This document shows, in pieces, positions 1-64,000 of a stretch of DNA of 64,000 bases (position 1 is the stretch's first letter; each line of letters opens with the position of its first letter). The notes under the pieces were generated by a model. The model saw only the letters and a program-made list of their open reading frames with translations, was not told the origin of the DNA and ran no database searches. The stretch comes from Cephalotus follicularis (taxonomy: Eukaryota > Streptophyta > Magnoliopsida > Oxalidales > Cephalotaceae), in contig BDDD01000028.1 of the NCBI GenBank assembly GCA_001972305.1, forward strand, positions 163,545 through 227,544, read 5' to 3'. A program made the position numbers and the translations under genes.

Positions 1-1
1 A

Positions 2-796
2 ACTAATTATGGAATTGAAAGGCTTGTTGGCACAAATTCCAATTATTGGCAATTGTGTATCAAGGCTTCTCTTCAAGGTCAAGATCTATGGGATTTAGTT
101 GATGGTCCTGACTCGGTTATTTCATATGAAACCCCAGATAATGCTGAACCACGACGAAAATGGAAGATTAAATGTGAGAAAGTTGTCTTTGCTCTCAGAA
201 CATCAATCAGCAAAGAGCACATTGATCATATTCGTGATGCAGATTCACCAAAAGAAGTATGGAAACTCTTGAGAGGTTGTTCACCAAGAAGATCACAACC
301 AGGCTGTAGTTTCTTGAAAAATGAGCTTGCGGGATTGACGCAAGGAGGAATGTCCATTTCATAATATTTTTTAAAGTTTAAAAATATTTGTTCTGAAATT
401 TTAGAGTTTGATATGGACGAGCCCATCAGTGAAGCTAGGATGCGATTTTATTTAATCCGTGATCTCATGAAAGAGTACGCACTGTTTGTGACTTCGGTGC
501 AAGGGTGGGCTAACCAAATTGTAGTTGATGAGTTAGAGAATTTGCTTGCCAACCAAGAAGCTTTTGCAAAGAAAATATCTTTAAAATCTAAAACTGATGA
601 GGTGTTTTTTACAAAAGGGTATTCTAAATCGAAGTACTATCTGAAGGAACGATATGGTAACAAGGATGTATGGAAGAATGTGAAGTGTTACCGATGTGGA
701 AAGCTTGGTCACATCAAAAGAAATTGTCATGTCAATCTTGTTGATGGGAATGCAAACGTGGTGACTGATGAAGCTTCTGATGAACCAAAATGGGAA
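2..796 (+). pseudogene. gag: gag of copia element K (5'-truncated, stop-interrupted)
   Basis: Frame 2 reads through the window edge and encodes a copia Gag, the nucleocapsid/capsid protein that packages element RNA. Early residues N-Y-W and L-Q-G-Q-D-L-W match the UBN2/DUF4219-type Gag core. A CCHC zinc knuckle (C-x2-C-x4-H-x4-C) lies at 686-727. A TAA at 362-364 interrupts the same frame where relatives usually have Gln, consistent with one CAA-to-TAA change. The next stop is at 797-799. There is no frameshift within gag, so only point mutations broke it. Confidence 0.85.
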
Positions 797-868
797 TAGT
801 GTTTTTCAACCACAGCGATTGAAACTCATGCTAATATAGGTGTTGCATTTTTAGTCTCTATAGATTAC

Positions 869-1190
869 AATAAGTAGTGGATTGTTGACTCCGATTTCTC
901 ACACCATGTGATTGGAAATGTATCACTATTTTCAGTTGTATCAACATTGTGGAGATCGAGCAATTGTCATGGTTGATAGTACTATGGATCCTGTGGAAAA
1001 GGAAGGTAGTGTGAGTATCAAGTCAAATGTTTTAAATAATGCCTATCATGTGCCAAAACTAAAGAAAAATCTTGTTTTGGTTTCCAAAATCACTGAAACT
1101 GGAAAGTATGTGCTATTTGGTCCTGAATATGTGAAAATTTTGGATAATGTGAAGAACATAGATGCTAATGTTCTTCGTATCGGAGAGTAG
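869..1190 (+). pseudogene. copia K aspartic protease remnant
   Basis: After a TAG at 869 the frame reads W-I-V-D-S-D-F-S-H-H, the copia retropepsin active-site region. Relatives have D-S-G-C at this place, so the Gly and Cys after the catalytic Asp are changed to Asp and Phe. A frameshift near 910-950 moves the rest into frame 3, where the block ending P-V-E-K-E-G and the downstream K-N-L-V-L-V-S segment are recognisable. A TAG at 1188 ends it. The protease would have cut the Gag-Pol polyprotein and is clearly inactive here. Confidence 0.75.
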
Positions 1191-2213
1191 AAAGATTACC
1201 TGTTTGTCATGTCTGCAATTGAAGCTTATGTGTAGAAAACAAGCCGTAGCGATGGTGCATCGATTTGGCATGCAAGACTGGGTCATGTGCAACAGATTTC
1301 CTCTAAAAAGCTTATTGATGGTGTCCCAGTGATAAAGGACTTTCCAAAAGGAGTAGTTTGTCAAGGGTGTCAATACGAAAAATCTCACACTCTACCTTTC
1401 ATGTAGTCGTTAAATCACAGAAAGCATCCTTTTGAACTGGTCCATGCAGATTTGATGGGGCCAACTAAAACACTGAGTTATAGTGGTTTTCGATATATGA
1501 TGGTCATTGTGGATGATTTTTCAAGATTATCACGGGTGCATTTTTTGAATGAGAAAAGTGAATCCTATTTGACGTTTTTGGAGTTTGAAAACACTATTAA
1601 AAAAGAGTTTGGCTTGAAGATTAGATACTTGAGGACTGATAATGGAAGGGAGTTCATGTCACATGAATTTCTTCAACATTGTGATGTTAAAGGCATAAAC
1701 AGACAGATGACTTGTCCTAGAACTCCACAACAAAATGGAGTCACGGAAAGAAAATTAGGACATCCTTCTGAATTAGCTTATCTTGGTTGTATGACAAGAA
1801 TCTTCCTCAAGAGCTTTGGGCAGAAGCAATGCAATATGCGTGTCATGTGATCAATCGTCTTCCTCCATGGTCAGGTATTAAATTCCCTTGTGAACTGTTA
1901 TATAATGTAAAACCTAATGTGAATCATCTTCATGTATTTGGTTCTATTTGTTTTGTTCATGTTCCAAAAAGCATTAGAACTAAATTGGAACCAAAAGTGA
2001 AGAAATGTCTATTCATAGGTTATGACACAAACAGTAAAGGATGGTGGTGTATGGATCCAGTAATAAAGAAAAGCATCACATCAAGAAATGTAGTGTTTGG
2101 TGAAGTGTCCTTGTACTACAGTCCACAGAAATTAGTTACCAAAACTGTCAATAGTGATTTGGAGCTGAATGAAAAAGGTACGGATTTAACCAGTATGGAG
2201 ATATCTTCTTAGA
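1191..2213 (+). pseudogene. copia K integrase remnant
   Basis: The GAG-pre-integrase zinc-binding region (W-H-A-R-L-G-H then C-Q-G-C) is at 1263-1385. The catalytic core follows from about 1440: Asp in H-A-D-L-M-G-P, Asp in R-T-D-N-G-R-E-F, and Glu in the segment after P-Q-Q-N-G-V. All three DDE positions look preserved. A stop at 1404 (TAG) and a frameshift near 1765 split it. The C-terminal part (L-W-A-E-A-M, V-F-G-S-I-C-F-V-H-V-P-K) continues in frame 2 from 1787. Integrase would insert the cDNA into chromosomes; this copy cannot be translated whole. Confidence 0.82.
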
Positions 2214-2329
2214 ATGATAAACGTTCCACTAGCCAAGATTATTTCACAATAAGGGGGAGCACTAAATACTCTGAAGGTACACTAAGTTCTTCAAATTCAA
2301 AAAAAAAATGCTGAAGTACAGACCACCTT

Positions 2330-3310
2330 AACAAGATCACCTATAAAGAAGAAACAACCTAGTTATTTGAAAGATTATAATGTACAGAAAAATCAGACTT
2401 CAGTGAGTTCATGTTTTCTTTTGAGAGAAATGGACAATAGTGGGCCATTATGTTATGATGATGCAAAAGATATTCCGGAATGGGAGGCAGCTATGCAAGA
2501 AGAAATAACTGCTTTGGCAAAAAATGACACGTCGGAGCTTGTACGAAGGTCGGAAGGTGCTGAGCCAATAACAATTAAATGGGTTTACAAACTAAAAAAG
2601 AAGTTGGATGGAATGGTTGATAGATTTAAAGCTCTGTTGGTGGCTCATGGTTTTTCATAGCATTATGGGTTGGACTATGCGGAGACATTCAGCCCAGTTG
2701 CAAAAATGGTGACCATAAGAAATGTTATTTCTTTAGTAGCACACAAAGGATGGAAGTTGTGACAGCATTATGTGAAGAATGCATTCCTTTATGGTGAGTT
2801 GGATCGCGACGTGCTCATAGAGCAGACGCAAGGATTTGCGTCAAAGCAGTTCCCTCATCATAATTGTCGACTCAAGAAGGCGTTGTACGATTTAAAGCAA
2901 GCCTTGCACGCATGGTATCGTAAGATTACTCAATATCTTACTTTTTGCAGCTTTAAAGTTTCTGATGCAGATTCTACTATGTTTGTTAAACTAGAATCAG
3001 GGAAACGCGTTATAGTATTGTTGTATATGGATAAAATGATCATCACTGGTGTCGTATTGCTGGAATCTCAAGCTTAGGAGATAATTTGTCAGTTCGGTTT
3101 GAGATGAAAATTTTGGGTGAAGTTGGTTGCTTTCTTGGCATGGAAGTTCAGAGGTTAGCAGATGGGTATTTTGTATCTCAAAATCCTTATGATGAGAGCT
3201 TACTAGAGCGTTTTGGCATGGGGGAGCCCAAACCAATGTCAACTCCTATGGAACCAAATCTGAAATTAAGGAAGGATGGAGGGAAGTTGTTGAAAGACGG
3301 AACAAAGTTT
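2330..3310 (+). pseudogene. copia K reverse transcriptase remnant with lost catalytic residues
   Basis: The region from W-E-A-A-M-Q-E-E-I at 2480 through I-K-W-V-Y-K-L-K-K is the copia RT fingers. Stops occur at 2658 and 2761. Motif A, normally M-D-V-K-N-A-F-L, reads H-Y-V-K-N-A-F-L at about 2767, so the catalytic Asp is Tyr. Motif C, normally Y-V-D-D, reads Y-M-D-K at about 3025, so the second Asp is Lys. A frameshift near 3070 moves the thumb into frame 2. The enzyme is dead on three independent grounds. Confidence 0.85.
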
Positions 3311-3905
3311 CGACAACTTGTAGGGAGTTTGATCTACTTAACCATCACAAGACTATACATTGCATATTCGGTTGGAGTAATCTCTCAGTTTATGGACAAG
3401 CCTCAAATTCCTCACTTGGATGCAGCAAAAAGGGTATTACGTTATGTGAAAGGGACTTTGAAATATGGATTAAGATACAAGAAAAGTGCGAGTTTTCTTC
3501 TAAGTGGCTTTGTTGACGCAGATTGGGTAGGTGATGTGAATGATCGACGGTCAACTACCGGCTATTGTTTTGGTACAGGTTCTGCTGGAATTTCATGGTG
3601 TAGTAAAAAGCAACAGAATCTAGCTTTCTTCTGCACAGAAGCAGAGTATGTAGCAGCAAAAATGGCAACGCGAGAGTGTGTTTGGCTAAAGTGGTTGATT
3701 AGAGACATTTATGCTAAATTTGAATATACTGTTACGATTCAATGTGACAATGAAAGTGTTGTGAAACTTACAGAAAATCCTGTGTTTCTGCATGCACGAA
3801 ACACATTAAAGTTCATCATCATTTTGTCAGGGAAAAGGTGCTTGAACAGAAAATTACCTTAGAAAGTGTACGAACCGAAAATCAAGTAGCAAAATATCTT
3901 TACTA
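3311..3905 (+). pseudogene. copia K RNase H remnant
   Basis: The RT-RNase H connection (V-G-S-L-I-Y-L-T) is followed by RNase H motifs D-A-D-W-V-G-D, S-T-T-G-Y, T-E-A-E-Y-V-A and C-D-N-E-S-V. These acidic residues form the nuclease site that degrades RNA in RNA:DNA hybrids. The frame is open from 3086 to 3862. A frameshift near 3800 then moves the tail (H-H-H-F-V-R-E-K) into another frame, ending at a TAA at 3904. This is the best-preserved domain of element K. Confidence 0.85.
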
Positions 3906-3974
3906 ATGCTCTTGCAAAAGGAAAGTTTGAGATGTTCAGAGATGCACTTGGGATAACTGATGGAAGCATGCACT

Positions 3975-3983
3975 AAGGGGGAG
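3975..3983 (+). other. polypurine tract of element K
   Basis: The purine run AAGGGGGAG lies directly before the TG that opens the 3' LTR. It has the position and composition of a plus-strand primer site. Confidence 0.8.
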
Positions 3984-4302
3984 TGTCAAAGTTAGTGCAT
4001 CTTTACTAATTAATATTTCTTAGTTATTTTGTTTTATTTTTAAATAAGTCAATATCTTTACTTCGCCATATGTTATTTAAAGAGATAATTATGAGATAGT
4101 ATTTAGTTAGTTAGTGGCATTGTCTTAGGAGTCTGTTGAGATTGTTATTTTTATTTACTCTATATATTTTTGTATTCAGGCTCTATCTATGTAGCCATAA
4201 CAAGAACAAGGAATAAAGTTCTTCTTTTTCCTTCTCTGTAATTGAGTTGAGTGATTCCATTTATTTTTGTTATGGCTGTGAAAAAACGCAAATTCTGCAA
4301 CA
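3984..4302 (+). repeat. 3' LTR of element K
   Basis: It starts TGTCAAAGTT after the purine tract. It contains a TATA-like stretch (4161-4168) and an AATAAA signal near 4212 (within 'aaggaataaagtt'). The right end is inferred from a CA before the hairpin DNA, because no second LTR copy is in the window for comparison. Confidence 0.6.
4161..4168 (+). promoter_or_regulatory. TATA-like box in K LTR
   Basis: TATATATT about 180 bp into the LTR, upstream of an AATAAA signal, as expected for an LTR promoter and polyadenylation region. Confidence 0.4.
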
Positions 4303-4407
4303 TGATCCTTTATTTTTATCAAAAGAGAGATAGACACATAAAAAGTGAGATCAATTTTCAATGCACTTTAAGATGTGTGTTGAAAGTTGTGCTCACTTTT
4401 TGTGTGT

Positions 4408-4412
4408 CTATC
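4408..4412. repeat. target-site duplication of solo LTR L, left copy
   Basis: CTATC immediately before TGTCACACCC. It is identical to 8015-8019. Confidence 0.85.
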
Positions 4413-7400
4413 TGTCACACCCATCCCAACCGCGACATATGTGACAATCAGGTGGCAAGGCTCCTTTCGGAAACCTCCACGTGATCTCTTAAACCTCATT
4501 TGAAAACTTCTTAAAACCATCATAAAGTTGAACATTTTCGAAAAACTTGAAAATTTTTTCTAACTCCTAAAATTTTACGAAAATCGGGCATGTAGTATCC
4601 GTTTATTGGACTATGCCCCCTGTAAAGAAAACACAGTTTATAAAAATACACTCCTGAAGGAGGAATCAACAGTTTAAAAGTGGGCTCAACCCTCAGCAAA
4701 ACACAATTTAAACTCATAAGCATGCATGGGTTAGACTCTACCTTAACCATTTTATCAAAACTTGAAAAGTAAATGTATAGGGCTTGGCCCTTTAAAAACA
4801 AAACCATAAAAGAAATTTACTTATATAAAAGCATGAATAAATGTTGATGGTAATATTATGCATGTGTTGAAACACTTGTAGCATGCCCTGCTCTCATGGT
4901 CCATCCCTTACTGAATCTGACTTAGCAACTGCTCGCATAATCTGAAAAGAAAGACTGTGAGGGGTTAGTCCAAATGACTAAGTGAGTTGGGACAAATCAT
5001 TCCCTGATACATCCATGAATACATCCATGAATAATCGGATGTATTGAAAGAAAATATATATATGAGGAAATCAAAAGTATAGGCTACAAATATAAGAGAA
5101 TCCATGAAAAGACATAATCATCAATAAGACTCCAAAATAGAAGATCACAACTCAATAATGGAAATGATTATACAATAACTGTAACCGGCTTTAAGCCCAA
5201 GATAAACATCTGAATACCCGTTGAATAACAACACAAACAAAAATAATGTCATCTGAGTATAACAAGATCACAATAAATCAATATACATGAATATCAAGAA
5301 TCAAAGACATGATCATGAATAAAAGATCAAGGTTTGTGCCCATGAAGAAAATCATAACATCCGAGGACGCTGGTACATCTGTCGTCATATCATATCACCG
5401 TCAAATCCATATATCCATCAATTTCCATATGGCCATATTTAATGGCAATACCGAATTTGGCTGCAGCAATAATATACATATAGGCCAATAGGCTACAGGA
5501 TGTGTACATCGTCCATCATACACCGGTGCAGAGTGCCAATGGTAAGCGGCACGCACCCCACAACCACCAAGGGCATGCGTGTAAGCGGCACGTACCCCAC
5601 CTCTCACAATGGGTGTACATGTAAGCATATCAATGTCATCTAGCCACACAGGCTATAGCCACACGAGCAAAATATCATCAAACTAGTAATATGGTCTGTC
5701 AAGTGAGTGACGGAGTAGCTCTGCTGCACTCACACTCAACATACCATCATAGACAATAGTATGCCGCAGATCTAGGTATGGAACCCGGGGGCAGTTCCCA
5801 CATAACACCCCATCATAGACCAATGGGCATGCTAAGGAGAGTTGAGCGTCAAATGTACACTTCACCCTAGACCATTATTACATGTCACAGACCACATAGT
5901 ACCCAACATCAGAGTACAAAAACACGGTAACAATGATACATAAAGAAAAACAAGAAGGTGACCTAGTCACCCAGAGTCTATCACATGACAATCAAAAACA
6001 ACTCAACATAAGACATGTGGGATTCAAATCCCGATCAGATCATCAATAACAAACAAAAGGGCACATATAGAAACAAGAGTATCAAACACAACAAACATAA
6101 AGGAAGGGAATGTGCCACACACTGTATCAATGCTAATAACCACCGCGTACTAGTCCCTCTATGCTTTGAATCAACTACAGGATCCGCATCTCACCGGATG
6201 TTGAAAACTAGTTCGGCTATCGAATTCCCTGTCATGGACTGGAAGCTCCACTATCATTGATCATATCCTTAACTCTGCATGAATACATGTATGAGCTACT
6301 TTATGTATCAAGATGTTGTATCGAAGTGAAACTTTCCAGATCATAATTAAAATATCCCAATAGTCTGTCATTCGAAAATCGAGTGAAACCGACAAGCTGA
6401 GTTCTATTCTCCTCTGTAAAGTCACTACTAAACGAGTTTTCCGCAAAAGCAAAGTTAACACCCTTTTACCATTTTTAAAGATCCAATGGAATTGAAACTT
6501 TGGGAAAGGTGTTTATTCCTACCAAAGAGTCTACCACTGAAAATAAAGTGAAACCGATGACCGGATCTATGAGCTACTTTGAAAAACCAATGTTTGAACT
6601 ATTTTTCCGTAAAAACTGCAAAAACGAGACTTTTTGGCCAAAATCATATCCGTTTGTCACCAAACTTTCAGGAATGTGTTTAAACATATCTAAGAGCCTG
6701 CTACTCAAAAATCAATTCAAACGGATAAACGGATAAACAGAGCTATATGCTCCTTTGTAAAATCACCGATTCAAAATGATTTTAGTGTAACTTCTCACTT
6801 TTCGGTCCAAAACAAGTATGTTTAGCACGTAACTTTTCAGGTAATATCTAAACCTATCCTAAGGTCTACCATTAAAATTTTAAGTCAATCGGACAACTCT
6901 AAGTTCAAAAAGTGATTAAAACGCCATTTCGGCAACAAGACGGCTATAGATGCCGATATCAACCAACACAATAATACTTCATTTACTAACACAATATGCT
7001 CACATAACCATAACATTAGTTGCAATCCCTGAAAGGAAACAGTTTGTACTCATACACAGTTTCCCCATAACACATATATAAAGCATCTCAATATGTATAT
7101 TCATAGAAACCATTTCAAACAATCCATATAATTATTCAAAATGCATAATACAAAGCAAGTAGTATAATCCTACCTCACTAAAACTGATAGCTTGCAACAA
7201 TGGAGATTCCACTGCCACTGCCAATTTTTCTCCTTCTCTTCTTCACTCTCAAACCGAATTGCTGACTCTACCAAGACCAACAACGATTCCTTTTGCGCCA
7301 GCTCTTCTTTTCTGCACTACCGAACTACCTGTTTCCACTTCACTGCCACGCTCACTCTCTTGCTGAAATCGACGATTGCCACTTCCTTCAACTTTCTTTA

Positions 7401-7918
7401 TTGCTCGCATAGCCCTCCTAGTGCCAATAGATTTATTAATGGTCGCACTAGAGAACTGTCAAGCTATTGTCGTCTCGTCAGAGCTCTAGCTTTTTCAGTC
7501 TTCATCTATAACGACCATGGCGGTGGAACGGCGGCGCTGAAAAACAAAGCTTCAAGAGTCGGCGTCCATGGAGGAACAAGGAAGAAGACGACGGAGAGGA
7601 AGAAGAAGAAGGCTTGAGGAACTCATCTTCTCTCTTGGCGCAAAAACGGTGACGATGGCGCTGGCCGGCAGTGAGATTACCTCTGCCGCTCTGTTTTCTC
7701 TCTTTCTCGTACGCCTCCCTCATTTCTTTGTCTTTTCTTTTTCTTCTCCGTTCCCAGCCTCTCTTTTCTCTTTTGTCTCCCGCCAACTCCCTTTCTCTTT
7801 TTCTTTGCCTTTCTTGCTTCATCAATGCCTGTGCCTTGCCTTTTTATTTTTCTTTTGAAGTGCCTGGCGCTTTCTAGAAAGCGTCGGGTGCTTCACAGAC
7901 TCTTCCTTTTTCTTTTTT

Positions 7919-7926
7919 TATATAAT
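7919..7926 (-). promoter_or_regulatory. TATA box of solo LTR L
   Basis: On the minus strand TTATATAA lies about 90 bp from the LTR start, followed by a purine-rich leader. It overlaps a TAA/TTA microsatellite, so the exact element is ambiguous. Confidence 0.4.
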
Positions 7927-7943
7927 AATAATAATAATAATAA
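7921..7943. repeat. (TAA)n microsatellite
   Basis: About seven tandem TAA units inside solo LTR L. Confidence 0.9.
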
Positions 7944-8014
7944 CTATAACAATTTTAATAATACGCTCACGTCTTTTGCACGTCAATCATGTAAAAGTGA
8001 CACGGGTTGTCACA

Positions 8015-8019
8015 CTATC
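8015..8019. repeat. target-site duplication of solo LTR L, right copy
   Basis: CTATC immediately after the terminal CA of L. It matches the left copy exactly. Confidence 0.85.
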
Positions 8020-8030
8020 TCTCTCCTCCT

Positions 8031-8057
8031 TAACAAGTGTCCTAAGGGCACTTGTTA
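8031..8057. repeat. 27-bp inverted repeat
   Basis: TAACAAGTGTCC, a TAA spacer, then GGGCACTTGTTA: 11 of 12 stem bases pair. It lies between the foldback and element M, and its role is unknown. Confidence 0.7.
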
Positions 8058-8076
8058 GCCAAACCCATATATGTAT

Positions 8077-8725
8077 TAGGATTGTCAATTCGAGTCATAA
8101 CATGTGAACAAGACTTGAAAACGACATGAAGTTATGGTCAACCCACTTAACTCAAAATTTACTCCCAATTAACCTGTTTATTAATTATATCTACTATCAA
8201 TCTGATTAATTTGACATAATAGTGTTTATCTTTGTTATAAGTCATTAACAATAAAATATAATGTATATTTAATTAACTAGGAAAATAATAAAATAGAACT
8301 AATTTACAGTAATAATTATCTTTTTCATTTAACATATTAATTAAATAATTTATGTTTATTAAAATGTGTATATGTATAAATATTGAATCATAAATAGAAA
8401 GAATTTAAAGAAAGGTGCCTAAGCTGAACGAGGGTCCATTATCTATCATTAATTGTTTTAAAATTTTAAATTTAAATAGACTTTAGTCTAACAGAATTCA
8501 TATCATTAAATAAATTAACTTACTTAATTTGACTTAATTCGACTTAAATCATTTATTAAATGGGTTATACAGTCACGTGTAACACGTTTAATAAACGGGT
8601 CGGATTAGAACTTGAATTTTTTACACGATTAATAAATGGGTCGAGTTAAGATTAACTTTTATAATGTTGTAACTATTCATTGACACAACATGAACTCGAA
8701 CCATTAACTCAAATTATCAGCTCTA
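8077..8725. mobile_element. degenerate hAT-type non-autonomous DNA element M
   Basis: The ends form imperfect inverted repeats (TAGGATTGTCAATTCGAG at 8077 and CTCAAATTATCAGCTCTA at 8708). They are flanked by near-matching 8-bp repeats, ATATGTAT and AAATGCAT (6 of 8; one of the two differences is a transition). Inside, AAACGGGTCGGATTAGAA- and AAATGGGTCGAGTT-like phrases are typical of plant hAT-derived repeats whose TIR starts near (C/T)AGGGGTGTCAA. No transposase frame exists. The body is AT-rich. It would have relied on a transposase made elsewhere. Confidence 0.6.
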
Positions 8726-9179
8726 AAATGCATGTTTATCTAGGTAACCTAGTATCTCTTTCAATCTTTTGTAAATTACCATAAATTAAAGTTCAAGAAA
8801 CACGCAGTTGATTTGAAATTACAAGCCCGAATGGTCCAACGGAGTTGCTACTAGAGTTTCTTTGATTATATTCACGTTCACAAATACCAGAAACTCTAGG
8901 TAGTGCTTCCAAAGTTAGAGAGGAGAAAGAGGTTGAGAGAGAATATGGAGAGAGAGAGAGAGAGAGTATCAGTTTGGATAATGTTATTCATATATTTATT
9001 ACAACCTCATTAATAAATAAGATAATAAATAAGAGGAACATTAAATACTTATCCTGGAAATAACTTCCTTATGGAAGTTATCCGGGAAAGAAACTTCTTG
9101 GATCCACCCATTCCATGTGGGCGAATCACGGGTCGGGTCCAAACTGAGCCAAATACTAACAACTCTCACTCGTCCGCAT
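8726..9179. other. unassigned DNA left of element A
   Basis: No coding frame or element end is recognised. It contains an (AG)n microsatellite at 8949-8966 and a short inverted repeat around ATAACTTCC and GGAAGTTAT (9060-9082). It may belong to the host or to an older repeat into which A inserted. Confidence 0.5.
8949..8966. repeat. (AG)n microsatellite
   Basis: Nine uninterrupted AG units. Confidence 0.9.
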
Positions 9180-10946
9180 TGTTTGAGATATGCCCTATAA
9201 GCCAATTTCGTTTACTGTAAAATGCATATTCTTAACGACAGTCTTATTCAATCTCTAGTACTTAAACTGCCAATGGTTCATCTATATACATTCTTAAATG
9301 TATTGATGAATGTCCATAGAATAGAGATAAAGGACTAAGACCATTGATGAGATCATTGGGGTGAGACTTAGAACCTCGGTAAGCTCTATTCTTAAATATT
9401 CGCAGTCGTAGGATTACTAATCATGGATGTCAGTCATCTGGATAGACTGTCACATGTTTATCATCCCGGTGCAGGGGAATGACTAGTCTCAAAGTCACAA
9501 GTGTAGAGTCCGCTGTGATAAATATGTGGGTGCTCATTGAATATGAGTTCACCGAATAGTGGCTCGCAAGAAGAACACCTATATGGAGTTTTACTCATTT
9601 GTCAAATAGGAGTTCTTATGTTGCAGTAGTGCAGGTAGTCCTTAGACCTGAGCCACCATATGATGTCTTGTGTATAATTCATCATGCTTTGATTACACTT
9701 AAATACGACTCCTAACCACTGGGTGTATACAGGTGTCTATTGGGCATGGTCGCTTATACATGGAGACATATGAGTAGGCAACAAGGAATCTACCAGTCCT
9801 AGTATAAGGGATTGTATGCTCTATGACATCGTAATTATAATAGCTTAAAGTCCTTGCAAGGCTCTAAGCATGTTCGGAAGAGTTTCCGATATGCGAGTAA
9901 ATCTATTTATATAAGTTGCAAGATGCATAGAATTGAATTGTTATGGTTTGACAAATTCCATGCCCTAGATTTAATCGGAGCATAGAATGGTTGAAGGATT
10001 ATACTTGCATGGAAACTACAATAAAATAGTTTAATGGATTTAATAAATATAATATGTGATATCATAAATATTAAATCGAATGTATCTGGGATTAGTCGTA
10101 ACATGCAATGTTAACCTTTATCCGTAAATATAAGATATTTACTATTATCCGTAGGAACCCATAAACATAATGAACTCTCATATAGAGATTGATTAATCTT
10201 GTATGAGGGATAAATTGAAAGTCTTTCAATTTTCAAATTAGTTAGAAGAGTTCTAACTCGATTGGATAAGTTCAATCGGTAATCGTAAATTTACGATTTT
10301 GCCCCTACACCCGGTATACCACATGAACTATCAGAGTCACGCACTATAAGCTTTGTGACAACATCATTTTTAAGAGAGTCTTAATTGAAGGGTAATTCGT
10401 AAAATTAAGTGAGGGATTGATTAAATACGAAAATCCAGTAAGTTAGAATTACTGGAAATTGCCTCGATATTAAGTTATTAAGGGTTAGTATAAAAGGCAC
10501 TTTGGTTTTGACCACACATATAACAACTCACTCTAGCTCTTCTCACGTTTTCCCTAAGGGAAAAAGAGAGTTCTTTTCCCCTTCTATGGCCTTTATGGCC
10601 GAATCATATATGGTGGAGAGGAGGAGGTCAAATCTAGCCACTCTCTCAGATTGTGTTGGTGATCATGCTTGGTGTGGAATACTAGAAGCCATGATCACTC
10701 CGTGTCAAGAGAAGGAGTCATCCTTGCTATCAATGTGAGTGATTTTATTCCTCCTTTTATGCCGCTCCAAGTGTTGGTTTAGGCTAGAGATGAAGGCAAG
10801 CATAGATTAGAGATCTTGGAATTGGTTTAGGGTCAATCCTTTGCATGTTTGATGCCATGTTGGTGTGTTTTATTTCCGCTACATTTTTGGTTTGTGTGTG
10901 CATGATTAATTCTTAATTTGATGTTTAGATTGACAATAAACCAACA
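9180..10946 (+). repeat. 5' LTR of element A
   Basis: Starts TGTTTGAGATATG and ends CCAACA just before the primer site. It aligns along most of its length with 59404-61073. A short frame at 10502-10738 follows the TATA box but is LTR sequence also present in the other copy, not a gene. Confidence 0.82.
10489..10496 (+). promoter_or_regulatory. TATA box in A 5' LTR
   Basis: TATAAAAG, conserved at 60712-60719 in the other LTR copy. Confidence 0.6.
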
Positions 10947-10948
10947 AA

Positions 10949-10960
10949 CAGTATCAGAGA
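10949..10960 (+). other. primer-binding site of element A
   Basis: CAGTATCAGAGA two bases after the LTR resembles TGGTATCAGAGC, the usual site for the initiator tRNA-Met 3' end, with a few mismatches. Confidence 0.6.
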
Positions 10961-11600
10961 GACCTAATCTAGCTTGCCTTGCCACTTGTGATTGAAACTA
11001 GCATGAATTTGGCATTAATTTGCATTCGGTTTTGGGAGTTTTTTTTTGCTTGTTTTCCAGCAACGTTTCAACTGGGTTGGAGCTTCCATATGATGCTTCA
11101 AATATGGTTTCTATAGCTTTACTAGTTGGCTTTTAGTTCTAGTTTAATTTGATGACGAAAACTTATCATTTGGACCATTAATGAGCAAGTTAGCATTTTG
11201 ATGAGAGTTCATCATGTTCTTGCATTTTCCTCTCTTTGATCCTTGGCTTTATGTTAAAGGAGATGGAAAAGGCGTTAATGGAGGTTAAGAGTTAACCTTA
11301 GATTAATCAAATGATAATTAGATTATCAAATGATTAAACTATCCTAAACACAAGCTAAACCATGAGCAAGTCTCCTTATTTTGGCCGGCCACGCATTTTG
11401 AATTTGTGAGATTGCTTTTCTCTCACTCAAGGCAATGCGTGTGTAAGAAGGCCATACCTACTACTGTAAGAAGAAGGCATTGGGTTGTAAGAGCTTGATT
11501 GCAAACTTGGTCAAAGGCGAAAATGCTAAAAGATAAAAGTGTAGACATTTTATGTCTAAAGTTGTCTTGCATGAAAAAGACGACCATTCATGAGATGACG
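10961..11600 (+). other. untranslated leader of element A
   Basis: No long frame and no recognised protein. T-rich stretches and a (T)9 run occur near 11040. It lies between the primer site and the minisatellite, so it is read as retroelement leader. Confidence 0.6.
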
Positions 11601-12260
11601 CAAACCTCAGAGGAAGAGGTCAGACCTTGCTACTTAAATGCAGACCTCAGAGGAAGAGGTAAGACCTCGCTCCTTGAAGGTCAGACCTCGCTGCTTGAAG
11701 GCAGACCTTGGTGCTTGAGGTCAGACCTCGCTTCTTGAAGGCAGACCTCGGTGCTTGAGGTCAGACCTTGCTCCTTGTAGGTCAGACCTTGATGCTTGAG
11801 GTTAGACCTCGCTTCTTGAAGGTCAGACCTTGGTGTTTGAGGATAGACCTCGCTGCTTGAAGGCAGACCTCGGTGCTTGAGCTCAGACCTCGCTTCTTGA
11901 AGGCAGACCTCGGCGCTTAAGGTCAGACCTCGCTCCTTGAAGGTCAAACCTTGAGGTCATACCTCACTGCTTGAAGGCAGACCTCGGCGCTTGAGGTCAG
12001 GCCTAGCTCCTTGAAGGTAGACCTAGACGGTTGAGGTCAGACCTCGCTCCTTCAAGGCAGACCACAGTGCTTGAGGTCAGACCTCACTCCTTGAAGCTCA
12101 GACCTTGGTGCTTGAGGATAGACCTCGCTGCTTGAAGGCAGACCTCAGAAGAAGAGGTCCAAGCTGAAAGCTCAAAGTGAGACTTCGGTGCTTGATGGCA
12201 AACTTCAGAAGTAGAAGGCAGACCTCGAAAAAAAAAAAAGGGCTCGAAGTGAGACTTCGG
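11601..12260. repeat. 20-bp minisatellite with 40-bp dimers
   Basis: About thirty diverged units of roughly CAGACCTCGSTNCTTGARG are in tandem. Alternate units differ consistently (CTCGGTGCTTGAGG then CTCGCTTCTTGAAG), giving a 40-bp higher-order repeat. The final 100 bp is more decayed. Open frames in it are an effect of the repeat, not a gene. It sits in the leader of element A. Confidence 0.85.
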
Positions 12261-14247
12261 TGCTTGAAGTGATGCCTTGCTGATTTTATTGTTTAACGTT
12301 GATCAAATGTTGATCAATGGATTAATATTCATCAATACTTGATGGAATATTAGTCAGGTAACCAAGAGTTGACTGAGGGCCAGAAAGTGAAATGTCTCAA
12401 GAGTTGACCTAAGCCCAGAAAATGAATAGTGCAAAAGTTGACCCGAACCCAACTGTGAACAGTCTCAAGCGCTGATTCCGTCCCTCGTTTCACATTGGTT
12501 CAAGCCATAACGGATCCGATATCCACAAAGTCAATTTTTGACCTAAATTCAAATATCATGCGGATATGCGAGAAATTTTTCGTTCGCATAATTTTTTTTG
12601 AAAAAATTCATGTTAAAATAGTTTTATGCATAACTAATTAAAATCACAAGTTTATTTCTTATATTCAATGATATTGAATGTTTTATATGCATGATGGAGA
12701 TTATGGACGTAGACCTAATTTTATTAGTTTTTTTTTTCTAGATGTATGGTGTTTTATTGCTTTAATGGGAGTGATTGTAATATTCTTTTAATTCCAGTCT
12801 TGCATGCCTTCCTTCTCTCTCTATTATTCTTTGTAAATTTCTATCTCCCTCTATGTACATCCCCTCGATTGAAGAATCAATGTTTCTTTCATAGTAGATA
12901 ATTTGTGTTGTACAATAGTTGTCAACCAGAAGATTATTGGGAAGCATCAAGTGCCTGCCAGAATATACAAGACCCATGCTTGTATGAGATACAAAGCTTT
13001 GTAATAAAACACCTAGGATAAGACCAAGCGATTTGCTTAGCTCGAGCAAATCGCATTAGTAAAGTCCATAATCATCCATGTAGTTTATATATGTGATATA
13101 TTTTCTAGGTTGCGTGAGATGAGTTTAATGCTTATTATGTGATAATATGCTAGGATGCATAAGATGTGTTTGTTGTTTTTTCATTATTTTCGAATAATGA
13201 ATTACCATGTATGCGATACAATAATTAGAGCCATATTATTGGTTGTCAAATGAACTAATAATGGGATGGCCTAATTATGTTAATCCCTCTATTATAATAA
13301 ATATCAAGTAATGGTGAAATGAACACAAGATAGTGTTTGATCACTGCCTTCCTCCATTTCTATTACTATATCGTACAGCGGCAGAGTATGAACTTGTTAT
13401 GCAAACTCAAGGTTAGCGCTCTGGCCAATGTCTATATCACTAGAACATGAGATGTGGATGGAGACAAGTCAGCAATATGACCTTGTTGAGCACACTCAAG
13501 GGTTATATCATTGATTCACCTATGTGTCTAATGGTGGGTTCAACTTTACTAGAATGCGCATGGATTGTTGAGCACACTCAAGGTCATGTGTATCTAGAGG
13601 CAAAAAAAAAATGATCGGGGGTTGTGCTATTACACAATTGGCATGAGTTTGCCTAACCACAAGGTTTTCCATGACTTGTTGAGCACACTCAAGGATATGG
13701 TTGACATGTTGTGGGACGTCGATCCCCACTTGGAAACAAGGTCCATGAGGTATGGATTTAGTTTCTCGTCTCCCATATTTTCAGGGTTATGAGATTCGAA
13801 TAAAATAGTGGGAGGTACCATCAAAGATTAAAGATCAAATCTTTGTGGTTTTAATAGAAATTGAATGTATTTTGTTTTAATTTTAATATTATATATATGT
13901 GTATCGCATCACCAAACCACAACCCACTTTGAAGCATGTGATGCAAATGTTTTATTTAACGGGTCTTATTTTTAAGATATGTTTAAGGAATTTGAGAGTT
14001 ATTCTCAACTTCGCTTGAAGCCTAAATAGTTGAGGTAAAGCTCCCTATAAGAGTTGCAGCGGAAGTCACTCAATATTCTCACAAAAATTAGTAAATCGAA
14101 ATATGACTGCAAGCTCGATTGGATCGAGGCATTGTAAGTTGCAAATGAATGCATGAGAATACAACTAGTTATTATGAGTTTCTGCTTCTCTAACAAAAGT
14201 TTTATAATAGACAAAGCAAATTTACTAGTACTGGAGTCTCAAATAAT
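12261..14247 (+). other. AT-rich interior of element A
   Basis: No frame with recognisable protein similarity. TTGACC/GTTGACT phrases recur at 12370-12440, and scattered copies of a TTGAGCACACTCAAGG hairpin occur at 13483-13694. It is interpreted as decayed gag or untranslated interior of A. Confidence 0.5.
13483..13694. repeat. three dispersed copies of a hairpin repeat
   Basis: TTGTTGAGCACACTCAAGG occurs at 13483-13501, 13565-13583 and 13676-13694, with a weaker copy near 13395. Each holds the stem TTGAG/CTCAA around CACA. Confidence 0.8.
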
Positions 14248-14493
14248 ATGATTCATAATTTCCGCACGTTAGAGTCCTTTAATTCCCGAAAGGCTAAGGC
14301 ACCTTTGAATAAAGCTTGTCTGACAAGAGGACTTCTAAGGGAAATAATGAAATCACTTAGGTTATTAACCACATTCTTGATTATGAAGGGTCAGTGCTTT
14401 CACTGCAGTGAAGATTGGCACTCAAAACATAATTGTATGTTCCTCCCCTACAATTCTGAGCAAATCTTGAGAAGGATTGTCTTAGTTATTTGA
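14248..14493 (+). pseudogene. gag: Gag zinc-knuckle remnant of element A
   Basis: An 81-codon frame contains C-F-H-C-S-E-D-W-H-S-K-H-N-C, which fits the C-x2-C-x4-H-x4-C nucleocapsid knuckle exactly. A lysine-rich stretch upstream is usual for copia Gag. Nothing recognisable precedes or follows, so this is probably the last visible piece of a decayed Gag. Confidence 0.55.
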
Positions 14494-15137
14494 TATTGAC
14501 AATATGAACCGACAAGTCATGTCGATGGGTTTAGGTGGTCAGGTTGGTGATTAAGGATATTTTATCCAAGATCGCAGGAGACCTGCCTGTATATCCTGTA
14601 TCAAAGACAAGACTTGTGCCAATGAGGTTAGGGTGATTCCTTCTTCAAAAGCAAGAGTCTGGTTGTATTCAAATAGTACATAGACTTTTTCTATTGTACT
14701 TAAATATCAAATAAATAACCAAAAGGAAAATGAGATGATTGATATAATCACTAAAATAATCAATATTAATGCTAATTTGTTTATGCGCATTTGTTGTGCA
14801 CACCACAAGGTTGGCATGGACTTATTAGATGCATATTGGTTAATACATGAGATGTGATGGGCACAATTAAAGAAGTAGCCAAGTTGGGTGAACCCATGGG
14901 ATGCATTTTAAATCTATACGCTCAGCAATACAGTTTATGTCAAATCTATGAGATAAGGATTAGTGATTCGGTTTATCCCGGGTATGTTAATATCCTGAAT
15001 TGTCAATCTGACCTGTGAATTCTGTCTTATAGGCAACCTGACTTAATCTCCCTCTGTATGACATTGGGAGAAGTCTTTAAAGTTGTCAATCTTATGTTCA
15101 GTTCATGATTTTGCGTGGACTGCTAATGGCTGGCGCA
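14494..15137 (+). other. interior of element A left of insert B
   Basis: No coding potential seen. It is continuous with the interior resumed at 57672. Confidence 0.5.
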
Positions 15138-16649
15138 TGTTCACGATTTTTGAAAAGAATTAAATTTATACCACAAGTGCACAATTGTGCAGTAACGGGT
15201 CGAACACTAGGAAACAAGTTAAATCAATTTTAATCTATTCAACCTAGACGAAGTATGGAAAATTGAGGGTAATTATTGATCTCTACTCCTAAACATGCAA
15301 AAATAAACTAACTGTTGAAACAGGGGTCGTAAGCGTTGACGCTATATATGATGAAGGCATCGACGTTTGTAACTGAAAACTACTGAAAGCGTCGACGCTT
15401 TGATGCAAGGCTTCGACGGTGATGCGTACTGAATCGAAACTAACAGAAATACTATATTACAAAACAGGAAATAAAACTGAATAAAATATACAGGATAAAA
15501 TCAGTTTTAGGGTATAAAAATTAACCATAGATTATATTGATAACTCATTTACTTTGAAAGATCAAACCTTGATAATCAGCAGCTGCTAGGTCGATACGGA
15601 GTGTGATTGTGGTGACAAATCGTATAAGTAGTCAGGCAAGGTCTATACAGAGTGTGTTCGGTATGACAAACCATATGAGTAGACATCCATTGATTTCATG
15701 GAAAAACCATTCATTCAGCAACGTTCTTCTTCATAGACAAAGTGTATGTGGATTTTAATCATACATACAAAGTGTGTTTGATGTCAGAAAATTGAAGAAC
15801 AAATCAAAGGTTCAAGGATTTTTATTAGTGGAGTTTCATCAATACATCTAATGACTTTGTTCTAACCCTTAAAACCTTGAAAGTTTAGCTAGAAAACATT
15901 GAAATAAAAACTGTAAAAATTAAAGGAAGAGGGCGGCCACTGTAAGAGTCAATCCGTTGTTTTTGTGGCCCCCCTTTTCCTTTTACACTTACAATCACAA
16001 AATAGAAAAGGAAATAAAATTTAACCTAATTATTCCTATTTAATGTACTGATTACAATCCGAATAAAACTCCAAAAAATCTCATATTTTGTTACCTGGTA
16101 TGTTGTACGCGTCGATGTGTTGTCGCTGGGCATTGACGCTTTAAAGTGTGAAGGAGCTGCGCGCTTACGCGTCGACTTGAATATTAATAGTGGCAAACTT
16201 GAGGTGCTAAGCGTCGACGCTAACAGGCAAAGCGTCGACACCTAGAATGTGAAAGCATGCATGGTGTTGCACCTTTCTTGTTGCGTGTTAACGATTATAG
16301 CTTATGTTTGAATTGAGCAACTTTTGGCGTTGACGACTACAAATGGCGTTGATGACTATATGTTCAATTTCCAGCACGTTGATGTACATGATCATGGCAT
16401 TGACTAAAATCATTCTGAAGCCCAGTACCTTAACACCAATAATATTGGCGTTGATGCCAATAGTCCAGATATGCATAATTTGGCTACTTTTCTTCTCTTC
16501 AATTTGCACCAATTGGAATAGTATTTATGCACTTTGATCATTTTGCCTTTGTACTTGAAAATCAATTAAAAAAACCCCACAGTAGTCTTTTCCAAATATA
16601 AAAACATAATAAATAGATCCTTAAACATAACATTTTTTTATGTTTAATA
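15138..16649 (-). repeat. 3' LTR of element B
   Basis: Plus-strand ends are TGTTCACG and, with decay, TTTAATA in place of CTTAACA. It aligns throughout with 54972-57671. It carries several AGCGTCGACGCT-type palindromes (near 15340-15420 and 16090-16250). Minus orientation is set by the purine tract at 16652-16669. Confidence 0.85.
15340..15420. promoter_or_regulatory. AGCGTCGACGCT-type palindromes in B 3' LTR
   Basis: Three copies of (M)GCGTYGACGCT or close variants. They share the TCGA core of the arrays found in other LTRs here. The matching positions in the 5' LTR are 55155-55250. Confidence 0.5.
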
Positions 16650-16651
16650 AA

Positions 16652-16669
16652 TACCCTCATACTTAAACC
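16652..16669 (-). other. polypurine tract of element B
   Basis: The minus strand reads GGTTTAAGTATGAGGGTA right before the 3' LTR. It is preceded by GCTTGAGAACAAG, the usual run-up to the tract in Athila-like elements. Confidence 0.75.
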
Positions 16670-17703
16670 TTACTTGTTCTCAAGCAAATGAAACGAAAAA
16701 CTAAAATATCAGAAAATAAAATAAAAACAAAAACCATAACTCACTTTCGCAGTAATCATGATTGCATTTAGCATATGCAACAAGCGTTTATACCCCTAGG
16801 TCTCCCTAGTGGACGAGTTTTGTCTCGTGAGTGTTTTCAGTGAATAAATACACAAAATTCAGTTCATCATAACTTTGCAAGTAGGTTAAATGTATCTCCA
16901 CTTAAAAATTCATAGGCAACTTCCATACTTGAATTTTATTATCTTGCTCCAAGTTCTAGAATAATAACACATCTCACATCTCGATTAAGGAGTCTTTTAC
17001 TGAATTATCTGTTATTCCATATTATTTACCAATCAAGATATGCATTTTCAGTAACATAAAATCCTACTTTGGAATCAGACAAAGAACTTTAGCACTCACA
17101 CATTTTTTTTTCTTTCTTTTTCTTATTTCATTGAACTCATTCCTCCACTTCTGTTGGTTTGAATGATATAGATGGAGCATATACCAGACACCCAAATTAG
17201 TAAGAAGCTTTAGATTTTCAATATTTGCACATGAGATCAATAAAAACTTTACCCACTTAAATATGTGCAATGTCTTAGTCTCTTAAGATTTCTATAAGAC
17301 CCATGTAGTGAATTTTGGACCAGTTACTCTCAAGCCAGTTGGCTTTAAGGAATTAGGTGTAGAACACCCCTAAGGCTTACTTACTTGAATCAAATAGGCT
17401 ACAGACCAAGACTGAATTTAACAAGTAAAATATTTTCTTCTTTTTCTTCTTCTTTTTTTTTATGCAAGAACATCAATTCTTTGTCTTAATCCCTCACTAA
17501 AATCTATGAAACTTTGAAGACATACAAGATTTGTCTCTTTTCTTTTCTTCTTTCTTCTTTTTTTTATCACTCCTACCTTGAGATGTATTCCTTTTCCTTT
17601 CCTTGAAAACAAAATTTTTATTATTTCTCCTATGGGGTTTCTATTACTTTTAAGAACATCAACATTTATTCCTATTTTCAAAATTAAAATGAACTTTGGT
17701 ACT
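16670..17703 (-). other. 3' untranslated region of element B (part)
   Basis: No gene. Poly-T/poly-A tracts and scattered decayed text lie between the purine tract and the insertion point of element C. Confidence 0.65.
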
Positions 17704-18257
17704 TGATATGGGAAATTTCTATTTTAAAGCATGGCGCCACTTGCCCGCAAGAGAAGACGCCAGATGTCTTCCCAGAACCCAGGCACATGGCCAGGCATTA
17801 CGAGTTCAAACTATTAGCACGCCGCTATCCTCAGGCGTTGCCAGCCCACGACCAGAGACGTACACGACACCATGTCCAAAAGGGAAAATGCCACCAAATC
17901 GGGAGGAGATTAGGGGAAATGCCCGGGCTCTTTGGGCATTTTCCTTAGGGGCAACCATCAACTCCGTTTTCCACGCTCTATAGTTACATCCGAGACCTAT
18001 AAATACTAAAACCAACGACTTTCACCAGGTCAGCCATTTTAGCATTCAAAAGAACCCTATATTCTCTGTGCAACCACTAACTTGAGCGTCGGAGTGTCCC
18101 CGGGAGAACATCCTCATGGACCTTCAACCCTCTTTGTTCCATTTGTGCAGGGACAACCAATCAAAACACCTTTCTCGGACAGATTACAGCGTTTTCCATT
18201 AACAAATCAAAGCCCTCCACATTGGGTACTGTTGAGGGAATGATTTTTGCGTTAACA
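17704..18257 (+). repeat. 5' LTR of element C
   Basis: Starts TGATATGGGA and ends GCGTTAACA. It is nearly identical to 51189-51735. TATA box at 17998-18005. Confidence 0.9.
17998..18005 (+). promoter_or_regulatory. TATA box in C 5' LTR
   Basis: TATAAATA, conserved at 51483-51490 in the 3' LTR and at 61626-61633 in related element J. Confidence 0.7.
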
Positions 18258-18275
18258 GTTGGCGCCGTCTGTGGG
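18258..18275 (+). other. primer-binding site of element C
   Basis: GTTGGCGCCGTCTGTGGG directly after the LTR is the conserved primer-site sequence of Tat-type elements. Confidence 0.85.
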
Positions 18276-18301
18276 AACGCAGCAAAAAGCCATCAAGAAT
18301 C

Positions 18302-19397
18302 ATGCCTCCGAGAAAGAACATCAACAATTCTGGAGCCACCAACAGCCGACAACAAGAGATTTCACCTCTTCTTCCTGAGGCTGGCCAAGTTGTGGCCCAA
18401 GAACAAGCTCCCATCACTGGGGAGCAGCTCAATCAACTCCTCCAAGGAATGGAGCGACTCACAAATCTGTTGGCAACTAACCTTGCCAACCAGGCCCAGG
18501 CCAGACCTATCCAAGCAAATAGCAAAGGACAAAGCGGCCTTGTTAGGCCAGCGGCAGAGATGGGGCACTCCCAAGGTGCCAGGCGAAACCCGCTTAGGGG
18601 AGAGAGACTTCCTACAAGGCGGTCAGGGGATAATATTTCCATGGGGAGGAGACCTGTGATCAACACACCTCAGAGGGCAGAGTCCTCAACTGCCTGGGAT
18701 CAGCCCAACTATCCCAGGAGAGAGCACCCAGAGCACCAAGCCATGGAGGTCGATGCTCAATGAGGAGCTAGGGGTGCGGTCTAATGCCCCATGCAGAGCA
18801 GCAACTGTCCAGGGAAGCAAGGCAGATCGCACTGTTAGACTGACCAGGGGATCACGTGTTTCTAACAGGGCTAGAAACATTGAGGACATGGAGCAAGCAA
18901 TGAACAGAAGGCTTGCCGAGGTGGAGAGAAGGCTCCAAGGAGCCGAGAAGCCAAGGGAATATCTGTCGAAGGTGCGCAACATTAGCGCCCACCCCTTTAC
19001 ACCCGAGATCATAACGGAGCGTATCCCCAGTGTTTTCCAGCTCCCTAGCCTTGATAAATACGATGGGACCACAGATCCTATCCAACATGTGCACACCTAT
19101 ATTCAGACCATGTTGGTACACCAGGCCTCAGACGCCACACTATGCCAAGGATTCCGGGCCACATTGACTGGAGCTGCCCAGTCGTGGTTCTCTACCCTGG
19201 CTCAGAGATCAGTGAAGGATTTTGACCAGCTTACGGAGCTGTTTGTCACCAAATTCCTCAACAGCACTACGCAGAGGAGGAAATCTACCCACCTGATCAA
19301 TGTGGTGCAGGGGAGAGATGAGTCACTGAGGGACTACCTCACCATGTTCAACAGGGAGTCTCTCACAGTGAAAGATCTAGAGCCGTCCTTCGCCCTA
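18302..19397 (+). pseudogene. gag: gag of element C, N-terminal part
   Basis: The frame starts with ATG 18302, 44 bp after the LTR. The first 150 codons are Gln-rich with a putative coiled segment. A frameshift near 18755-18765 moves reading into frame 3, where the retrotransposon gag domain lies (L-D-K-Y-D-G-T-T-D-P, then T-G-A-A-Q-S-W-F). The frame runs to codon CTA at 19395-19397, which is part of the target duplication of D. It resumes at 39473 in the correct phase, so Gag was open at this point when D inserted. Confidence 0.88.
19393..19397. repeat. target-site duplication of element D, left copy
   Basis: CCCTA, identical to 39468-39472. Confidence 0.9.
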
Positions 19398-19586
19398 TGT
19401 TACGACCCGAATCCCCTTTTGTACTGTTCATGCAGACATTGTACCATATTGTACCATATTGTACTGTATTAGACCGTACCGAATTGTATTGAATTGAGGT
19501 ATTCCTATACCTATTGAGATTGTATTGATTATATGCATGTATAGTCGGGATTTTAGGCTGAGTTTCAGAGAGTTGATCGAATCGAC

Positions 19587-19594
19587 TATATAAG
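19587..19594 (+). promoter_or_regulatory. TATA box in D 5' LTR
   Basis: TATATAAG followed by a CT-rich tract. The same stands at 28300-28307 in the 3' LTR. Confidence 0.65.
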
Positions 19595-20085
19595 TCAATT
19601 CTTTCTCTCATTTCTCTCACATTTCTCATTCTTCTTCCTCTCTTTATCCTTCTCCCTCTCTCTCTCTAGCTGGAGCCGCCACCTTTCTCCCTAGCAGCTA
19701 GATTGCATCTCTTTCTACAAGGATACCGATTACATGTTGTGGGTTGCCGATTGAACAAGAAATAGCGGGTTATTGGGCGATTTCTGCAGATCGACTGATT
19801 GGAAGCTCAACTTTTGAAGCTTCGTTAAAGGTAGGAATTCCCTACTTGATTGCCTATTGCTTTATTGCATAATTGATTGAATGATTGATTGCATTAAGTG
19901 ATTGTATTGCATTGAATTGAATGAATTGGGGGTTTTAGCAAATCCTTGACCTAATTGTTAATAGAAAGATTGAAATGTTAAATTGAAGGTTGTAACTAGT
20001 TTTACTAACCTTAAAGACTGATTTTTAACCCTTGGTTTCTTAAAGAATGGGTTTTAAATGGATTTTGGCTTGAAAATTGCTGGTT

Positions 20086-20455
20086 TTCTGCAGAAAAATG
20101 GACCTTGCCCAGCAAAGACATCGACCCCTAGCCCATGGACGTCGATGTCTTTCGCTTTGGAGTGTTGTATTTGTCATTCTGCAGCAAGGACATCGATGTC
20201 TTTGAAAGACATCGAAGTCTTTGCCTCGAGATGTCTTTGCCCAGGAAGGACATCGATGCCAAACATCGATGCGCATTCCCAGGCTAATTTGATTGAAAAG
20301 CGTCAACATCTTTGTCCAAGGATATCGACGCCTTCAGCCAAACTGAGAAAGACATCGATGTCTTCTAAGACATCGACGTCTTTCTACCATTTTCAAAAGT
20401 ATTCCCTGATACGCTTCGATGTCTTTTGCCAAGGACATCGACGCCTTTTGGGCTG
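20086..20455 (+). promoter_or_regulatory. TCGA palindrome array in D 5' LTR
   Basis: Begins with TTCTGCAGAAAA (20086-20097), then about a dozen units such as GACATCGATGTCTTT and GACGTCGATGTCTTT. Unlike the arrays in other families it lies about 500 bp downstream of the TATA box, in transcribed leader. The 3' LTR copy is 28808-29140. Confidence 0.7.
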
Positions 20456-21411
20456 AGTGGAGTTTTTAACTGTTAAAAGCTGGTTTTCAACTTCTTTTCA
20501 CATTGCCACTTGACTGGAGCCTCACTTCAGGTGTTCAAGTATTTGAAAACAGTTTTAATGATTGTACTGATTGATTGATTGCTTGAGTCATAAGTGTTGT
20601 TATGAGTCTAAGTTGGTATAATGGACGCACGTTCCCATCTCTCCATTAGGCACCACCACTTATTGACTTGGCTCCGACGTTGTATTGATACATTGATTGA
20701 TTGCTTGAGTCATAAGTGTTGTTGCGAGTCTAAGTCGGTACGACGGACGCACGTTCCCATTTTTCCCTTAGACACCACCACTCACTGACTTTGCTTATGG
20801 ACATTGTAATGATATTCTATTGACAGATTGATTATATTGTATGGATCCAATAGAGTGACCTTATGATTCGTATCGGCATGTTAGGTTGTTGACTTTGTCC
20901 ACCTATTCCGTCGATCGTTTCATTCATTGTACTGTATTGACCCGCTGACGAGTGGTACCGATTGATTGTCGATTGATGCTCCCTTGAGGGTCGTAGCTCC
21001 CTCAGTTGTACCTCATCGAGGCTGTATTGACCCAGCCATATGTTGGAAGATCTATGAGTTCCAGACCTAATCAGTCTGAGATTCGTAGATAGATCTCCCA
21101 CCCTTTTCGAAGGACTACCTTCCGTGGGATTGATCACTGCTAACTGATTGACATTGTATTGACACCGGTCGCATGCTCTATAGGATATTGATTGATTGAT
21201 TGATTGGGTGTTGCATAGACCACCATTGAGTGTCTGCCATTGATTGATTGATTGTTATAGATCCTATCCGTATGCTCTGTTATGGGCCACTGTCATACGG
21301 GTAGTCTAATCGCCAATTATACATATGCATTTGCCATGTCATGCATTGATATTGTACACCGCACAGTGATATCGTATAGATTGTCACCGATATTGCACAT
21401 TGTACATGCAT

Positions 21412-21416
21412 ACATG
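21412..21416. repeat. target-site duplication of solo LTR E, left copy
   Basis: ACATG, identical to 22927-22931. The uninterrupted site is seen in the 3' LTR of D at about 30127. Confidence 0.9.
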
Positions 21417-21600
21417 TGTTTAGCATAAAAATGTGTGGTTTTTAATGATATATTTGTTATATTTTTATGCTTGGAATAGACTACTTTGGTTGTGTTTTAA
21501 TGATTTTCAGGTACAAGTGTTAAATCACCAAAGTGCAAGAATACTACCCAAAAGTGTGCAAAATTTGAGTTTAATGAGTAAAGATTGAAGAAATGCCAAA

Positions 21601-22016
21601 TTCTGCAGAAAACAGACCAAAAGCGTCGATATCTTTCAAGAAGAAGTCGATGTCTTTTCTTGCTTTCATCAAACGCGTCGATGTCTTTCATGTACATCGA
21701 TGTATTTTCTGGGTTTACACGATCGCGTCGACGTCTTTCCAGAAGAAGTCGACGTCTTTTCTGGGCAGCACAACAATCTTCAAAGAGCTATGAAAAAGAT
21801 GTCGACGTCTTTCACAAAAAAATCGACGCCTTTTATGCAGATCGACGTTTTTCAACATACACATCGATGTCTTTCAGCAAAATTGACCTATAACTATTGA
21901 GCAAAAGAAGTCGACGCCTTTCAAAAATAAGTCGACGCCTTTCTCTCGCATCTCAGCAAAGTCGTGATTTTTACACAAAGAAGTCGCCGCCTTTCAAGAA
22001 GAAGTCGACGTCTTCC
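21601..22016 (+). promoter_or_regulatory. TCGA palindrome array in solo LTR E
   Basis: Opens with TTCTGCAGAAAA (21601-21612), holds about 14 units of type GAAGTCGACGTCTTT or GCGTCGATGTCTTT, and is followed by CAGCAGAAA (22021). It ends 85 bp before the TATA box. Confidence 0.75.
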
Positions 22017-22100
22017 TCTGCAGCAGAAATAGAAAGTTTAGATTTTTGCCATATTTTGTAACTAGGATTACTTTTATTCCATTTTTGATCAATTGTATAG

Positions 22101-22108
22101 TATATAAA
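22101..22108 (+). promoter_or_regulatory. TATA box of solo LTR E
   Basis: TATATAAA, 85 bp downstream of the repeat array. Confidence 0.65.
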
Positions 22109-22926
22109 CAATGTTATTCGGCCAAATTAGGCAGAGAGAGGGTGGTAGAAACCCTAATTCTTCTTCTCTCCTTAGTTTAGTTTCATTTATGCTTAGTAGC
22201 TAGTTTTTCAAGGTTTTTGGTTAGAACAAAGCCTAGATTGTTATTGTTTCAATTCCATCAATAAAAATCCTTGAATATTTGATTTGTTCTTCAATATTTC
22301 TGCCTTCGCACACACTTTGTTTGTCTGATTAAAATCCACACTCATCTTATCGGTGAAGCTGAAAGTTGGTGAATAAATGGAGTTTAATTCAACGGAGTCT
22401 ACTCATACAATTTGTCGTATCGAACACACTTCGTATAGACCTAGCATGACTACTCATACGTCTTGTCTGATTAAAATCCACACTTCGTATAGACCTAGCA
22501 TGACTACTCATACGTCTTGTCATCACCGCCGCACTCCGTATAGACCTAGCTGCCGTTGTCTACCAAGGTATGATCGTTCAACTTCATGGAATTGTTCAAT
22601 ACAATCTACGGTGAGTTTCTATACCCTAAACCGCTTTTTAATTATATTTTCTCTTAGTTTTTCTTCATTGCTTTAATTAGTTTTAATTTACACGCTTTAT
22701 TTTTAATTATCTTAGTCTGTTATTTTATTTTATTTCTCGTTTTCAATTTTTTATTTTACTTTGCATAATTAGGAGTAGTTTTCGATAGTTTATTTCATAA
22801 ATTGGTATACTTCGCCTAGGTTGGATAAATTACAACTAGTTTACGTTTCCCTGCGTTCGACCCGTTACTGCATGATCCGTGCACTTGCGGCTATAAATTT
22901 TAAAACATTCTTTTTAACAGTGAACA

Positions 22927-22931
22927 ACATG
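22927..22931. repeat. target-site duplication of solo LTR E, right copy
   Basis: ACATG following the terminal CA. Confidence 0.9.
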
Positions 22932-23370
22932 CTGCATGAGGTTTCTGCTTAGGCAGTGTGGCTAATCCCATCCTTTGGGGTGGGGCTGTGTTGTACCTTG
23001 TGTGCGACGTAGGTAGGGCAGTAGGTAGCAGCAGACAGAAAAATTGAAGACTCATTCTTATTGCACGACTGCTTGGGTATTGCAGAGCTAGTTGTGAGAT
23101 TGTAGTGAAAGGATTGAAATGTATTGTATTGAAATGCTGTATTGAAGGATTGATAAATGTAATGTATTGTAAAAGACTAGTATTGTAAAGGATTTGTATT
23201 GTATTACATCGTATGGATGGATATTTGTATTGTATCTTCCGCATTGTGAAATATTTTATAAAGTTTTAAGTTTTTCCGCATTTTTATATTGCTAGTCCTG
23301 ACCATTGTATTGTGTATTGGATTGAGAGTAATGCCACGTGTCCACCCTGCGGGCGCGGGTTGTTACAGAA

Positions 23371-23383
23371 TGGTATTAGAGAC
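23371..23383 (+). other. primer-binding site of element D
   Basis: TGGTATTAGAGAC three bases after the LTR resembles the initiator tRNA-Met site TGGTATCAGAGC. Confidence 0.75.
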
Positions 23384-23550
23384 ATTGATTATCCTGCTAG
23401 CTAAGTATATTAATGCGTTGATTGAGATTGACTGAATGGAATTGCATGATATATGTTCTTGCTTATTCATGCTATTGTTATTGGAAAAGATATTTATATT
23501 GGAATTGAAAGTGATTGCATCTGATCATCCCATTGTTGTTTTTTCTAGCA

Positions 23551-24720
23551 ATGGATAATAGAGGAAGGCGTGGCCGACATGGTGGAAGGAATGCTCCTGC
23601 CCTTACTCTTGTCCCTGCTCCTGTTGATGATGAACCAACTCATGGTAACGTTTTTCCAAAGTATGATCCAAATGCTCCACCAGCGGGTGCTGACCCTAAG
23701 GTTTGGAGACAGTTGTGTGCCACCATGGCACAGATGCATACTCTGATGGGACGCCAACAGGGTAGAGTTGAACGTAGACCAAGGAAGGAAGACATGTTGA
23801 GCCGCTTCTTAAAGTTACAGCCTCCAGCATTTGTAGGACTCCCTGATCCTACCCTTGCTGAGTCTTGGCTAACCCAATTGGAGAAGATCTTTGAGGTCAT
23901 AGGATGTGATGATGAACAGAGATTGGTATTGGCAGTGTATATGCTCCAAGGAGAAGCCGAGCACTGGTGGGCTATGGTTAACATAGATTAGACAAGGAAT
24001 GGTATAGTCTGCTCTTGGGATGCCTTCAAAAGAGAATTCAATGCAAGGTACTACCCTCAGGTAGAGATAGACAGAAGAGAGATTGAATTTGCTAACTTTG
24101 TACAAGGAAGCATGACAGTTGCTGAGTATGAGGTGAGATTCACGCAGTTAGCCCGATCTGCCCCATACTTAATGGAAGGCCAAGAGCGGAAAGCAAAGAA
24201 GTTCCTTCGGGGACTGAGATTGGATTTTAGGAGGCAATTGACTCCTTTGGGGTTGACCTCCATATCGGATATTTCTTCCCGAGCTATGTAGCTTGAGGAT
24301 TTTGTAGCTGAGGTTAAACTGATGAGAAATATAGCCCGCACCAGGCCTACTCTTTCTTCTAGGCAGAGTGGTAGTGACAGTGGCAGTGCTAAATCGCAGA
24401 AGACTGATAGTAGCCCCTCACCTGGTTCTCATGGTAGCAATCAGGATAGCAGGAACCCATCCCATTCTCAGAGGAGAGGCAGATCGAGGAACGCACATCG
24501 GGGAGACCAATCTTCTGCACCTAGTCAAGGTACACCCTCCAGACTCTCTGGGAGCGATAATCAGAGTGCTACAGTTCCTTGTGTGCATTGTTAGAAGACC
24601 AACCATAAATCTGAGAATTGTATATCGTTCTTGGGCCATTGTTTGGTTTGTGGTGTTCCCGAACACATTGCTAGAGATTGTCCTTGGAGTTCTCGTCCTA
24701 GAGAATTTGATCAGACATAG
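23551..24720 (+). pseudogene. gag: gag of chromovirus D
   Basis: ATG 23551 opens a basic N-terminus (R-R-G-R-H-G-G-R). The capsid domain follows (L-Q-P-P-A-F, then E-A-E-H-W-W). Two CCHC-like clusters lie at about 24582-24700 (C-V-H-C and C-L-V-C-G-V-P-E-H-I-A-R-D-C). TAG stops at 23989, 24290, 24592 and 24718 are all in the same frame; at 24290 and 24718 relatives would favour Gln, compatible with CAG-to-TAG changes. Gag would coat element RNA. Confidence 0.88.
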
Positions 24721-24820
24721 CAGGCATTGCCTCCACCGGGATCGACAGCTAGTGTACCGTCTTCTTCCCGTGGGACTTCGCAGTCCAAGAGGAAGCAACC
24801 TATAAGTTCTACTCCGACAG

Positions 24821-25260
24821 TTCAGGCTAGAGTGTTTTCTATGGAACCGAGTACTGCAACAGGGTCAGATGTTGTGATTGGAGGTACCATTCAACTCTTT
24901 CAGCTTCTAGCACGGGTTCTTATTGATCCGGGTTCATCACATTAATTCATTGCATTGCATTGCATTTTGTCGCCCATGTTGGTTTGAGACCTCAGTACCT
25001 TCCTTTCTTGATGGAGGCATCCACACCTCTCGGTGAGTCAGCGGCCACCGATCGAGTGTGTAGAGATTGTATTGTAGAGATTGATGATCGTTGCTTATTA
25101 GCCGATCTTATTGTCTTACCGATGGATAGCCTAGATGTGATTCTTGGCATGGATTGGTTGTCTGCTAGCTTTGCTCAGGTGGATTGTCATCGGAAAGTAG
25201 TGGTTTTCAGTCCTCCGGGACGACCACCTTTTCGGTTTCTTGGCACCTTAGAGCCATAGT
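24821..25260 (+). pseudogene. chromovirus D aspartic protease
   Basis: The site V-L-I-D-P-G-S-S-H lies at about 24916-24942. D-P-G-S is the usual plant chromovirus form of the D-S/T-G active site, so the catalytic Asp is retained. A TAA follows at 24943 and a frameshift near 24955 moves the C-terminal half (V-I-L-G-M-D-W-L) into frame 3. A TAG at 25257 separates it from RT. Confidence 0.82.
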
Positions 25261-26062
25261 TTGTTCCGATGATATCAGCTTTGCATGCGGACAGATTGTT
25301 ACGACAGGGATGCCAGGGGTTTCTGGCACATGTGCTCGATACAGACATATGGTGGCCAGAACTGGAAGATATTCCAGTGGTTTGCGAGTTTAAAGATGTT
25401 TTTCCTCGGAATTTAACGTCGTTGCCGCCAGACAGAAACATAGAATTTATGATTAATTTGATACCACGAACTACACCGATTTCTCGAGAACCGTATCGAA
25501 TGGAACCGATAGAATTGAAAGAGTTAAAGATACAGTTACAGAATCTTCTGGACAAAGGTTTTATAAGACCTAGTGCTTCACCCTGGGGAGCACCTGTTAT
25601 TTTTGTCAAGAAGAAAGATAGATTGCTCCGTATATGTATTGACTACCGACAGCTCAATAAAGTTAAAGTGAAGAATAAGTACCCTCTACCACACATTGAT
25701 GAGCTGTTCGACCAGCTTAGAGGAGCGACAGTGTTTTCTAAGCTCGACTTGAGATCGGGCTACCACCAGTTGAAAGTCAGACCAGAGGATATTCCGAAGA
25801 CGGCTTTCAGATCGAGATATGGCCATTATGAGTTCTTAGTTATGCCTTTTGGTGTGACTAATGATCCCGTGGCTTTCATGGACCTGATGAACTAGGTGTT
25901 CAGACAGTATTTGGATCAGTTCATTGTAGTGTTCATTGACGACCTCTTGGTCTATTCCAGGACTGATGAGGAGCATACCCAACACCTCTTCGTTGTAGTG
26001 TTCTGGTGACGGTTTTTTAGTGGATCCATGGAAAGTAGAGGCAGTGAAAGTTTGGAAATGAC
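25261..26062 (+). pseudogene. chromovirus D reverse transcriptase with internal deletion
   Basis: The long open frame from 25269 contains [11 protein letters not shown], the motif A block L-D-L-R-S-G-Y-H-Q, and M-P-F-G-V-T. After a TAG at 25893 comes F-I-D-D-L-L-V-Y-S, so both catalytic Asp of motif C are kept. About 100 bp normally encoding the segment after E-E-H-T-Q-H-L appear deleted near 25990-26005. Reading resumes in another frame at V-D-P-W-K-V-E-A-V. RT copies element RNA into DNA; this copy is inactive. Confidence 0.87.
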
Positions 26063-26620
26063 TGATGAATGCTTTCGAAGTTCGCAGCTTCTTGGGTTTA
26101 GCAGGGTATTGTCATAGGTTTGTTGAGGGATTTTCTCTTATTGCAACACCGTTGACCAGATTGACACTGAAGAACGCTGCCTTTGTATGGGATAGTGATT
26201 GTGAAAGAAGTTTTCAAGAGTTGAAAGATAGATTGGTTTCCACTCCTGCCTTAGCTTTTCCAGACGGGAACGAGGACTTTGTTGTATACACCGATGCTTC
26301 TGGAAAGGGGCTTGGTTGTTTTCTTATTCAATACGGCAAAGTGATTGCATATGCATCGAGAAAGATCAAATCACATGAAGAAAACTACCCAGTGCATGAC
26401 TTGGAGTTGGCGGCCATTGTCTTTGCTCTTGGAAAATGGTGCATTTCACTGATCATAAGAGTTTGAGATATCTCTTTTCACAGAAGGAATAAAACATGAG
26501 ACAGAGAAGGTGGTTTTATCTTCTTAATGATTATGATTATGACATTGAATATCATCCTGGAAAAGCAAATGTCGTTGCAGATGCATTGAGTCGCAAGCTA
26601 TCTTGTTCGACTCTTTCCCA
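26063..26620 (+). pseudogene. chromovirus D RNase H
   Basis: After R-S-F-L-G-L-A-G-Y, the RNase H block [10 protein letters not shown] and [10 protein letters not shown] are intact in frame 1. The domain continues after small frame changes to N-V-V-A-D-A-L-S-R, the usual end of RNase H, at about 26570-26600. Confidence 0.85.
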
Positions 26621-26639
26621 TATACAGGTGCAACCTGCA

Positions 26640-28041
26640 TTGCTTGACCGGATTAGAGATGCATAGATAGTGGATATTGAATTACAGAAAGTGGCTACTG
26701 CTATGGATGAGGGTTTGAAACTCGATTTCTCTCTATCTACAGATAGGTTATTGAGATACCGGAATAGAATTTGCATTCCAGCCGATAGCGAGTTGAAGGA
26801 AGAGCTTCTTTCTCAAGCTCATAAATCTCGTCCTCTATCCATCTAGCGAATACGAAGATGTATCGAGACCTAAAACTTAGCTATTGGTGGATTGGCATGA
26901 AGAGAGAAATAGCGGAGTTTGTATCGAGATGCCTCATTTGTCAGCAAGTTAAGGCAGAACACTAGAGACCGGCAGGCTTGCTTCAGCCTTTGCTCATTCC
27001 TAAGTGGAAATGGGAGCACATTACCATGGATTTCGTGTCTGGGTTTCCTCTGACTCGTGACAGACATGATGGTATTTGGGTTGTGGTCGATCGACTCACG
27101 AAGTCGGCCCACTTCCTACCGATTTGGATGACTTATTCTAGAGAAAAGTTGTCCAGATTGTTCTTGAAAGAGATTGTTAAAGCACATGGAGCTCCTGTCA
27201 GCATTGTTTCGGATCGAGACTCTAGCCTCACTTCCGGGTTTTGGAGGAAGTTGCAGGTAGCTATGCGTACAGAATTTAGTTTCAGCACTACTTTTCATCC
27301 CCAAACAGATGGTTTGTCCGAAAGGACTATTCAGAAATTGGAGGACATGCTTCGAGCATGCGTTCTCGACTTTGGAGGTAGTTGGGATAACTACTTACAT
27401 TTGATTGAGTTCTCATATAATAATAGTTATCACGAGAGCATACAGATGGCTCCCTATGAAGCCCTATATGGTAGGAAGTGCAGATCACCAGTTTGTTGGG
27501 ATCAGGTCGGTGAAAAAGAGCATTTTGGGGCCAGAGATTGTACAGATTACCGCAGAGAAAGTGAAATCTATTAGAGACCGATTGATTGTTGCACAGAGTA
27601 GACAAAAAAGCTATGTTGATGTTCATCGTAGAGGCTTGGAATTTAGTGTTGGTGACCATGTTTTCCTCAAAGTGTCACCCACTAAAGGAGTCATGAGATT
27701 CGGGAAGAAAAGGAAGCTTTCTCCTCGTTTTAATGAACCTTTTGCCGTATTGGATCGGATTGGATGACTTGCTTACAAGCTTGCCTTTTCTCCAACATTG
27801 TTGGGAGTTTATGATGTGTTCCATGTTTCTCAGTTGAGGAGATATGTTCTAGATCCTTCACACATCATTGAGTATGGTCAGATGCAACTAGAACCTGACT
27901 ATTCGTTTGTCGAGACTCCTATACAGATTATTGATCGACAGATCAGAGTATTGAGGAACAAGACCATTCCTTTGGTCAGTGTTCTATGGCAGTATCATGG
28001 ATCAATGGAGCGCACCTGGGAGCGTGAGGACGATATGTGAG
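26640..28041 (+). pseudogene. chromovirus D integrase with C-terminal chromodomain
   Basis: The HHCC zinc region (Q-A-H near 26815, then C-L-I-C-Q-Q at about 26930) is broken by stops. The core is in frame 2: Asp in T-M-D-F-V-S-G-F, Asp in S-D-R-D-S-S-L-T, Glu in L-S-E-R-T-I-Q. A frameshift near 27515 moves the GPY/F-like part into frame 3. The tail from I-Q-I-I-D-R-Q through T-W-E-R-E-D-D-M (about 27925-28037) is a chromodomain-like module. In this lineage it is thought to steer insertion to heterochromatin. A TGA at 28038 ends it. Confidence 0.87.
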
Positions 28042-28107
28042 AGACATATCCTTTCCTATTTGATTGATTGATCGATTGACCGATGAATCTGGGGACCAGA
28101 TTCTTTT

Positions 28108-28120
28108 AAGGAGGGGAGAA
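28108..28120 (+). other. polypurine tract of element D
   Basis: AAGGAGGGGAGAA directly before the 3' LTR. Confidence 0.85.
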
Positions 28121-28299
28121 TGTGACGACCCGAATCCCCTTTTGTACTGTTCATGCATACATTGTACCGTATTGTACTGTATTGGACCGTATCGAATTGT
28201 ATTGAATTGAGGTATTCCTATACCTATTGAGATTGTATTGGTTATATGCATGTATAGTCGGGATTTTGGATCGAGTTTCAGAGAGTTGATCGAATCGAC

Positions 28300-28307
28300 T
28301 ATATAAG
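28300..28307 (+). promoter_or_regulatory. TATA box in D 3' LTR
   Basis: TATATAAG, same position as in the 5' LTR. Confidence 0.65.
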
Positions 28308-28807
28308 TCAATTCTTTCTCTCATTTCTCTCACATTTCTCATTATTCTTCCTCTCTCTATCCTTTTCCCTCTCTCTCTCTAGCTGGAGCCTCCATCTTTC
28401 TCCCTGGCAGCTGGATTACATCTCCTTCTTCAAGGATACCGATTGCACGTTATGGGTTGCCGATTGAACAAGAAATAGCGAGTTATTGGGCGATTTCTGC
28501 CGATCGACTGATTGGAAGCTCAACTTTTGAAGCTTCGTTAAAGGTAGGACTTCCCTACTTGTTTGCCTATTGCTTTATTGCATAATTGATTGAATGATTG
28601 ATTGAATTGAGTGATTGTATTGCATTGAATTGAATGAATTGGGGTTTTTAGGGTTTTTAAGAAATCCTTGACCTAATTGTTAATAGAAAGATTGAAATGT
28701 TAAATTGAAGGTTGTAACTAGTTTTACTAACCTTAAAGACTGATTTTTAACCCTTGGTTTCTTAAAGAATGGGTTTTGAAGTGATTTTGGCCTTAAAATT
28801 GCTGGTT

Positions 28808-29140
28808 TTCTGCAGAAAAATCGACCTTGACCAGTAAAGACATCGACTCGTAGCCCATGGACGTCGATGTCTTTCGCTTTGGAGTGTTGTATCTGTGATT
28901 CTGCAGCAAAGACATCGATGTCTTTGAAAGACATCGACGTCTTTGCCTACCAAACATCGATGCGCATTCCCAAGCTAATTTGATTGAAAAGCGTCGAAGT
29001 CTTTGTCCAAGGACATCGACGTCTTCGGCCAAACTGAGGAACACATAGATGTCTTCTAAGACATCGACATCTTTGTACCATTTTTAAAAGCATGCCCTGA
29101 TACGCATCGATGTCTTTTGCCAAGGACATCGACGCCTTTC
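28808..29140 (+). promoter_or_regulatory. TCGA palindrome array in D 3' LTR
   Basis: Copy of the 5' LTR array, opened by TTCTGCAGAAAA at 28808-28819. It has a small deletion relative to the 5' copy near 28950. Confidence 0.7.
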
Positions 29141-30335
29141 GGGCTGAGTGGAGTTTTTAACTGTTAAAAGCTGGTTTTCAACTTTTTTTCACATTGCCAC
29201 TTGGCTTGAGCCTCACTGGAGGTGTTTAAGTGTTTGAAAACAGTTTTAATGATTGTACTGATTGATTGATTGCTTGAGTCATAAATGTTGTTGTGAGTCT
29301 AAGTCGTTATAATGGACGCACGTTCCCATCTCTCCATTAGGCACCACCATTTATTGACTTGGCTCCGACGTTGTATTGATAGATTGATCGATTGCTTGAT
29401 TCATAGGTGTTGCTGCGAGTCTAAGTCGGTACGATGGACGAACGTTCCCATTTCTCCATTAGACACCACCACTCATTGACTTTGCTTATGGACATTGTAA
29501 TGATATTGTATTGACAGATTGATTGTATTGTATGGATCTTATAGAGCGACCTTATGATTCGTGTCAGCATGTTAGGTTGTTGACTTTGTCCACCTATTTC
29601 GTCTATCATTTCATTCATTTTACTGTATTGACCCGCTGACGAGCGATACCGATTGATTGTTGATTGATGCTTCCTTGAGGGCCGTAGCTCCCTAACGGTA
29701 TCAGTAGCTCCCTCGGTTGTAGCTCATCGAGACTGTATTGACCCAGCCATAGGCTGGAAGATCTATGAGTTCCAGACCTGATTAGTCTGAGAACCGTAGA
29801 TAGATCTCCCACCCTTTTCGAAGGACTACCTTCCGTGGGATTGATCACTGCTAACTGATTGACATTGTATTGACACCGGTCTCAAGCTCTATAGGATATT
29901 GATTGATTGATTGATTAATTGGGTGTTGCATACACCACCATTGAGTGTCTGCCATTGATTGATTGATTGTTATAGATCCTACCCGTATGCTCTGTTATGG
30001 GCCACTGTCATACGGGTAGTCTGATCGCCAATTGTGCTTATGCATTTGCCATGCCATGCATTGATATTGTATACCGCACAGTGATATTGTATAGATTATC
30101 ATCGATATTGCACATTGTACATGTATACATGCTGCATGAGGTTTCTGCTTAGCCAGTGTGGCTAACCCCATCCTTCGGGGTGGGGCTGTGTTGTACCTTG
30201 TGTGCGGCATAGGTAGGGCAGCAAGTAGCAGCGGATAGGAGGATATAAGACTCGTTCTGATTGCACAACTGCTTGGGTATTGCAGAGCTGGTTGGGAGAT
30301 TTTAGTGAAAGGCTTGAAATGTATTGTATTGAAAT

Positions 30336-30340
30336 GCTGT
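30336..30340. repeat. target-site duplication of element F, left copy
   Basis: GCTGT, identical to 39236-39240. Confidence 0.9.
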
Positions 30341-30789
30341 TGAAATAAGTAAAGAGTGAAAGGAAAGAAAAACTTCTTCGATTTAGAGTGGTTTGGCTAA
30401 CTCTTGCCTACGTCCACTTTTCCCAAGGGAGCTCCTTCAGTTTCCACTATCTCGAATTGATTATGGTAGCAATTCGTTACACCTTACAACTTCGTGATTG
30501 ACCTCAATCAAAAGACCTTGACCTCAAGATCTTAGAGGATTCTCCTCTTTTACAAGTGTTTGTGAATGTGTTTACAAGATGACCTCTCAATAGGTTTGAT
30601 TTGGCAAATACATAACACAATATGAATCACAATGAAAAACTCAAAGGATGGAGCTTTGAAGCTTTTGAGAACACTATAGACCACTTGAGCTTTTTGACAC
30701 TAGAATGCTTGACTTTGATTTCTCTCTTGATGTTGTGTAATTCTTATTTTTGTATGAATTGTTGTACTTCTATGAGGTTTGAATCTTCC

Positions 30790-30797
30790 TTTATATA
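30790..30797 (-). promoter_or_regulatory. TATA box in F 3' LTR
   Basis: TATATAAA on the minus strand, 93 bp from the edge of the array. Confidence 0.65.
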
Positions 30798-30890
30798 GGC
30801 AGAAAAGTCTTGTAGCCGTTGCATAAATGCTGGAAGCTTTTGATTTAAAAATGTGTTGATGAAAACTTTGTTTTTGTCTCTGCTGACATA

Positions 30891-31515
30891 AAGACGTCGA
30901 TATCTTCAGAAAGGCGTCGATGTCTTTGACTGTTACTAGCCGATGCAAGTGCGTTTACTAGCCGTTCCATGTTTCCTGGGTCAATCATTTTAAAAAGATG
31001 TCGATGTCTTTTCTGGGAATGTGTCCAGGCATTTGAACTTATGATCATCACATCGACTTCTTCTTCATGGGTTGATGTCTTTTCTGGCTTTGGCAGATAG
31101 GTCTAGAAAGGCGTCGATGTCTATGGGAAGGGATCGATGTCTTTTGTTGGACGTCGATGTCTTCTGGAACATGGATTGATGTCTTCACATAAAATTGACC
31201 TGTAACTTTGGCAGCTCAAGACGTCGATGTCTTCTTGAAAGGGATCGATGTCTTTCCTTTGGAAGGCGATGTCTTTGCCTGTAAGGATCGATGTCTTTGC
31301 TCAATTTTGACCTGTAACTTTGGTGTACTAAAGACGTCGATGTCTTTCTTCAAAGGGATCGATGTCTTTGCTCAATTTTGACCTGTAACTTTGGTGTACT
31401 AAAGACGTCGATGTCTTTCTTCAAAGGGATCGATGTCTTTCTCCAAAATTGGCCTGTAACTTTCGTAGCTTTAAGAAGTCGATGTCTTCTTCAATGGGGA
31501 TCAATGTCTTTTTCC
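30891..31515 (-). promoter_or_regulatory. TCGA palindrome array in F 3' LTR
   Basis: About 19 units such as GACGTCGATGTCTTT and GGATCGATGTCTTT, partly in 70-bp tandem blocks that also contain ACCTGTAACTTTGG. On the element strand it is followed by TGTCAGCAGAGAC, then about 80 bp to the TATA box. Confidence 0.8.
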
Positions 31516-31628
31516 TTGTAGTTGATTTTTGCCTTTTGTGAAGCTTTTTAATATCTTGCACATTAAGTAAACTTGTTAAATGCAAATATGTTATCATCAA
31601 AACTAGGATTGAGACTAAATCGTCAACA

Positions 31629-31642
31629 ATCTCCCCCTTTTT
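31629..31642 (-). other. polypurine tract of element F
   Basis: AAAAAGGGGGAGAT on the minus strand adjoins the 3' LTR. Confidence 0.85.
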
Positions 31643-32292
31643 GATGATGACAAAAATTTGCTCAAAAAAAGGCATAAGTATAAAGCATAAGTGATATCAA
31701 ATAAGCATAAATAAGCAATGTTCATAAATAAGGTTCCATTTGAATGTGCAGCTCTATTTCCAGTGCTTTTGAGCTATTTGAGCTCTATCTCCACCATAAT
31801 TATAAGCAATATCAATTAGCTATCTCCCTCATGTCAATGAGCTATGCTTTTGAGAGCTCTTTCTCCCATAACTATATTGAGTTCTATCTCCCCCATAATA
31901 TAGGCAATATTAATGGAGCTATGTTTTTGAGCTCTATTTCTCCCCCTTTTTTTGTATAGCGTCAAAAAGGTAGAAGAAATTAGCTCCCCCTTAATAAATG
32001 AAAGGGTAAATAAAATATCAATAACATGAACATTATCATAAAACATAAACAATTAATACTCCCCCTTACGAAATCAAGATATCAAAATATCGGCAATAAC
32101 ATTCACAAAACATTAAAACATTAATACCATAATTCAGAAACACAATTTTATAAACAACCATAATGTCATTAACAAACACTTTTGTTCTTACAAGAATGCA
32201 GAAAAATACATAAACATATAAGTTTCATTACAATAAAAAACAACAGCAAATTACAGCTAAAAACAGCAACAACAAGCAACCAAAAAGAGCAA
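31643..32292 (-). repeat. 3' region of F with extra purine tracts
   Basis: At least six CTCCC/CTCCCCC blocks on the plus strand (near 31789, 31826, 31862, 31890, 31940, 31984 and 32060), several within a repeated GAGCTCTAT.TCTCCC context. These are degenerate copies of the purine tract, a Sirevirus trait. No gene. Confidence 0.65.
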
Positions 32293-33630
32293 TCAAGAAT
32301 CATCAGCAGGAGGATCGGAATCATGAGAGGAGTCGTCGCCCAAAGTCTCTTCGCATGTGTCAATAACCTTGGAAGCAGCGAACTTTCGTTCCAACCTTTT
32401 GAGACGTCTCTTGGTGACTTTTAGATCATAGTAGATAGTATCATCGACACTCTCAAAGTCGGATCGAATGGTCAAGTGATCCTTTTCCAAGATATCAAGC
32501 CGCGAATTCACTTGCCCAAATTTGCTTTCAATCGATGCTTCCATAGAATCAAACCTAGAGTTCAAAGCATCGAATCTAGCACTCATAAACTCGATCATCC
32601 TATCATAATCACTAGTGGATGACAATCCTTTAACTTGAGCAGGTTGAGGTTCTTCTTGGGCTTCCCATGGAGGGATTTCTTCTTGATCTTCTCTTTCAAG
32701 CTTTTGTCCTTGATCACTCTTTGGACAGTAGGTCCAAATTCCTCCTTGCTTCTTCCATCCCATCCTATTCAATGTGCTCTTATTGTAGGTGTCTTCCTTC
32801 TTTAACTTCGTTCCTATTTCTCCTTCAAGACGCACATGATGATGTCGGAAAATTTTGGTGAGAATACATCCGAAGGGAAAGACGGATTTCTTTTGGGTGA
32901 ATGCTCGCACCATGGTGTGGAGCATGAGTAGAGGATAGCAAAACTCAATCTTTGAAATGATGCACCACATCAAAAATTCTTGCATCCTTGAAAGTTTAGC
33001 GTATCCACCACCGGTGGGAAGAAGTTGATGAACGATAAGGTGATGGAGAAGGCGATGATCCACAGAGAGTTTGTTGGTGCAAAGAGCCATGTTTGGGTGT
33101 ATGTTTGGATCATTGGGATAAAGAATGGACAAAATGTGATTGGGGTGAAAACCCTCAACTTCTGGCCATTTCTTGTATTCGAAAATGTAAATGCCGGTGT
33201 GTGGAATATGAAGAATAGAAGCTAGAATCCTAGCATCTAGGAAAATCCGTTGCCCTTTAACAGTAGAGGAGAGAGCAAACTCCTCATGAGGGCTAGACAC
33301 AATCCTAAGGTTCATATAGAACTCTTTGACCAATTTGACATAGAAAAGGTCCTAAATTTGGACAAGGGGAATGAGGTGTAACTCTTCAAGCCAGGAAACG
33401 AAGGAGAATTCAGAGGAGCAAAAAGCTAGGTTAATGTTTCTTCCTCCCATAACCCATTTGTCCACAAAGGCTACATTTCGGAGGGGGACTTGTTCTTCGG
33501 ATTCGGAATCCGATTGAAGAGCTGGGTCGGGGGAAGGTTCCCTAATGTTAAGCTTTTGCTTTTTATCAGATTTCTTAGGCTGAGAAGAGGAGGCAGCCTT
33601 CTTAAAAGCAGTTGATTTTGTCCTAAACAT
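32293..33630 (-). pseudogene. accessory gene of F: plant transposon-protein domain plus coiled coil
   Basis: One frame of 446 codons with a single TAG at 33352-33354. Residues 1-50 are basic and Ser-rich, starting M-F-R-T-K-S-T-A-F-K-K. The middle (F-Y-V-K-L-V-K-E-F-Y-M-N-L, then G-Q-R-I-F-L-D, then L-S-V-D-H-R-L-L-H-H) matches the putative plant transposon protein domain seen in accessory genes of plant retrotransposons. The C-terminal 130 residues look coiled-coil and end Asp/Ser-rich. It occupies the env position, but I see no signal peptide or membrane segment. Function is unknown; the basic, H3-like N-terminus suggests a nuclear role. Confidence 0.75.
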
Positions 33631-33827
33631 TTTGACAAACAGTTGGTGTGCACAGCAAAGAGAGATAGAGAATGAGAAAAACTGACTTGATTGGAAGAAG
33701 AGAAAACGATATTTGAGGACGGAATGATGAGAGAGAGATGTTCTAGGAACGATTTTTGAAGAAAATGAGAGAGAAATTTTTTTTTCGAAATGCTCAGAAT
33801 TAGGGTAAAGTGAGAGATGAGTGTGGA

Positions 33828-34082
33828 GTCGACATTTTTATGAAAAAGTCGATACCAGGTAAAAGACGTCGACGTGATTCCAAAGACGTCGACGCGTTCT
33901 TTAAAAAACGAACGAAAGGCATCGTCCAAAAGAGCCAGGAAACGATGCGTTTTGAAAGGCATCGACGCGCTTACAAAGGAGTCGACGTGTTTCAAAGAGA
34001 GTTAAAGAAATCGATGTTTTGTAAAAGAGATCGCGTGTTTGCATAAAACATCAAAGTTTTTAGAAAAGAAGTCGACGTGTTT
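33828..34082 (-). promoter_or_regulatory. TCGA palindrome array upstream of the F accessory gene
   Basis: About ten units such as GACGTCGACGTG and GGCATCGACGCG stand between the end of RNase H and the accessory start codon. They are followed on the minus strand by TTCATAAAAATG (TATA-like) and CT-rich leader DNA. This suggests an internal promoter. Confidence 0.55.
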
Positions 34083-34187
34083 TTGTAAAAACAGGATAGT
34101 ATCAAGCAAAAACACAATAATAATCAACAATCAATCTTCATTTTAAATAAGCATACAATTAAATCAATCATTCAAACAAATAAACAT

Positions 34188-34850
34188 TCATTCAAGTTCA
34201 CATAAACCTAATTCTCTTCTAAACTTTGAAAAAGAGTTTTCATCTAGAGGTTTAGTGAAAATATCCGCAACTTGTTTTTCGGTGGGAATATATTCTAAAA
34301 CAATATCTCCACTTTCAATATGTTCTCTTAAAAAGTGATATCTAATGTCAATGTGTTTTGTCCTAGAATGATGAACAGGGTTCTTTGCTAGACAAATACT
34401 ACTAGTGTTATCACATTTTATAGAGACATCTTTTATGCAAACACCATAATCAATCAATTGTTGCTTTTGCCATAAGATTTGTGCACAACAACTACCTACA
34501 ATAATGTATTCAGCTTCGGTGGTAGATAAAGCAACTGATTTTTGCTTTTTACTAAACCAGGAAATAAGCATACTTCCTAGGTATTGGCATGAGCCACTAG
34601 TGCTCTTGCAGTCAACTTTATATCCACCAAAGTCAGCATCCGAGTAAGAATGTAAATCAAAATTAGAGTCTCGGGAATACCATAAGCCTAGAGTAGGTGT
34701 ATATGCAAGATATTTGAAAATTCGTTTTACAGCAAACAAATGAGATTCTTTTGGGTTTGATTGAAAGCGAGCACACAAGCACACACTAAACAATATATCG
34801 AGTCTACTAGCAGTTAAATACAATAAAGACCCTATCATACTTCTATAAAG
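34188..34850 (-). pseudogene. Sirevirus-like F RNase H
   Basis: Intact frame with D-A-D-F-G-G, S-T-S-G-S, T-E-A-E-Y-I and C-D-N-T-S-S, then K-H-I-D-I-R-Y-H-F. It ends in G-L-C-E-L-E and a stop. The domain itself has no lesion and is classed as pseudogene only because the polyprotein is interrupted upstream. Confidence 0.88.
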
Positions 34851-35720
34851 TTTTTGATCAACATTTTTACCTTGTTCGACTTTGTCAAGCTTTGTAGAGG
34901 TGCTCATAGAAGTCTTACTTGTTTTAGCTTTCTCCATTCCAAACTTTTTGAGTATTTCTTTTACGTACTTCGTTTGGTTGATGAAGATTCCCTCTTTGTT
35001 TTGTGTCACTTGAAGTCTAAGAAAAAAGTTGAGTTCTCCCATTAAGCTCATTTCAAATTCTTCCTTCATAGTGTTAGAAAATTCCTTGCACAAAGATTCG
35101 TTAGTAGATCCAAAACTAATGTCATCAACATATATTTGCACAATAAGTAAATCATTTCCTTTAGACTTTGTAAAAAGAGTAATATCGACATTGCCTCATT
35201 TAAAATCATTTTCAATTAAAAACTTTGTCAATCTCTCATACAAAGCTCGAGGGGCTTGTTTGAGACCATATAAAGCTTTGTTTAATTTTAAAACATGATA
35301 TGGAAAGAAGGGATCCTCAAAATCTTGAGGTTGTTCAACATACACTTCTTCTTTTTTAAAACCATTTAAAAAGGTACTTTTCACATCCATTTGATATAAT
35401 TTGAAATTTTTAAAGCAAGCAAATGCAAGTAACAATCGAATGGATTCTAGTCTAGCAACCGGTGCATATGTTTCATCATAATCTATTCCTTCTTCTTGTG
35501 AATAGCCTTGTGTAATTAATCTAGCCTTCTTTCTAATTATGATCCCTTGATTATCCATTTTATTCCTAAATACCCATTTAGTCCCTATTACCGAATGATC
35601 CTTAGGTCTAGGTACCAAAAACCAAACTTTGTTCCGTTCAAATTGTTTTAGTTGTTCTTGCATAGCTACTATCCAATTTTCATCATTTTCAGCTTCTACA
35701 AAGTTCTTGGGTTCAAAGTG
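34851..35720 (-). pseudogene. Sirevirus-like F reverse transcriptase
   Basis: Motif A (Q-M-D-V-K-S-T-F-L) and motif C (I-Y-V-D-D-I) keep all catalytic Asp. The only lesion is a TGA at 35196-35198 in the same frame, between the F-L-I-E-N-D-F-K segment and N-V-D-I-T-L. Relatives have Arg here, so one CGA-to-TGA change explains it. Confidence 0.9.
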
Positions 35721-36804
35721 AGAAATAAATGCAACATATTTACAAGTATTTGCACTAGACCTAAATCTAATACCTTGTTGAATATTTCCAATGATAGCTT
35801 CATGAGGGTGATCTTTAACTACTTTATATGTTTTGTCAACTAGATCTTGTTGGTAACTATCTTTAGATTCAACATCTATGTCCTTAGAAGGTTCATGAAA
35901 TTCTATGCTATGATGCATATGTGTGCTAGAATCATGTAACTCATAAAAAATGACATGCATAGATTCTTCTACTAGTAATGTACGTTTATTAAAGCATCTA
36001 TAAGCTTTACTAGTAAGGGAGTATCCAAGAAATATACCTTCATCCGATTTGGAGTCGAACTTACCAAGTTGATCCTTTCCGTTGTTGTGTATAAAGCATT
36101 TGCATCCGAAGGCACGGAAGTGACTAATGTTAGGCTTTCTCTCTTTCCATAACTCGTATGGAGTCTTTTTGAGAATTGGCCTTATTGATGTTCTATTTAA
36201 AATATAACATGCAGTGTTTGTGGCTTCGGCCCAAAAATACTTTGGAAGATCATTTTCGCAAAGCATGGTTCTAGTCATTTCTTCTAAGGTTATATTTCTC
36301 CTTTCAACAACTCTATTTTGTTGAGAAGTTCTAGGGGATAAAAATTCATGTTTTAAAACCATTTTCGATGCAATAATTATCAAAAATATTATTTTCAAAT
36401 TCTTTACCATGATCGCTTCTTATTTTCAAAATAGAAAGTCCTTTTTCTTTTTGAACAATTTTACAAAAATTTTCAAAGAATGTAAAGGTTTCACTTTTAT
36501 GTGCTAAAAAGTAAACCCATGTGTACCTAGTGTAGTCATCAACAATAACATAAGCATACGATTTACCACCTAAGCTTCTTATGTTTATTGGGCCAAAAAG
36601 ATCCATATGAAGTAGTTCGAGTGGCCTAGAAGTTGAGACAATGTTGGTTGATTTAAAACTTGCTCTAATTTGTTTTCTTTGTTGGCAAGCATCACATAAT
36701 TTATCTTTTTGAAAGCTCAACTTAGGAAGACCTCTTACTAAATCATGTTTCAAAATCTTTGCAATAGTTCTCATGCTAACATGACCAAGCCTTCTATGCC
36801 ACAT
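35721..36804 (-). pseudogene. Sirevirus-like F integrase
   Basis: The zinc region (W-H-R-R-L-G-H, then C-D-A-C-Q-Q) and DDE core (H-M-D-L-F-G-P; R-S-D-H-G-K-E-F; V-V-E-R-R-N) are present. A TAG at 36805-36807 precedes it where Trp is usual (TGG to TAG). One frameshift near 36350-36370 divides it. The C-terminal part (F-W-A-E-A, then F-L-G-Y-S) is open. Confidence 0.9.
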
Positions 36805-36807
36805 CTA

Positions 36808-38253
36808 ACTATCTTCATTTAAAGAGACAAGGCATTTAACATTTTGATTTTGAAGATCATTTAAATTTATAACATATACATTGCCTTCTCTTTGTCCAAT
36901 AAACTTAGTAGCGTTATTGTTGTTGTCTACAACTCTACATGATGTATTTTCGAAAATAACTCTACAATTCTTGTCACACAATTGACTTATGCTCATGAGA
37001 TTGTGTTTGAGTCCTTTAACATGCAATACATTAGTAATGGTAATGTCTTTATTACCTATGGAGCCGGTTCCAACGATTTGTCCTTTTGTATTGTCTCCAA
37101 AGGTTACGTTTCCTCCTTCTTTTGGTTTCCAAGTTATAAATAGGCGTTTGTTACCCGTCATATGCTTGGAGCATCCACTGTCAAGGTACCAATGATTCCT
37201 CTTTGGTGACATCTCGTTTTCATCTTCATCTTTATCACTATTGTTGATTGCCATCAATGCTAGTTGAGCTACTTCTTGGTTCTCTTCTTCTTCGGAGCTT
37301 GATTCATCACTATCCGACCATGTAGCTAGCATTGCTTTCTTCTTTTTGATTGTATCTTTGGCTTTCTTTAACATTGGACATTCACTATTGTAATGTCCGG
37401 GTTTGTTGCATTCGAAACAAATTATTTCTTCCTTCTTTGTTTTGGATTTTGAGGGTAATGTCTTCTTGAAGTGTTTGCTTCCAAACTTCTTCTTTGCTAG
37501 GTATTTCTTGAATCTTCTTGTGATCAAGGCCATTTCATCATCACTATCTTCTTTGCTTGAATCCGTTGTAGAATATTTGAATGCAATGACTTTCCTCTTC
37601 TTCTTATCTTGTTCTTCATCATCTTCATGATTTTTGATAGTCATTTCGTGAGTCATGAGTGATCCAAGAAGTTCTTCAAGAGGCAAGGTGTTGAGGTCTT
37701 TTGCTTCCTCTATAGCCATGACCTTAGGCATCCAACTTTTGGGTAGACACCTGAGTATCTTTCTTACCATCTCACTATTAGTGTAGCATTTATTTAAAGA
37801 TTGTAGAGAGTTAATAATATTTGTAAATCAAACAAACATACCAGAAATATTTTCATTTTCTTTCATGGAGAACATTTCATATTCTCTTACTAGCATATTT
37901 ATTTTAGCATCTTTGACTTGATTGGTTCCTTCAGAGGTAACCTCTAGTCTATCCCACATCTCCTTTGCGGTAGCGCATGATGATACTCTATTGAATTCAT
38001 TAGAGTTTAAGGCACATATAATAACATGTTTAGCTTTAGCGTTTAGTTGTACCTTCTTTCTATCATCATCCGTATACGAACTTCTTGGTTTAGGGGTTTT
38101 GATACCTTCTTGTGAAATGATGTGAGGAAGTTCGGGGCCGTCAATGATGATGTCCCATAAGTTGAAGTCAAGAGCTTGAATGAATATTGTCATTTTTGCT
38201 TTCCAATGACTATAGTTGTTTCCGTCGAAAAATGGAGGCTTTGAGATGGACAT
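36808..38253 (-). pseudogene. gag: Sirevirus-like F gag and protease
   Basis: Gag starts at about 38253 (M-S-I-S-K-P-P-F-F). It has the UBN2-type core, then a CCHC knuckle at 37378-37419 (C-F-E-C-N-K-P-G-H-Y-N-S-E-C). Protease active site W-Y-L-D-S-G-C-S-K-H lies at about 37182. A TGA at 37828-37830, in phase, sits where Arg is expected (CGA to TGA). An upstream in-frame extension runs into LTR sequence because leader and U5 were deleted, so the native start is the later Met. Confidence 0.88.
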
Positions 38254-38397
38254 GCATGGAGCTTTGAAGCTTTTGAGAACACTATAGACCACTTGAGCTT
38301 TTTGACACTAGAATGCTTGACTTTGATTTCTCTCTTGATGTTGTGTAATTGTTGTTTTTGTATGAATTGTTGTACTTCTCTGAGGTTTGAATCTTCC

Positions 38398-38405
38398 TTT
38401 ATATA
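38398..38405 (-). promoter_or_regulatory. TATA box in F 5' LTR
   Basis: TATATAAA on the minus strand. Retained despite the truncation, so transcription could still start. Confidence 0.6.
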
Positions 38406-38498
38406 GGCAGAAAAGTCTTGTAGCCGTTGCATAAATGCTGGAAGCTTTTGATTTAAAAATGTGTTGATGCAACTTTGTTTTTGTCTCTGCTGACATAA

Positions 38499-39120
38499 AG
38501 ACGTCGATATCTTCAGAAAGGCGTCGATGTCTTTGACAGTTACTAGCCGTTGCAAGTGCGTTTACTAGCCGTTCCATGTTTCCCGGGTCAATCATTTTAA
38601 AAAGATGTCGATGTCTTTTCTGGGAATGTGTCCAGGCATTTGAACTTATGATCATCACATCGACTTCTTCTTCATGGGTCGATGTCTTTTCTGGCTTTGG
38701 CAGATAGGTCTAGAAAGGCGTCGATGTCTATGGAAAAGGATCGATGTCTTTTGTTGGACGTCGAAGTCTTCTGGAACAAGGATCGATGTCTTCACATAAA
38801 ATTGACCTGTAACTTTGGTAGCTCAAGACGGCGATGTCTTCTTGAAAGGGATCCATGTCTTTCCTTTGGACGTCGATGTCTTTGCCTGTAAGGATCGATG
38901 TCTTTGCTCAATTTTGACCTATAACTTTGGTGTACTAAAGACGTCGATGTCTTTCTTCAAAGGGATCGATGTCTTTGCTCAATTTTAACCTGTAACTTTG
39001 GTGTACTAAAGACGTCGATGTCTTTCTTCAAAGGGATCGATGTCTTTCTCCAAAATTGGCCTGTAACTTTCGTAGCTTTAAGATGTCGATGTCTTCTTCA
39101 ATGGGGATCGATGTCTTTTT
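38499..39120 (-). promoter_or_regulatory. TCGA palindrome array in F 5' LTR
   Basis: Near-identical copy of the 30891-31515 array, ending 94 bp from the TATA box. Confidence 0.8.
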
Positions 39121-39235
39121 CCTTGCAGATGATTTTTGCCTTTTGTGAAGCTTTCTAATATCTTGCACATTAAGTAAACTGGTTAAATGCAAATATGTTA
39201 TCATCAAAACTAGGATTGAGACTAAATCGTCAACA

Positions 39236-39240
39236 GCTGT
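39236..39240. repeat. target-site duplication of element F, right copy
   Basis: GCTGT. Confidence 0.9.
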
Positions 39241-39467
39241 AATGAAGGATTAATAAATGTAATGTATTGGAAAAGAATAATATTATAAAGGATTTGTATT
39301 GTATTGCATCGTATGGATGGATATTCGTATTGTATCTTCCGCACAGTGACATGTTTTATAAAGTTTTAAGTTTTTCCGTATTTTTATATTGTTAGTCCCG
39401 ACCATTGTATTATGTATTGGATTGAGAGTAATGCCACGTGTCTGCCCTGCGGGCGCGAGGTGTTACA

Positions 39468-39472
39468 CCCTA
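39468..39472. repeat. target-site duplication of element D, right copy
   Basis: CCCTA. Confidence 0.9.
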
Positions 39473-40069
39473 GCAGCTTTAAACAGTGGCCTGAGGAACA
39501 ACTCGTCCTTTACCTTCTCCCTTCTGAAGAAACCTGCGGTGGACATGGAAGACCTGCAGAGGAGAGTAGAAAGATATGTCAATGCCGAGGAAGAGATGGC
39601 AGCCAGGAAACAGAAAAATCCCTGGTCGGGCCATCAGGAGGAGAAAATAGGGCATTCACGAAATGCTCCCTGGAAGAAGGAGAAAAGGAAAGAAAGGTCC
39701 GACCTGCCTAAGGACGACCTCAGACACAAGCTCTCCAGGAGGGGTGACTCACCCAAGAGAGGGGCGCATGTCCCATCCTACAATAACTTTGCCCCCCTCC
39801 TAGACACGGGTACCAGAATACTTGCCATGGAGCAGGACAAGGTCCCCATCCAGTGGCCCGAGAAGATGAGGTCCCCAATAGAGAGGAGGGACACCAAAAA
39901 ATATTACCGGTATCATCGTGACCACGGGCACGATACCGAGGAGTGCCGGAAATTGAAGAATCATATTGAAGACCAAATTCACAAGGGGCACTTGCGCAAG
40001 TATGTGGATAGAGAATGTTCCTCAGGGAAGAAGAGAGCAAAGGAGAGAAGAGGCTCCTCGCCAACATGA
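39473..40069 (+). pseudogene. gag: gag of element C, C-terminal part
   Basis: Continues the Gag frame split by D (A-A-L-N-S-G-L-R). The region Y-R-Y-H-R-D-H-G-H-D-T-E-E-C is the Tat-lineage zinc-like motif, with Tyr in place of the usual first Cys. Basic residues follow. The frame ends in TGA at 40067. The uninterrupted homologue in J (62984 onward) confirms the junction. Confidence 0.88.
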
Positions 40070-40154
40070 GGAGCAGCAGCAACAATAGCAACCCAGGGGG
40101 GTCACTTCTGGTGGTGACCACAAAAATGCTAGGAAAGCCTATGGGAGGCAATCC

Positions 40155-40700
40155 CTTGCTATGCAACAAATTCATCACAGCAAAAGGTTGAGGACAAATG
40201 GAGATGAGGAGGTGATATCCTTCTCAGAGGTGGACTATGAGCTAGTACGTCTCCCTCACGATGATCCAGTGGTGGTAACTCTTCAGGTGTCACTTTTCAC
40301 CATGAAGAGGATTCTCGTTGATAGCGGGAGGTCGGCTGACATCCTATACAAACATGCATTTGATCAGTTGAGGATACCGACCGACCGACCAGCTGAAGCC
40401 CGTAAAGACCCCACTGGTTGGCTTTGCAAGGGAGATGGTCCATCCTCTGGAATCCATCGACCTATCTGTGATTGGAGGCACGGCCCCACGCCAAACCCAG
40501 GTAGAGATGACGTTCCTGGTGGTGGACACCCCGAGCCCATACAATGCCATAATTGGGCGACCAGGGCTCAACTTGATGGAGGCGATAGTGTCCACGAGAC
40601 ACTTACTGATGAAGTTCCCTACAAGGTTTGGCGTGGGGGAAGCCAGAGGAGATCAACAGGTAGTAAGACAGTGTTAGAAAACTGTCATCATGGATAAAGG
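40155..40700 (+). pseudogene. Tat element C aspartic protease
   Basis: Frame 3 gives I-S-F-S-E and R-I-L-V-D-S-G-R-S-A-D-I-L with the catalytic Asp at about 40320. A frameshift near 40385 moves the rest (P-L-V-G-F, F-L-V-V-D, Y-N-A-I-I-G-R-P-G-L-N) into frame 1. The C-terminal G-V-G-E-A-R-G-D-Q and a TAG follow. Confidence 0.85.
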
Positions 40701-40829
40701 GAAGGGCAAGGTACTTCCTATAGCAAATGTGGAGCTCAGGGGGGACGTGGAGCCTAAGTGCCCATAGCCTGTTGAAGACGTGATCTAAGTACCCCTAGCA
40801 GAGGGCGACACTGAAAAAGTTTTCCAAGT

Positions 40830-41612
40830 TGGCTCACAACTTGGAGAGGAGAAGAAGGGGTAATTGATAACATTCCTCCAAAACAACAAAGACGTGTTTG
40901 CCTGGTCGGCAGAGGAGGTCCCTGGGATCAGCCCAAACGTAATGGTCCACAAGCTAAGTGTGGATCCAATGAGGCCTCCAACCAGGTAGAAGAAGAGGAA
41001 CTTTTCTCCTGAGAGGCAGCAGGCAATAGCCGAGGAGGTGAGCAAGCTCTTGCAGGCAGGGTTCATAAGGGAAGTACATTACTCAGACTAGCTGGTGAAC
41101 CTAGTCCTAGTCAAGAAAGCAAATGGAAAGTGGAGGATGTGCATCGACTTCACAGACCTCAACAAAGATTATCCCAAGGATCACTTCCTTCTCCCAAAGA
41201 TAGATCAGTTGGTGGACGCGACCTCGGGCTACAGAATGTTGAGGTTCTTGGACGCCTACTCAAGGTATAATCAAATACCCATGTATGGGCCCAACGAGAA
41301 CAAGACAGCCTTCATTACAGACCGGGGGATGTATTGCTATAAAGTCATGCCTTTTGGTTTGAAGAATGCATGAGAGACCTACCAACGACTGGTCAACAAG
41401 ATTTTTGAGCCAGAGATTGGGAGAAACATGGAGGTCTACATCGATGACATGTTCGTCAAGACCCCAGGGAGGAGCCCCCACATCAAAGACTTGGAGGAAA
41501 CATTTGAGGTGTTGAGGAGATACAAAATGAAACTCAATCCTTCCAAGTGTACTTTTGGGGCCACCTCTGGCAAGTTCCTCGGATTCATGGTCTCCAGCAA
41601 AGGAATAGAGGT
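40830..41612 (+). pseudogene. Tat element C reverse transcriptase, first part
   Basis: Frame 1 holds V-F-A-W-S, R-M-C-I-D-F-T-D-L-N, F-L-D-A-Y-S-R-Y-N-Q, M-P-F-G-L-K-N-A and Y-I-D-D-M. Motif A and motif C Asp residues are kept. Single stops occur at 40861, 40987, 41089 and 41371. It breaks at codon GAG within the duplication of solo LTR G and resumes at 43048 as A-N-P-E-K-I. Confidence 0.9.
41608..41612. repeat. target-site duplication of solo LTR G, left copy
   Basis: GAGGT, one transition from 43048-43052 GAGGC. Confidence 0.8.
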
Positions 41613-42445
41613 TGTTCACGTAAAAAGAATGTTTTAAAATTTATAGCCGCAAGTGCACGGATAATGCAGTAACGGGTCGAACGTAGAGAAACGTTAAACT
41701 AATTGTAATTTATCCAACCTAGGCAAAGTATACCAAATTTGAGATAGACTATCAAAAACTACTTCTAATTATGCAAAATAAAATAAATAATCAACACGGG
41801 AAATTAAAACTTCGATAGTTAAAAACATTGAATTCGAAATACCAAGAAATAAAGCATGCAATTTTAAAACTAATCAAAACAGCAAATAAAAGTGAAGAAA
41901 ATATATAATTAAGAAGCGATTTTAGGGTATAGAAACTCACCGTAGATTGTATTAAACAATTCCATTTAATTGAATGATCATACCTTGATAAACAGCGGCA
42001 GCTAGATCGATACGGAGTGCGACGGTGATGACAAGACGTATGAGTAGACATGCTAGGTCTATACGAAATACGGCAACGGCGGCAAGACGTATGAGTAGAC
42101 ATGCTAGGTCTATACGAAGTGTGTTCGTTGTGGCAAATCGTATGAGTAGACTCTGTTGATTGAATTAAGCACCATTTATTCACCAACTTTCAGCTTCACC
42201 GACAAGATGTTTGTGGATTTTAATCAGACAGACAAAGTGTGTGCGAAGGCAGAAATATTGAAGAACAAATCAAATATTCAAGGATTTTTATTGATGGAAT
42301 TGAAACAATAACAATCTAGGCTTTGTTCTTCCCCAAAACCTTGAAAAGTTTAGCTACTAAACATTGTGAAACAAAACTAAAATTGATAAAGAAAAAATAG
42401 GGTTTCTACCAGGCTCTACACTTTCTCCTGGACGACATTGCATTG

Positions 42446-42453
42446 TTTTTATA
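42446..42453 (-). promoter_or_regulatory. TATA box of solo LTR G
   Basis: TATAAAAA on the minus strand, 87 bp from the array. Confidence 0.6.
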
Positions 42454-42540
42454 CTACAAAACTTATCAAAATCAGAAATAAATCAATCCTAGTTACAAAA
42501 TCTGGCAAAAAAATCTAACTTTCTATTTCTGCTGCAGAAG

Positions 42541-42863
42541 AAGACATCGACGCCTTTGGTTGGACATCGACGCGTTTTGCAAAAAAATTGCGTTTTGCTG
42601 AGATGCACGTGAAAGACATCGATCCCTATAATGAAAGACGTCGATGTCTTTTGCTTCAAAACTTACAGGTCAAATTTGCTCAAAGACGTCGATCTGTTTG
42701 ATGAAGGACGTCGATGTCTTTTTCATAGCTCTTGAAGGTAAGTTGCAATTCCCAGAAAAGACATCGATCCGCAACAAAAGATATTGACGCGTTTAATGCA
42801 AACCCAGAAAAGACGTCGATCCCTATGAAAGACATCGACGCGTTTTGCTCTGTTTCTGCAGAA
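42541..42863 (-). promoter_or_regulatory. TCGA palindrome array in solo LTR G
   Basis: About ten units. On the minus strand it is opened by TTCTGCAGAAA (42853-42863) and closed by CTGCAGCAGAAATAG before the TATA box, as in E. Confidence 0.75.
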
Positions 42864-43047
42864 TTTGTCAATTCCTCAATCTTTACACTTTGAAGCTCTA
42901 ATTTGCATAACTTTGGGTAGTATTCTTGCACTTTGGTCTTTTAGCTCTTGTACCTGAAAATCAATATAACACAACCAAAGTAGTCTATTCCAAGCATAAA
43001 AATATCACAAATAGATCATTAAAAATAACACATTTTTATGCTAAACA

Positions 43048-43500
43048 GAGGCCAATCCAGAGAAGATCTCTTCGGTTCAGAGTATGAGGCCTCCCCAAAC
43101 CATCAGGGATGTTCAAAGACTGAATGGGAAGATAGCAGCCCTGAGCAGGTTTGTTTCAAAATCAGCAGAGAAGTGCCTCCCATTCTTTAAGGTGCTCAGG
43201 GATCCCAAAGGATTTTCCTGGTCAGACGAGTGTCAAGCAGCCTTCGACAAATTGAAGGAATACCTGGCTTCCCCTCCTCTGATCTCAAAACCTAAGGATG
43301 GGGAAGACTTGTATCTGTACCTTGCGGCCACCTCGGGCGTAGTGAGTGCAGTGCTAGTCAGGGAGGAGGAGAAATTCCAAAGGCCAGTGCACTATGTGAG
43401 CAAGGCTTTGAATGATGCTGAGGGGAGGTACCCAGAGGTAGAGAAGTTTGCCTATGCTCTGATCATAGCGGCCAAAAAACTGAGGCCATATTTTTAAGCT
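43048..43500 (+). pseudogene. Tat element C RT thumb and RNase H
   Basis: Continuation of pol: I-R-D-V-Q-R-L-N-G-K-I-A-A-L-S-R-F, then the RNase H block L-Y-L-A-A-T-S and R-P-V-H-Y-V-S-K-A-L. Y-L-A in place of Y-L-S/T-D implies loss of the first RNase H acidic residue, as is usual for the degenerate RNase H of Tat elements. A frameshift at about 43490 follows. Confidence 0.85.
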
Positions 43501-43501
43501 C

Positions 43502-44060
43502 ACACTCAAACAAGTTCTTTCAAAGCTTGACACCTCGGGAAGATTAATCAAGTGGTCAGTCGAAATAGGCGAGTATGATGTGAAGTTCGAAGCCAGACCA
43601 GCCATCAAATCACAGGTCTTGGCCGACTTTGTTGGAGATAATACACCTACGGAGTGTATGGAGGAGAACCCCTCCGAGAATGAGAAGGGGATATGGAAGT
43701 TATCCCTGGATGGTTCCTCTTGCATAACTGGCAGTGCAGTCGGGCTGGTGTTGACAAGTCCAGATGGGTGGACTTTGGAGTATACTCTGAGGTTTGGTTT
43801 CAAGGCTACTAACAACGAAGCTGAGTGGGAAGCTCTGATAGCTGGGCTGACAATTGAAAAGCATTTGGAGGTGCAAAAGATAGAGGCCTCAAGTGATTCT
43901 CAGCTAGTCGTTGGTCTGACAAGTGGAGATTATGAAGCCCGAGAAGACTCAATGGCCAAATTCTTATCCCGTTTCCTGAGTCTGAAGTCAGCCTTCGAAG
44001 TTCTAAGGGTTTTGAAAGTTCCCAGAGCAGAGAACGTAGAGCAGACCAGTTGTCAAAATT
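43502..44060 (+). pseudogene. Tat element C archaeal-type RNase H
   Basis: Frame 2 encodes a second RNase H: L-S-L-D-G-S-S, then A-T-N-N-E-A-E-W-E-A-L, then S-S-D-S-Q-L-V-V. Asp, Glu and Asp of the active site are present. This extra domain is the hallmark of the Tat lineage and may replace the decayed first RNase H. A frameshift near 44045 leads into the linker D-Q-L-S-K-L-A. Confidence 0.85.
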
Positions 44061-45407
44061 AGCCACGACAGAGGAGCTGGAGAAAAATCAAACCGTGCTA
44101 GTAGACTACCCAGACAGGCCCACCATCTCTGGAGTAGATGTGATGGACATAGACTTACCACATGAGCCAAACTGGATGACCCCTTTCATCAATTGGCTAA
44201 GGAAAGGGATCTTGCCCGAGGACCCAGCAAAGGCGAGGAAACTGGTGTACATATCAAACAGATTCTAGCTCCGAGATGGGATCCTCTACAAAAGATCATT
44301 CTCTTTTCCTTGGCTGAGATGCTTGACTCCCTTAGAGGCCAATTATGCTCTAAGGGAGGTCATGAAGGAGTTTGTAACAACCACATGGGGGGCAGGACCT
44401 TGTCACAAAGGCTATTGAGGCAGGGCTACTACTGGCCGACTTTGCATCAAGATGATATAGACTTGGTAAGGAAATGTGACAAGTGTCAGAAGAACACAAA
44501 CATAAGTAGAAGACCTTCTCAACCTTTGATGTTTATCACGGCCCCTTGGCCCTTTGCACAATGGGGAATGGACTTCGTCGGACCACTACCCGTGGCGACA
44601 GGCCAGAGGAAGTTTCTCATTGTGGCAGTTGATTATTTTACCAAGTTGGTAGAAGCAGAATCCCTGGCCACAATCACAGAAGCAAACACGGAAAGTTTTT
44701 TTTGGAAGTCCATCATCTGTAGATTCGGAGTCCCGAGGACAATAGTCTCAGATAATGGTAAACAGTTTGACTGCCAGGCCTTCCGTGACTTTTGCAAAGA
44801 GTGGAGAATAGAGCATAGGCTTGTCTCAGTAGCCTAGCCCCAGAGCAACGGTCAAGAAGAGGTGATAAATAGAGAAATCATCTCGGGCTTGAAGAAACGC
44901 CTTGAAGACAGCAAAGGAAGATGGACAGAGAAACTACCAAGTGTACTGTGGGAATATAGAACCACTCCTCGAACCACAACTGGTGAGTCCCCATACAGCC
45001 TTTGTTTTGGAACTGAAGCTATGATACCGGTGGAGATTGGTGTGCAATCACCAAGGGTTGTGCACTTCACTGAAGAGAACAATGAAGAAGGACTCAGATG
45101 CCTCCTCGACTTAGTAGAAGAGCTCCGAGATAAGGCCGCAATCAGAGTAGTAGTCTACCAATAGAGGGTGGGCCGTTACTATAGCAAAAGGGTGAGCCCC
45201 CGACCACTAAGGCAAGGAGATCTAGTCCTACGCAACTCAGCTATTGCAGATCCAACCAGTACCAGAGGAAAGCTAGCCCCCACTTGGGAAGGCCTATACA
45301 AAATCAAGAGAGTACTCCGCCCAGGAACATTCAAACTAGAAACTCTGGGGGGAAGGGAGATTTCCAGAGCATGGAATGCTGAAAATCTCAGAAAATACTA
45401 TCAGTAG
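44061..45407 (+). pseudogene. Tat element C integrase
   Basis: The linker is in frame 1; a frameshift near 44360 puts the rest in frame 3. Zinc region H-E-G-V-C-N-N-H then C-D-K-C. Core: W-G-M-D-F-V-G-P, V-S-D-N-G-K-Q-F, and N-R-E-I-I-S-G. TAG stops at 44835 and 45162. The C-terminus ends A-E-N-L-R-K-Y-Y-Q with TAG at 45405 and has no chromodomain. Confidence 0.88.
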
Positions 45408-45593
45408 AATTTGTAAGTTGTAAAAAATTCAAAGTGGCAATAAAGTTGAATTTTTCTTCAAAAATTGTGGTCAAGATCATAGTTCCTAGTTTGCAAGGGA
45501 CCGGAGGCTCAATGTTCATGTCCTTAAACCTCTGAACAGTCGCTGATTAACTCCCTTAGAGCCATAACACAAGAGTGTCCCAATTCAACAAAA

Positions 45594-45790
45594 AGACCCC
45601 CCAGGGGGCACAAAAGACCCCCCCAGGGAGCACAACAAAAAGACTACCTAGGGGGCACAACAAAAAGACCACCTAGAAGACGCCCCAGGGGGCACAAAAA
45701 AAAGACCCCCCAGGGGGCTCTACAAAAAGACCCCCTAGGGGGGAATTCTAAAAAGACTTCCAATGAAGCAATAAGACTCCCCAGGGAGCG
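45594..45790. repeat. hairpin-forming tandem repeat in C
   Basis: About seven units of 25-30 bp of the form ACAAAAAGACCCCCCAGGGGGC. Each carries a perfect CCCCC(A/T)GGGGG-type stem. A decayed counterpart stands at 63920-63985 in J. Confidence 0.85.
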
Positions 45791-46225
45791 AACTCTGGTC
45801 GACAACACCATGAAAACTTGGTCGACCAGACCTAAAATCGTGTCTTGAGAGGCGAATCCATGGGAACTTGCAACGATCAAGTTCGTTGGACTGAGCACTT
45901 TAATACAAGTGTCTTTACGTGGACTGCAAGCTCAGCCGGCCTGGCCTGGAACACAATAGGCCAGACAAGACCTTGTTCGTCAAACCCATAGGAACTTGCC
46001 CAAGAACACCTGGAACTTTGTCTACGAACACATCGGAACCCATAAAGACTAAGTTCCTTTGCCTAAGCGCCTTTGAAGTAAGGTGACCTAACAAGACTAC
46101 AAAACTTAGGTAATTAAGCCCAAAAATTGTAAGGCAACGACTCGAAATCTACCCGCTAGGATAACTTAAAGTCCCCAAGGGAAAAAATGATGCTTAATTG
46201 AAGTTCAGGTTCCATTATTTACGTT

Positions 46226-46230
46226 CAATT
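46226..46230. repeat. target-site duplication of solo LTR H, left copy
   Basis: CAATT, identical to 47513-47517. Confidence 0.9.
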
Positions 46231-46348
46231 TGTTGGGACTTTATTGATGATAAGTCTCAATCATATGTTTTAATGATTACAAATTGCATTTAACTTGTTT
46301 ACTTGATGTGCAAGGAATTACAAGTTGAATATCAAAGTCTAAAACCAA

Positions 46349-46876
46349 TCTGCAGAAAAAGAAGTCGACTCCTTTCCAAATAGCATCGACGCCTTTTGTA
46401 CAGAGTGAACTCGAAAGAAAACATCTACCTCCCAGTTATAGCATCGACGTCCGTACAAAAAGAAGTCGACTACTTCCAGAAGACGTCGACTACATTCAAG
46501 AAGACATCGACTACTTCAGTGAACACATCGACGCGTTTAGACATTTTTGGGACCAGAAGCTACTGTATGAAAATTGCACTCAAAGACATCAATCCTCAAC
46601 AAAAGACATCGACGTGAAAGAAAAAGACATCGACGCATTTATATAGAGATCGACAACATTTTCATCATACCCAGAAAAAGCATCGACACCAGGTAAAGAG
46701 ATCGATGCGACATTCAACCTGGAGTTTCCCAGAAAAGACATCGACGCCTTTAGAAAAGAAGTCGACGCCTTTTCAAATAGACAACACCAGGGAAACATGG
46801 AACGGCTAGTTCAACCACTTCTAACGGCTACAAACTGAAAGACATCGACGCCTTTGGTAAAGAAGTCGACGTCTTT
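46349..46876 (+). promoter_or_regulatory. TCGA palindrome array in solo LTR H
   Basis: About 17 units. Opened by TCTGCAGAAAAA (46349-46360) and followed by TGCCAGCAGAGAC (46877). It ends 92 bp before the TATA box. Confidence 0.78.
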
Positions 46877-46968
46877 ATGCCAGCAGAGACTAAAAACAAG
46901 GCTGCATTAACAAAATGTCATATCCAACATGCCCAAGACTTTTGCAACGGCTATAATGTGAATAAGGC

Positions 46969-46976
46969 TATAAATA
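46969..46976 (+). promoter_or_regulatory. TATA box of solo LTR H
   Basis: TATAAATA, 92 bp after the array. Confidence 0.65.
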
Positions 46977-47512
46977 GAGGTCAAGAAACAAAAAACATAG
47001 AAGAGAAGAACACAACTCTTGATCATCTAACATCCAAGATCAAATTTGCACATTTACATCAAAGCCTTTTTTGTTTACACTTTTATATCCAACCTTTGAG
47101 AGGTTACTTGTAAACACACATTATCTTTACAACTCATTCATTGTAAAAGAGGGAAGTGAACCCTCATAAGGTGTTAGTTTGATTTACACCCGGAACCCAA
47201 AATCAAGTGTAAGGTGTTTGATTGATTTGCACCCGGAACCCAAAATCAATTGTAAGGTGGTTTGTTTGATTTGCACCCGTAAGCCGAAAATCAAAGGTGG
47301 CTAGAAGGATTCTAGTGGAAACTCAAGAGGTCTTGAGAAAGTGGACGTAGGCACGGATTTGCCGAACCACTATAAATTTTGTTTGCACTCTCTATCCCTT
47401 AACTCCTTATTTATTTGTTATTGAGTGCTTGCTTATGTTCATAGCTTAATTTGTATTTTCCGCATACAAATTGTTTTAGCTTAAGGTTGCCATACATAAA
47501 CGTTTACCAACA

Positions 47513-47517
47513 CAATT
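47513..47517. repeat. target-site duplication of solo LTR H, right copy
   Basis: CAATT. Confidence 0.9.
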
Positions 47518-48688
47518 ATCCTAAGGAAATTGTGAATGTCAGGGAAGAGCTCGAGCGTAGTATACAATGCGTTGGTGGGAAAGCAAGCTTGGGGACAAAA
47601 AGCTTAGTGCTTATCGATACTTTATAACATGTCAAAGTAAAAAGGTAAAGCGTACAAAGAAGAGGTGCCAAAACACTCTATTTTCATTAATCAATAAAAA
47701 GGTTCCATTACAAAAGAAAAGAAATATACAAGGCAAAACAAAAATCTATCCTAGTTCTCGTCCCCGGAAGGGATGTCATGCATGACCGGGGCAGGAGGGG
47801 GATCGTCAGGAGTGGGGTCCGTAGGCAAAGGCAGAGGATCATTATCCAGAGGATCAGCAACACGATCTTTGGCAGAGGCATCAACAAAGGGATCCTTGGC
47901 AAGGACAGTAGAGAGGAGTTCCACATCCCTGGGCTCAGCATCAAGCTCCTCGGCACCGCCAACAAACGTAACCATGTCGCGTCCCTCAGGTGTCCACTCA
48001 AGATCCCAAGCCAGATCCTGACCCTTTTCAGAGGCCCAAAGAGCCTCTTCCTCAGCTTCGTAAACCCCCTCAGGAAGGAAGTCAAAATCGGCCGCCGAAG
48101 GACCACAGATGAGGGAGCTCAACGGGAGCTCCGAGAGAAGCTCGACCATGTTTCGGCAGGTGTAGAACCCTCGACGGAAATGGGCCAAAGATTTTTTGAA
48201 GACTTCCCTGGCGAAATCCTCCAAAGCTCTGTACCTGTCCACGGCCTGTTCCATTTCACCACGGAACTCAAAGATGTCTTGAAGTTCAGGACAACCCTCT
48301 CAGCCTCAGCTCTGGCTCGAGCTTCCCTAAGCTCTCGAAACTCTGATGACATCTTGAAGTCTCGGACAACCTTCTCAACCACAGCCTTGGCCTGAGGTTC
48401 CGCAAGCTCTCAGGATGCCTTCGGTTTCTGACCAAGAACCTCCGCCTAGACTTCGAACTCAACGTTTTGAGGCATGGTAGCAATTTTGAGCCCCCTCTCC
48501 CTACTTGCTTCCTCAAGAGAATCCCTCTTCTCAGCAAAAATGGCCTCCTGGGCCCCAAGAACTTCCTCTAGTTGAGCCTTAGTCGCATCCAGCGAACTCT
48601 TGAGCTCTGCGTTCTGAGCCCCGATATTTTCATTCAAACCGACGTCCTCCTCAGCCTTCTCCCTCATAAGGTGGGCATCGACCATATG

Positions 48689-48764
48689 CTGAAAGAAAAA
48701 CAGAAGGTTCAGAGAAGAAATAAAAAATGTCAGCAAAGGGTAAAGTGAGGCAAAGAATGCTTAC
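48689..48764 (-). other. predicted 76-bp intron in the antisense gene
   Basis: On the minus strand the donor reads CAGGGTAAGC and the acceptor TTTCTTTCAG. Joining them links N-N-L-F-Q-C-G-F to H-M-V-D-A-H in phase. Confidence 0.6.
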
Positions 48765-49555
48765 CCTGAAACCACACTGGAAGAGGTTATTCCAGGTTTG
48801 GTCGATGGTCCATTTCTTTCACACAGCTAGCTCGTGGGGGAATATGCCCATCTTGCCCATCTCAAAGGCAACCCCTGGTGTCTTTAAGCAAACACCCGAC
48901 CTACCGAGCCCCCTGAGAATCTCCCTCACCTTCTCTAGCTCTTCGGCAGGATAAGGTTGGTCAGGATCATAAAGGAGCTCATCATTTTCTCCGGTCTGGG
49001 ACCCCCCCTCCCCCCTTCCATCCTTGGCAGCTTTGAAGGGTGAGCGAGATCAACCTCAGCATGCCTCTTGCCCAGTGATACATGAGCCCTGGTCTCAGCA
49101 ACCTCTGCCGCCCTGGCTTTAGCAACCCTCGCCTCTTCAGCTTCGGCCTCAGCAGCCCTTTCTTCAGCGGCCCTAGCCTTAGCCGCCCTGGCTTCGGTAG
49201 CCTCCGCGGCCCTGGCCTCCTCAGCCTCTTTAGCCCTAGCCTCAGCGGCCTCCCTGGCTCTGGCCTCCCAAGCTCTGGCCACCATGGCCTAGTTTTCTCT
49301 TGCCTCCTCGGCACCGGCAGTACTAGTCCTGTTGGCCCCATCCCTGGCTTACTCAGACAGGGCCTGGGGTAGCTCGTGAAGTCTCAACTAGGTCGTGGCA
49401 CGTCTGGCTACCCTTCTCTCTGCCATGGACCTGTACTTGTCCAGGGCTTTTTGCCTTTTCAGAGCCTCCGTTTCTGTTTCCTTGGGATCAGCAGCCCGGG
49501 CGTGGTCACGGCCATCCCTCAAAAGGTCCATTGTTGAGTCCTGAGACGCCATTTC

Positions 49556-49643
49556 CTCAAAGAATTACAAGAGAAGGGTTAGAAGTTTGTCAAAAAATAG
49601 ATAGCAAAAGTAAAGAACCAAAATCCAAGGGGAAGCATTTTAC
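49556..49643 (-). other. predicted 88-bp intron in the antisense gene
   Basis: Donor CTGTAAAA and acceptor TCTTTGAG on the minus strand. Joining gives an open frame into E-M-A-S-Q-D-S-T. The donor context is weaker than in the other intron. Confidence 0.45.
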
Positions 49644-50609
49644 AGCTCTCTCCTTGGAAATTGTTTGAAGATTCAGGTTCGCGTCGGTCCTTCCGGCCCT
49701 TCTTCTTCCTAATTCCCATGGGGATCTCCCCAGTCGGACCTGGACTACCCCTGCGGCCTAGGGGCATGCTGAGCCCATTGCCCCGCAGGCGGACCTCAGA
49801 GACCATGTCCAACACTTCCTCGGGAGTAAGCGCCAGAAGTTTATCAAGGTCAACCATTTCCTCCCTAGTCAAAAACACCCTTTTGGCTACGGGCCACGGT
49901 GTCCAAAGAGTCACTCCAGGGGCTTCGCGTGAAGCCGGGAAGGTTCTTGACCATGAAGTATTTCTCCCTCCATCTCTTGACCGTCCTGGTGTTCTCCACT
50001 AGTAATCTGTGGTGACCCGCACGGGACTTGAAGTAGAAGCCACGATTTTTTGGGGAGGAAGTTATGGTGTGGAATTCTTTGAACAGCCCCACAGTGGCTG
50101 TCACCCTCGCCTCGAGGCATCTAACTAGGAACCCAATGATAAATCCCCAGGATTGGGCCTGGAGCATACTGGGATGAACCCAGTAGTTCCTGAGGATCGT
50201 GAGGGCGAAGGGAGCTAGGGGAAGTCTCAGCCCGTGCACCAGGACCTCTTGAAATACCACAAAGTAACCTGGCCTACTCTCTGTGGCCGCCCTGGGGTTG
50301 GAGGGGATCTCTATGTCCAAGCTGCCGAGGATAGAGAATTCCCTAACTAACTCCCCCAGTCTATTTAGACCCAACGAAGACTCTTCAAATTGAGCCCTAA
50401 AGGTTCGAACCCCGGCCTCTGTGGCCGCGACGTTGGGGTTCCCGACGGCAGAAGCCTCCATTTCCACCTCCATATCGAGGGGGCGCTCAGCAACTGTGAC
50501 CCCCGTTGATGCTCGGGCTACCGTTTCAGATATCCTAACTAGTCTTTTGGTTTGCTTTGTTCTTGGCATATTTTTAAAGAAAAAGTCAAGAGAATAAGAA
50601 AAAGTCAAA

Positions 50610-51188
50610 GATTACCTGAGAATCCTAGGCGACAGAGGAAGATAAGGAAGAGGTTGAGGTTGAAGGTTGGAAGAATAAGAGATTCAAAAAATTCTAGGGT
50701 TTCACAGAGCACGATAGCGTAAAGAGATCCTCAAATACAAGGGGGAGTATTTAAAGACCCTGGGAACGAATCCGAACCGCAGATCCCAATGACTTTCAAT
50801 GGTGGAGATCCTCCTGTCAAATCAAGAGTGGTAAATGAAGGGTTTAAGCACGGGTACTGAAGTGTCAGGCATTTTAAATTCATAAACTACGGCGCAATGA
50901 TGGTTATTAATGATGGCTATTCGTTACGGAGGCGTGGCCCAAGTGGCATACTAGTCAAGTCATGACTTGTCAGTGCACGATTTAGGCTGAAATATTGGGC
51001 CCATATAAGAATTGATTTTGACTTGTCTACAAAGACTAAAGTCCCGCTCAATGCCTCACAAGCCTACTTCTCCTCTCCCCCTAGTCAGTCCTGGGTCAAT
51101 TCTTCAATGGAGCTCTGCCCGAGTAGTAACTCTCAACTCTGCTCCTCCTTCTCTGCCAAAGCTGGAGAAGAAGGACCAAAGGGGCATA
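50610..51188 (+). other. 3' untranslated region of element C, last part
   Basis: No gene on the plus strand. It would contain the promoter of the antisense gene. A purine tract at about 51163-51184 adjoins the 3' LTR. Confidence 0.6.
51163..51184 (+). other. polypurine tract of element C
   Basis: Mostly purine stretch ending CCAAAGGGG, four bases before the LTR. Confidence 0.7.
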
Positions 51189-51735
51189 TGATATGAAAAA
51201 TTTCTATTTTAAAGCATGGCGCCACGTGCCCGCAGGAGAAGACGCCAGATGTCTTCCCAGGACCCAGGCACGTGGCCAAGCATTACGAATTCAAACTATT
51301 AGCACGCCGCTATCCTTGGGCGTTACCGGCCCATGACCAGAGACGTACACGGCACCACGTCCAAAAGGGAAAATGCCAACAAATCCGATAGAGATCAGGG
51401 AAAATGCCCGGGCTCTTCGGGCATTTTCCTTAGGGGCAACCATCAACTCCGTTTTCCATGCTCTAGAGTTACATCCGAGGCCTATAAATACTAAAACCAA
51501 CGACTTTCACCAGGTCAGCCATTTTAGCATTCAAAAGAACCCTATATTCTCTGTGCAACCACTAACTTGAGCGTCGGAGTATGCCTGGGAGAACATCCTC
51601 CTGGACCTTCAACCCTATTTGTTCCACTTGTGTAGGGAGAACCAATCAAAACACCTTGCTCGGACAAATTCCAGTGTTTTCCATTAACAAATCAAAGCCC
51701 TCCACGTTGGGTACTGTTCAGGGAAGGATTTTTGN
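51189..51735 (+). repeat. 3' LTR of element C (end missing)
   Basis: Starts TGATATGAAA, matches the 5' LTR to GATTTTTG, then stops at the ambiguous base. The expected CGTTAACA is absent. Confidence 0.88.
51483..51490 (+). promoter_or_regulatory. TATA box in C 3' LTR
   Basis: TATAAATA. Confidence 0.7.
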
Positions 51736-51736
51736 C
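51736..51736. other. ambiguous base N at an element junction
   Basis: The only N in the window. It coincides with the border between C and B. Confidence 0.95.
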
Positions 51737-52240
51737 CCACAATGCACTAAAATATAGAAATAACAATGAATGAGCAAAAAGAATATTTGAGAAACAATGC
51801 AACAAATACAAGAAAATAATAGGGGTAGGGTTTACCATATATGATCATGTTGTGTCAGAATAAAGAGGCTCATGAAGATCCATGGCCTCTTCCACTGGTG
51901 CAGCTGGAAACTTTAAAAACTTCTTCAATCATTGTCCGTTTACCTTGAAAGCTTCTTCAGTACCTGGCTTACAAATCTCAAACACACCACGTGAGAAAAC
52001 AGTTTGAACGATATAAAGACCTGAAGATTGAAAAGAAGCCCAAGCTCTCCAGTACTGATAGGCATCTTTAACAAAACTCGGCAAATAAAATCCATCAAGA
52101 AAACTGTAATTTTGTGGCTAGCCAGCCTATCCAACATTCGATCAATGACGATGCGCACCCTCCATCCTGTTTGGACCTTAGTAGGGAAAAAACTTGTTTG
52201 AGGATAATAAGGTGTGGCAATTTTGTGAGTGAAATGGGAA
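51737..52240 (-). pseudogene. collapsed pol of element B (RT and integrase scraps)
   Basis: The minus strand reads I-D-R-M-L-D-R-L-A-S-H-K (RT fingers) at about 52110-52145. In another frame, G-F-Y-L-P-S-F-V-K-D-A-Y-Q (integrase zinc region) follows at about 52050-52100. Then comes G-T-E-E-A-F-K-V-N-G-Q, the integrase C-terminal block of Athila elements, near 51935-51970, with a TGA directly after it. Catalytic RT, RNase H and the integrase core are gone, so at least two deletions joined these pieces. The last 170 bp is untranslated. Confidence 0.72.
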
Positions 52241-52923
52241 ATGATCCCATTGACTATCCAAGACAGGATAAATGATATCCACTTCAAAATCTCCTTTTGG
52301 GTAGCTTCCACATCCTTTAATTCCCTCATACACTCACTGAAGTTTCTATCAAACTCAATGTCAAAGTACGTATCAATGGTGTCCGGAATTGAATGTATCA
52401 CGTTGATTGCATCAAAGTCAGCTGGATGCTTTCCCAAACGGAAGATGTTAAAGTCCACTGACGTTTTGCCAAATCTCAACTTCATAAGACCATTTCGGTA
52501 ATTTATCAAAGCATTACTCGTAGCCAAGAATGGTCTGCCAGGAATAACTGGGATTTGATCATTGATATTACTAACTGGCTGATTATCTAAAACTACAAAG
52601 TCGACAGGAAAGAAAAGCTCACCAATCTTAATTAAAACATCCTCAATTTTTCCTCTCGACACTTTCACATGCCTATCCATTAGTTGCAAATTCATACTCG
52701 TTGGCTGAAACTCTCCTAAACCAAGGTTCTCATAAATCAACGATGAAAACAAATTCACACTTGTTTCTAAGTAGAGCAAAGCATGTTCAATTTTGGTGTT
52801 GCCGATGACACAAGAGATTGTCGGGTAGCCAGGATCTTTATACTTTGGTACCATGGGTTGGGAAAGAATAGCACTGACATTGGCTGCCAAGAAAGCCTTT
52901 TTCGGAGTCTGAAGGATCCTCTT
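52241..52923 (-). pseudogene. Athila-like B aspartic protease
   Basis: P-K-Y-K-D-P-G-Y-P-T-I-S-C, then G-E-F-Q-P-T-S-M-N-L-Q-L, F-P-V-D-F-V-V-L-D and P-G-R-P-F-L-A-T-S-N-A form the Athila-type retropepsin. The active site, usually L-D-L-G-A-S, reads L-Y-L-E-T-S, and TAC at 52771-52773 replaces the Asp codon. The enzyme is inactive. A TAA separates it from gag at 52924. Confidence 0.85.
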
Positions 52924-54746
52924 TTAAGTGCATAAGTCTTTTAGGACTTTTGTGTAAGAGGGCAACTGATCAATTGCATCCAGCAATGGAAGGTTGATTT
53001 GGACTTGTTTAAACATTTCTATGATCTTGTCCATCACTATGGCTTTCTTATTTTGCAATCTCTTTGGAAAAGAATTTTTTGGAGCATATATGCGTTCAGG
53101 TAATTCTGCCAAATTTTCCTCTTTCTCTTCCTTTTGCTCTTCCCTAGATTCCTCATGTATATTTAAATTTTCTGGTTGCACAGAGGAGTCAACTAAATGC
53201 TCATTTAAATCGCCTATATGCACAGAGGAATCTCCCAACGACTCACTTGAATTTTCTGTGTAGTCCGCATGTTGGTACTCACTTCCACTCCTCAGGGAAT
53301 AGATAGAATTAATTTGTTATGATGGCCCAGAATAGGTAGAGGAGCCATGCGGATTAGAAGTCAGAGCAGTCCTAGGATTCGGTTTGGGTTGGCTAGGCAT
53401 CTTCCCCTTCTCTCGCTCATGCAGAGCAGATGCTAGTTAAGAGATTTGCTTCTCCATATCATGTTGACTAGTCAAAACAGTGCTAATGAGAAGCTCCATG
53501 TTCTTTTCCAGAGAAGAAATCCTAGAGGCATCTGGCTGATTCAACATTCCGTGGGATTGTGGATTTTGAAATTGTTGTTGTGGGAAGGATAGTCGGACGT
53601 TATTAGAAAACTGAGGAAATCTTTGTGAGGTCTGCTGGGGCGCAGACTTGCCAGAGAAGTTCGAAGGTTGGGCAAAGAAGTTGGAAGTTTGCCCAAGGAA
53701 GTTTGAGGGTCTTTTGGGGTTATGCCCTTGACTCCAAGAGAAGTTTAGATGATTTCTCCAACCCGGATTATAAGTAATACTGTACGGGTTGTATTGATTC
53801 ATAGCGGACACATTCTTTGGAGGATAATGATTTTCAAAGTAGTTCGGGCATTCTTCCATAACATGGCTTGGTGACCAAGAACACATGGGGGTGCTCTGAT
53901 TTATGTGATTCGCTTGCTCAGGTCCCCTAATTGTCGATTCCAATCTCTTTAGGAGGATATCTAACTGTGCCTACTTAGCCACTGTCTCCTCTATAACGTA
54001 CACCTTACTCAGCATAGCTCTCTCCGTTACTTGAGTGGAATTCCACTCCCTAGTTCACCCACCCAAATCTAGCAAGAAATTCCAAGCCTCGTTTTCATCG
54101 CTATACGAGGTGAACCCATCATGACACATTGACTCGACCAATTGCTTGATATGGTAGTCGATGCATTCATAAATGATTTGGCATAAATGCCAAGTGTTTA
54201 AACCATGATGAAGACATTCTTAGAGGAGGTCTTTGAATCGTTTTATACACCTAGAGAATGGTTCATTGGGTCTTTGGCGAAACTGGATGATGTCGTTCCT
54301 AAGCTTACTAGTTTTGTGGAGAGGAAAGAATTTCTTTAAGAACGAAACAGTGAATGATCAAATGTAGAGATGGAACCATTGGAAACACTGTAGAGCCACT
54401 TCTTAGCTCCATCTTTGAGAGAAAAGTTGATAAATCGCAACTTGATAGCATCATCAAATAATTGCTGGAGTTTCATGAGGACACATACCTCCTCGAACTC
54501 GTGAAGGAAGAGATATGCATCCTCATTGGGTAATCCAAGGAAGTGCGGGAGCATGCTAATAAACTAGGATTGCAACCCAAAATTATAACCATGAGGTGCA
54601 GGAAAATGGATACAAGATGGTTGCGCTGTCCTTGCAGGATAGAATTTATTGCGCAGAGTTTGGATGGGTCGTTCGTCAGCCATTGCTGCTTGTTGTTGAT
54701 TAATCCTTTGAAGACGATTGCTTGGACCAGGTACCCAGTCAGTCAT
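52924..54746 (-). pseudogene. gag: Athila-like B gag
   Basis: Starts at about 54746 (M-T-D-W-V-P-G-P). The capsid domain (F-L-G-L-P-N-E-D-A-Y, then S-L-K-D-G-A-K-K-W-L-Y) spans about 54336-54560. A CCHC-like site is damaged (C-S-W...C-P-N-Y-F). A Gln/Asn/Ser/Phe-rich segment with N-P-G-W and F-S-W-S-Q-G lies at 53500-53800, and a Lys/Glu-rich C-terminal part leads into protease. Stops occur at 54564, 54336, 53437 and elsewhere, with a frameshift between 54300 and 53950. Confidence 0.85.
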
Positions 54747-54950
54747 AAACTAGGCAGACTACGCGTGAAACCAGAGAACACGCTAAGCATACCACTAAGG
54801 CAGAGAACACTAATTTTCATAGCAGACCAAGTTTTATTTATTTATTTTTAATTAAAGCTTATGAGAAAACCTAATTTTAACTAGTCAAAAATTGTTAAAA
54901 ATACTATGAATTGGTTGAATAAATTAAAACTAATCTAAAACTTTGTTTCC

Positions 54951-54971
54951 CCAGCAACAACGCCAAAAACT
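54951..54971 (-). other. primer-site region of element B
   Basis: The minus strand reads AGTTTTTGGCGTTGTTGCTG right after the LTR, a decayed form of the TTTGGCGCCGTTGCCGGGG text of Athila-like elements. Confidence 0.75.
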
Positions 54972-55154
54972 TGTTCATGATTTTTTAAAACAATTAAATT
55001 TATACTGCAAGTGCACGGTTGTGCAGTAACGGGTTGAATACTAAGAAATAAGTTAAATCATTTTAATCTATTCAACCCAGGCAAAATATGAAAAATTGAG
55101 GGTAATTATTGATCTATACTCCTAAACATGCAAAAATAAACTAACTGTTGAAAC

Positions 55155-55250
55155 AGGCGTCGAAAGCGTTGACGCTATGATGAAGAAGTCGATGTTTGTA
55201 ACTGAAAACTACTGAAAGCGTCGACGCTTTGATGCAAGGCGTCGATGGTT
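55155..55250. promoter_or_regulatory. AGCGTCGACGCT-type palindromes in B 5' LTR
   Basis: Counterpart of 15340-15420. Further TCGA-core copies stand at 55935-56055. Confidence 0.5.
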
Positions 55251-56821
55251 ATGCGTACTGAATCGAAACTAACAGAAATACTAGATTACAAAACAAGAAA
55301 TAAAACTGAATAAAATATGCAAGATAAAATTTGTTTTAGGGTATAGAAATTGACCATAGATTATATTGAGAACTCACTTACTTTGAAATATCAAACCTTG
55401 ATAATTAGTAGCTGCTAGGTCGATACGGAGTGTGTCTGTGATGACAGATCGTATGAGTAGTCATGCTTGGTCTATAGGAGTGTGTTCGGCATGACAAACC
55501 GTATGAGTAAACATCCATTGATTTCGTGCAAAAACCATTCATTCAGCAACTTTCTTCTTCACAGACAAAGTGTATGTGGATTTTAATCAGACATACAAAG
55601 TGTGTTTGATGTCAGAAAATTGAAGAACAAATCAAAGGTTCAAGGATTTTTATTAATGGAGTTTCATCAATACATCTAATGGCTTTGTTCTAACCCTAAA
55701 AATCTTGAAAGTTTAGTTAGAAAACATTGAAATAAAAGCTGTAAAAATTAAAGGAACAGGGCAACCACTGTAAGAGTTTGTCCGTCGTTTTTGTGGCCTC
55801 CCTTTTCCTTTTATGCTTACAATCACAAAATAGAAAACGAAATAAAATTAAACCTATTTATTCCTATTTAATGTACTAATTACAATCCGAATAAAACTCC
55901 AAAAAATTTCATATTTTGTTTCCTGGTATATCGTAGGCGTCGCCGTGTTGTCGCTGGGCATTGACGCTTTAAAGTGTGAAGGAGCACTTGAATATTAATA
56001 GTGGCAAACTTGAGGTGCTAATCGTCGACGCTAACAAGCAAAGCATCGATGCCTAGAATGTGAAAGCAGGCATGGTGTTGACACCTTTCTTGTTGCGCGT
56101 TAATGATTATAGCTTTTGTTTGAATTGAGAAACTTTTGGAATTGACGACTATATGTTCAATTTGCAGCACGTTTACATACATGATAATGGCATTGATTAA
56201 AATCATCCTAAAGCCCAGCACGTTAACGCCAATAATATTGGCGTTGGCGCCAATTGTCCAGATATGCATAACTTTGCTACTTTTCTTCGCTTCAATTTGC
56301 ACCAATTGGAATAGTATTTATGCACTTTGATCATTTTGCCTTTGTACCTAAAAATCAATAAAAATAAAATAAAGAAAACAGCTCTTGCAATATACAAGAG
56401 GGATGGGGGTGGATTGAATATTAAAGCAAATACAAACAAATAACTAAAACTTTAAATCAAAGAGTATAGGGAAAGAAAGATTCTCTATTTTTAGAGTGGT
56501 TCGACTAACTCTTGCCTACGTTCACTTTTCCCAAGGGAGCTCCTTGAGTTTCCACTAGCTCAAATTGACACCTCACAATATTGCGATTGACCTCAAGACC
56601 TTAGAAGATTCTACTCTTTCACAAGTGCTTAAAAGTGTTTACAATACAACCTCTCAGTAGGTTTGATTTGGCTTACAATGAAGAACACAAGACAGAATGT
56701 TAAAAGGTAAAGCTTTGAAGCTTTTTAAGACACTAAGAGCACTTTGAATTTTGTAGAATGTAGCTTGCTTGACTGCTTGAATTCTTTGTTTCTTGGTGTG
56801 TTCTAAAGGCCTGGATCTTCC

Positions 56822-56829
56822 TTTTTATA
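56822..56829 (-). promoter_or_regulatory. TATA box of solo LTR I
   Basis: TATAAAAA on the minus strand, about 96 bp from the array. Confidence 0.6.
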
Positions 56830-56925
56830 GCCAAAAAATCCTTGTATCCATTGCTTAAATCATGGAGGTTAAGATTTGAAAATATGATGATTTGTTGTAA
56901 ACTCTGTTATGTAGCCGTTGAACCA

Positions 56926-57472
56926 AAGCCGTCGATGTCTTTTATAAGCGTCGATATCTTCATCAGTTAACTAGTCGTTGCTAGCATCCAGAGCGTAATT
57001 TTGTGGAAAGACGTTGATGTCTATAATGGACGTTGATATCTTTTCTGGAGTTGTCGCCAGACTTTGAAGATATGAGCAACACATCGATGTCTTTGTAAAA
57101 GATCGATGTCTTTTCTGGAAAAATAGATGTTACGAAAAACACATCGATGTCTTTATTACGGGATCGATGTCTTTTAGTTGGACGTCGATATCTTCATATA
57201 ATCGGATCGATGTCTTTCTTCAGAATCAGCCTGTAACTTTAGAGCTTTAAACACATCGATGTCATTATAAACACATCAATGTCTTTGAGTTGAAACGTCG
57301 ATGTCTGTTCAGGAAAAGATCGATGCCTTTGAAGGAAATCTACCTGTAACTTTTGGTGCTAAAAATGTCGATGTCTTCTCAGAAAAGGATCGATGTCTTT
57401 CATGAAAAACCACCTGTAACTCCTTGTGCTTAAAGACGTTGATGCCTTCTTTAAATCCCGTCGATGTCTTTT
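56926..57472 (-). promoter_or_regulatory. TCGA palindrome array in solo LTR I
   Basis: About 18 units such as ACATCGATGTCTTT and GGATCGATGTCTTT. It keeps the ACCTGTAACT phrase seen between units in F. Confidence 0.78.
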
Positions 57473-57671
57473 CAGAAAAAACTGTCTTTTTGCTTGTTGT
57501 GAGATTTCAAGCATCTTGCACATAAAATAAACTTTGTTAAAAGCAAATATGTTATCATCAAAACTAGGGTTGAGACTAAAACGTCAACAAAAAACAACCC
57601 ACAGTAGTCTTTTCCAAGCATAAAAATATAATAATTAGATCCTTAAACATAACATATTTTTATGCTTAACA

Positions 57672-59403
57672 GTGTTCATGGTAATTTTATGTAATTCACA
57701 TCATTTCTTGTCTTTTATTAAAGTAAGAAGCATTTGTACTTGAAAGGGTACAATTGTGAATTCTTTTGAAAAGTTCAAAGAATCCAAATATTTATTACCG
57801 GAACGAACTAAATGGGGTTTTGACGGATCTTGATAAGATAAAAAAAGTGAGAAAAATATTCAGTAAGTTTCTGTTTTATCTCAAACAAGAATGAGATTTT
57901 CTGTTAAAAGGAAGAGCAGATTGTATCTTATGTGATGAGATATAATGAAGTGTTTCTCTAACATACTTTCCTTTTTCCCTTTAGTTAATATCCTTCAGCT
58001 ATCTAATAATTATTAAGTAAGGGACATGTGATGTTGATTTGTGAAGTGTCCAAAAGTAAACTGGGGGATACTGTTTTACGACCCTTGTTTGAGAATGAAA
58101 AGTTCATCTCAGACCCTTCTTCTTATTAGGAGAATTCATTTATCTTAACAGGAAGTAGTGAGAGTAAAACATAGATAAACGAGAAATCATAAGCAACACA
58201 AATATTCACTTGTGCAATAACCTTAATTTTATGCACCTACTCTATGAAGTTTGATATGATAATATGCGGGCACCAGAGAGATGCTTCTGATTCTCTATGA
58301 AGGTATTCAAAGGTGGATCAGATGGATGAGATTCCATCGGATGAGATCCCATCGAACTATAAAGAACAGCTATATGAGCTATCGACTCCAAAATGGAATT
58401 TTAGTTTTCCTGAAGTCCATTATAATTATGCTTTTCACATAAAATCTTTTAATAGATTAAAGTAAGCATAAAAGGGGTCTGAATGTTCATAAGAAGAAAG
58501 CGGGAGTGTGTAACTTACTTGATTTTATAAGAGTTGTAATTACTGCATATTGATCATTGAGAATGGATTAATATGTTGTTATCAATCAAGTAAAGGTTGT
58601 CAGTATATTCATTGGGGTACGCACTTGACATTATTAAGGGATGTTGATCTAAGAGTAGGATCAACATAATAAGAGTTAGAGATGATCAGATGCTTGGCTT
58701 GACCCAAGAAATTACATATTGATAATGTTAAAAAGTTTAAAATTTATATGTAAAATGCAAGTGTTACAGGTAATGCCAGTATTGCTTGCATAGCTAAAAC
58801 ATTGTTGGGCATACACTGAAATATGGTATTGCTCGTAACACTATTAGTTATGTAGGCAGTGTTGCAAGTATTGTGAGACTTGCCGTAATGAGATTTATAG
58901 GCAATACTGTTAGTGTTAAAGGCATTGCTTAGAGTATAGCTGCTTATTATGTAAGTAACTAACACTGTTACAAGCATTACAAAGTAACAATGAATAGACA
59001 ACTATACGTTTTATGACTGAATGAGTGTTCCTCGCAGTGGGAGGAAAACTTTCATTGAAAGATTTTGGAGGTGTAATTAGATGAAGCAGTGCGTATTGAG
59101 AGAGTCTAAATACAGTTGGCACTACAGATACAGTAAGTTTGACTTCAAAGTTGCGATACTGTATAACTTTCATCAGATGTATGTGAAGAGTTCAAAGGAT
59201 ACATCTTGCAGCACTTCAATAATGTAAGAGAGAACTTTGGAAATTGAGATATAAAATAAGGATGAGATTCCGTTTAAAATGTTGAACAGCAGATCCCGTC
59301 ACTCAAGTCATATTGAAGAGGAAGAGTTTCCGATAGTTCGATAGTAATTGCCAGAGGTAGAAAGTCAACGACAGCGCAGTTGGCTTTTGTGCAAGTGAGA
59401 GAT
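57672..59403 (+). other. interior of element A right of insert B
   Basis: No recognisable protein. It contains loosely repeated ATTGCTTGC/GTATTGCTCGTAACACT phrases at 58750-58990 on an AT-rich background. The purine tract AAGTGAGAGAT (59393-59403) precedes the 3' LTR. Confidence 0.6.
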
Positions 59404-61073
59404 TGTTAGAGATATGCCCTATAAGCCAATTGCGTTTACCGTAAAGTGCATATTCTTAACAACAGTCTTATTCAATCTCTAGTACTTAACTGGTAATGGT
59501 TCATTTATATACATTCTTAAATGTATTGATGAATGTCCATAGAATAAAGATAGAGGACTAAGACCATTGATGAGATCATTGGGTGAGACTTAGAACCTCG
59601 GTAAGCTCTATTCTTAATTATTCGCAGTCGTAGGATTACTAATCATGGACGTTAGTAATCCGGATAGACTGTCACGCGTTTATCATCCCGGTGTAGGGAA
59701 ATGACTGGTCTCAAAGTCACAAATGTAGAGTTCGTTGTGATAAATATGTGGGTGCTCATTGAATATGAGTTCACCCAATAATGGCTCGCAAGAAGAACAC
59801 CTGTATGGAGTTTTACTCACTTGTCAAACAGGAGTTCTTATGTTGCAGCAGTGCAGGTGGTCATTAGACATGAGCCGTCATATGATGTCTTGTGTATAAT
59901 CCATCATGCTTTGAGGACACTTAAATAAGACTCATAACCACTGGGTGTATACATGTGTCTATTGGGCATGGTCGCTAATACATGGAAACATATGAGTAAG
60001 CAACAAGGAATCTACCAGTCCTGGTATCAGGGATTGTATGCTCTATGACATCGTAATTATAATAGCTTGAAAGTCCTTGCAAGGCTCTCAGCATGTTCGA
60101 AAGAGTTTCTGATATGAAAGTAAAGCTATTTATATAAGTTGCGAGATGCATAGAATTGAATTATTAGGGTTTAACAAATTCCATGCCCTAGATTTAATCG
60201 GAGCATAGAATGATTGAAGGATTATACCTGCATGGAAACTGCAATGAAATAGTTTAATGGATTTAATAAATATAATATGTGATATTATAAATATTAAATC
60301 CATCGTATCCGGGATTAGCCGTAACATGCGATGTTAACCTTTATCCGTAAATATAAAATATTTACTATTATTCGTAGGAACCCATAAACATAATGAACTG
60401 TCATATAGAGATTGATTCATCTTGTATAAGGGATAAATTGAAAGTGTTTCAATTTGCAAATTAGTTAGAATATTTCTAACTTGATTGGAGAAGTTCAATC
60501 GCTAATCGTAAATTTACGATTTTGCCCCTATGCCCGTTATACCGCATGAACTATCAGAGTCACGTATTAAAAGCTTTGTGAAAACTTCATTTTTAAGAGA
60601 GTTTTAATTGAAGGGTAATTCGTATAATTAAGTGAGGGCTTGATTGAATACGAAAATCCAGTAAGTTAGACTTACCGAAAATTACCCCAATATTATGTTA
60701 CTAAGGGTTAGTATAAAAGACACTTTGGTTTTGACCACACATAAAACAACTCACTCAAGCTCTTCTCATGTTTTCCCTAAGGAAAAAGAGAGCTTCCTTT
60801 CCCCTTTTATGGCCTTCATGGTCGAATCATATATGGTGAAGAGGAGGAGGTCAAAGCTAGCCACTCTCTCGGATGGTGTTGGTGATCATACTTGGTGTGG
60901 AATACTGGAAGGCCATGATCACTCTGTGTCAAGAGAAGGAGTCATCCTTACTGTCCATGTGAGTGATTCTATTCCTCCTTTTATGCCTCTCCAAGTGTTG
61001 GTTTAGGCTAGAGATTAAGGCAAGCATAGGTTAGAGATATTGGAATTGGTTTAGGGTCAATCCTTTGAATGTT
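59404..61073 (+). repeat. 3' LTR of element A (interrupted by J)
   Basis: Starts TGTTAGAGATATG and aligns with 9180 to about 10855. It breaks after ATGTTTG, where J begins. Confidence 0.82.
60712..60719 (+). promoter_or_regulatory. TATA box in A 3' LTR
   Basis: TATAAAAG. Confidence 0.6.
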
Positions 61074-61890
61074 TGGTTTTTGGCATAAATGATCTCTGCA
61101 ATCAAGTTCTCAAACTCTCATAACTCTTCATACGAGAAATGGAACGTGCAACTTCACGAGCAGAACACACCATAGGAGTATTATATTAAGTCATCACCAA
61201 ACTAACACAATACATCACCAGGAAGTATCTCGTTTATGTCCCAGAAAATTCGAATACACTGGACATAGCATTTTCAATCCCTCATATAATGAACAATGCT
61301 ATACCCCTCAAATATTTCATGCTCTCATGACTCATATCAGAAACTAAATACGATATAGTCGTCCGGGCTATGAGTTACACAACACTGTGTATTGTCATAC
61401 TTTCTTCCCAAAAAACACTCATATCAGTTCATATATTATTAAGGCACTAACACATGTCCTTCAGAACCAAAAACATGGACAAAACGGCCAAGTTCGTGGT
61501 CATCATAGGGGAGTTAAGGCCTCCATCCCATAATGAAGAAATGGCCAGGAATCCCAGCCATTTCCAAGGGACACATAAATATCACCATAATGCAGTAGTT
61601 CAGAGACGTTACAGCCAGGTAAGGCTATAAATACCTCCAAGAAAGACTATGGAGAGGTCGACGAATTTGCCATATAAGCTTATCATTTTCTCTACATAAC
61701 AACTGACTTTAGCATCGGAGTGTCCCTAGGAGTAAAAACTCATGGACTTTTCAATACTTGCTTTCTTTGTGTGTAGGAAAGATCATAAAACTCAAGAACT
61801 AGTTCGTTCTTTGGATCGTCTGACGTTTTTCCCAACAAATCAAACATTCACATGTGGAGGACTGTTGTGAAGTTGATTTCTGCATCAACA
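61074..61890 (+). repeat. 5' LTR of element J
   Basis: Ends TGCATCAACA before the primer site. The stretch GCATCGGAGTGTCCC matches the C LTR (GCGTCGGAGTGTCCC). TATA box at 61626-61633. The first 400 bp has no similarity I can see to C. Confidence 0.7.
61626..61633 (+). promoter_or_regulatory. TATA box in J LTR
   Basis: TATAAATA. Confidence 0.65.
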
Positions 61891-61933
61891 GTTGGCACTG
61901 TCTGTAGGAAACGAGATGTGATTTCTTTCAATA

Positions 61934-63545
61934 ATGCCTCATAAGAGAACTAACCGTACAGCCACTCCCGGTCAAGCTCCTCTCACCGGCTAGCAAGTTA
62001 ACCAGCTCCTCTAAGAGATGGGGAGACTCGCTGCTTTGCTGGCGAGCAATTTAGCCAACCATAATCAGGCTGGACCAAGCCAACCAGACCCACCACAGCC
62101 TTAAGAGGCCAGACGAAACCCGCAAAGGGGGGCCAAATGCCCTCCAAGGCGATCAGAGATTGATACATCTTTGAGAGTTGAGACCAGGCTAAACCCACAA
62201 AGGTTGGCAAGTCGCCCTCCAAGGCGGTCAGAGATTGATACATCTCTGAGAGCAGAGTCCTCCACTGTAAGGGATTATAATTATGATCCCTAGCAGGACC
62301 TACTAGAGACGGATCCAATGGAAGAATGCTACTCAAACTCCTACGCAGCAGAAGAGGAGCCCCGTGCACGTTCTTACATTTCTCGTAGGACTGAGATACG
62401 GTAGAGGAGCAAGTCGGGCTACTTGATCAGACCAGCCACAGGACCATCTCAGGTCTCTAGCAAGTCTAGAAACCTAGAAGACATCGAGCAGACCATGAAT
62501 AAGAGGTTTGCAGAGATGGAGAAAAGGCTCAGAGGAGCCGAGCAGACGAAGGGATACTTGTCAGAGGTACGAAACTTAAACTGCACTCCCTTTGCTCCAG
62601 TGATGCTGAGAGAGCCTATGCCGAGCTTCGAACATTCAGAGAATATGATGGGTCCTCTGAGCCAATACAACATGTGAGGTATTACACCCAGATCATGCTG
62701 GTCCACCAAGCTTCAAACGCAGTCCTTTGCCGAGGATTTTCAGCGACCTTAACTGGTGCAGCTTAGTCGTGGTACTCCATGTTGCCCCAAAGTCAGTGGT
62801 GAACTTCGAGCAACTCAGTGAGATGTTCGTCACAAAATTCCTTAATAGTACCACCTAGAGAAAGAATACTAATCAACGTGGTACAAGGAAAGAATGAATC
62901 CTTCAGAGACTATCTGACTCCATTCAACAAGGAGTATCTGATGGTAAGGGATTTGGAACCTTCATTTTCTCTTGCTGCCTTGAATAGCGGGTTGAGAGAC
63001 AACTTAGCTTTCACCTTCTCCCTGATGAAGAAGCCTGCCCAATATATGGTAGACCTCCTTAGAAGGGCAAAAAAATATGTGAACGCAGAAGAAGGTTTGG
63101 CGGCTAGAAAGCAGAAGACCTCCTGGTCTGATTATTAGCGGAAGGAAGAGAAACCAAGAAATGGTCAGGGAAAGGAGCAGAAAAGGAAAGGGGGGCCAGA
63201 GCTAATGACATATGACCTAAGGCAAAAACTCTCTAAGAGGGAGGACTCGCCAAAAAGGGGATCACCAATCCCAAATTACAATACTTTCACCCCTCTCCTG
63301 GAGACGCGAACCAGAATCCTTGTAGTGGAGAAGGAACAAGTTTCAATCCAATGGCCAGCTCCGCTGAGATCCCCAACAAACAAGAGGGATTCGAGCAAGT
63401 ACAGCCGATACCACCATGATCATGGGCATGATACAGAGGAATACAGGTAATTAAAAAATTAGAAAGAGGACCTGTTTCACAAGGGTTATCTGAGAAAGTA
63501 CGTGGATAGGGATGCTCCACAGGGAATAAGGGAAGAAACTCCACA
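61934..63545 (+). pseudogene. gag: gag of element J
   Basis: Begins ATG 61934 (M-P-H-K-R-T). It contains N-L-E-D-I-E-Q-T-M-N-K-R-F-A-E-M-E, the capsid block L-V-H-Q-A-S-N-A-V-L-C-R-G-F, then D-L-E-P-S-F-S-L-A-A-L-N-S-G-L-R. The zinc-like motif R-Y-H-H-D-H-G-H-D-T-E-E-Y has lost its last Cys. Reading needs at least three frame changes and crosses several stops. Duplicated text around 62105 and 62185 (CAAAGG..GGC..A..GCCCTCCAAGGCG) shows a roughly 80-bp internal tandem copy. Confidence 0.8.
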
Positions 63546-63639
63546 GTAGGGAGCAGAGCAACAACTGAGAGGTGTGATACACACCATTTCTGGATGGATC
63601 GCGTCTGGGGACGATTAGAGTTATGCCAGAAAGGCCTAT

Positions 63640-64000
63640 ACAAGACAAACTTTTTTCCGTGCAACAACACACGCATGGAAAGAGGTTGAAGAGAGGTGGA
63701 GAAAGAGGAACTGATTACGTTCCTCAAAAATAATAAAGATGTTTAGCTCCTCTAGATTGAAGAGGAGGAAGTAATACCAGTGAAAATATGTACAAATGTT
63801 CAATCCATTTAATAAAGATGGTGTTTCTTTAACACAAGAATTAGTTCCAAGTTTGCCAGAGCAAGAGGTTCAATGTTCACGTCCTTAAACCTCTGAACAG
63901 CCTTCAGTAGACTCATTAAAAGACTCCCACGGGAGTAACCAGAGAAGACTCCAAAGGGAGCAATCAGAGCAGACCCTTGACACAGGACCATAGCTCTTCA
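63640..64000 (+). pseudogene. pol scrap and 3' untranslated region of element J
   Basis: H-G-K-R-L-K-R (start of protease in C) is joined within a few codons to the E-L-I-T-F-L-K-N-N-K-D-V equivalent of the RT start, then a stop. From about 63790 the sequence matches the C region after integrase (CTCCAATGTTCACGTCC-like text and small GACTCC..GGGAG hairpins). Confidence 0.7.

Follow-up and report, generated by a model that had tools for sequence, protein, structure and literature searches.

The window, that is, the whole stretch of 64,000 nucleotides analysed here, contains LTR retrotransposons of the copia and gypsy superfamilies, some nested in others (Table 1). LTRs of both superfamilies carry arrays of a near-palindromic unit, AAAGACRTCGAYGTCTTT, centred on TCGA. 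The sequence-only reading that preceded this work had placed such arrays in elements D, E, F, G, H and I, and all six carry them.

Table 1. Elements, palindrome arrays and associated features in the window. The E and G LTR starts used in the spacing, orientation and alignment analyses differ by 1-2 bases from the ends given here.
Feature	Position	Strand	Description
B1	15138..16574	-	Sister Athila-type LTR without an array of the unit; one 4-mismatch site; GTCAACGCC-type repeats
D 5' LTR	19398..23367	+	TG...CA; interrupted by E (21417-22926); followed by decayed Met-type PBS GAATGGTATTAGAG
D 5' LTR array	20114..20448	+	Border TTTTCTGCAGAAAA at 20084; TATA upstream, ~19587
E	21417..22926	+	Solo LTR, assigned to Athila-type gypsy; TSD ACATG; nested in D 5' LTR
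E array	21619..22015	+	TATA ~22101, 85 bp past array end
D coding remains	23515..28040	+	Pieces of gag, RVP_2, RVT_1, RNase H, weak rve, SH3_Tf2-1, weak Chromo
D 3' LTR	28121-30340 and 39236-39467	+	Two parts, split by F
D 3' LTR array	28857..29139	+	TATA upstream, ~28300
F	30341..39235	-	Sirevirus (copia) nested in D 3' LTR; TSD GCTGT
F LTRs	31628-30341 and 39235-38256	-	Second without its 3' end; 97.2% identical over 981 bp
F 3' LTR array	30890..31489	-	TATA ~30797, 92 bp past array end
F polypurine tracts	31631..32066	-	Four exact AGGGGGAG; terminal one with AT/TG attachment site
F 3' extra ORF	33837-33352 and 33351-32296	-	Two pieces, the latter matching PF20167
F internal array	33862..34082	-	Between RT piece and 3' extra ORF
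F 5' LTR array	38497..39118	-	TATA ~38405, 91 bp past array end
G	41613..43047	-	Solo LTR of the E family, 77.5% to E; flanks GAGGC/GAGGT
G array	42540..42845	-	TATA ~42453 on the minus strand, 86 bp past array end
H array	46358..46876	+	Sirevirus-type LTR; TATA ~46969, 92 bp past array end
B2	54972..56367	-	Another copy of the B1 family (89%), with one 4-mismatch site; a decayed Athila-type PBS follows
I array	56925..57471	-	Sirevirus-type LTR (57590-56450); TATA ~56829, 95 bp past array end

Element F is a Sirevirus by its cis-acting features. Its linker contains the multiple identical polypurine tracts of these elements, with AGGGGGAG at 32066, 31991, 31947 and 31638 (minus strand). The exact sequence AGGGGGAGATTG at 31638 (minus) joins the terminal tract to the AT/TG attachment site, which matches the Sirevirus description in PMC2829016. 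The palindromes of F precede both the TATA box and the 3' extra ORF, the two RM positions of Sireviruses. The Sirevirus 5' LTR/PBS junction is CA/ATTGG-TATCAGAGC; the 3' end of the F 5' LTR is missing, and a related LTR in C1 has CAATTAGTATCAGAGC at 216854 (minus). A PDB sequence search with the 3' ORF piece gave no match below E 0.2, and its structure model was poor (mean pLDDT 46.7) and not usable.

The coding pieces of D point to a chromovirus-type gypsy element, with rve weak (E 0.00086) and Chromo reaching only E 0.046 in the domain search; its PBS, TGGTATTAGAG, is decayed and of the Met type. E and G are probably Athila-type gypsy elements, known here from solo LTRs and the PBS of the family. 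Beyond the end of an E-type LTR in L036 this PBS reads GAACA-AGTTTT-TGGCGCCGTTGCCGGGG, a non-chromovirus (Asp-type) sequence which we take to be primed by Asp tRNA. Asp is listed among the primers of non-chromoviruses in PMC6317226. The carriers had been described as having unrelated coding regions, and this is directly seen for F (copia) and D (chromovirus-type), whereas only solo LTRs represent E and G, and no coding region is attached to H or I within the window.

Exact copies of AAAGACRTCGAYGTCTTT occupy 51,413 places in the 1.58 Gb genome, against 187 for the same pattern read backwards. The window holds 79 unit sites with at most 3 mismatches and none when read backwards, and 20 dinucleotide shuffles of it gave 0 or 1 site each. 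All 79 sites fall within nine arrays, every one of them in an LTR element. In C1, positions 100001-300000, 13 of the 14 arrays of at least three units of this type (type 1) were assigned to LTR elements, the exception being that at 252944. An Rfam search of the window produced no match, and six forms of the motif 14-mer, looked up in a literature collection, gave one hit, a paper on the human kappa-opioid receptor.

Conservation was recounted on 179 units with at most 3 mismatches from the window and the C1 block, with no rule on the TCGA centre, since the earlier statistics kept units with 4-5 mismatches only if they had this centre and were thus biased toward it. The four central positions showed 1, 5, 6 and 1 mismatches, whereas each of the remaining twelve fixed positions had 12-57, and the central CG was present in 168 units. 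The suggestion that the unit is a bZIP C-box is weakened by the 35 units with no ACGT in either half; these have R=A and Y=T, one of them is exact (at 28908), and the ACGT expected at each C-box site is therefore not a constant of the unit.

Units frequently form doublets, with 23,825 genome-wide against 81 when read backwards. The distance between centres is 19-22 bp, about two helical turns, in all 50 distinct doublets listed, although 18-38 bp was allowed. The spacing peak is identical in Sirevirus, Athila and chromovirus-type arrays and is kept across many different spacers. A second palindrome, CAGYCGACTG (type 2), follows a similar rule in both superfamilies. These shared doublets, and the similar rule of the second palindrome, are new.

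The arrays end 85-105 bp before the TATA box in Athila LTRs and 91-95 bp before it in Sirevirus-type LTRs, and the distances in E, F, G, H and I differ by at most 1-2 bp from those first reported. In D the only TATA box found is upstream of the array, beginning 840 bp (3' LTR) or 862 bp (5' LTR) before the array end, which means that the arrays need no fixed place in the promoter. In B4, a sister Athila array of a different type likewise ends ~90 bp before TATA; the spacing, seen in only two independent lineages, therefore says little about the unit.

As previously noticed, the opening border TTCTGCAGAAA or TCTGCAGAAAA adjoins the arrays of D (both LTRs), E, G and H, and CAGCAGARA follows those of E and G (CAGCAGAAA) and of F and H (CAGCAGAGA). 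Every exact copy of either 11-mer in the window adjoins an array, and no opening border was found within 60 bp of any of the 14 arrays in C1 100001-300000. The sequence TTTTCTGCAGAAAA or its core occurs at five places in the window, all at arrays (D twice, E, G and H), and at two others in C1 100-300 kb, one close upstream of the type 2 array at 229563, the other ~190 bp past the array at 252944.

From these shared borders the sequence-only reading had argued for transfer of one module. The flanks of the Athila arrays match the sister B4 LTR, whose array is different, with scores attained by 0 of 300 shuffles in four comparisons. Between Athila and copia flanks, 168, 51 and 20 of 300 shuffles attained the score, the last (G 5' flank against H) being borderline. 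The copia and Athila segments from array to TATA, CAGCAGARA included, are alike only at chance level (81-230 of 300 shuffles in ten comparisons). The borders were thus rejected as evidence of transfer, although the concentration of TTTTCTGCAGAAAA at the window arrays points the other way. Because both Athila flanks match a sister Athila LTR and do not clearly match copia, only the array is shared, and the borders and TATA spacing belong to Athila. What stands of the proposed common array, borders and spacing is one array type in copia and gypsy, upstream of TATA in two lineages, with D outside the spacing. The ends of the E and G arrays are also similar to the opening border of H in inverted form (0/300 shuffles; 1/300 for A106), in a stretch that includes unit sequence.

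The arrays themselves align collinearly between Athila and copia over ~230 bp, with a score of 119 against at most 59 for the reversed control, and 52 of 60 Athila-copia pairs scored higher as given than reversed. When the units were masked, 47 of the 60 pairs beat all 100 shuffles in inverted orientation and 4 in the same orientation; masked homology to Athila was absent for H and weak for A103. The non-palindromic spacer TTGACCTGTAANTTTNG, found at 2,018 places against 10 backwards, is common to Athila E/G and Sirevirus F/I/A217-type arrays in collinear order. The shared spacer is sense to transcription in 4/4 Athila loci and antisense in 5/5 copia loci, one of the ten loci being unclassified. 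On sequence grounds, the E/G-type and F-type arrays are homologous and not merely similar. An Athila-type gypsy array collinear with a Sirevirus array over ~230 bp, and inverted relative to transcription, is also new, as is the match of its flanks and TATA spacing to a sister Athila LTR and not to copia. Regulatory sequence is commonly assumed to descend with the retrotransposon family that carries it. In this genome a single palindrome unit with a single spacing rule crosses between copia and gypsy in tens of thousands of copies, and in one case the array is shared in flipped form.

The other comparisons gave weaker links. Spacer homology between the F internal array and the LTR arrays was not clear; among copia elements, LTR arrays (antisense) and internal arrays (sense) scored higher as given in 17 of 20 pairs (maxima 53 vs 42). 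No clear spacer homology was found between D arrays and the LTR arrays, and copia arrays against D usually scored higher reversed, with as-given higher in 4 of 30 pairs (maxima 59 and 62). Neither comparison stands out as the Athila case does. D and the solo LTRs K1 and K2, which have the unit and doublets in common with the others, may represent separate acquisition or evolution.

Sireviruses are known to bear palindromic boxes ahead of the TATA box. In Bousios et al. (2010, PMC2829016), RM boxes are described as many palindrome copies in U3 upstream of TATA, which recur in the linker upstream of the 3' ORF in envelope-containing Sireviruses, and they are called Sirevirus-specific and absent from classic copia elements. 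The same text places the RM ~45 bp from the island edge and the island at a mean of 37 bp from TATA, and the sum of ~82 bp resembles the 91-95 bp found here. The RM signature given there is a CGG-CCG core, whereas the present unit lacks it and has the core TCGA; the Tnd-1 RM ACAATCGATTGT, the one listed exception, is likewise TCGA-centred. The impression that no such module had been described thus fails for Sireviruses, but gypsy carriers, in which the AAAGACRTCGAYGTCTTT-type unit occurs here, were met neither in the accessible text of PMC2829016 nor in literature listings. That text also names Tnt1 box I as symmetric.

The arrays resemble the tandem U3 activator boxes of the Tnt1 kind, which are repeated, partly palindromic and upstream of TATA. 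To our knowledge, however, such boxes occur in few copies, in one family, and are not shared by gypsy LTRs. Another likeness is to the VANC/VANDAL anti-silencing system; VANDALs are DNA transposons. According to Hosaka et al. (2017, PMC5735166), these have dense tandem short motifs in non-coding parts, evolving by tandem duplication, and VANC6 also acts on the unrelated motif-bearing element AT9TSD1. The VANDAL binding protein is known, whereas a protein that reads the present arrays is hypothetical.

We propose, as the probable reading, that the arrays are Sirevirus-type boxes also present in Athila and chromovirus-type gypsy LTRs, that they are predicted enhancer sites for a dimeric protein, and that the Athila stretch was likely captured at the DNA level. 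The phased palindromes would be sites for a common dimeric DNA-binding protein controlling transcription, and two dimers on one face of the DNA would raise transcription or keep the LTR open in either orientation. The direction was presumably from Sirevirus to Athila, since a AAAGACRTCGAYGTCTTT-type unit is present in every one of the Sirevirus-type LTRs F, H, I, A103 and A217 that were sampled, while B1-B4, the sister Athila LTRs sampled, are without an array of it. This direction is judged from few sampled families, and S157, S225 and S260, other Sireviruses of the same C1 stretch, carry other motifs instead. Entry may have been by nested antisense insertion, gene conversion or break repair, after which U3 copying from the 3' LTR would have placed the array in both LTRs.

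Convergence alone, in which one host transcription factor selects palindromes and phasing in unrelated LTRs and nothing is transferred, is possible, if doubtful. It would suit D and the type 2 gypsy arrays, which have unit and spacing but no clear spacer homology, and Athila B4, where a related palindrome with similar spacing occupies the same LTR slot as the E/G array; it does not explain a collinear non-palindromic spacer in Athila and Sirevirus arrays. Maize Sirevirus palindromes were reportedly linked by Bousios in 2016 to small-RNA silencing via hairpin structure. Hairpins in transcript or DNA that feed or evade such silencing are rather improbable here: shuffled sequences fold less well than the arrays (F z -5.1, 0/20 as good; E z -3.7, 0/100), but this is expected of any palindrome array, the 19-22 bp phase is not required by hairpins, and the position in the LTR varies, as in D. 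Neutral tandem repeats without function, passed from LTR to LTR by gene conversion, would fit the higher-order tandem units of 71 and 112 bp and the loss of most or all of the array in L033 and L034, yet the constancy of doublet spacing, its counterpart in a different palindrome and the far better kept TCGA centre make them very improbable. Template switching between co-packaged sense RNAs, by which array, borders and TATA spacing would have moved as one module, can claim the array homology, the similar TATA spacing and TTCTGCAGAAA beside the D, E, G and H arrays, but it predicts the same orientation where the array is inverted, and the non-homologous array-to-TATA segments and B4-like Athila flanks also oppose it, so in its simple form it is unlikely and for the Athila case largely refuted, a rescue needing packaged antisense RNA.

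If a single protein reads the arrays, a large share of the genome's transposon load would be under the control of one factor, and it would become possible to test directly whether superfamilies parasitically share promoter parts. As a long shot, the Sirevirus 3' ORF behind the array copy might encode a protein akin to VANC, able to recognise phased TCGA palindromes and to open the chromatin of LTRs. By taking over arrays, elements of the Athila and chromovirus kinds would then hitch-hike, and the palindrome types would be separate codes, each with Sirevirus and gypsy users.

For type 2, the arrays of Sireviruses S157 and S225 showed no clear spacer homology to the gypsy arrays. Type 3 was sampled in Athila B1 and B2 and in one Sirevirus element, S260 (two LTRs). 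The unmasked sense alignment with S260 was strong for B1 (55 and 52 against shuffle maxima of 34 and 38) and marginal for B2 (37 and 34 against 30 and 34); with motif words masked, 11, 85, 16 and 214 of 300 shuffles attained the scores. This appears to be motif sharing, with a second transfer only suggested. At the type 2 LTR pair at 281639, the ORF between the LTRs is copia-type (RVT_2, minus strand) and is perhaps nested.

The AAAGACRTCGAYGTCTTT unit is identical to its own reverse complement, and exact copies of it occur 51,413 times in the genome (1.577 Gb in 9,746 contigs), whereas the pattern read backwards has 187 places. At up to 3 mismatches, the window contains 79 sites, all of them inside nine arrays; there were none in the window read backwards, and none of 20 dinucleotide shuffles had more than one. 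A second stretch of the same genome (C1 100001-300000) presented 100 such sites, with none backwards. All nine window arrays are held by LTR elements, eight in LTRs and one inside the copia element F. The arrays described in the sequence-only reading are real. In C1, 13 of the 14 arrays of at least three units were also assigned to LTR elements: LTR pairs, F- or D-like LTRs, the interior of an F-like element, the solo LTRs K1 and K2, both bounded by exact TSDs, and a relative of K1/K2. The exception is the array at 252944. The window and the C1 block together have 179 units at up to 3 mismatches; in these, mismatches number 1, 5, 6 and 1 at the central T, C, G and A, and 12–57 at the remaining twelve fixed positions.

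Features of the array-bearing elements and of related palindrome arrays (window coordinates unless C1 is given)
Feature	Position	Strand	Description	Array end to TATA (bp)
D		plus	LTRs open TGTTACG/TGTGACG and close TGTTACA; decayed Met-type PBS	
E		plus	Athila-type solo LTR within D 5′ LTR; TSD ACATG	85
G		minus	solo LTR of the same family as E	86
Other Athila-type loci			L039, L040, L043, L046	85, 85, 85, 105
F	30341-39235	minus	copia nested in D 3′ LTR; TSD GCTGT	92 and 91
F internal array	33862-34082		between RT piece and 3′ ORF	
H, I			Sirevirus-type LTRs	92, 95
C1 Sirevirus-type LTRs	C1		A103, A106, A201, A207, A217	91, 91, 94, 92, 92
Other Sirevirus-type loci			L037, L041, L042, L044	91, 92, 95, 95
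B4	C1 137840-136600		sister Athila LTR; slot holds another palindrome, AAGCGTCRAYGCTT	
Type 2 (CAGYCGACTG)	C1		LTRs and interior of Sireviruses S157 and S225	
Type 2 LTR pairs	C1 168030, 184062, 232832, 281639			
Type 2 example loci (L005-L024)	C1 157789-158285, 231717-232213, 169480-169655, 184215-184293, 281837-281916			
Type 3 (ACGTCAACGCC)	C1 260692-265726		Sirevirus S260	
Type 3 (ACGTCAACGCC)	15138-16574, 54972-56367		Athila LTRs B1/B2	

Judged from its sequence, D is a chromovirus-type gypsy element; its coding pieces comprise gag, protease, RT, RNase H, a weak integrase and SH3_Tf2-1, and the chromodomain match is weak (E 0.046). The Athila-type lineage of E and G was read from the primer site after an E-type LTR end at another locus (L036), which we take to be of the tRNA-Asp type. 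PMC6317226 places tRNA-Asp among the non-chromovirus primers. F has the Sirevirus hallmarks, namely a AGGGGGAG/AT/TG junction, four exact PPTs and a 3′ ORF with PF20167. This 3′ ORF piece has 423 relatives, the best among the 120 listed being 92% identical. H resembles an LTR pair in C1 and I resembles F, and both were assigned to the Sirevirus type on these grounds.

Successive units peak at 19–22 bp in the Athila, Sirevirus LTR, Sirevirus internal, D and K arrays, least sharply in D. The doublet TCGAYGTCTTT-N(0-20)-AAAGACRTCGA, which allows centre spacings of 18–38, occurs at 23,825 places genome-wide, against 81 backwards. The 50 distinct doublets listed, a sample limited to C1–C3 because the listing is in contig order, have centre spacings of 19 (10), 20 (9), 21 (18) and 22 bp (13), with many different spacer letters. 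A phase of 19–22 bp is what two dimers on one helix face would need, if the predicted binding takes place; a hairpin structure, as another explanation of the units, does not require it.

Two further repeat types form arrays. Type 2 CAGTCGACTG doublets were found at 46,329 places (151 backwards), and 57 of the 69 listed are spaced by 19–22 bp (40 at 21) and 12 by 27–28. The first two type 2 pairs in the table enclose gypsy genes (RVT_1 together with gag or protease, and SH3_Tf2-1), the third encloses a gypsy-type gag, and only a copia-type piece was found in the fourth; in all four, these genes may belong to a nested insertion. Type 2 Sirevirus and gypsy arrays presented no clear spacer homology. 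The type 3 repeat is common to the LTRs of Athila B1/B2 and S260 in sense orientation, and homology between these LTRs is no more than suggested. Similar spacing was also observed for another palindrome, GAGGTCNGACCTC, with 22 matches at up to 2 mismatches in window 11616-12214, mostly 20–21 bp apart, within an element that was given no assignment; CCCCCNGGGGG-like palindromes are present in window 45597-45732, some of them 22–25 bp apart.

The comparison of Athila and copia arrays revealed homology in inverted orientation. Copies of the unit are asymmetric: read in LTR sense, conservation favours the left half in each of the nine copia LTR arrays that were measured, but the right half in E and G; D is close to symmetric. 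The spacer TTGACCTGTAANTTTNG occurs at 2,018 places (10 backwards); in ten of 100 listed places, hand-picked to span variants, it is sense in 4/4 Athila-type and antisense in 5/5 Sirevirus-type LTR loci, and the tenth (L045) matched no reference. Unmasked alignments of six Athila with ten copia arrays reached a score of 119 over ~230 bp, the best one keeping the order of doublets and spacers, against a maximum of 59 for the reversed control, which is fair because the units are palindromes. With units masked, the inverted orientation beat all 100 shuffles in 47 of 60 pairs and the other orientation in 4 of 60; spacer homology to the Athila arrays was absent for H and little for A103. No comparable collinearity was found between the D or F internal array and the other arrays, though for copia LTR against internal arrays one orientation gave a small advantage (17 of 20 pairs, maximum 53 versus 42).

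The array-to-TATA distances of E, F, G, H and I are near those reported earlier; after the array of L038, no TATA was found. In D the TATA precedes the array, which probably lies in the transcribed leader, since this TATA comes only ~180 bp after the LTR start and is followed by a CT-rich tract (window 28121-28400). In Sirevirus-type LTRs, the stretch leading from the array to the TATA carries GCAACGGCTA (window 46876-46969; also F, A103 and A207 at the corresponding positions); mitosis-specific MYB sites have AACGG as their core.

The sequence-only reading had taken shared borders as a sign of module transfer, and this did not hold. The array-to-TATA segments of copia and Athila presented no homology (81–230 of 300 shuffles reached the score in ten comparisons). 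B4, whose slot has eight AAGCGTCRAYGCTT matches at up to 3 mismatches, matches G and E in both of its flanks (four comparisons, 0/300 shuffles); no clear match with G was obtained for copia flanks (168, 51 and 20 of 300). On these alignments, therefore, borders and TATA distance belong to Athila, and the inverted array alone is common to Athila E/G and Sirevirus. Since the unit is present in F, H, I, A103 and A217 and no array of it in Athila B1–B4, Sirevirus would be the likelier donor, as judged from few families; other Sireviruses in the same C1 stretch bear different motifs. Template switching between co-packaged RNAs, the route suggested earlier, is not expected to yield the Athila array, which is inverted relative to transcription in comparison with the Sirevirus array, from two sense RNAs. 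For an inverted capture, a nested antisense insertion, gene conversion or break repair would suffice, and E and F are each nested in one LTR of D. Reverse transcription copies the U3 of the 3′ LTR into both LTRs, and its next round would spread the captured array in this way. Two E-family LTRs (L033, L034) are without most or all of the array, with ends near similar CTGCAG borders. Among close relatives of the E LTR end, several (L027-L032, L035) match only from LTR position ~1100–1190 on, and L032 begins near a contig start.

The earlier statement that no described module of this kind was known stands in part. Palindromic repeated motifs upstream of the TATA are described for 13 Sireviruses in the available portion of Bousios et al. 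2010 (PMC2829016), also upstream of the envelope ORF in elements that contain it, and are said there to be lacking in classic copia elements. Except for the CGG-CCG core, the Sirevirus arrays of this genome agree with that description. That portion describes no gypsy carriers, inverted homology or spacing rule, and none of them is mentioned in the titles and abstract beginnings of the literature searched; to that extent, these three features would be new, and the Sirevirus arrays are of a known kind. A TE-encoded reader of the motif, by analogy with VANC proteins (PMC5735166), would be a speculative possibility; the structure model of the F 3′ ORF piece was too poor to use. In addition, a ~105-bp stretch near the LTR 3′ end (GAGTGGACGTAGG...GAACCACTATA; window 47309-47417 and several C1 places) is kept among Sirevirus-type LTRs that are diverged elsewhere.
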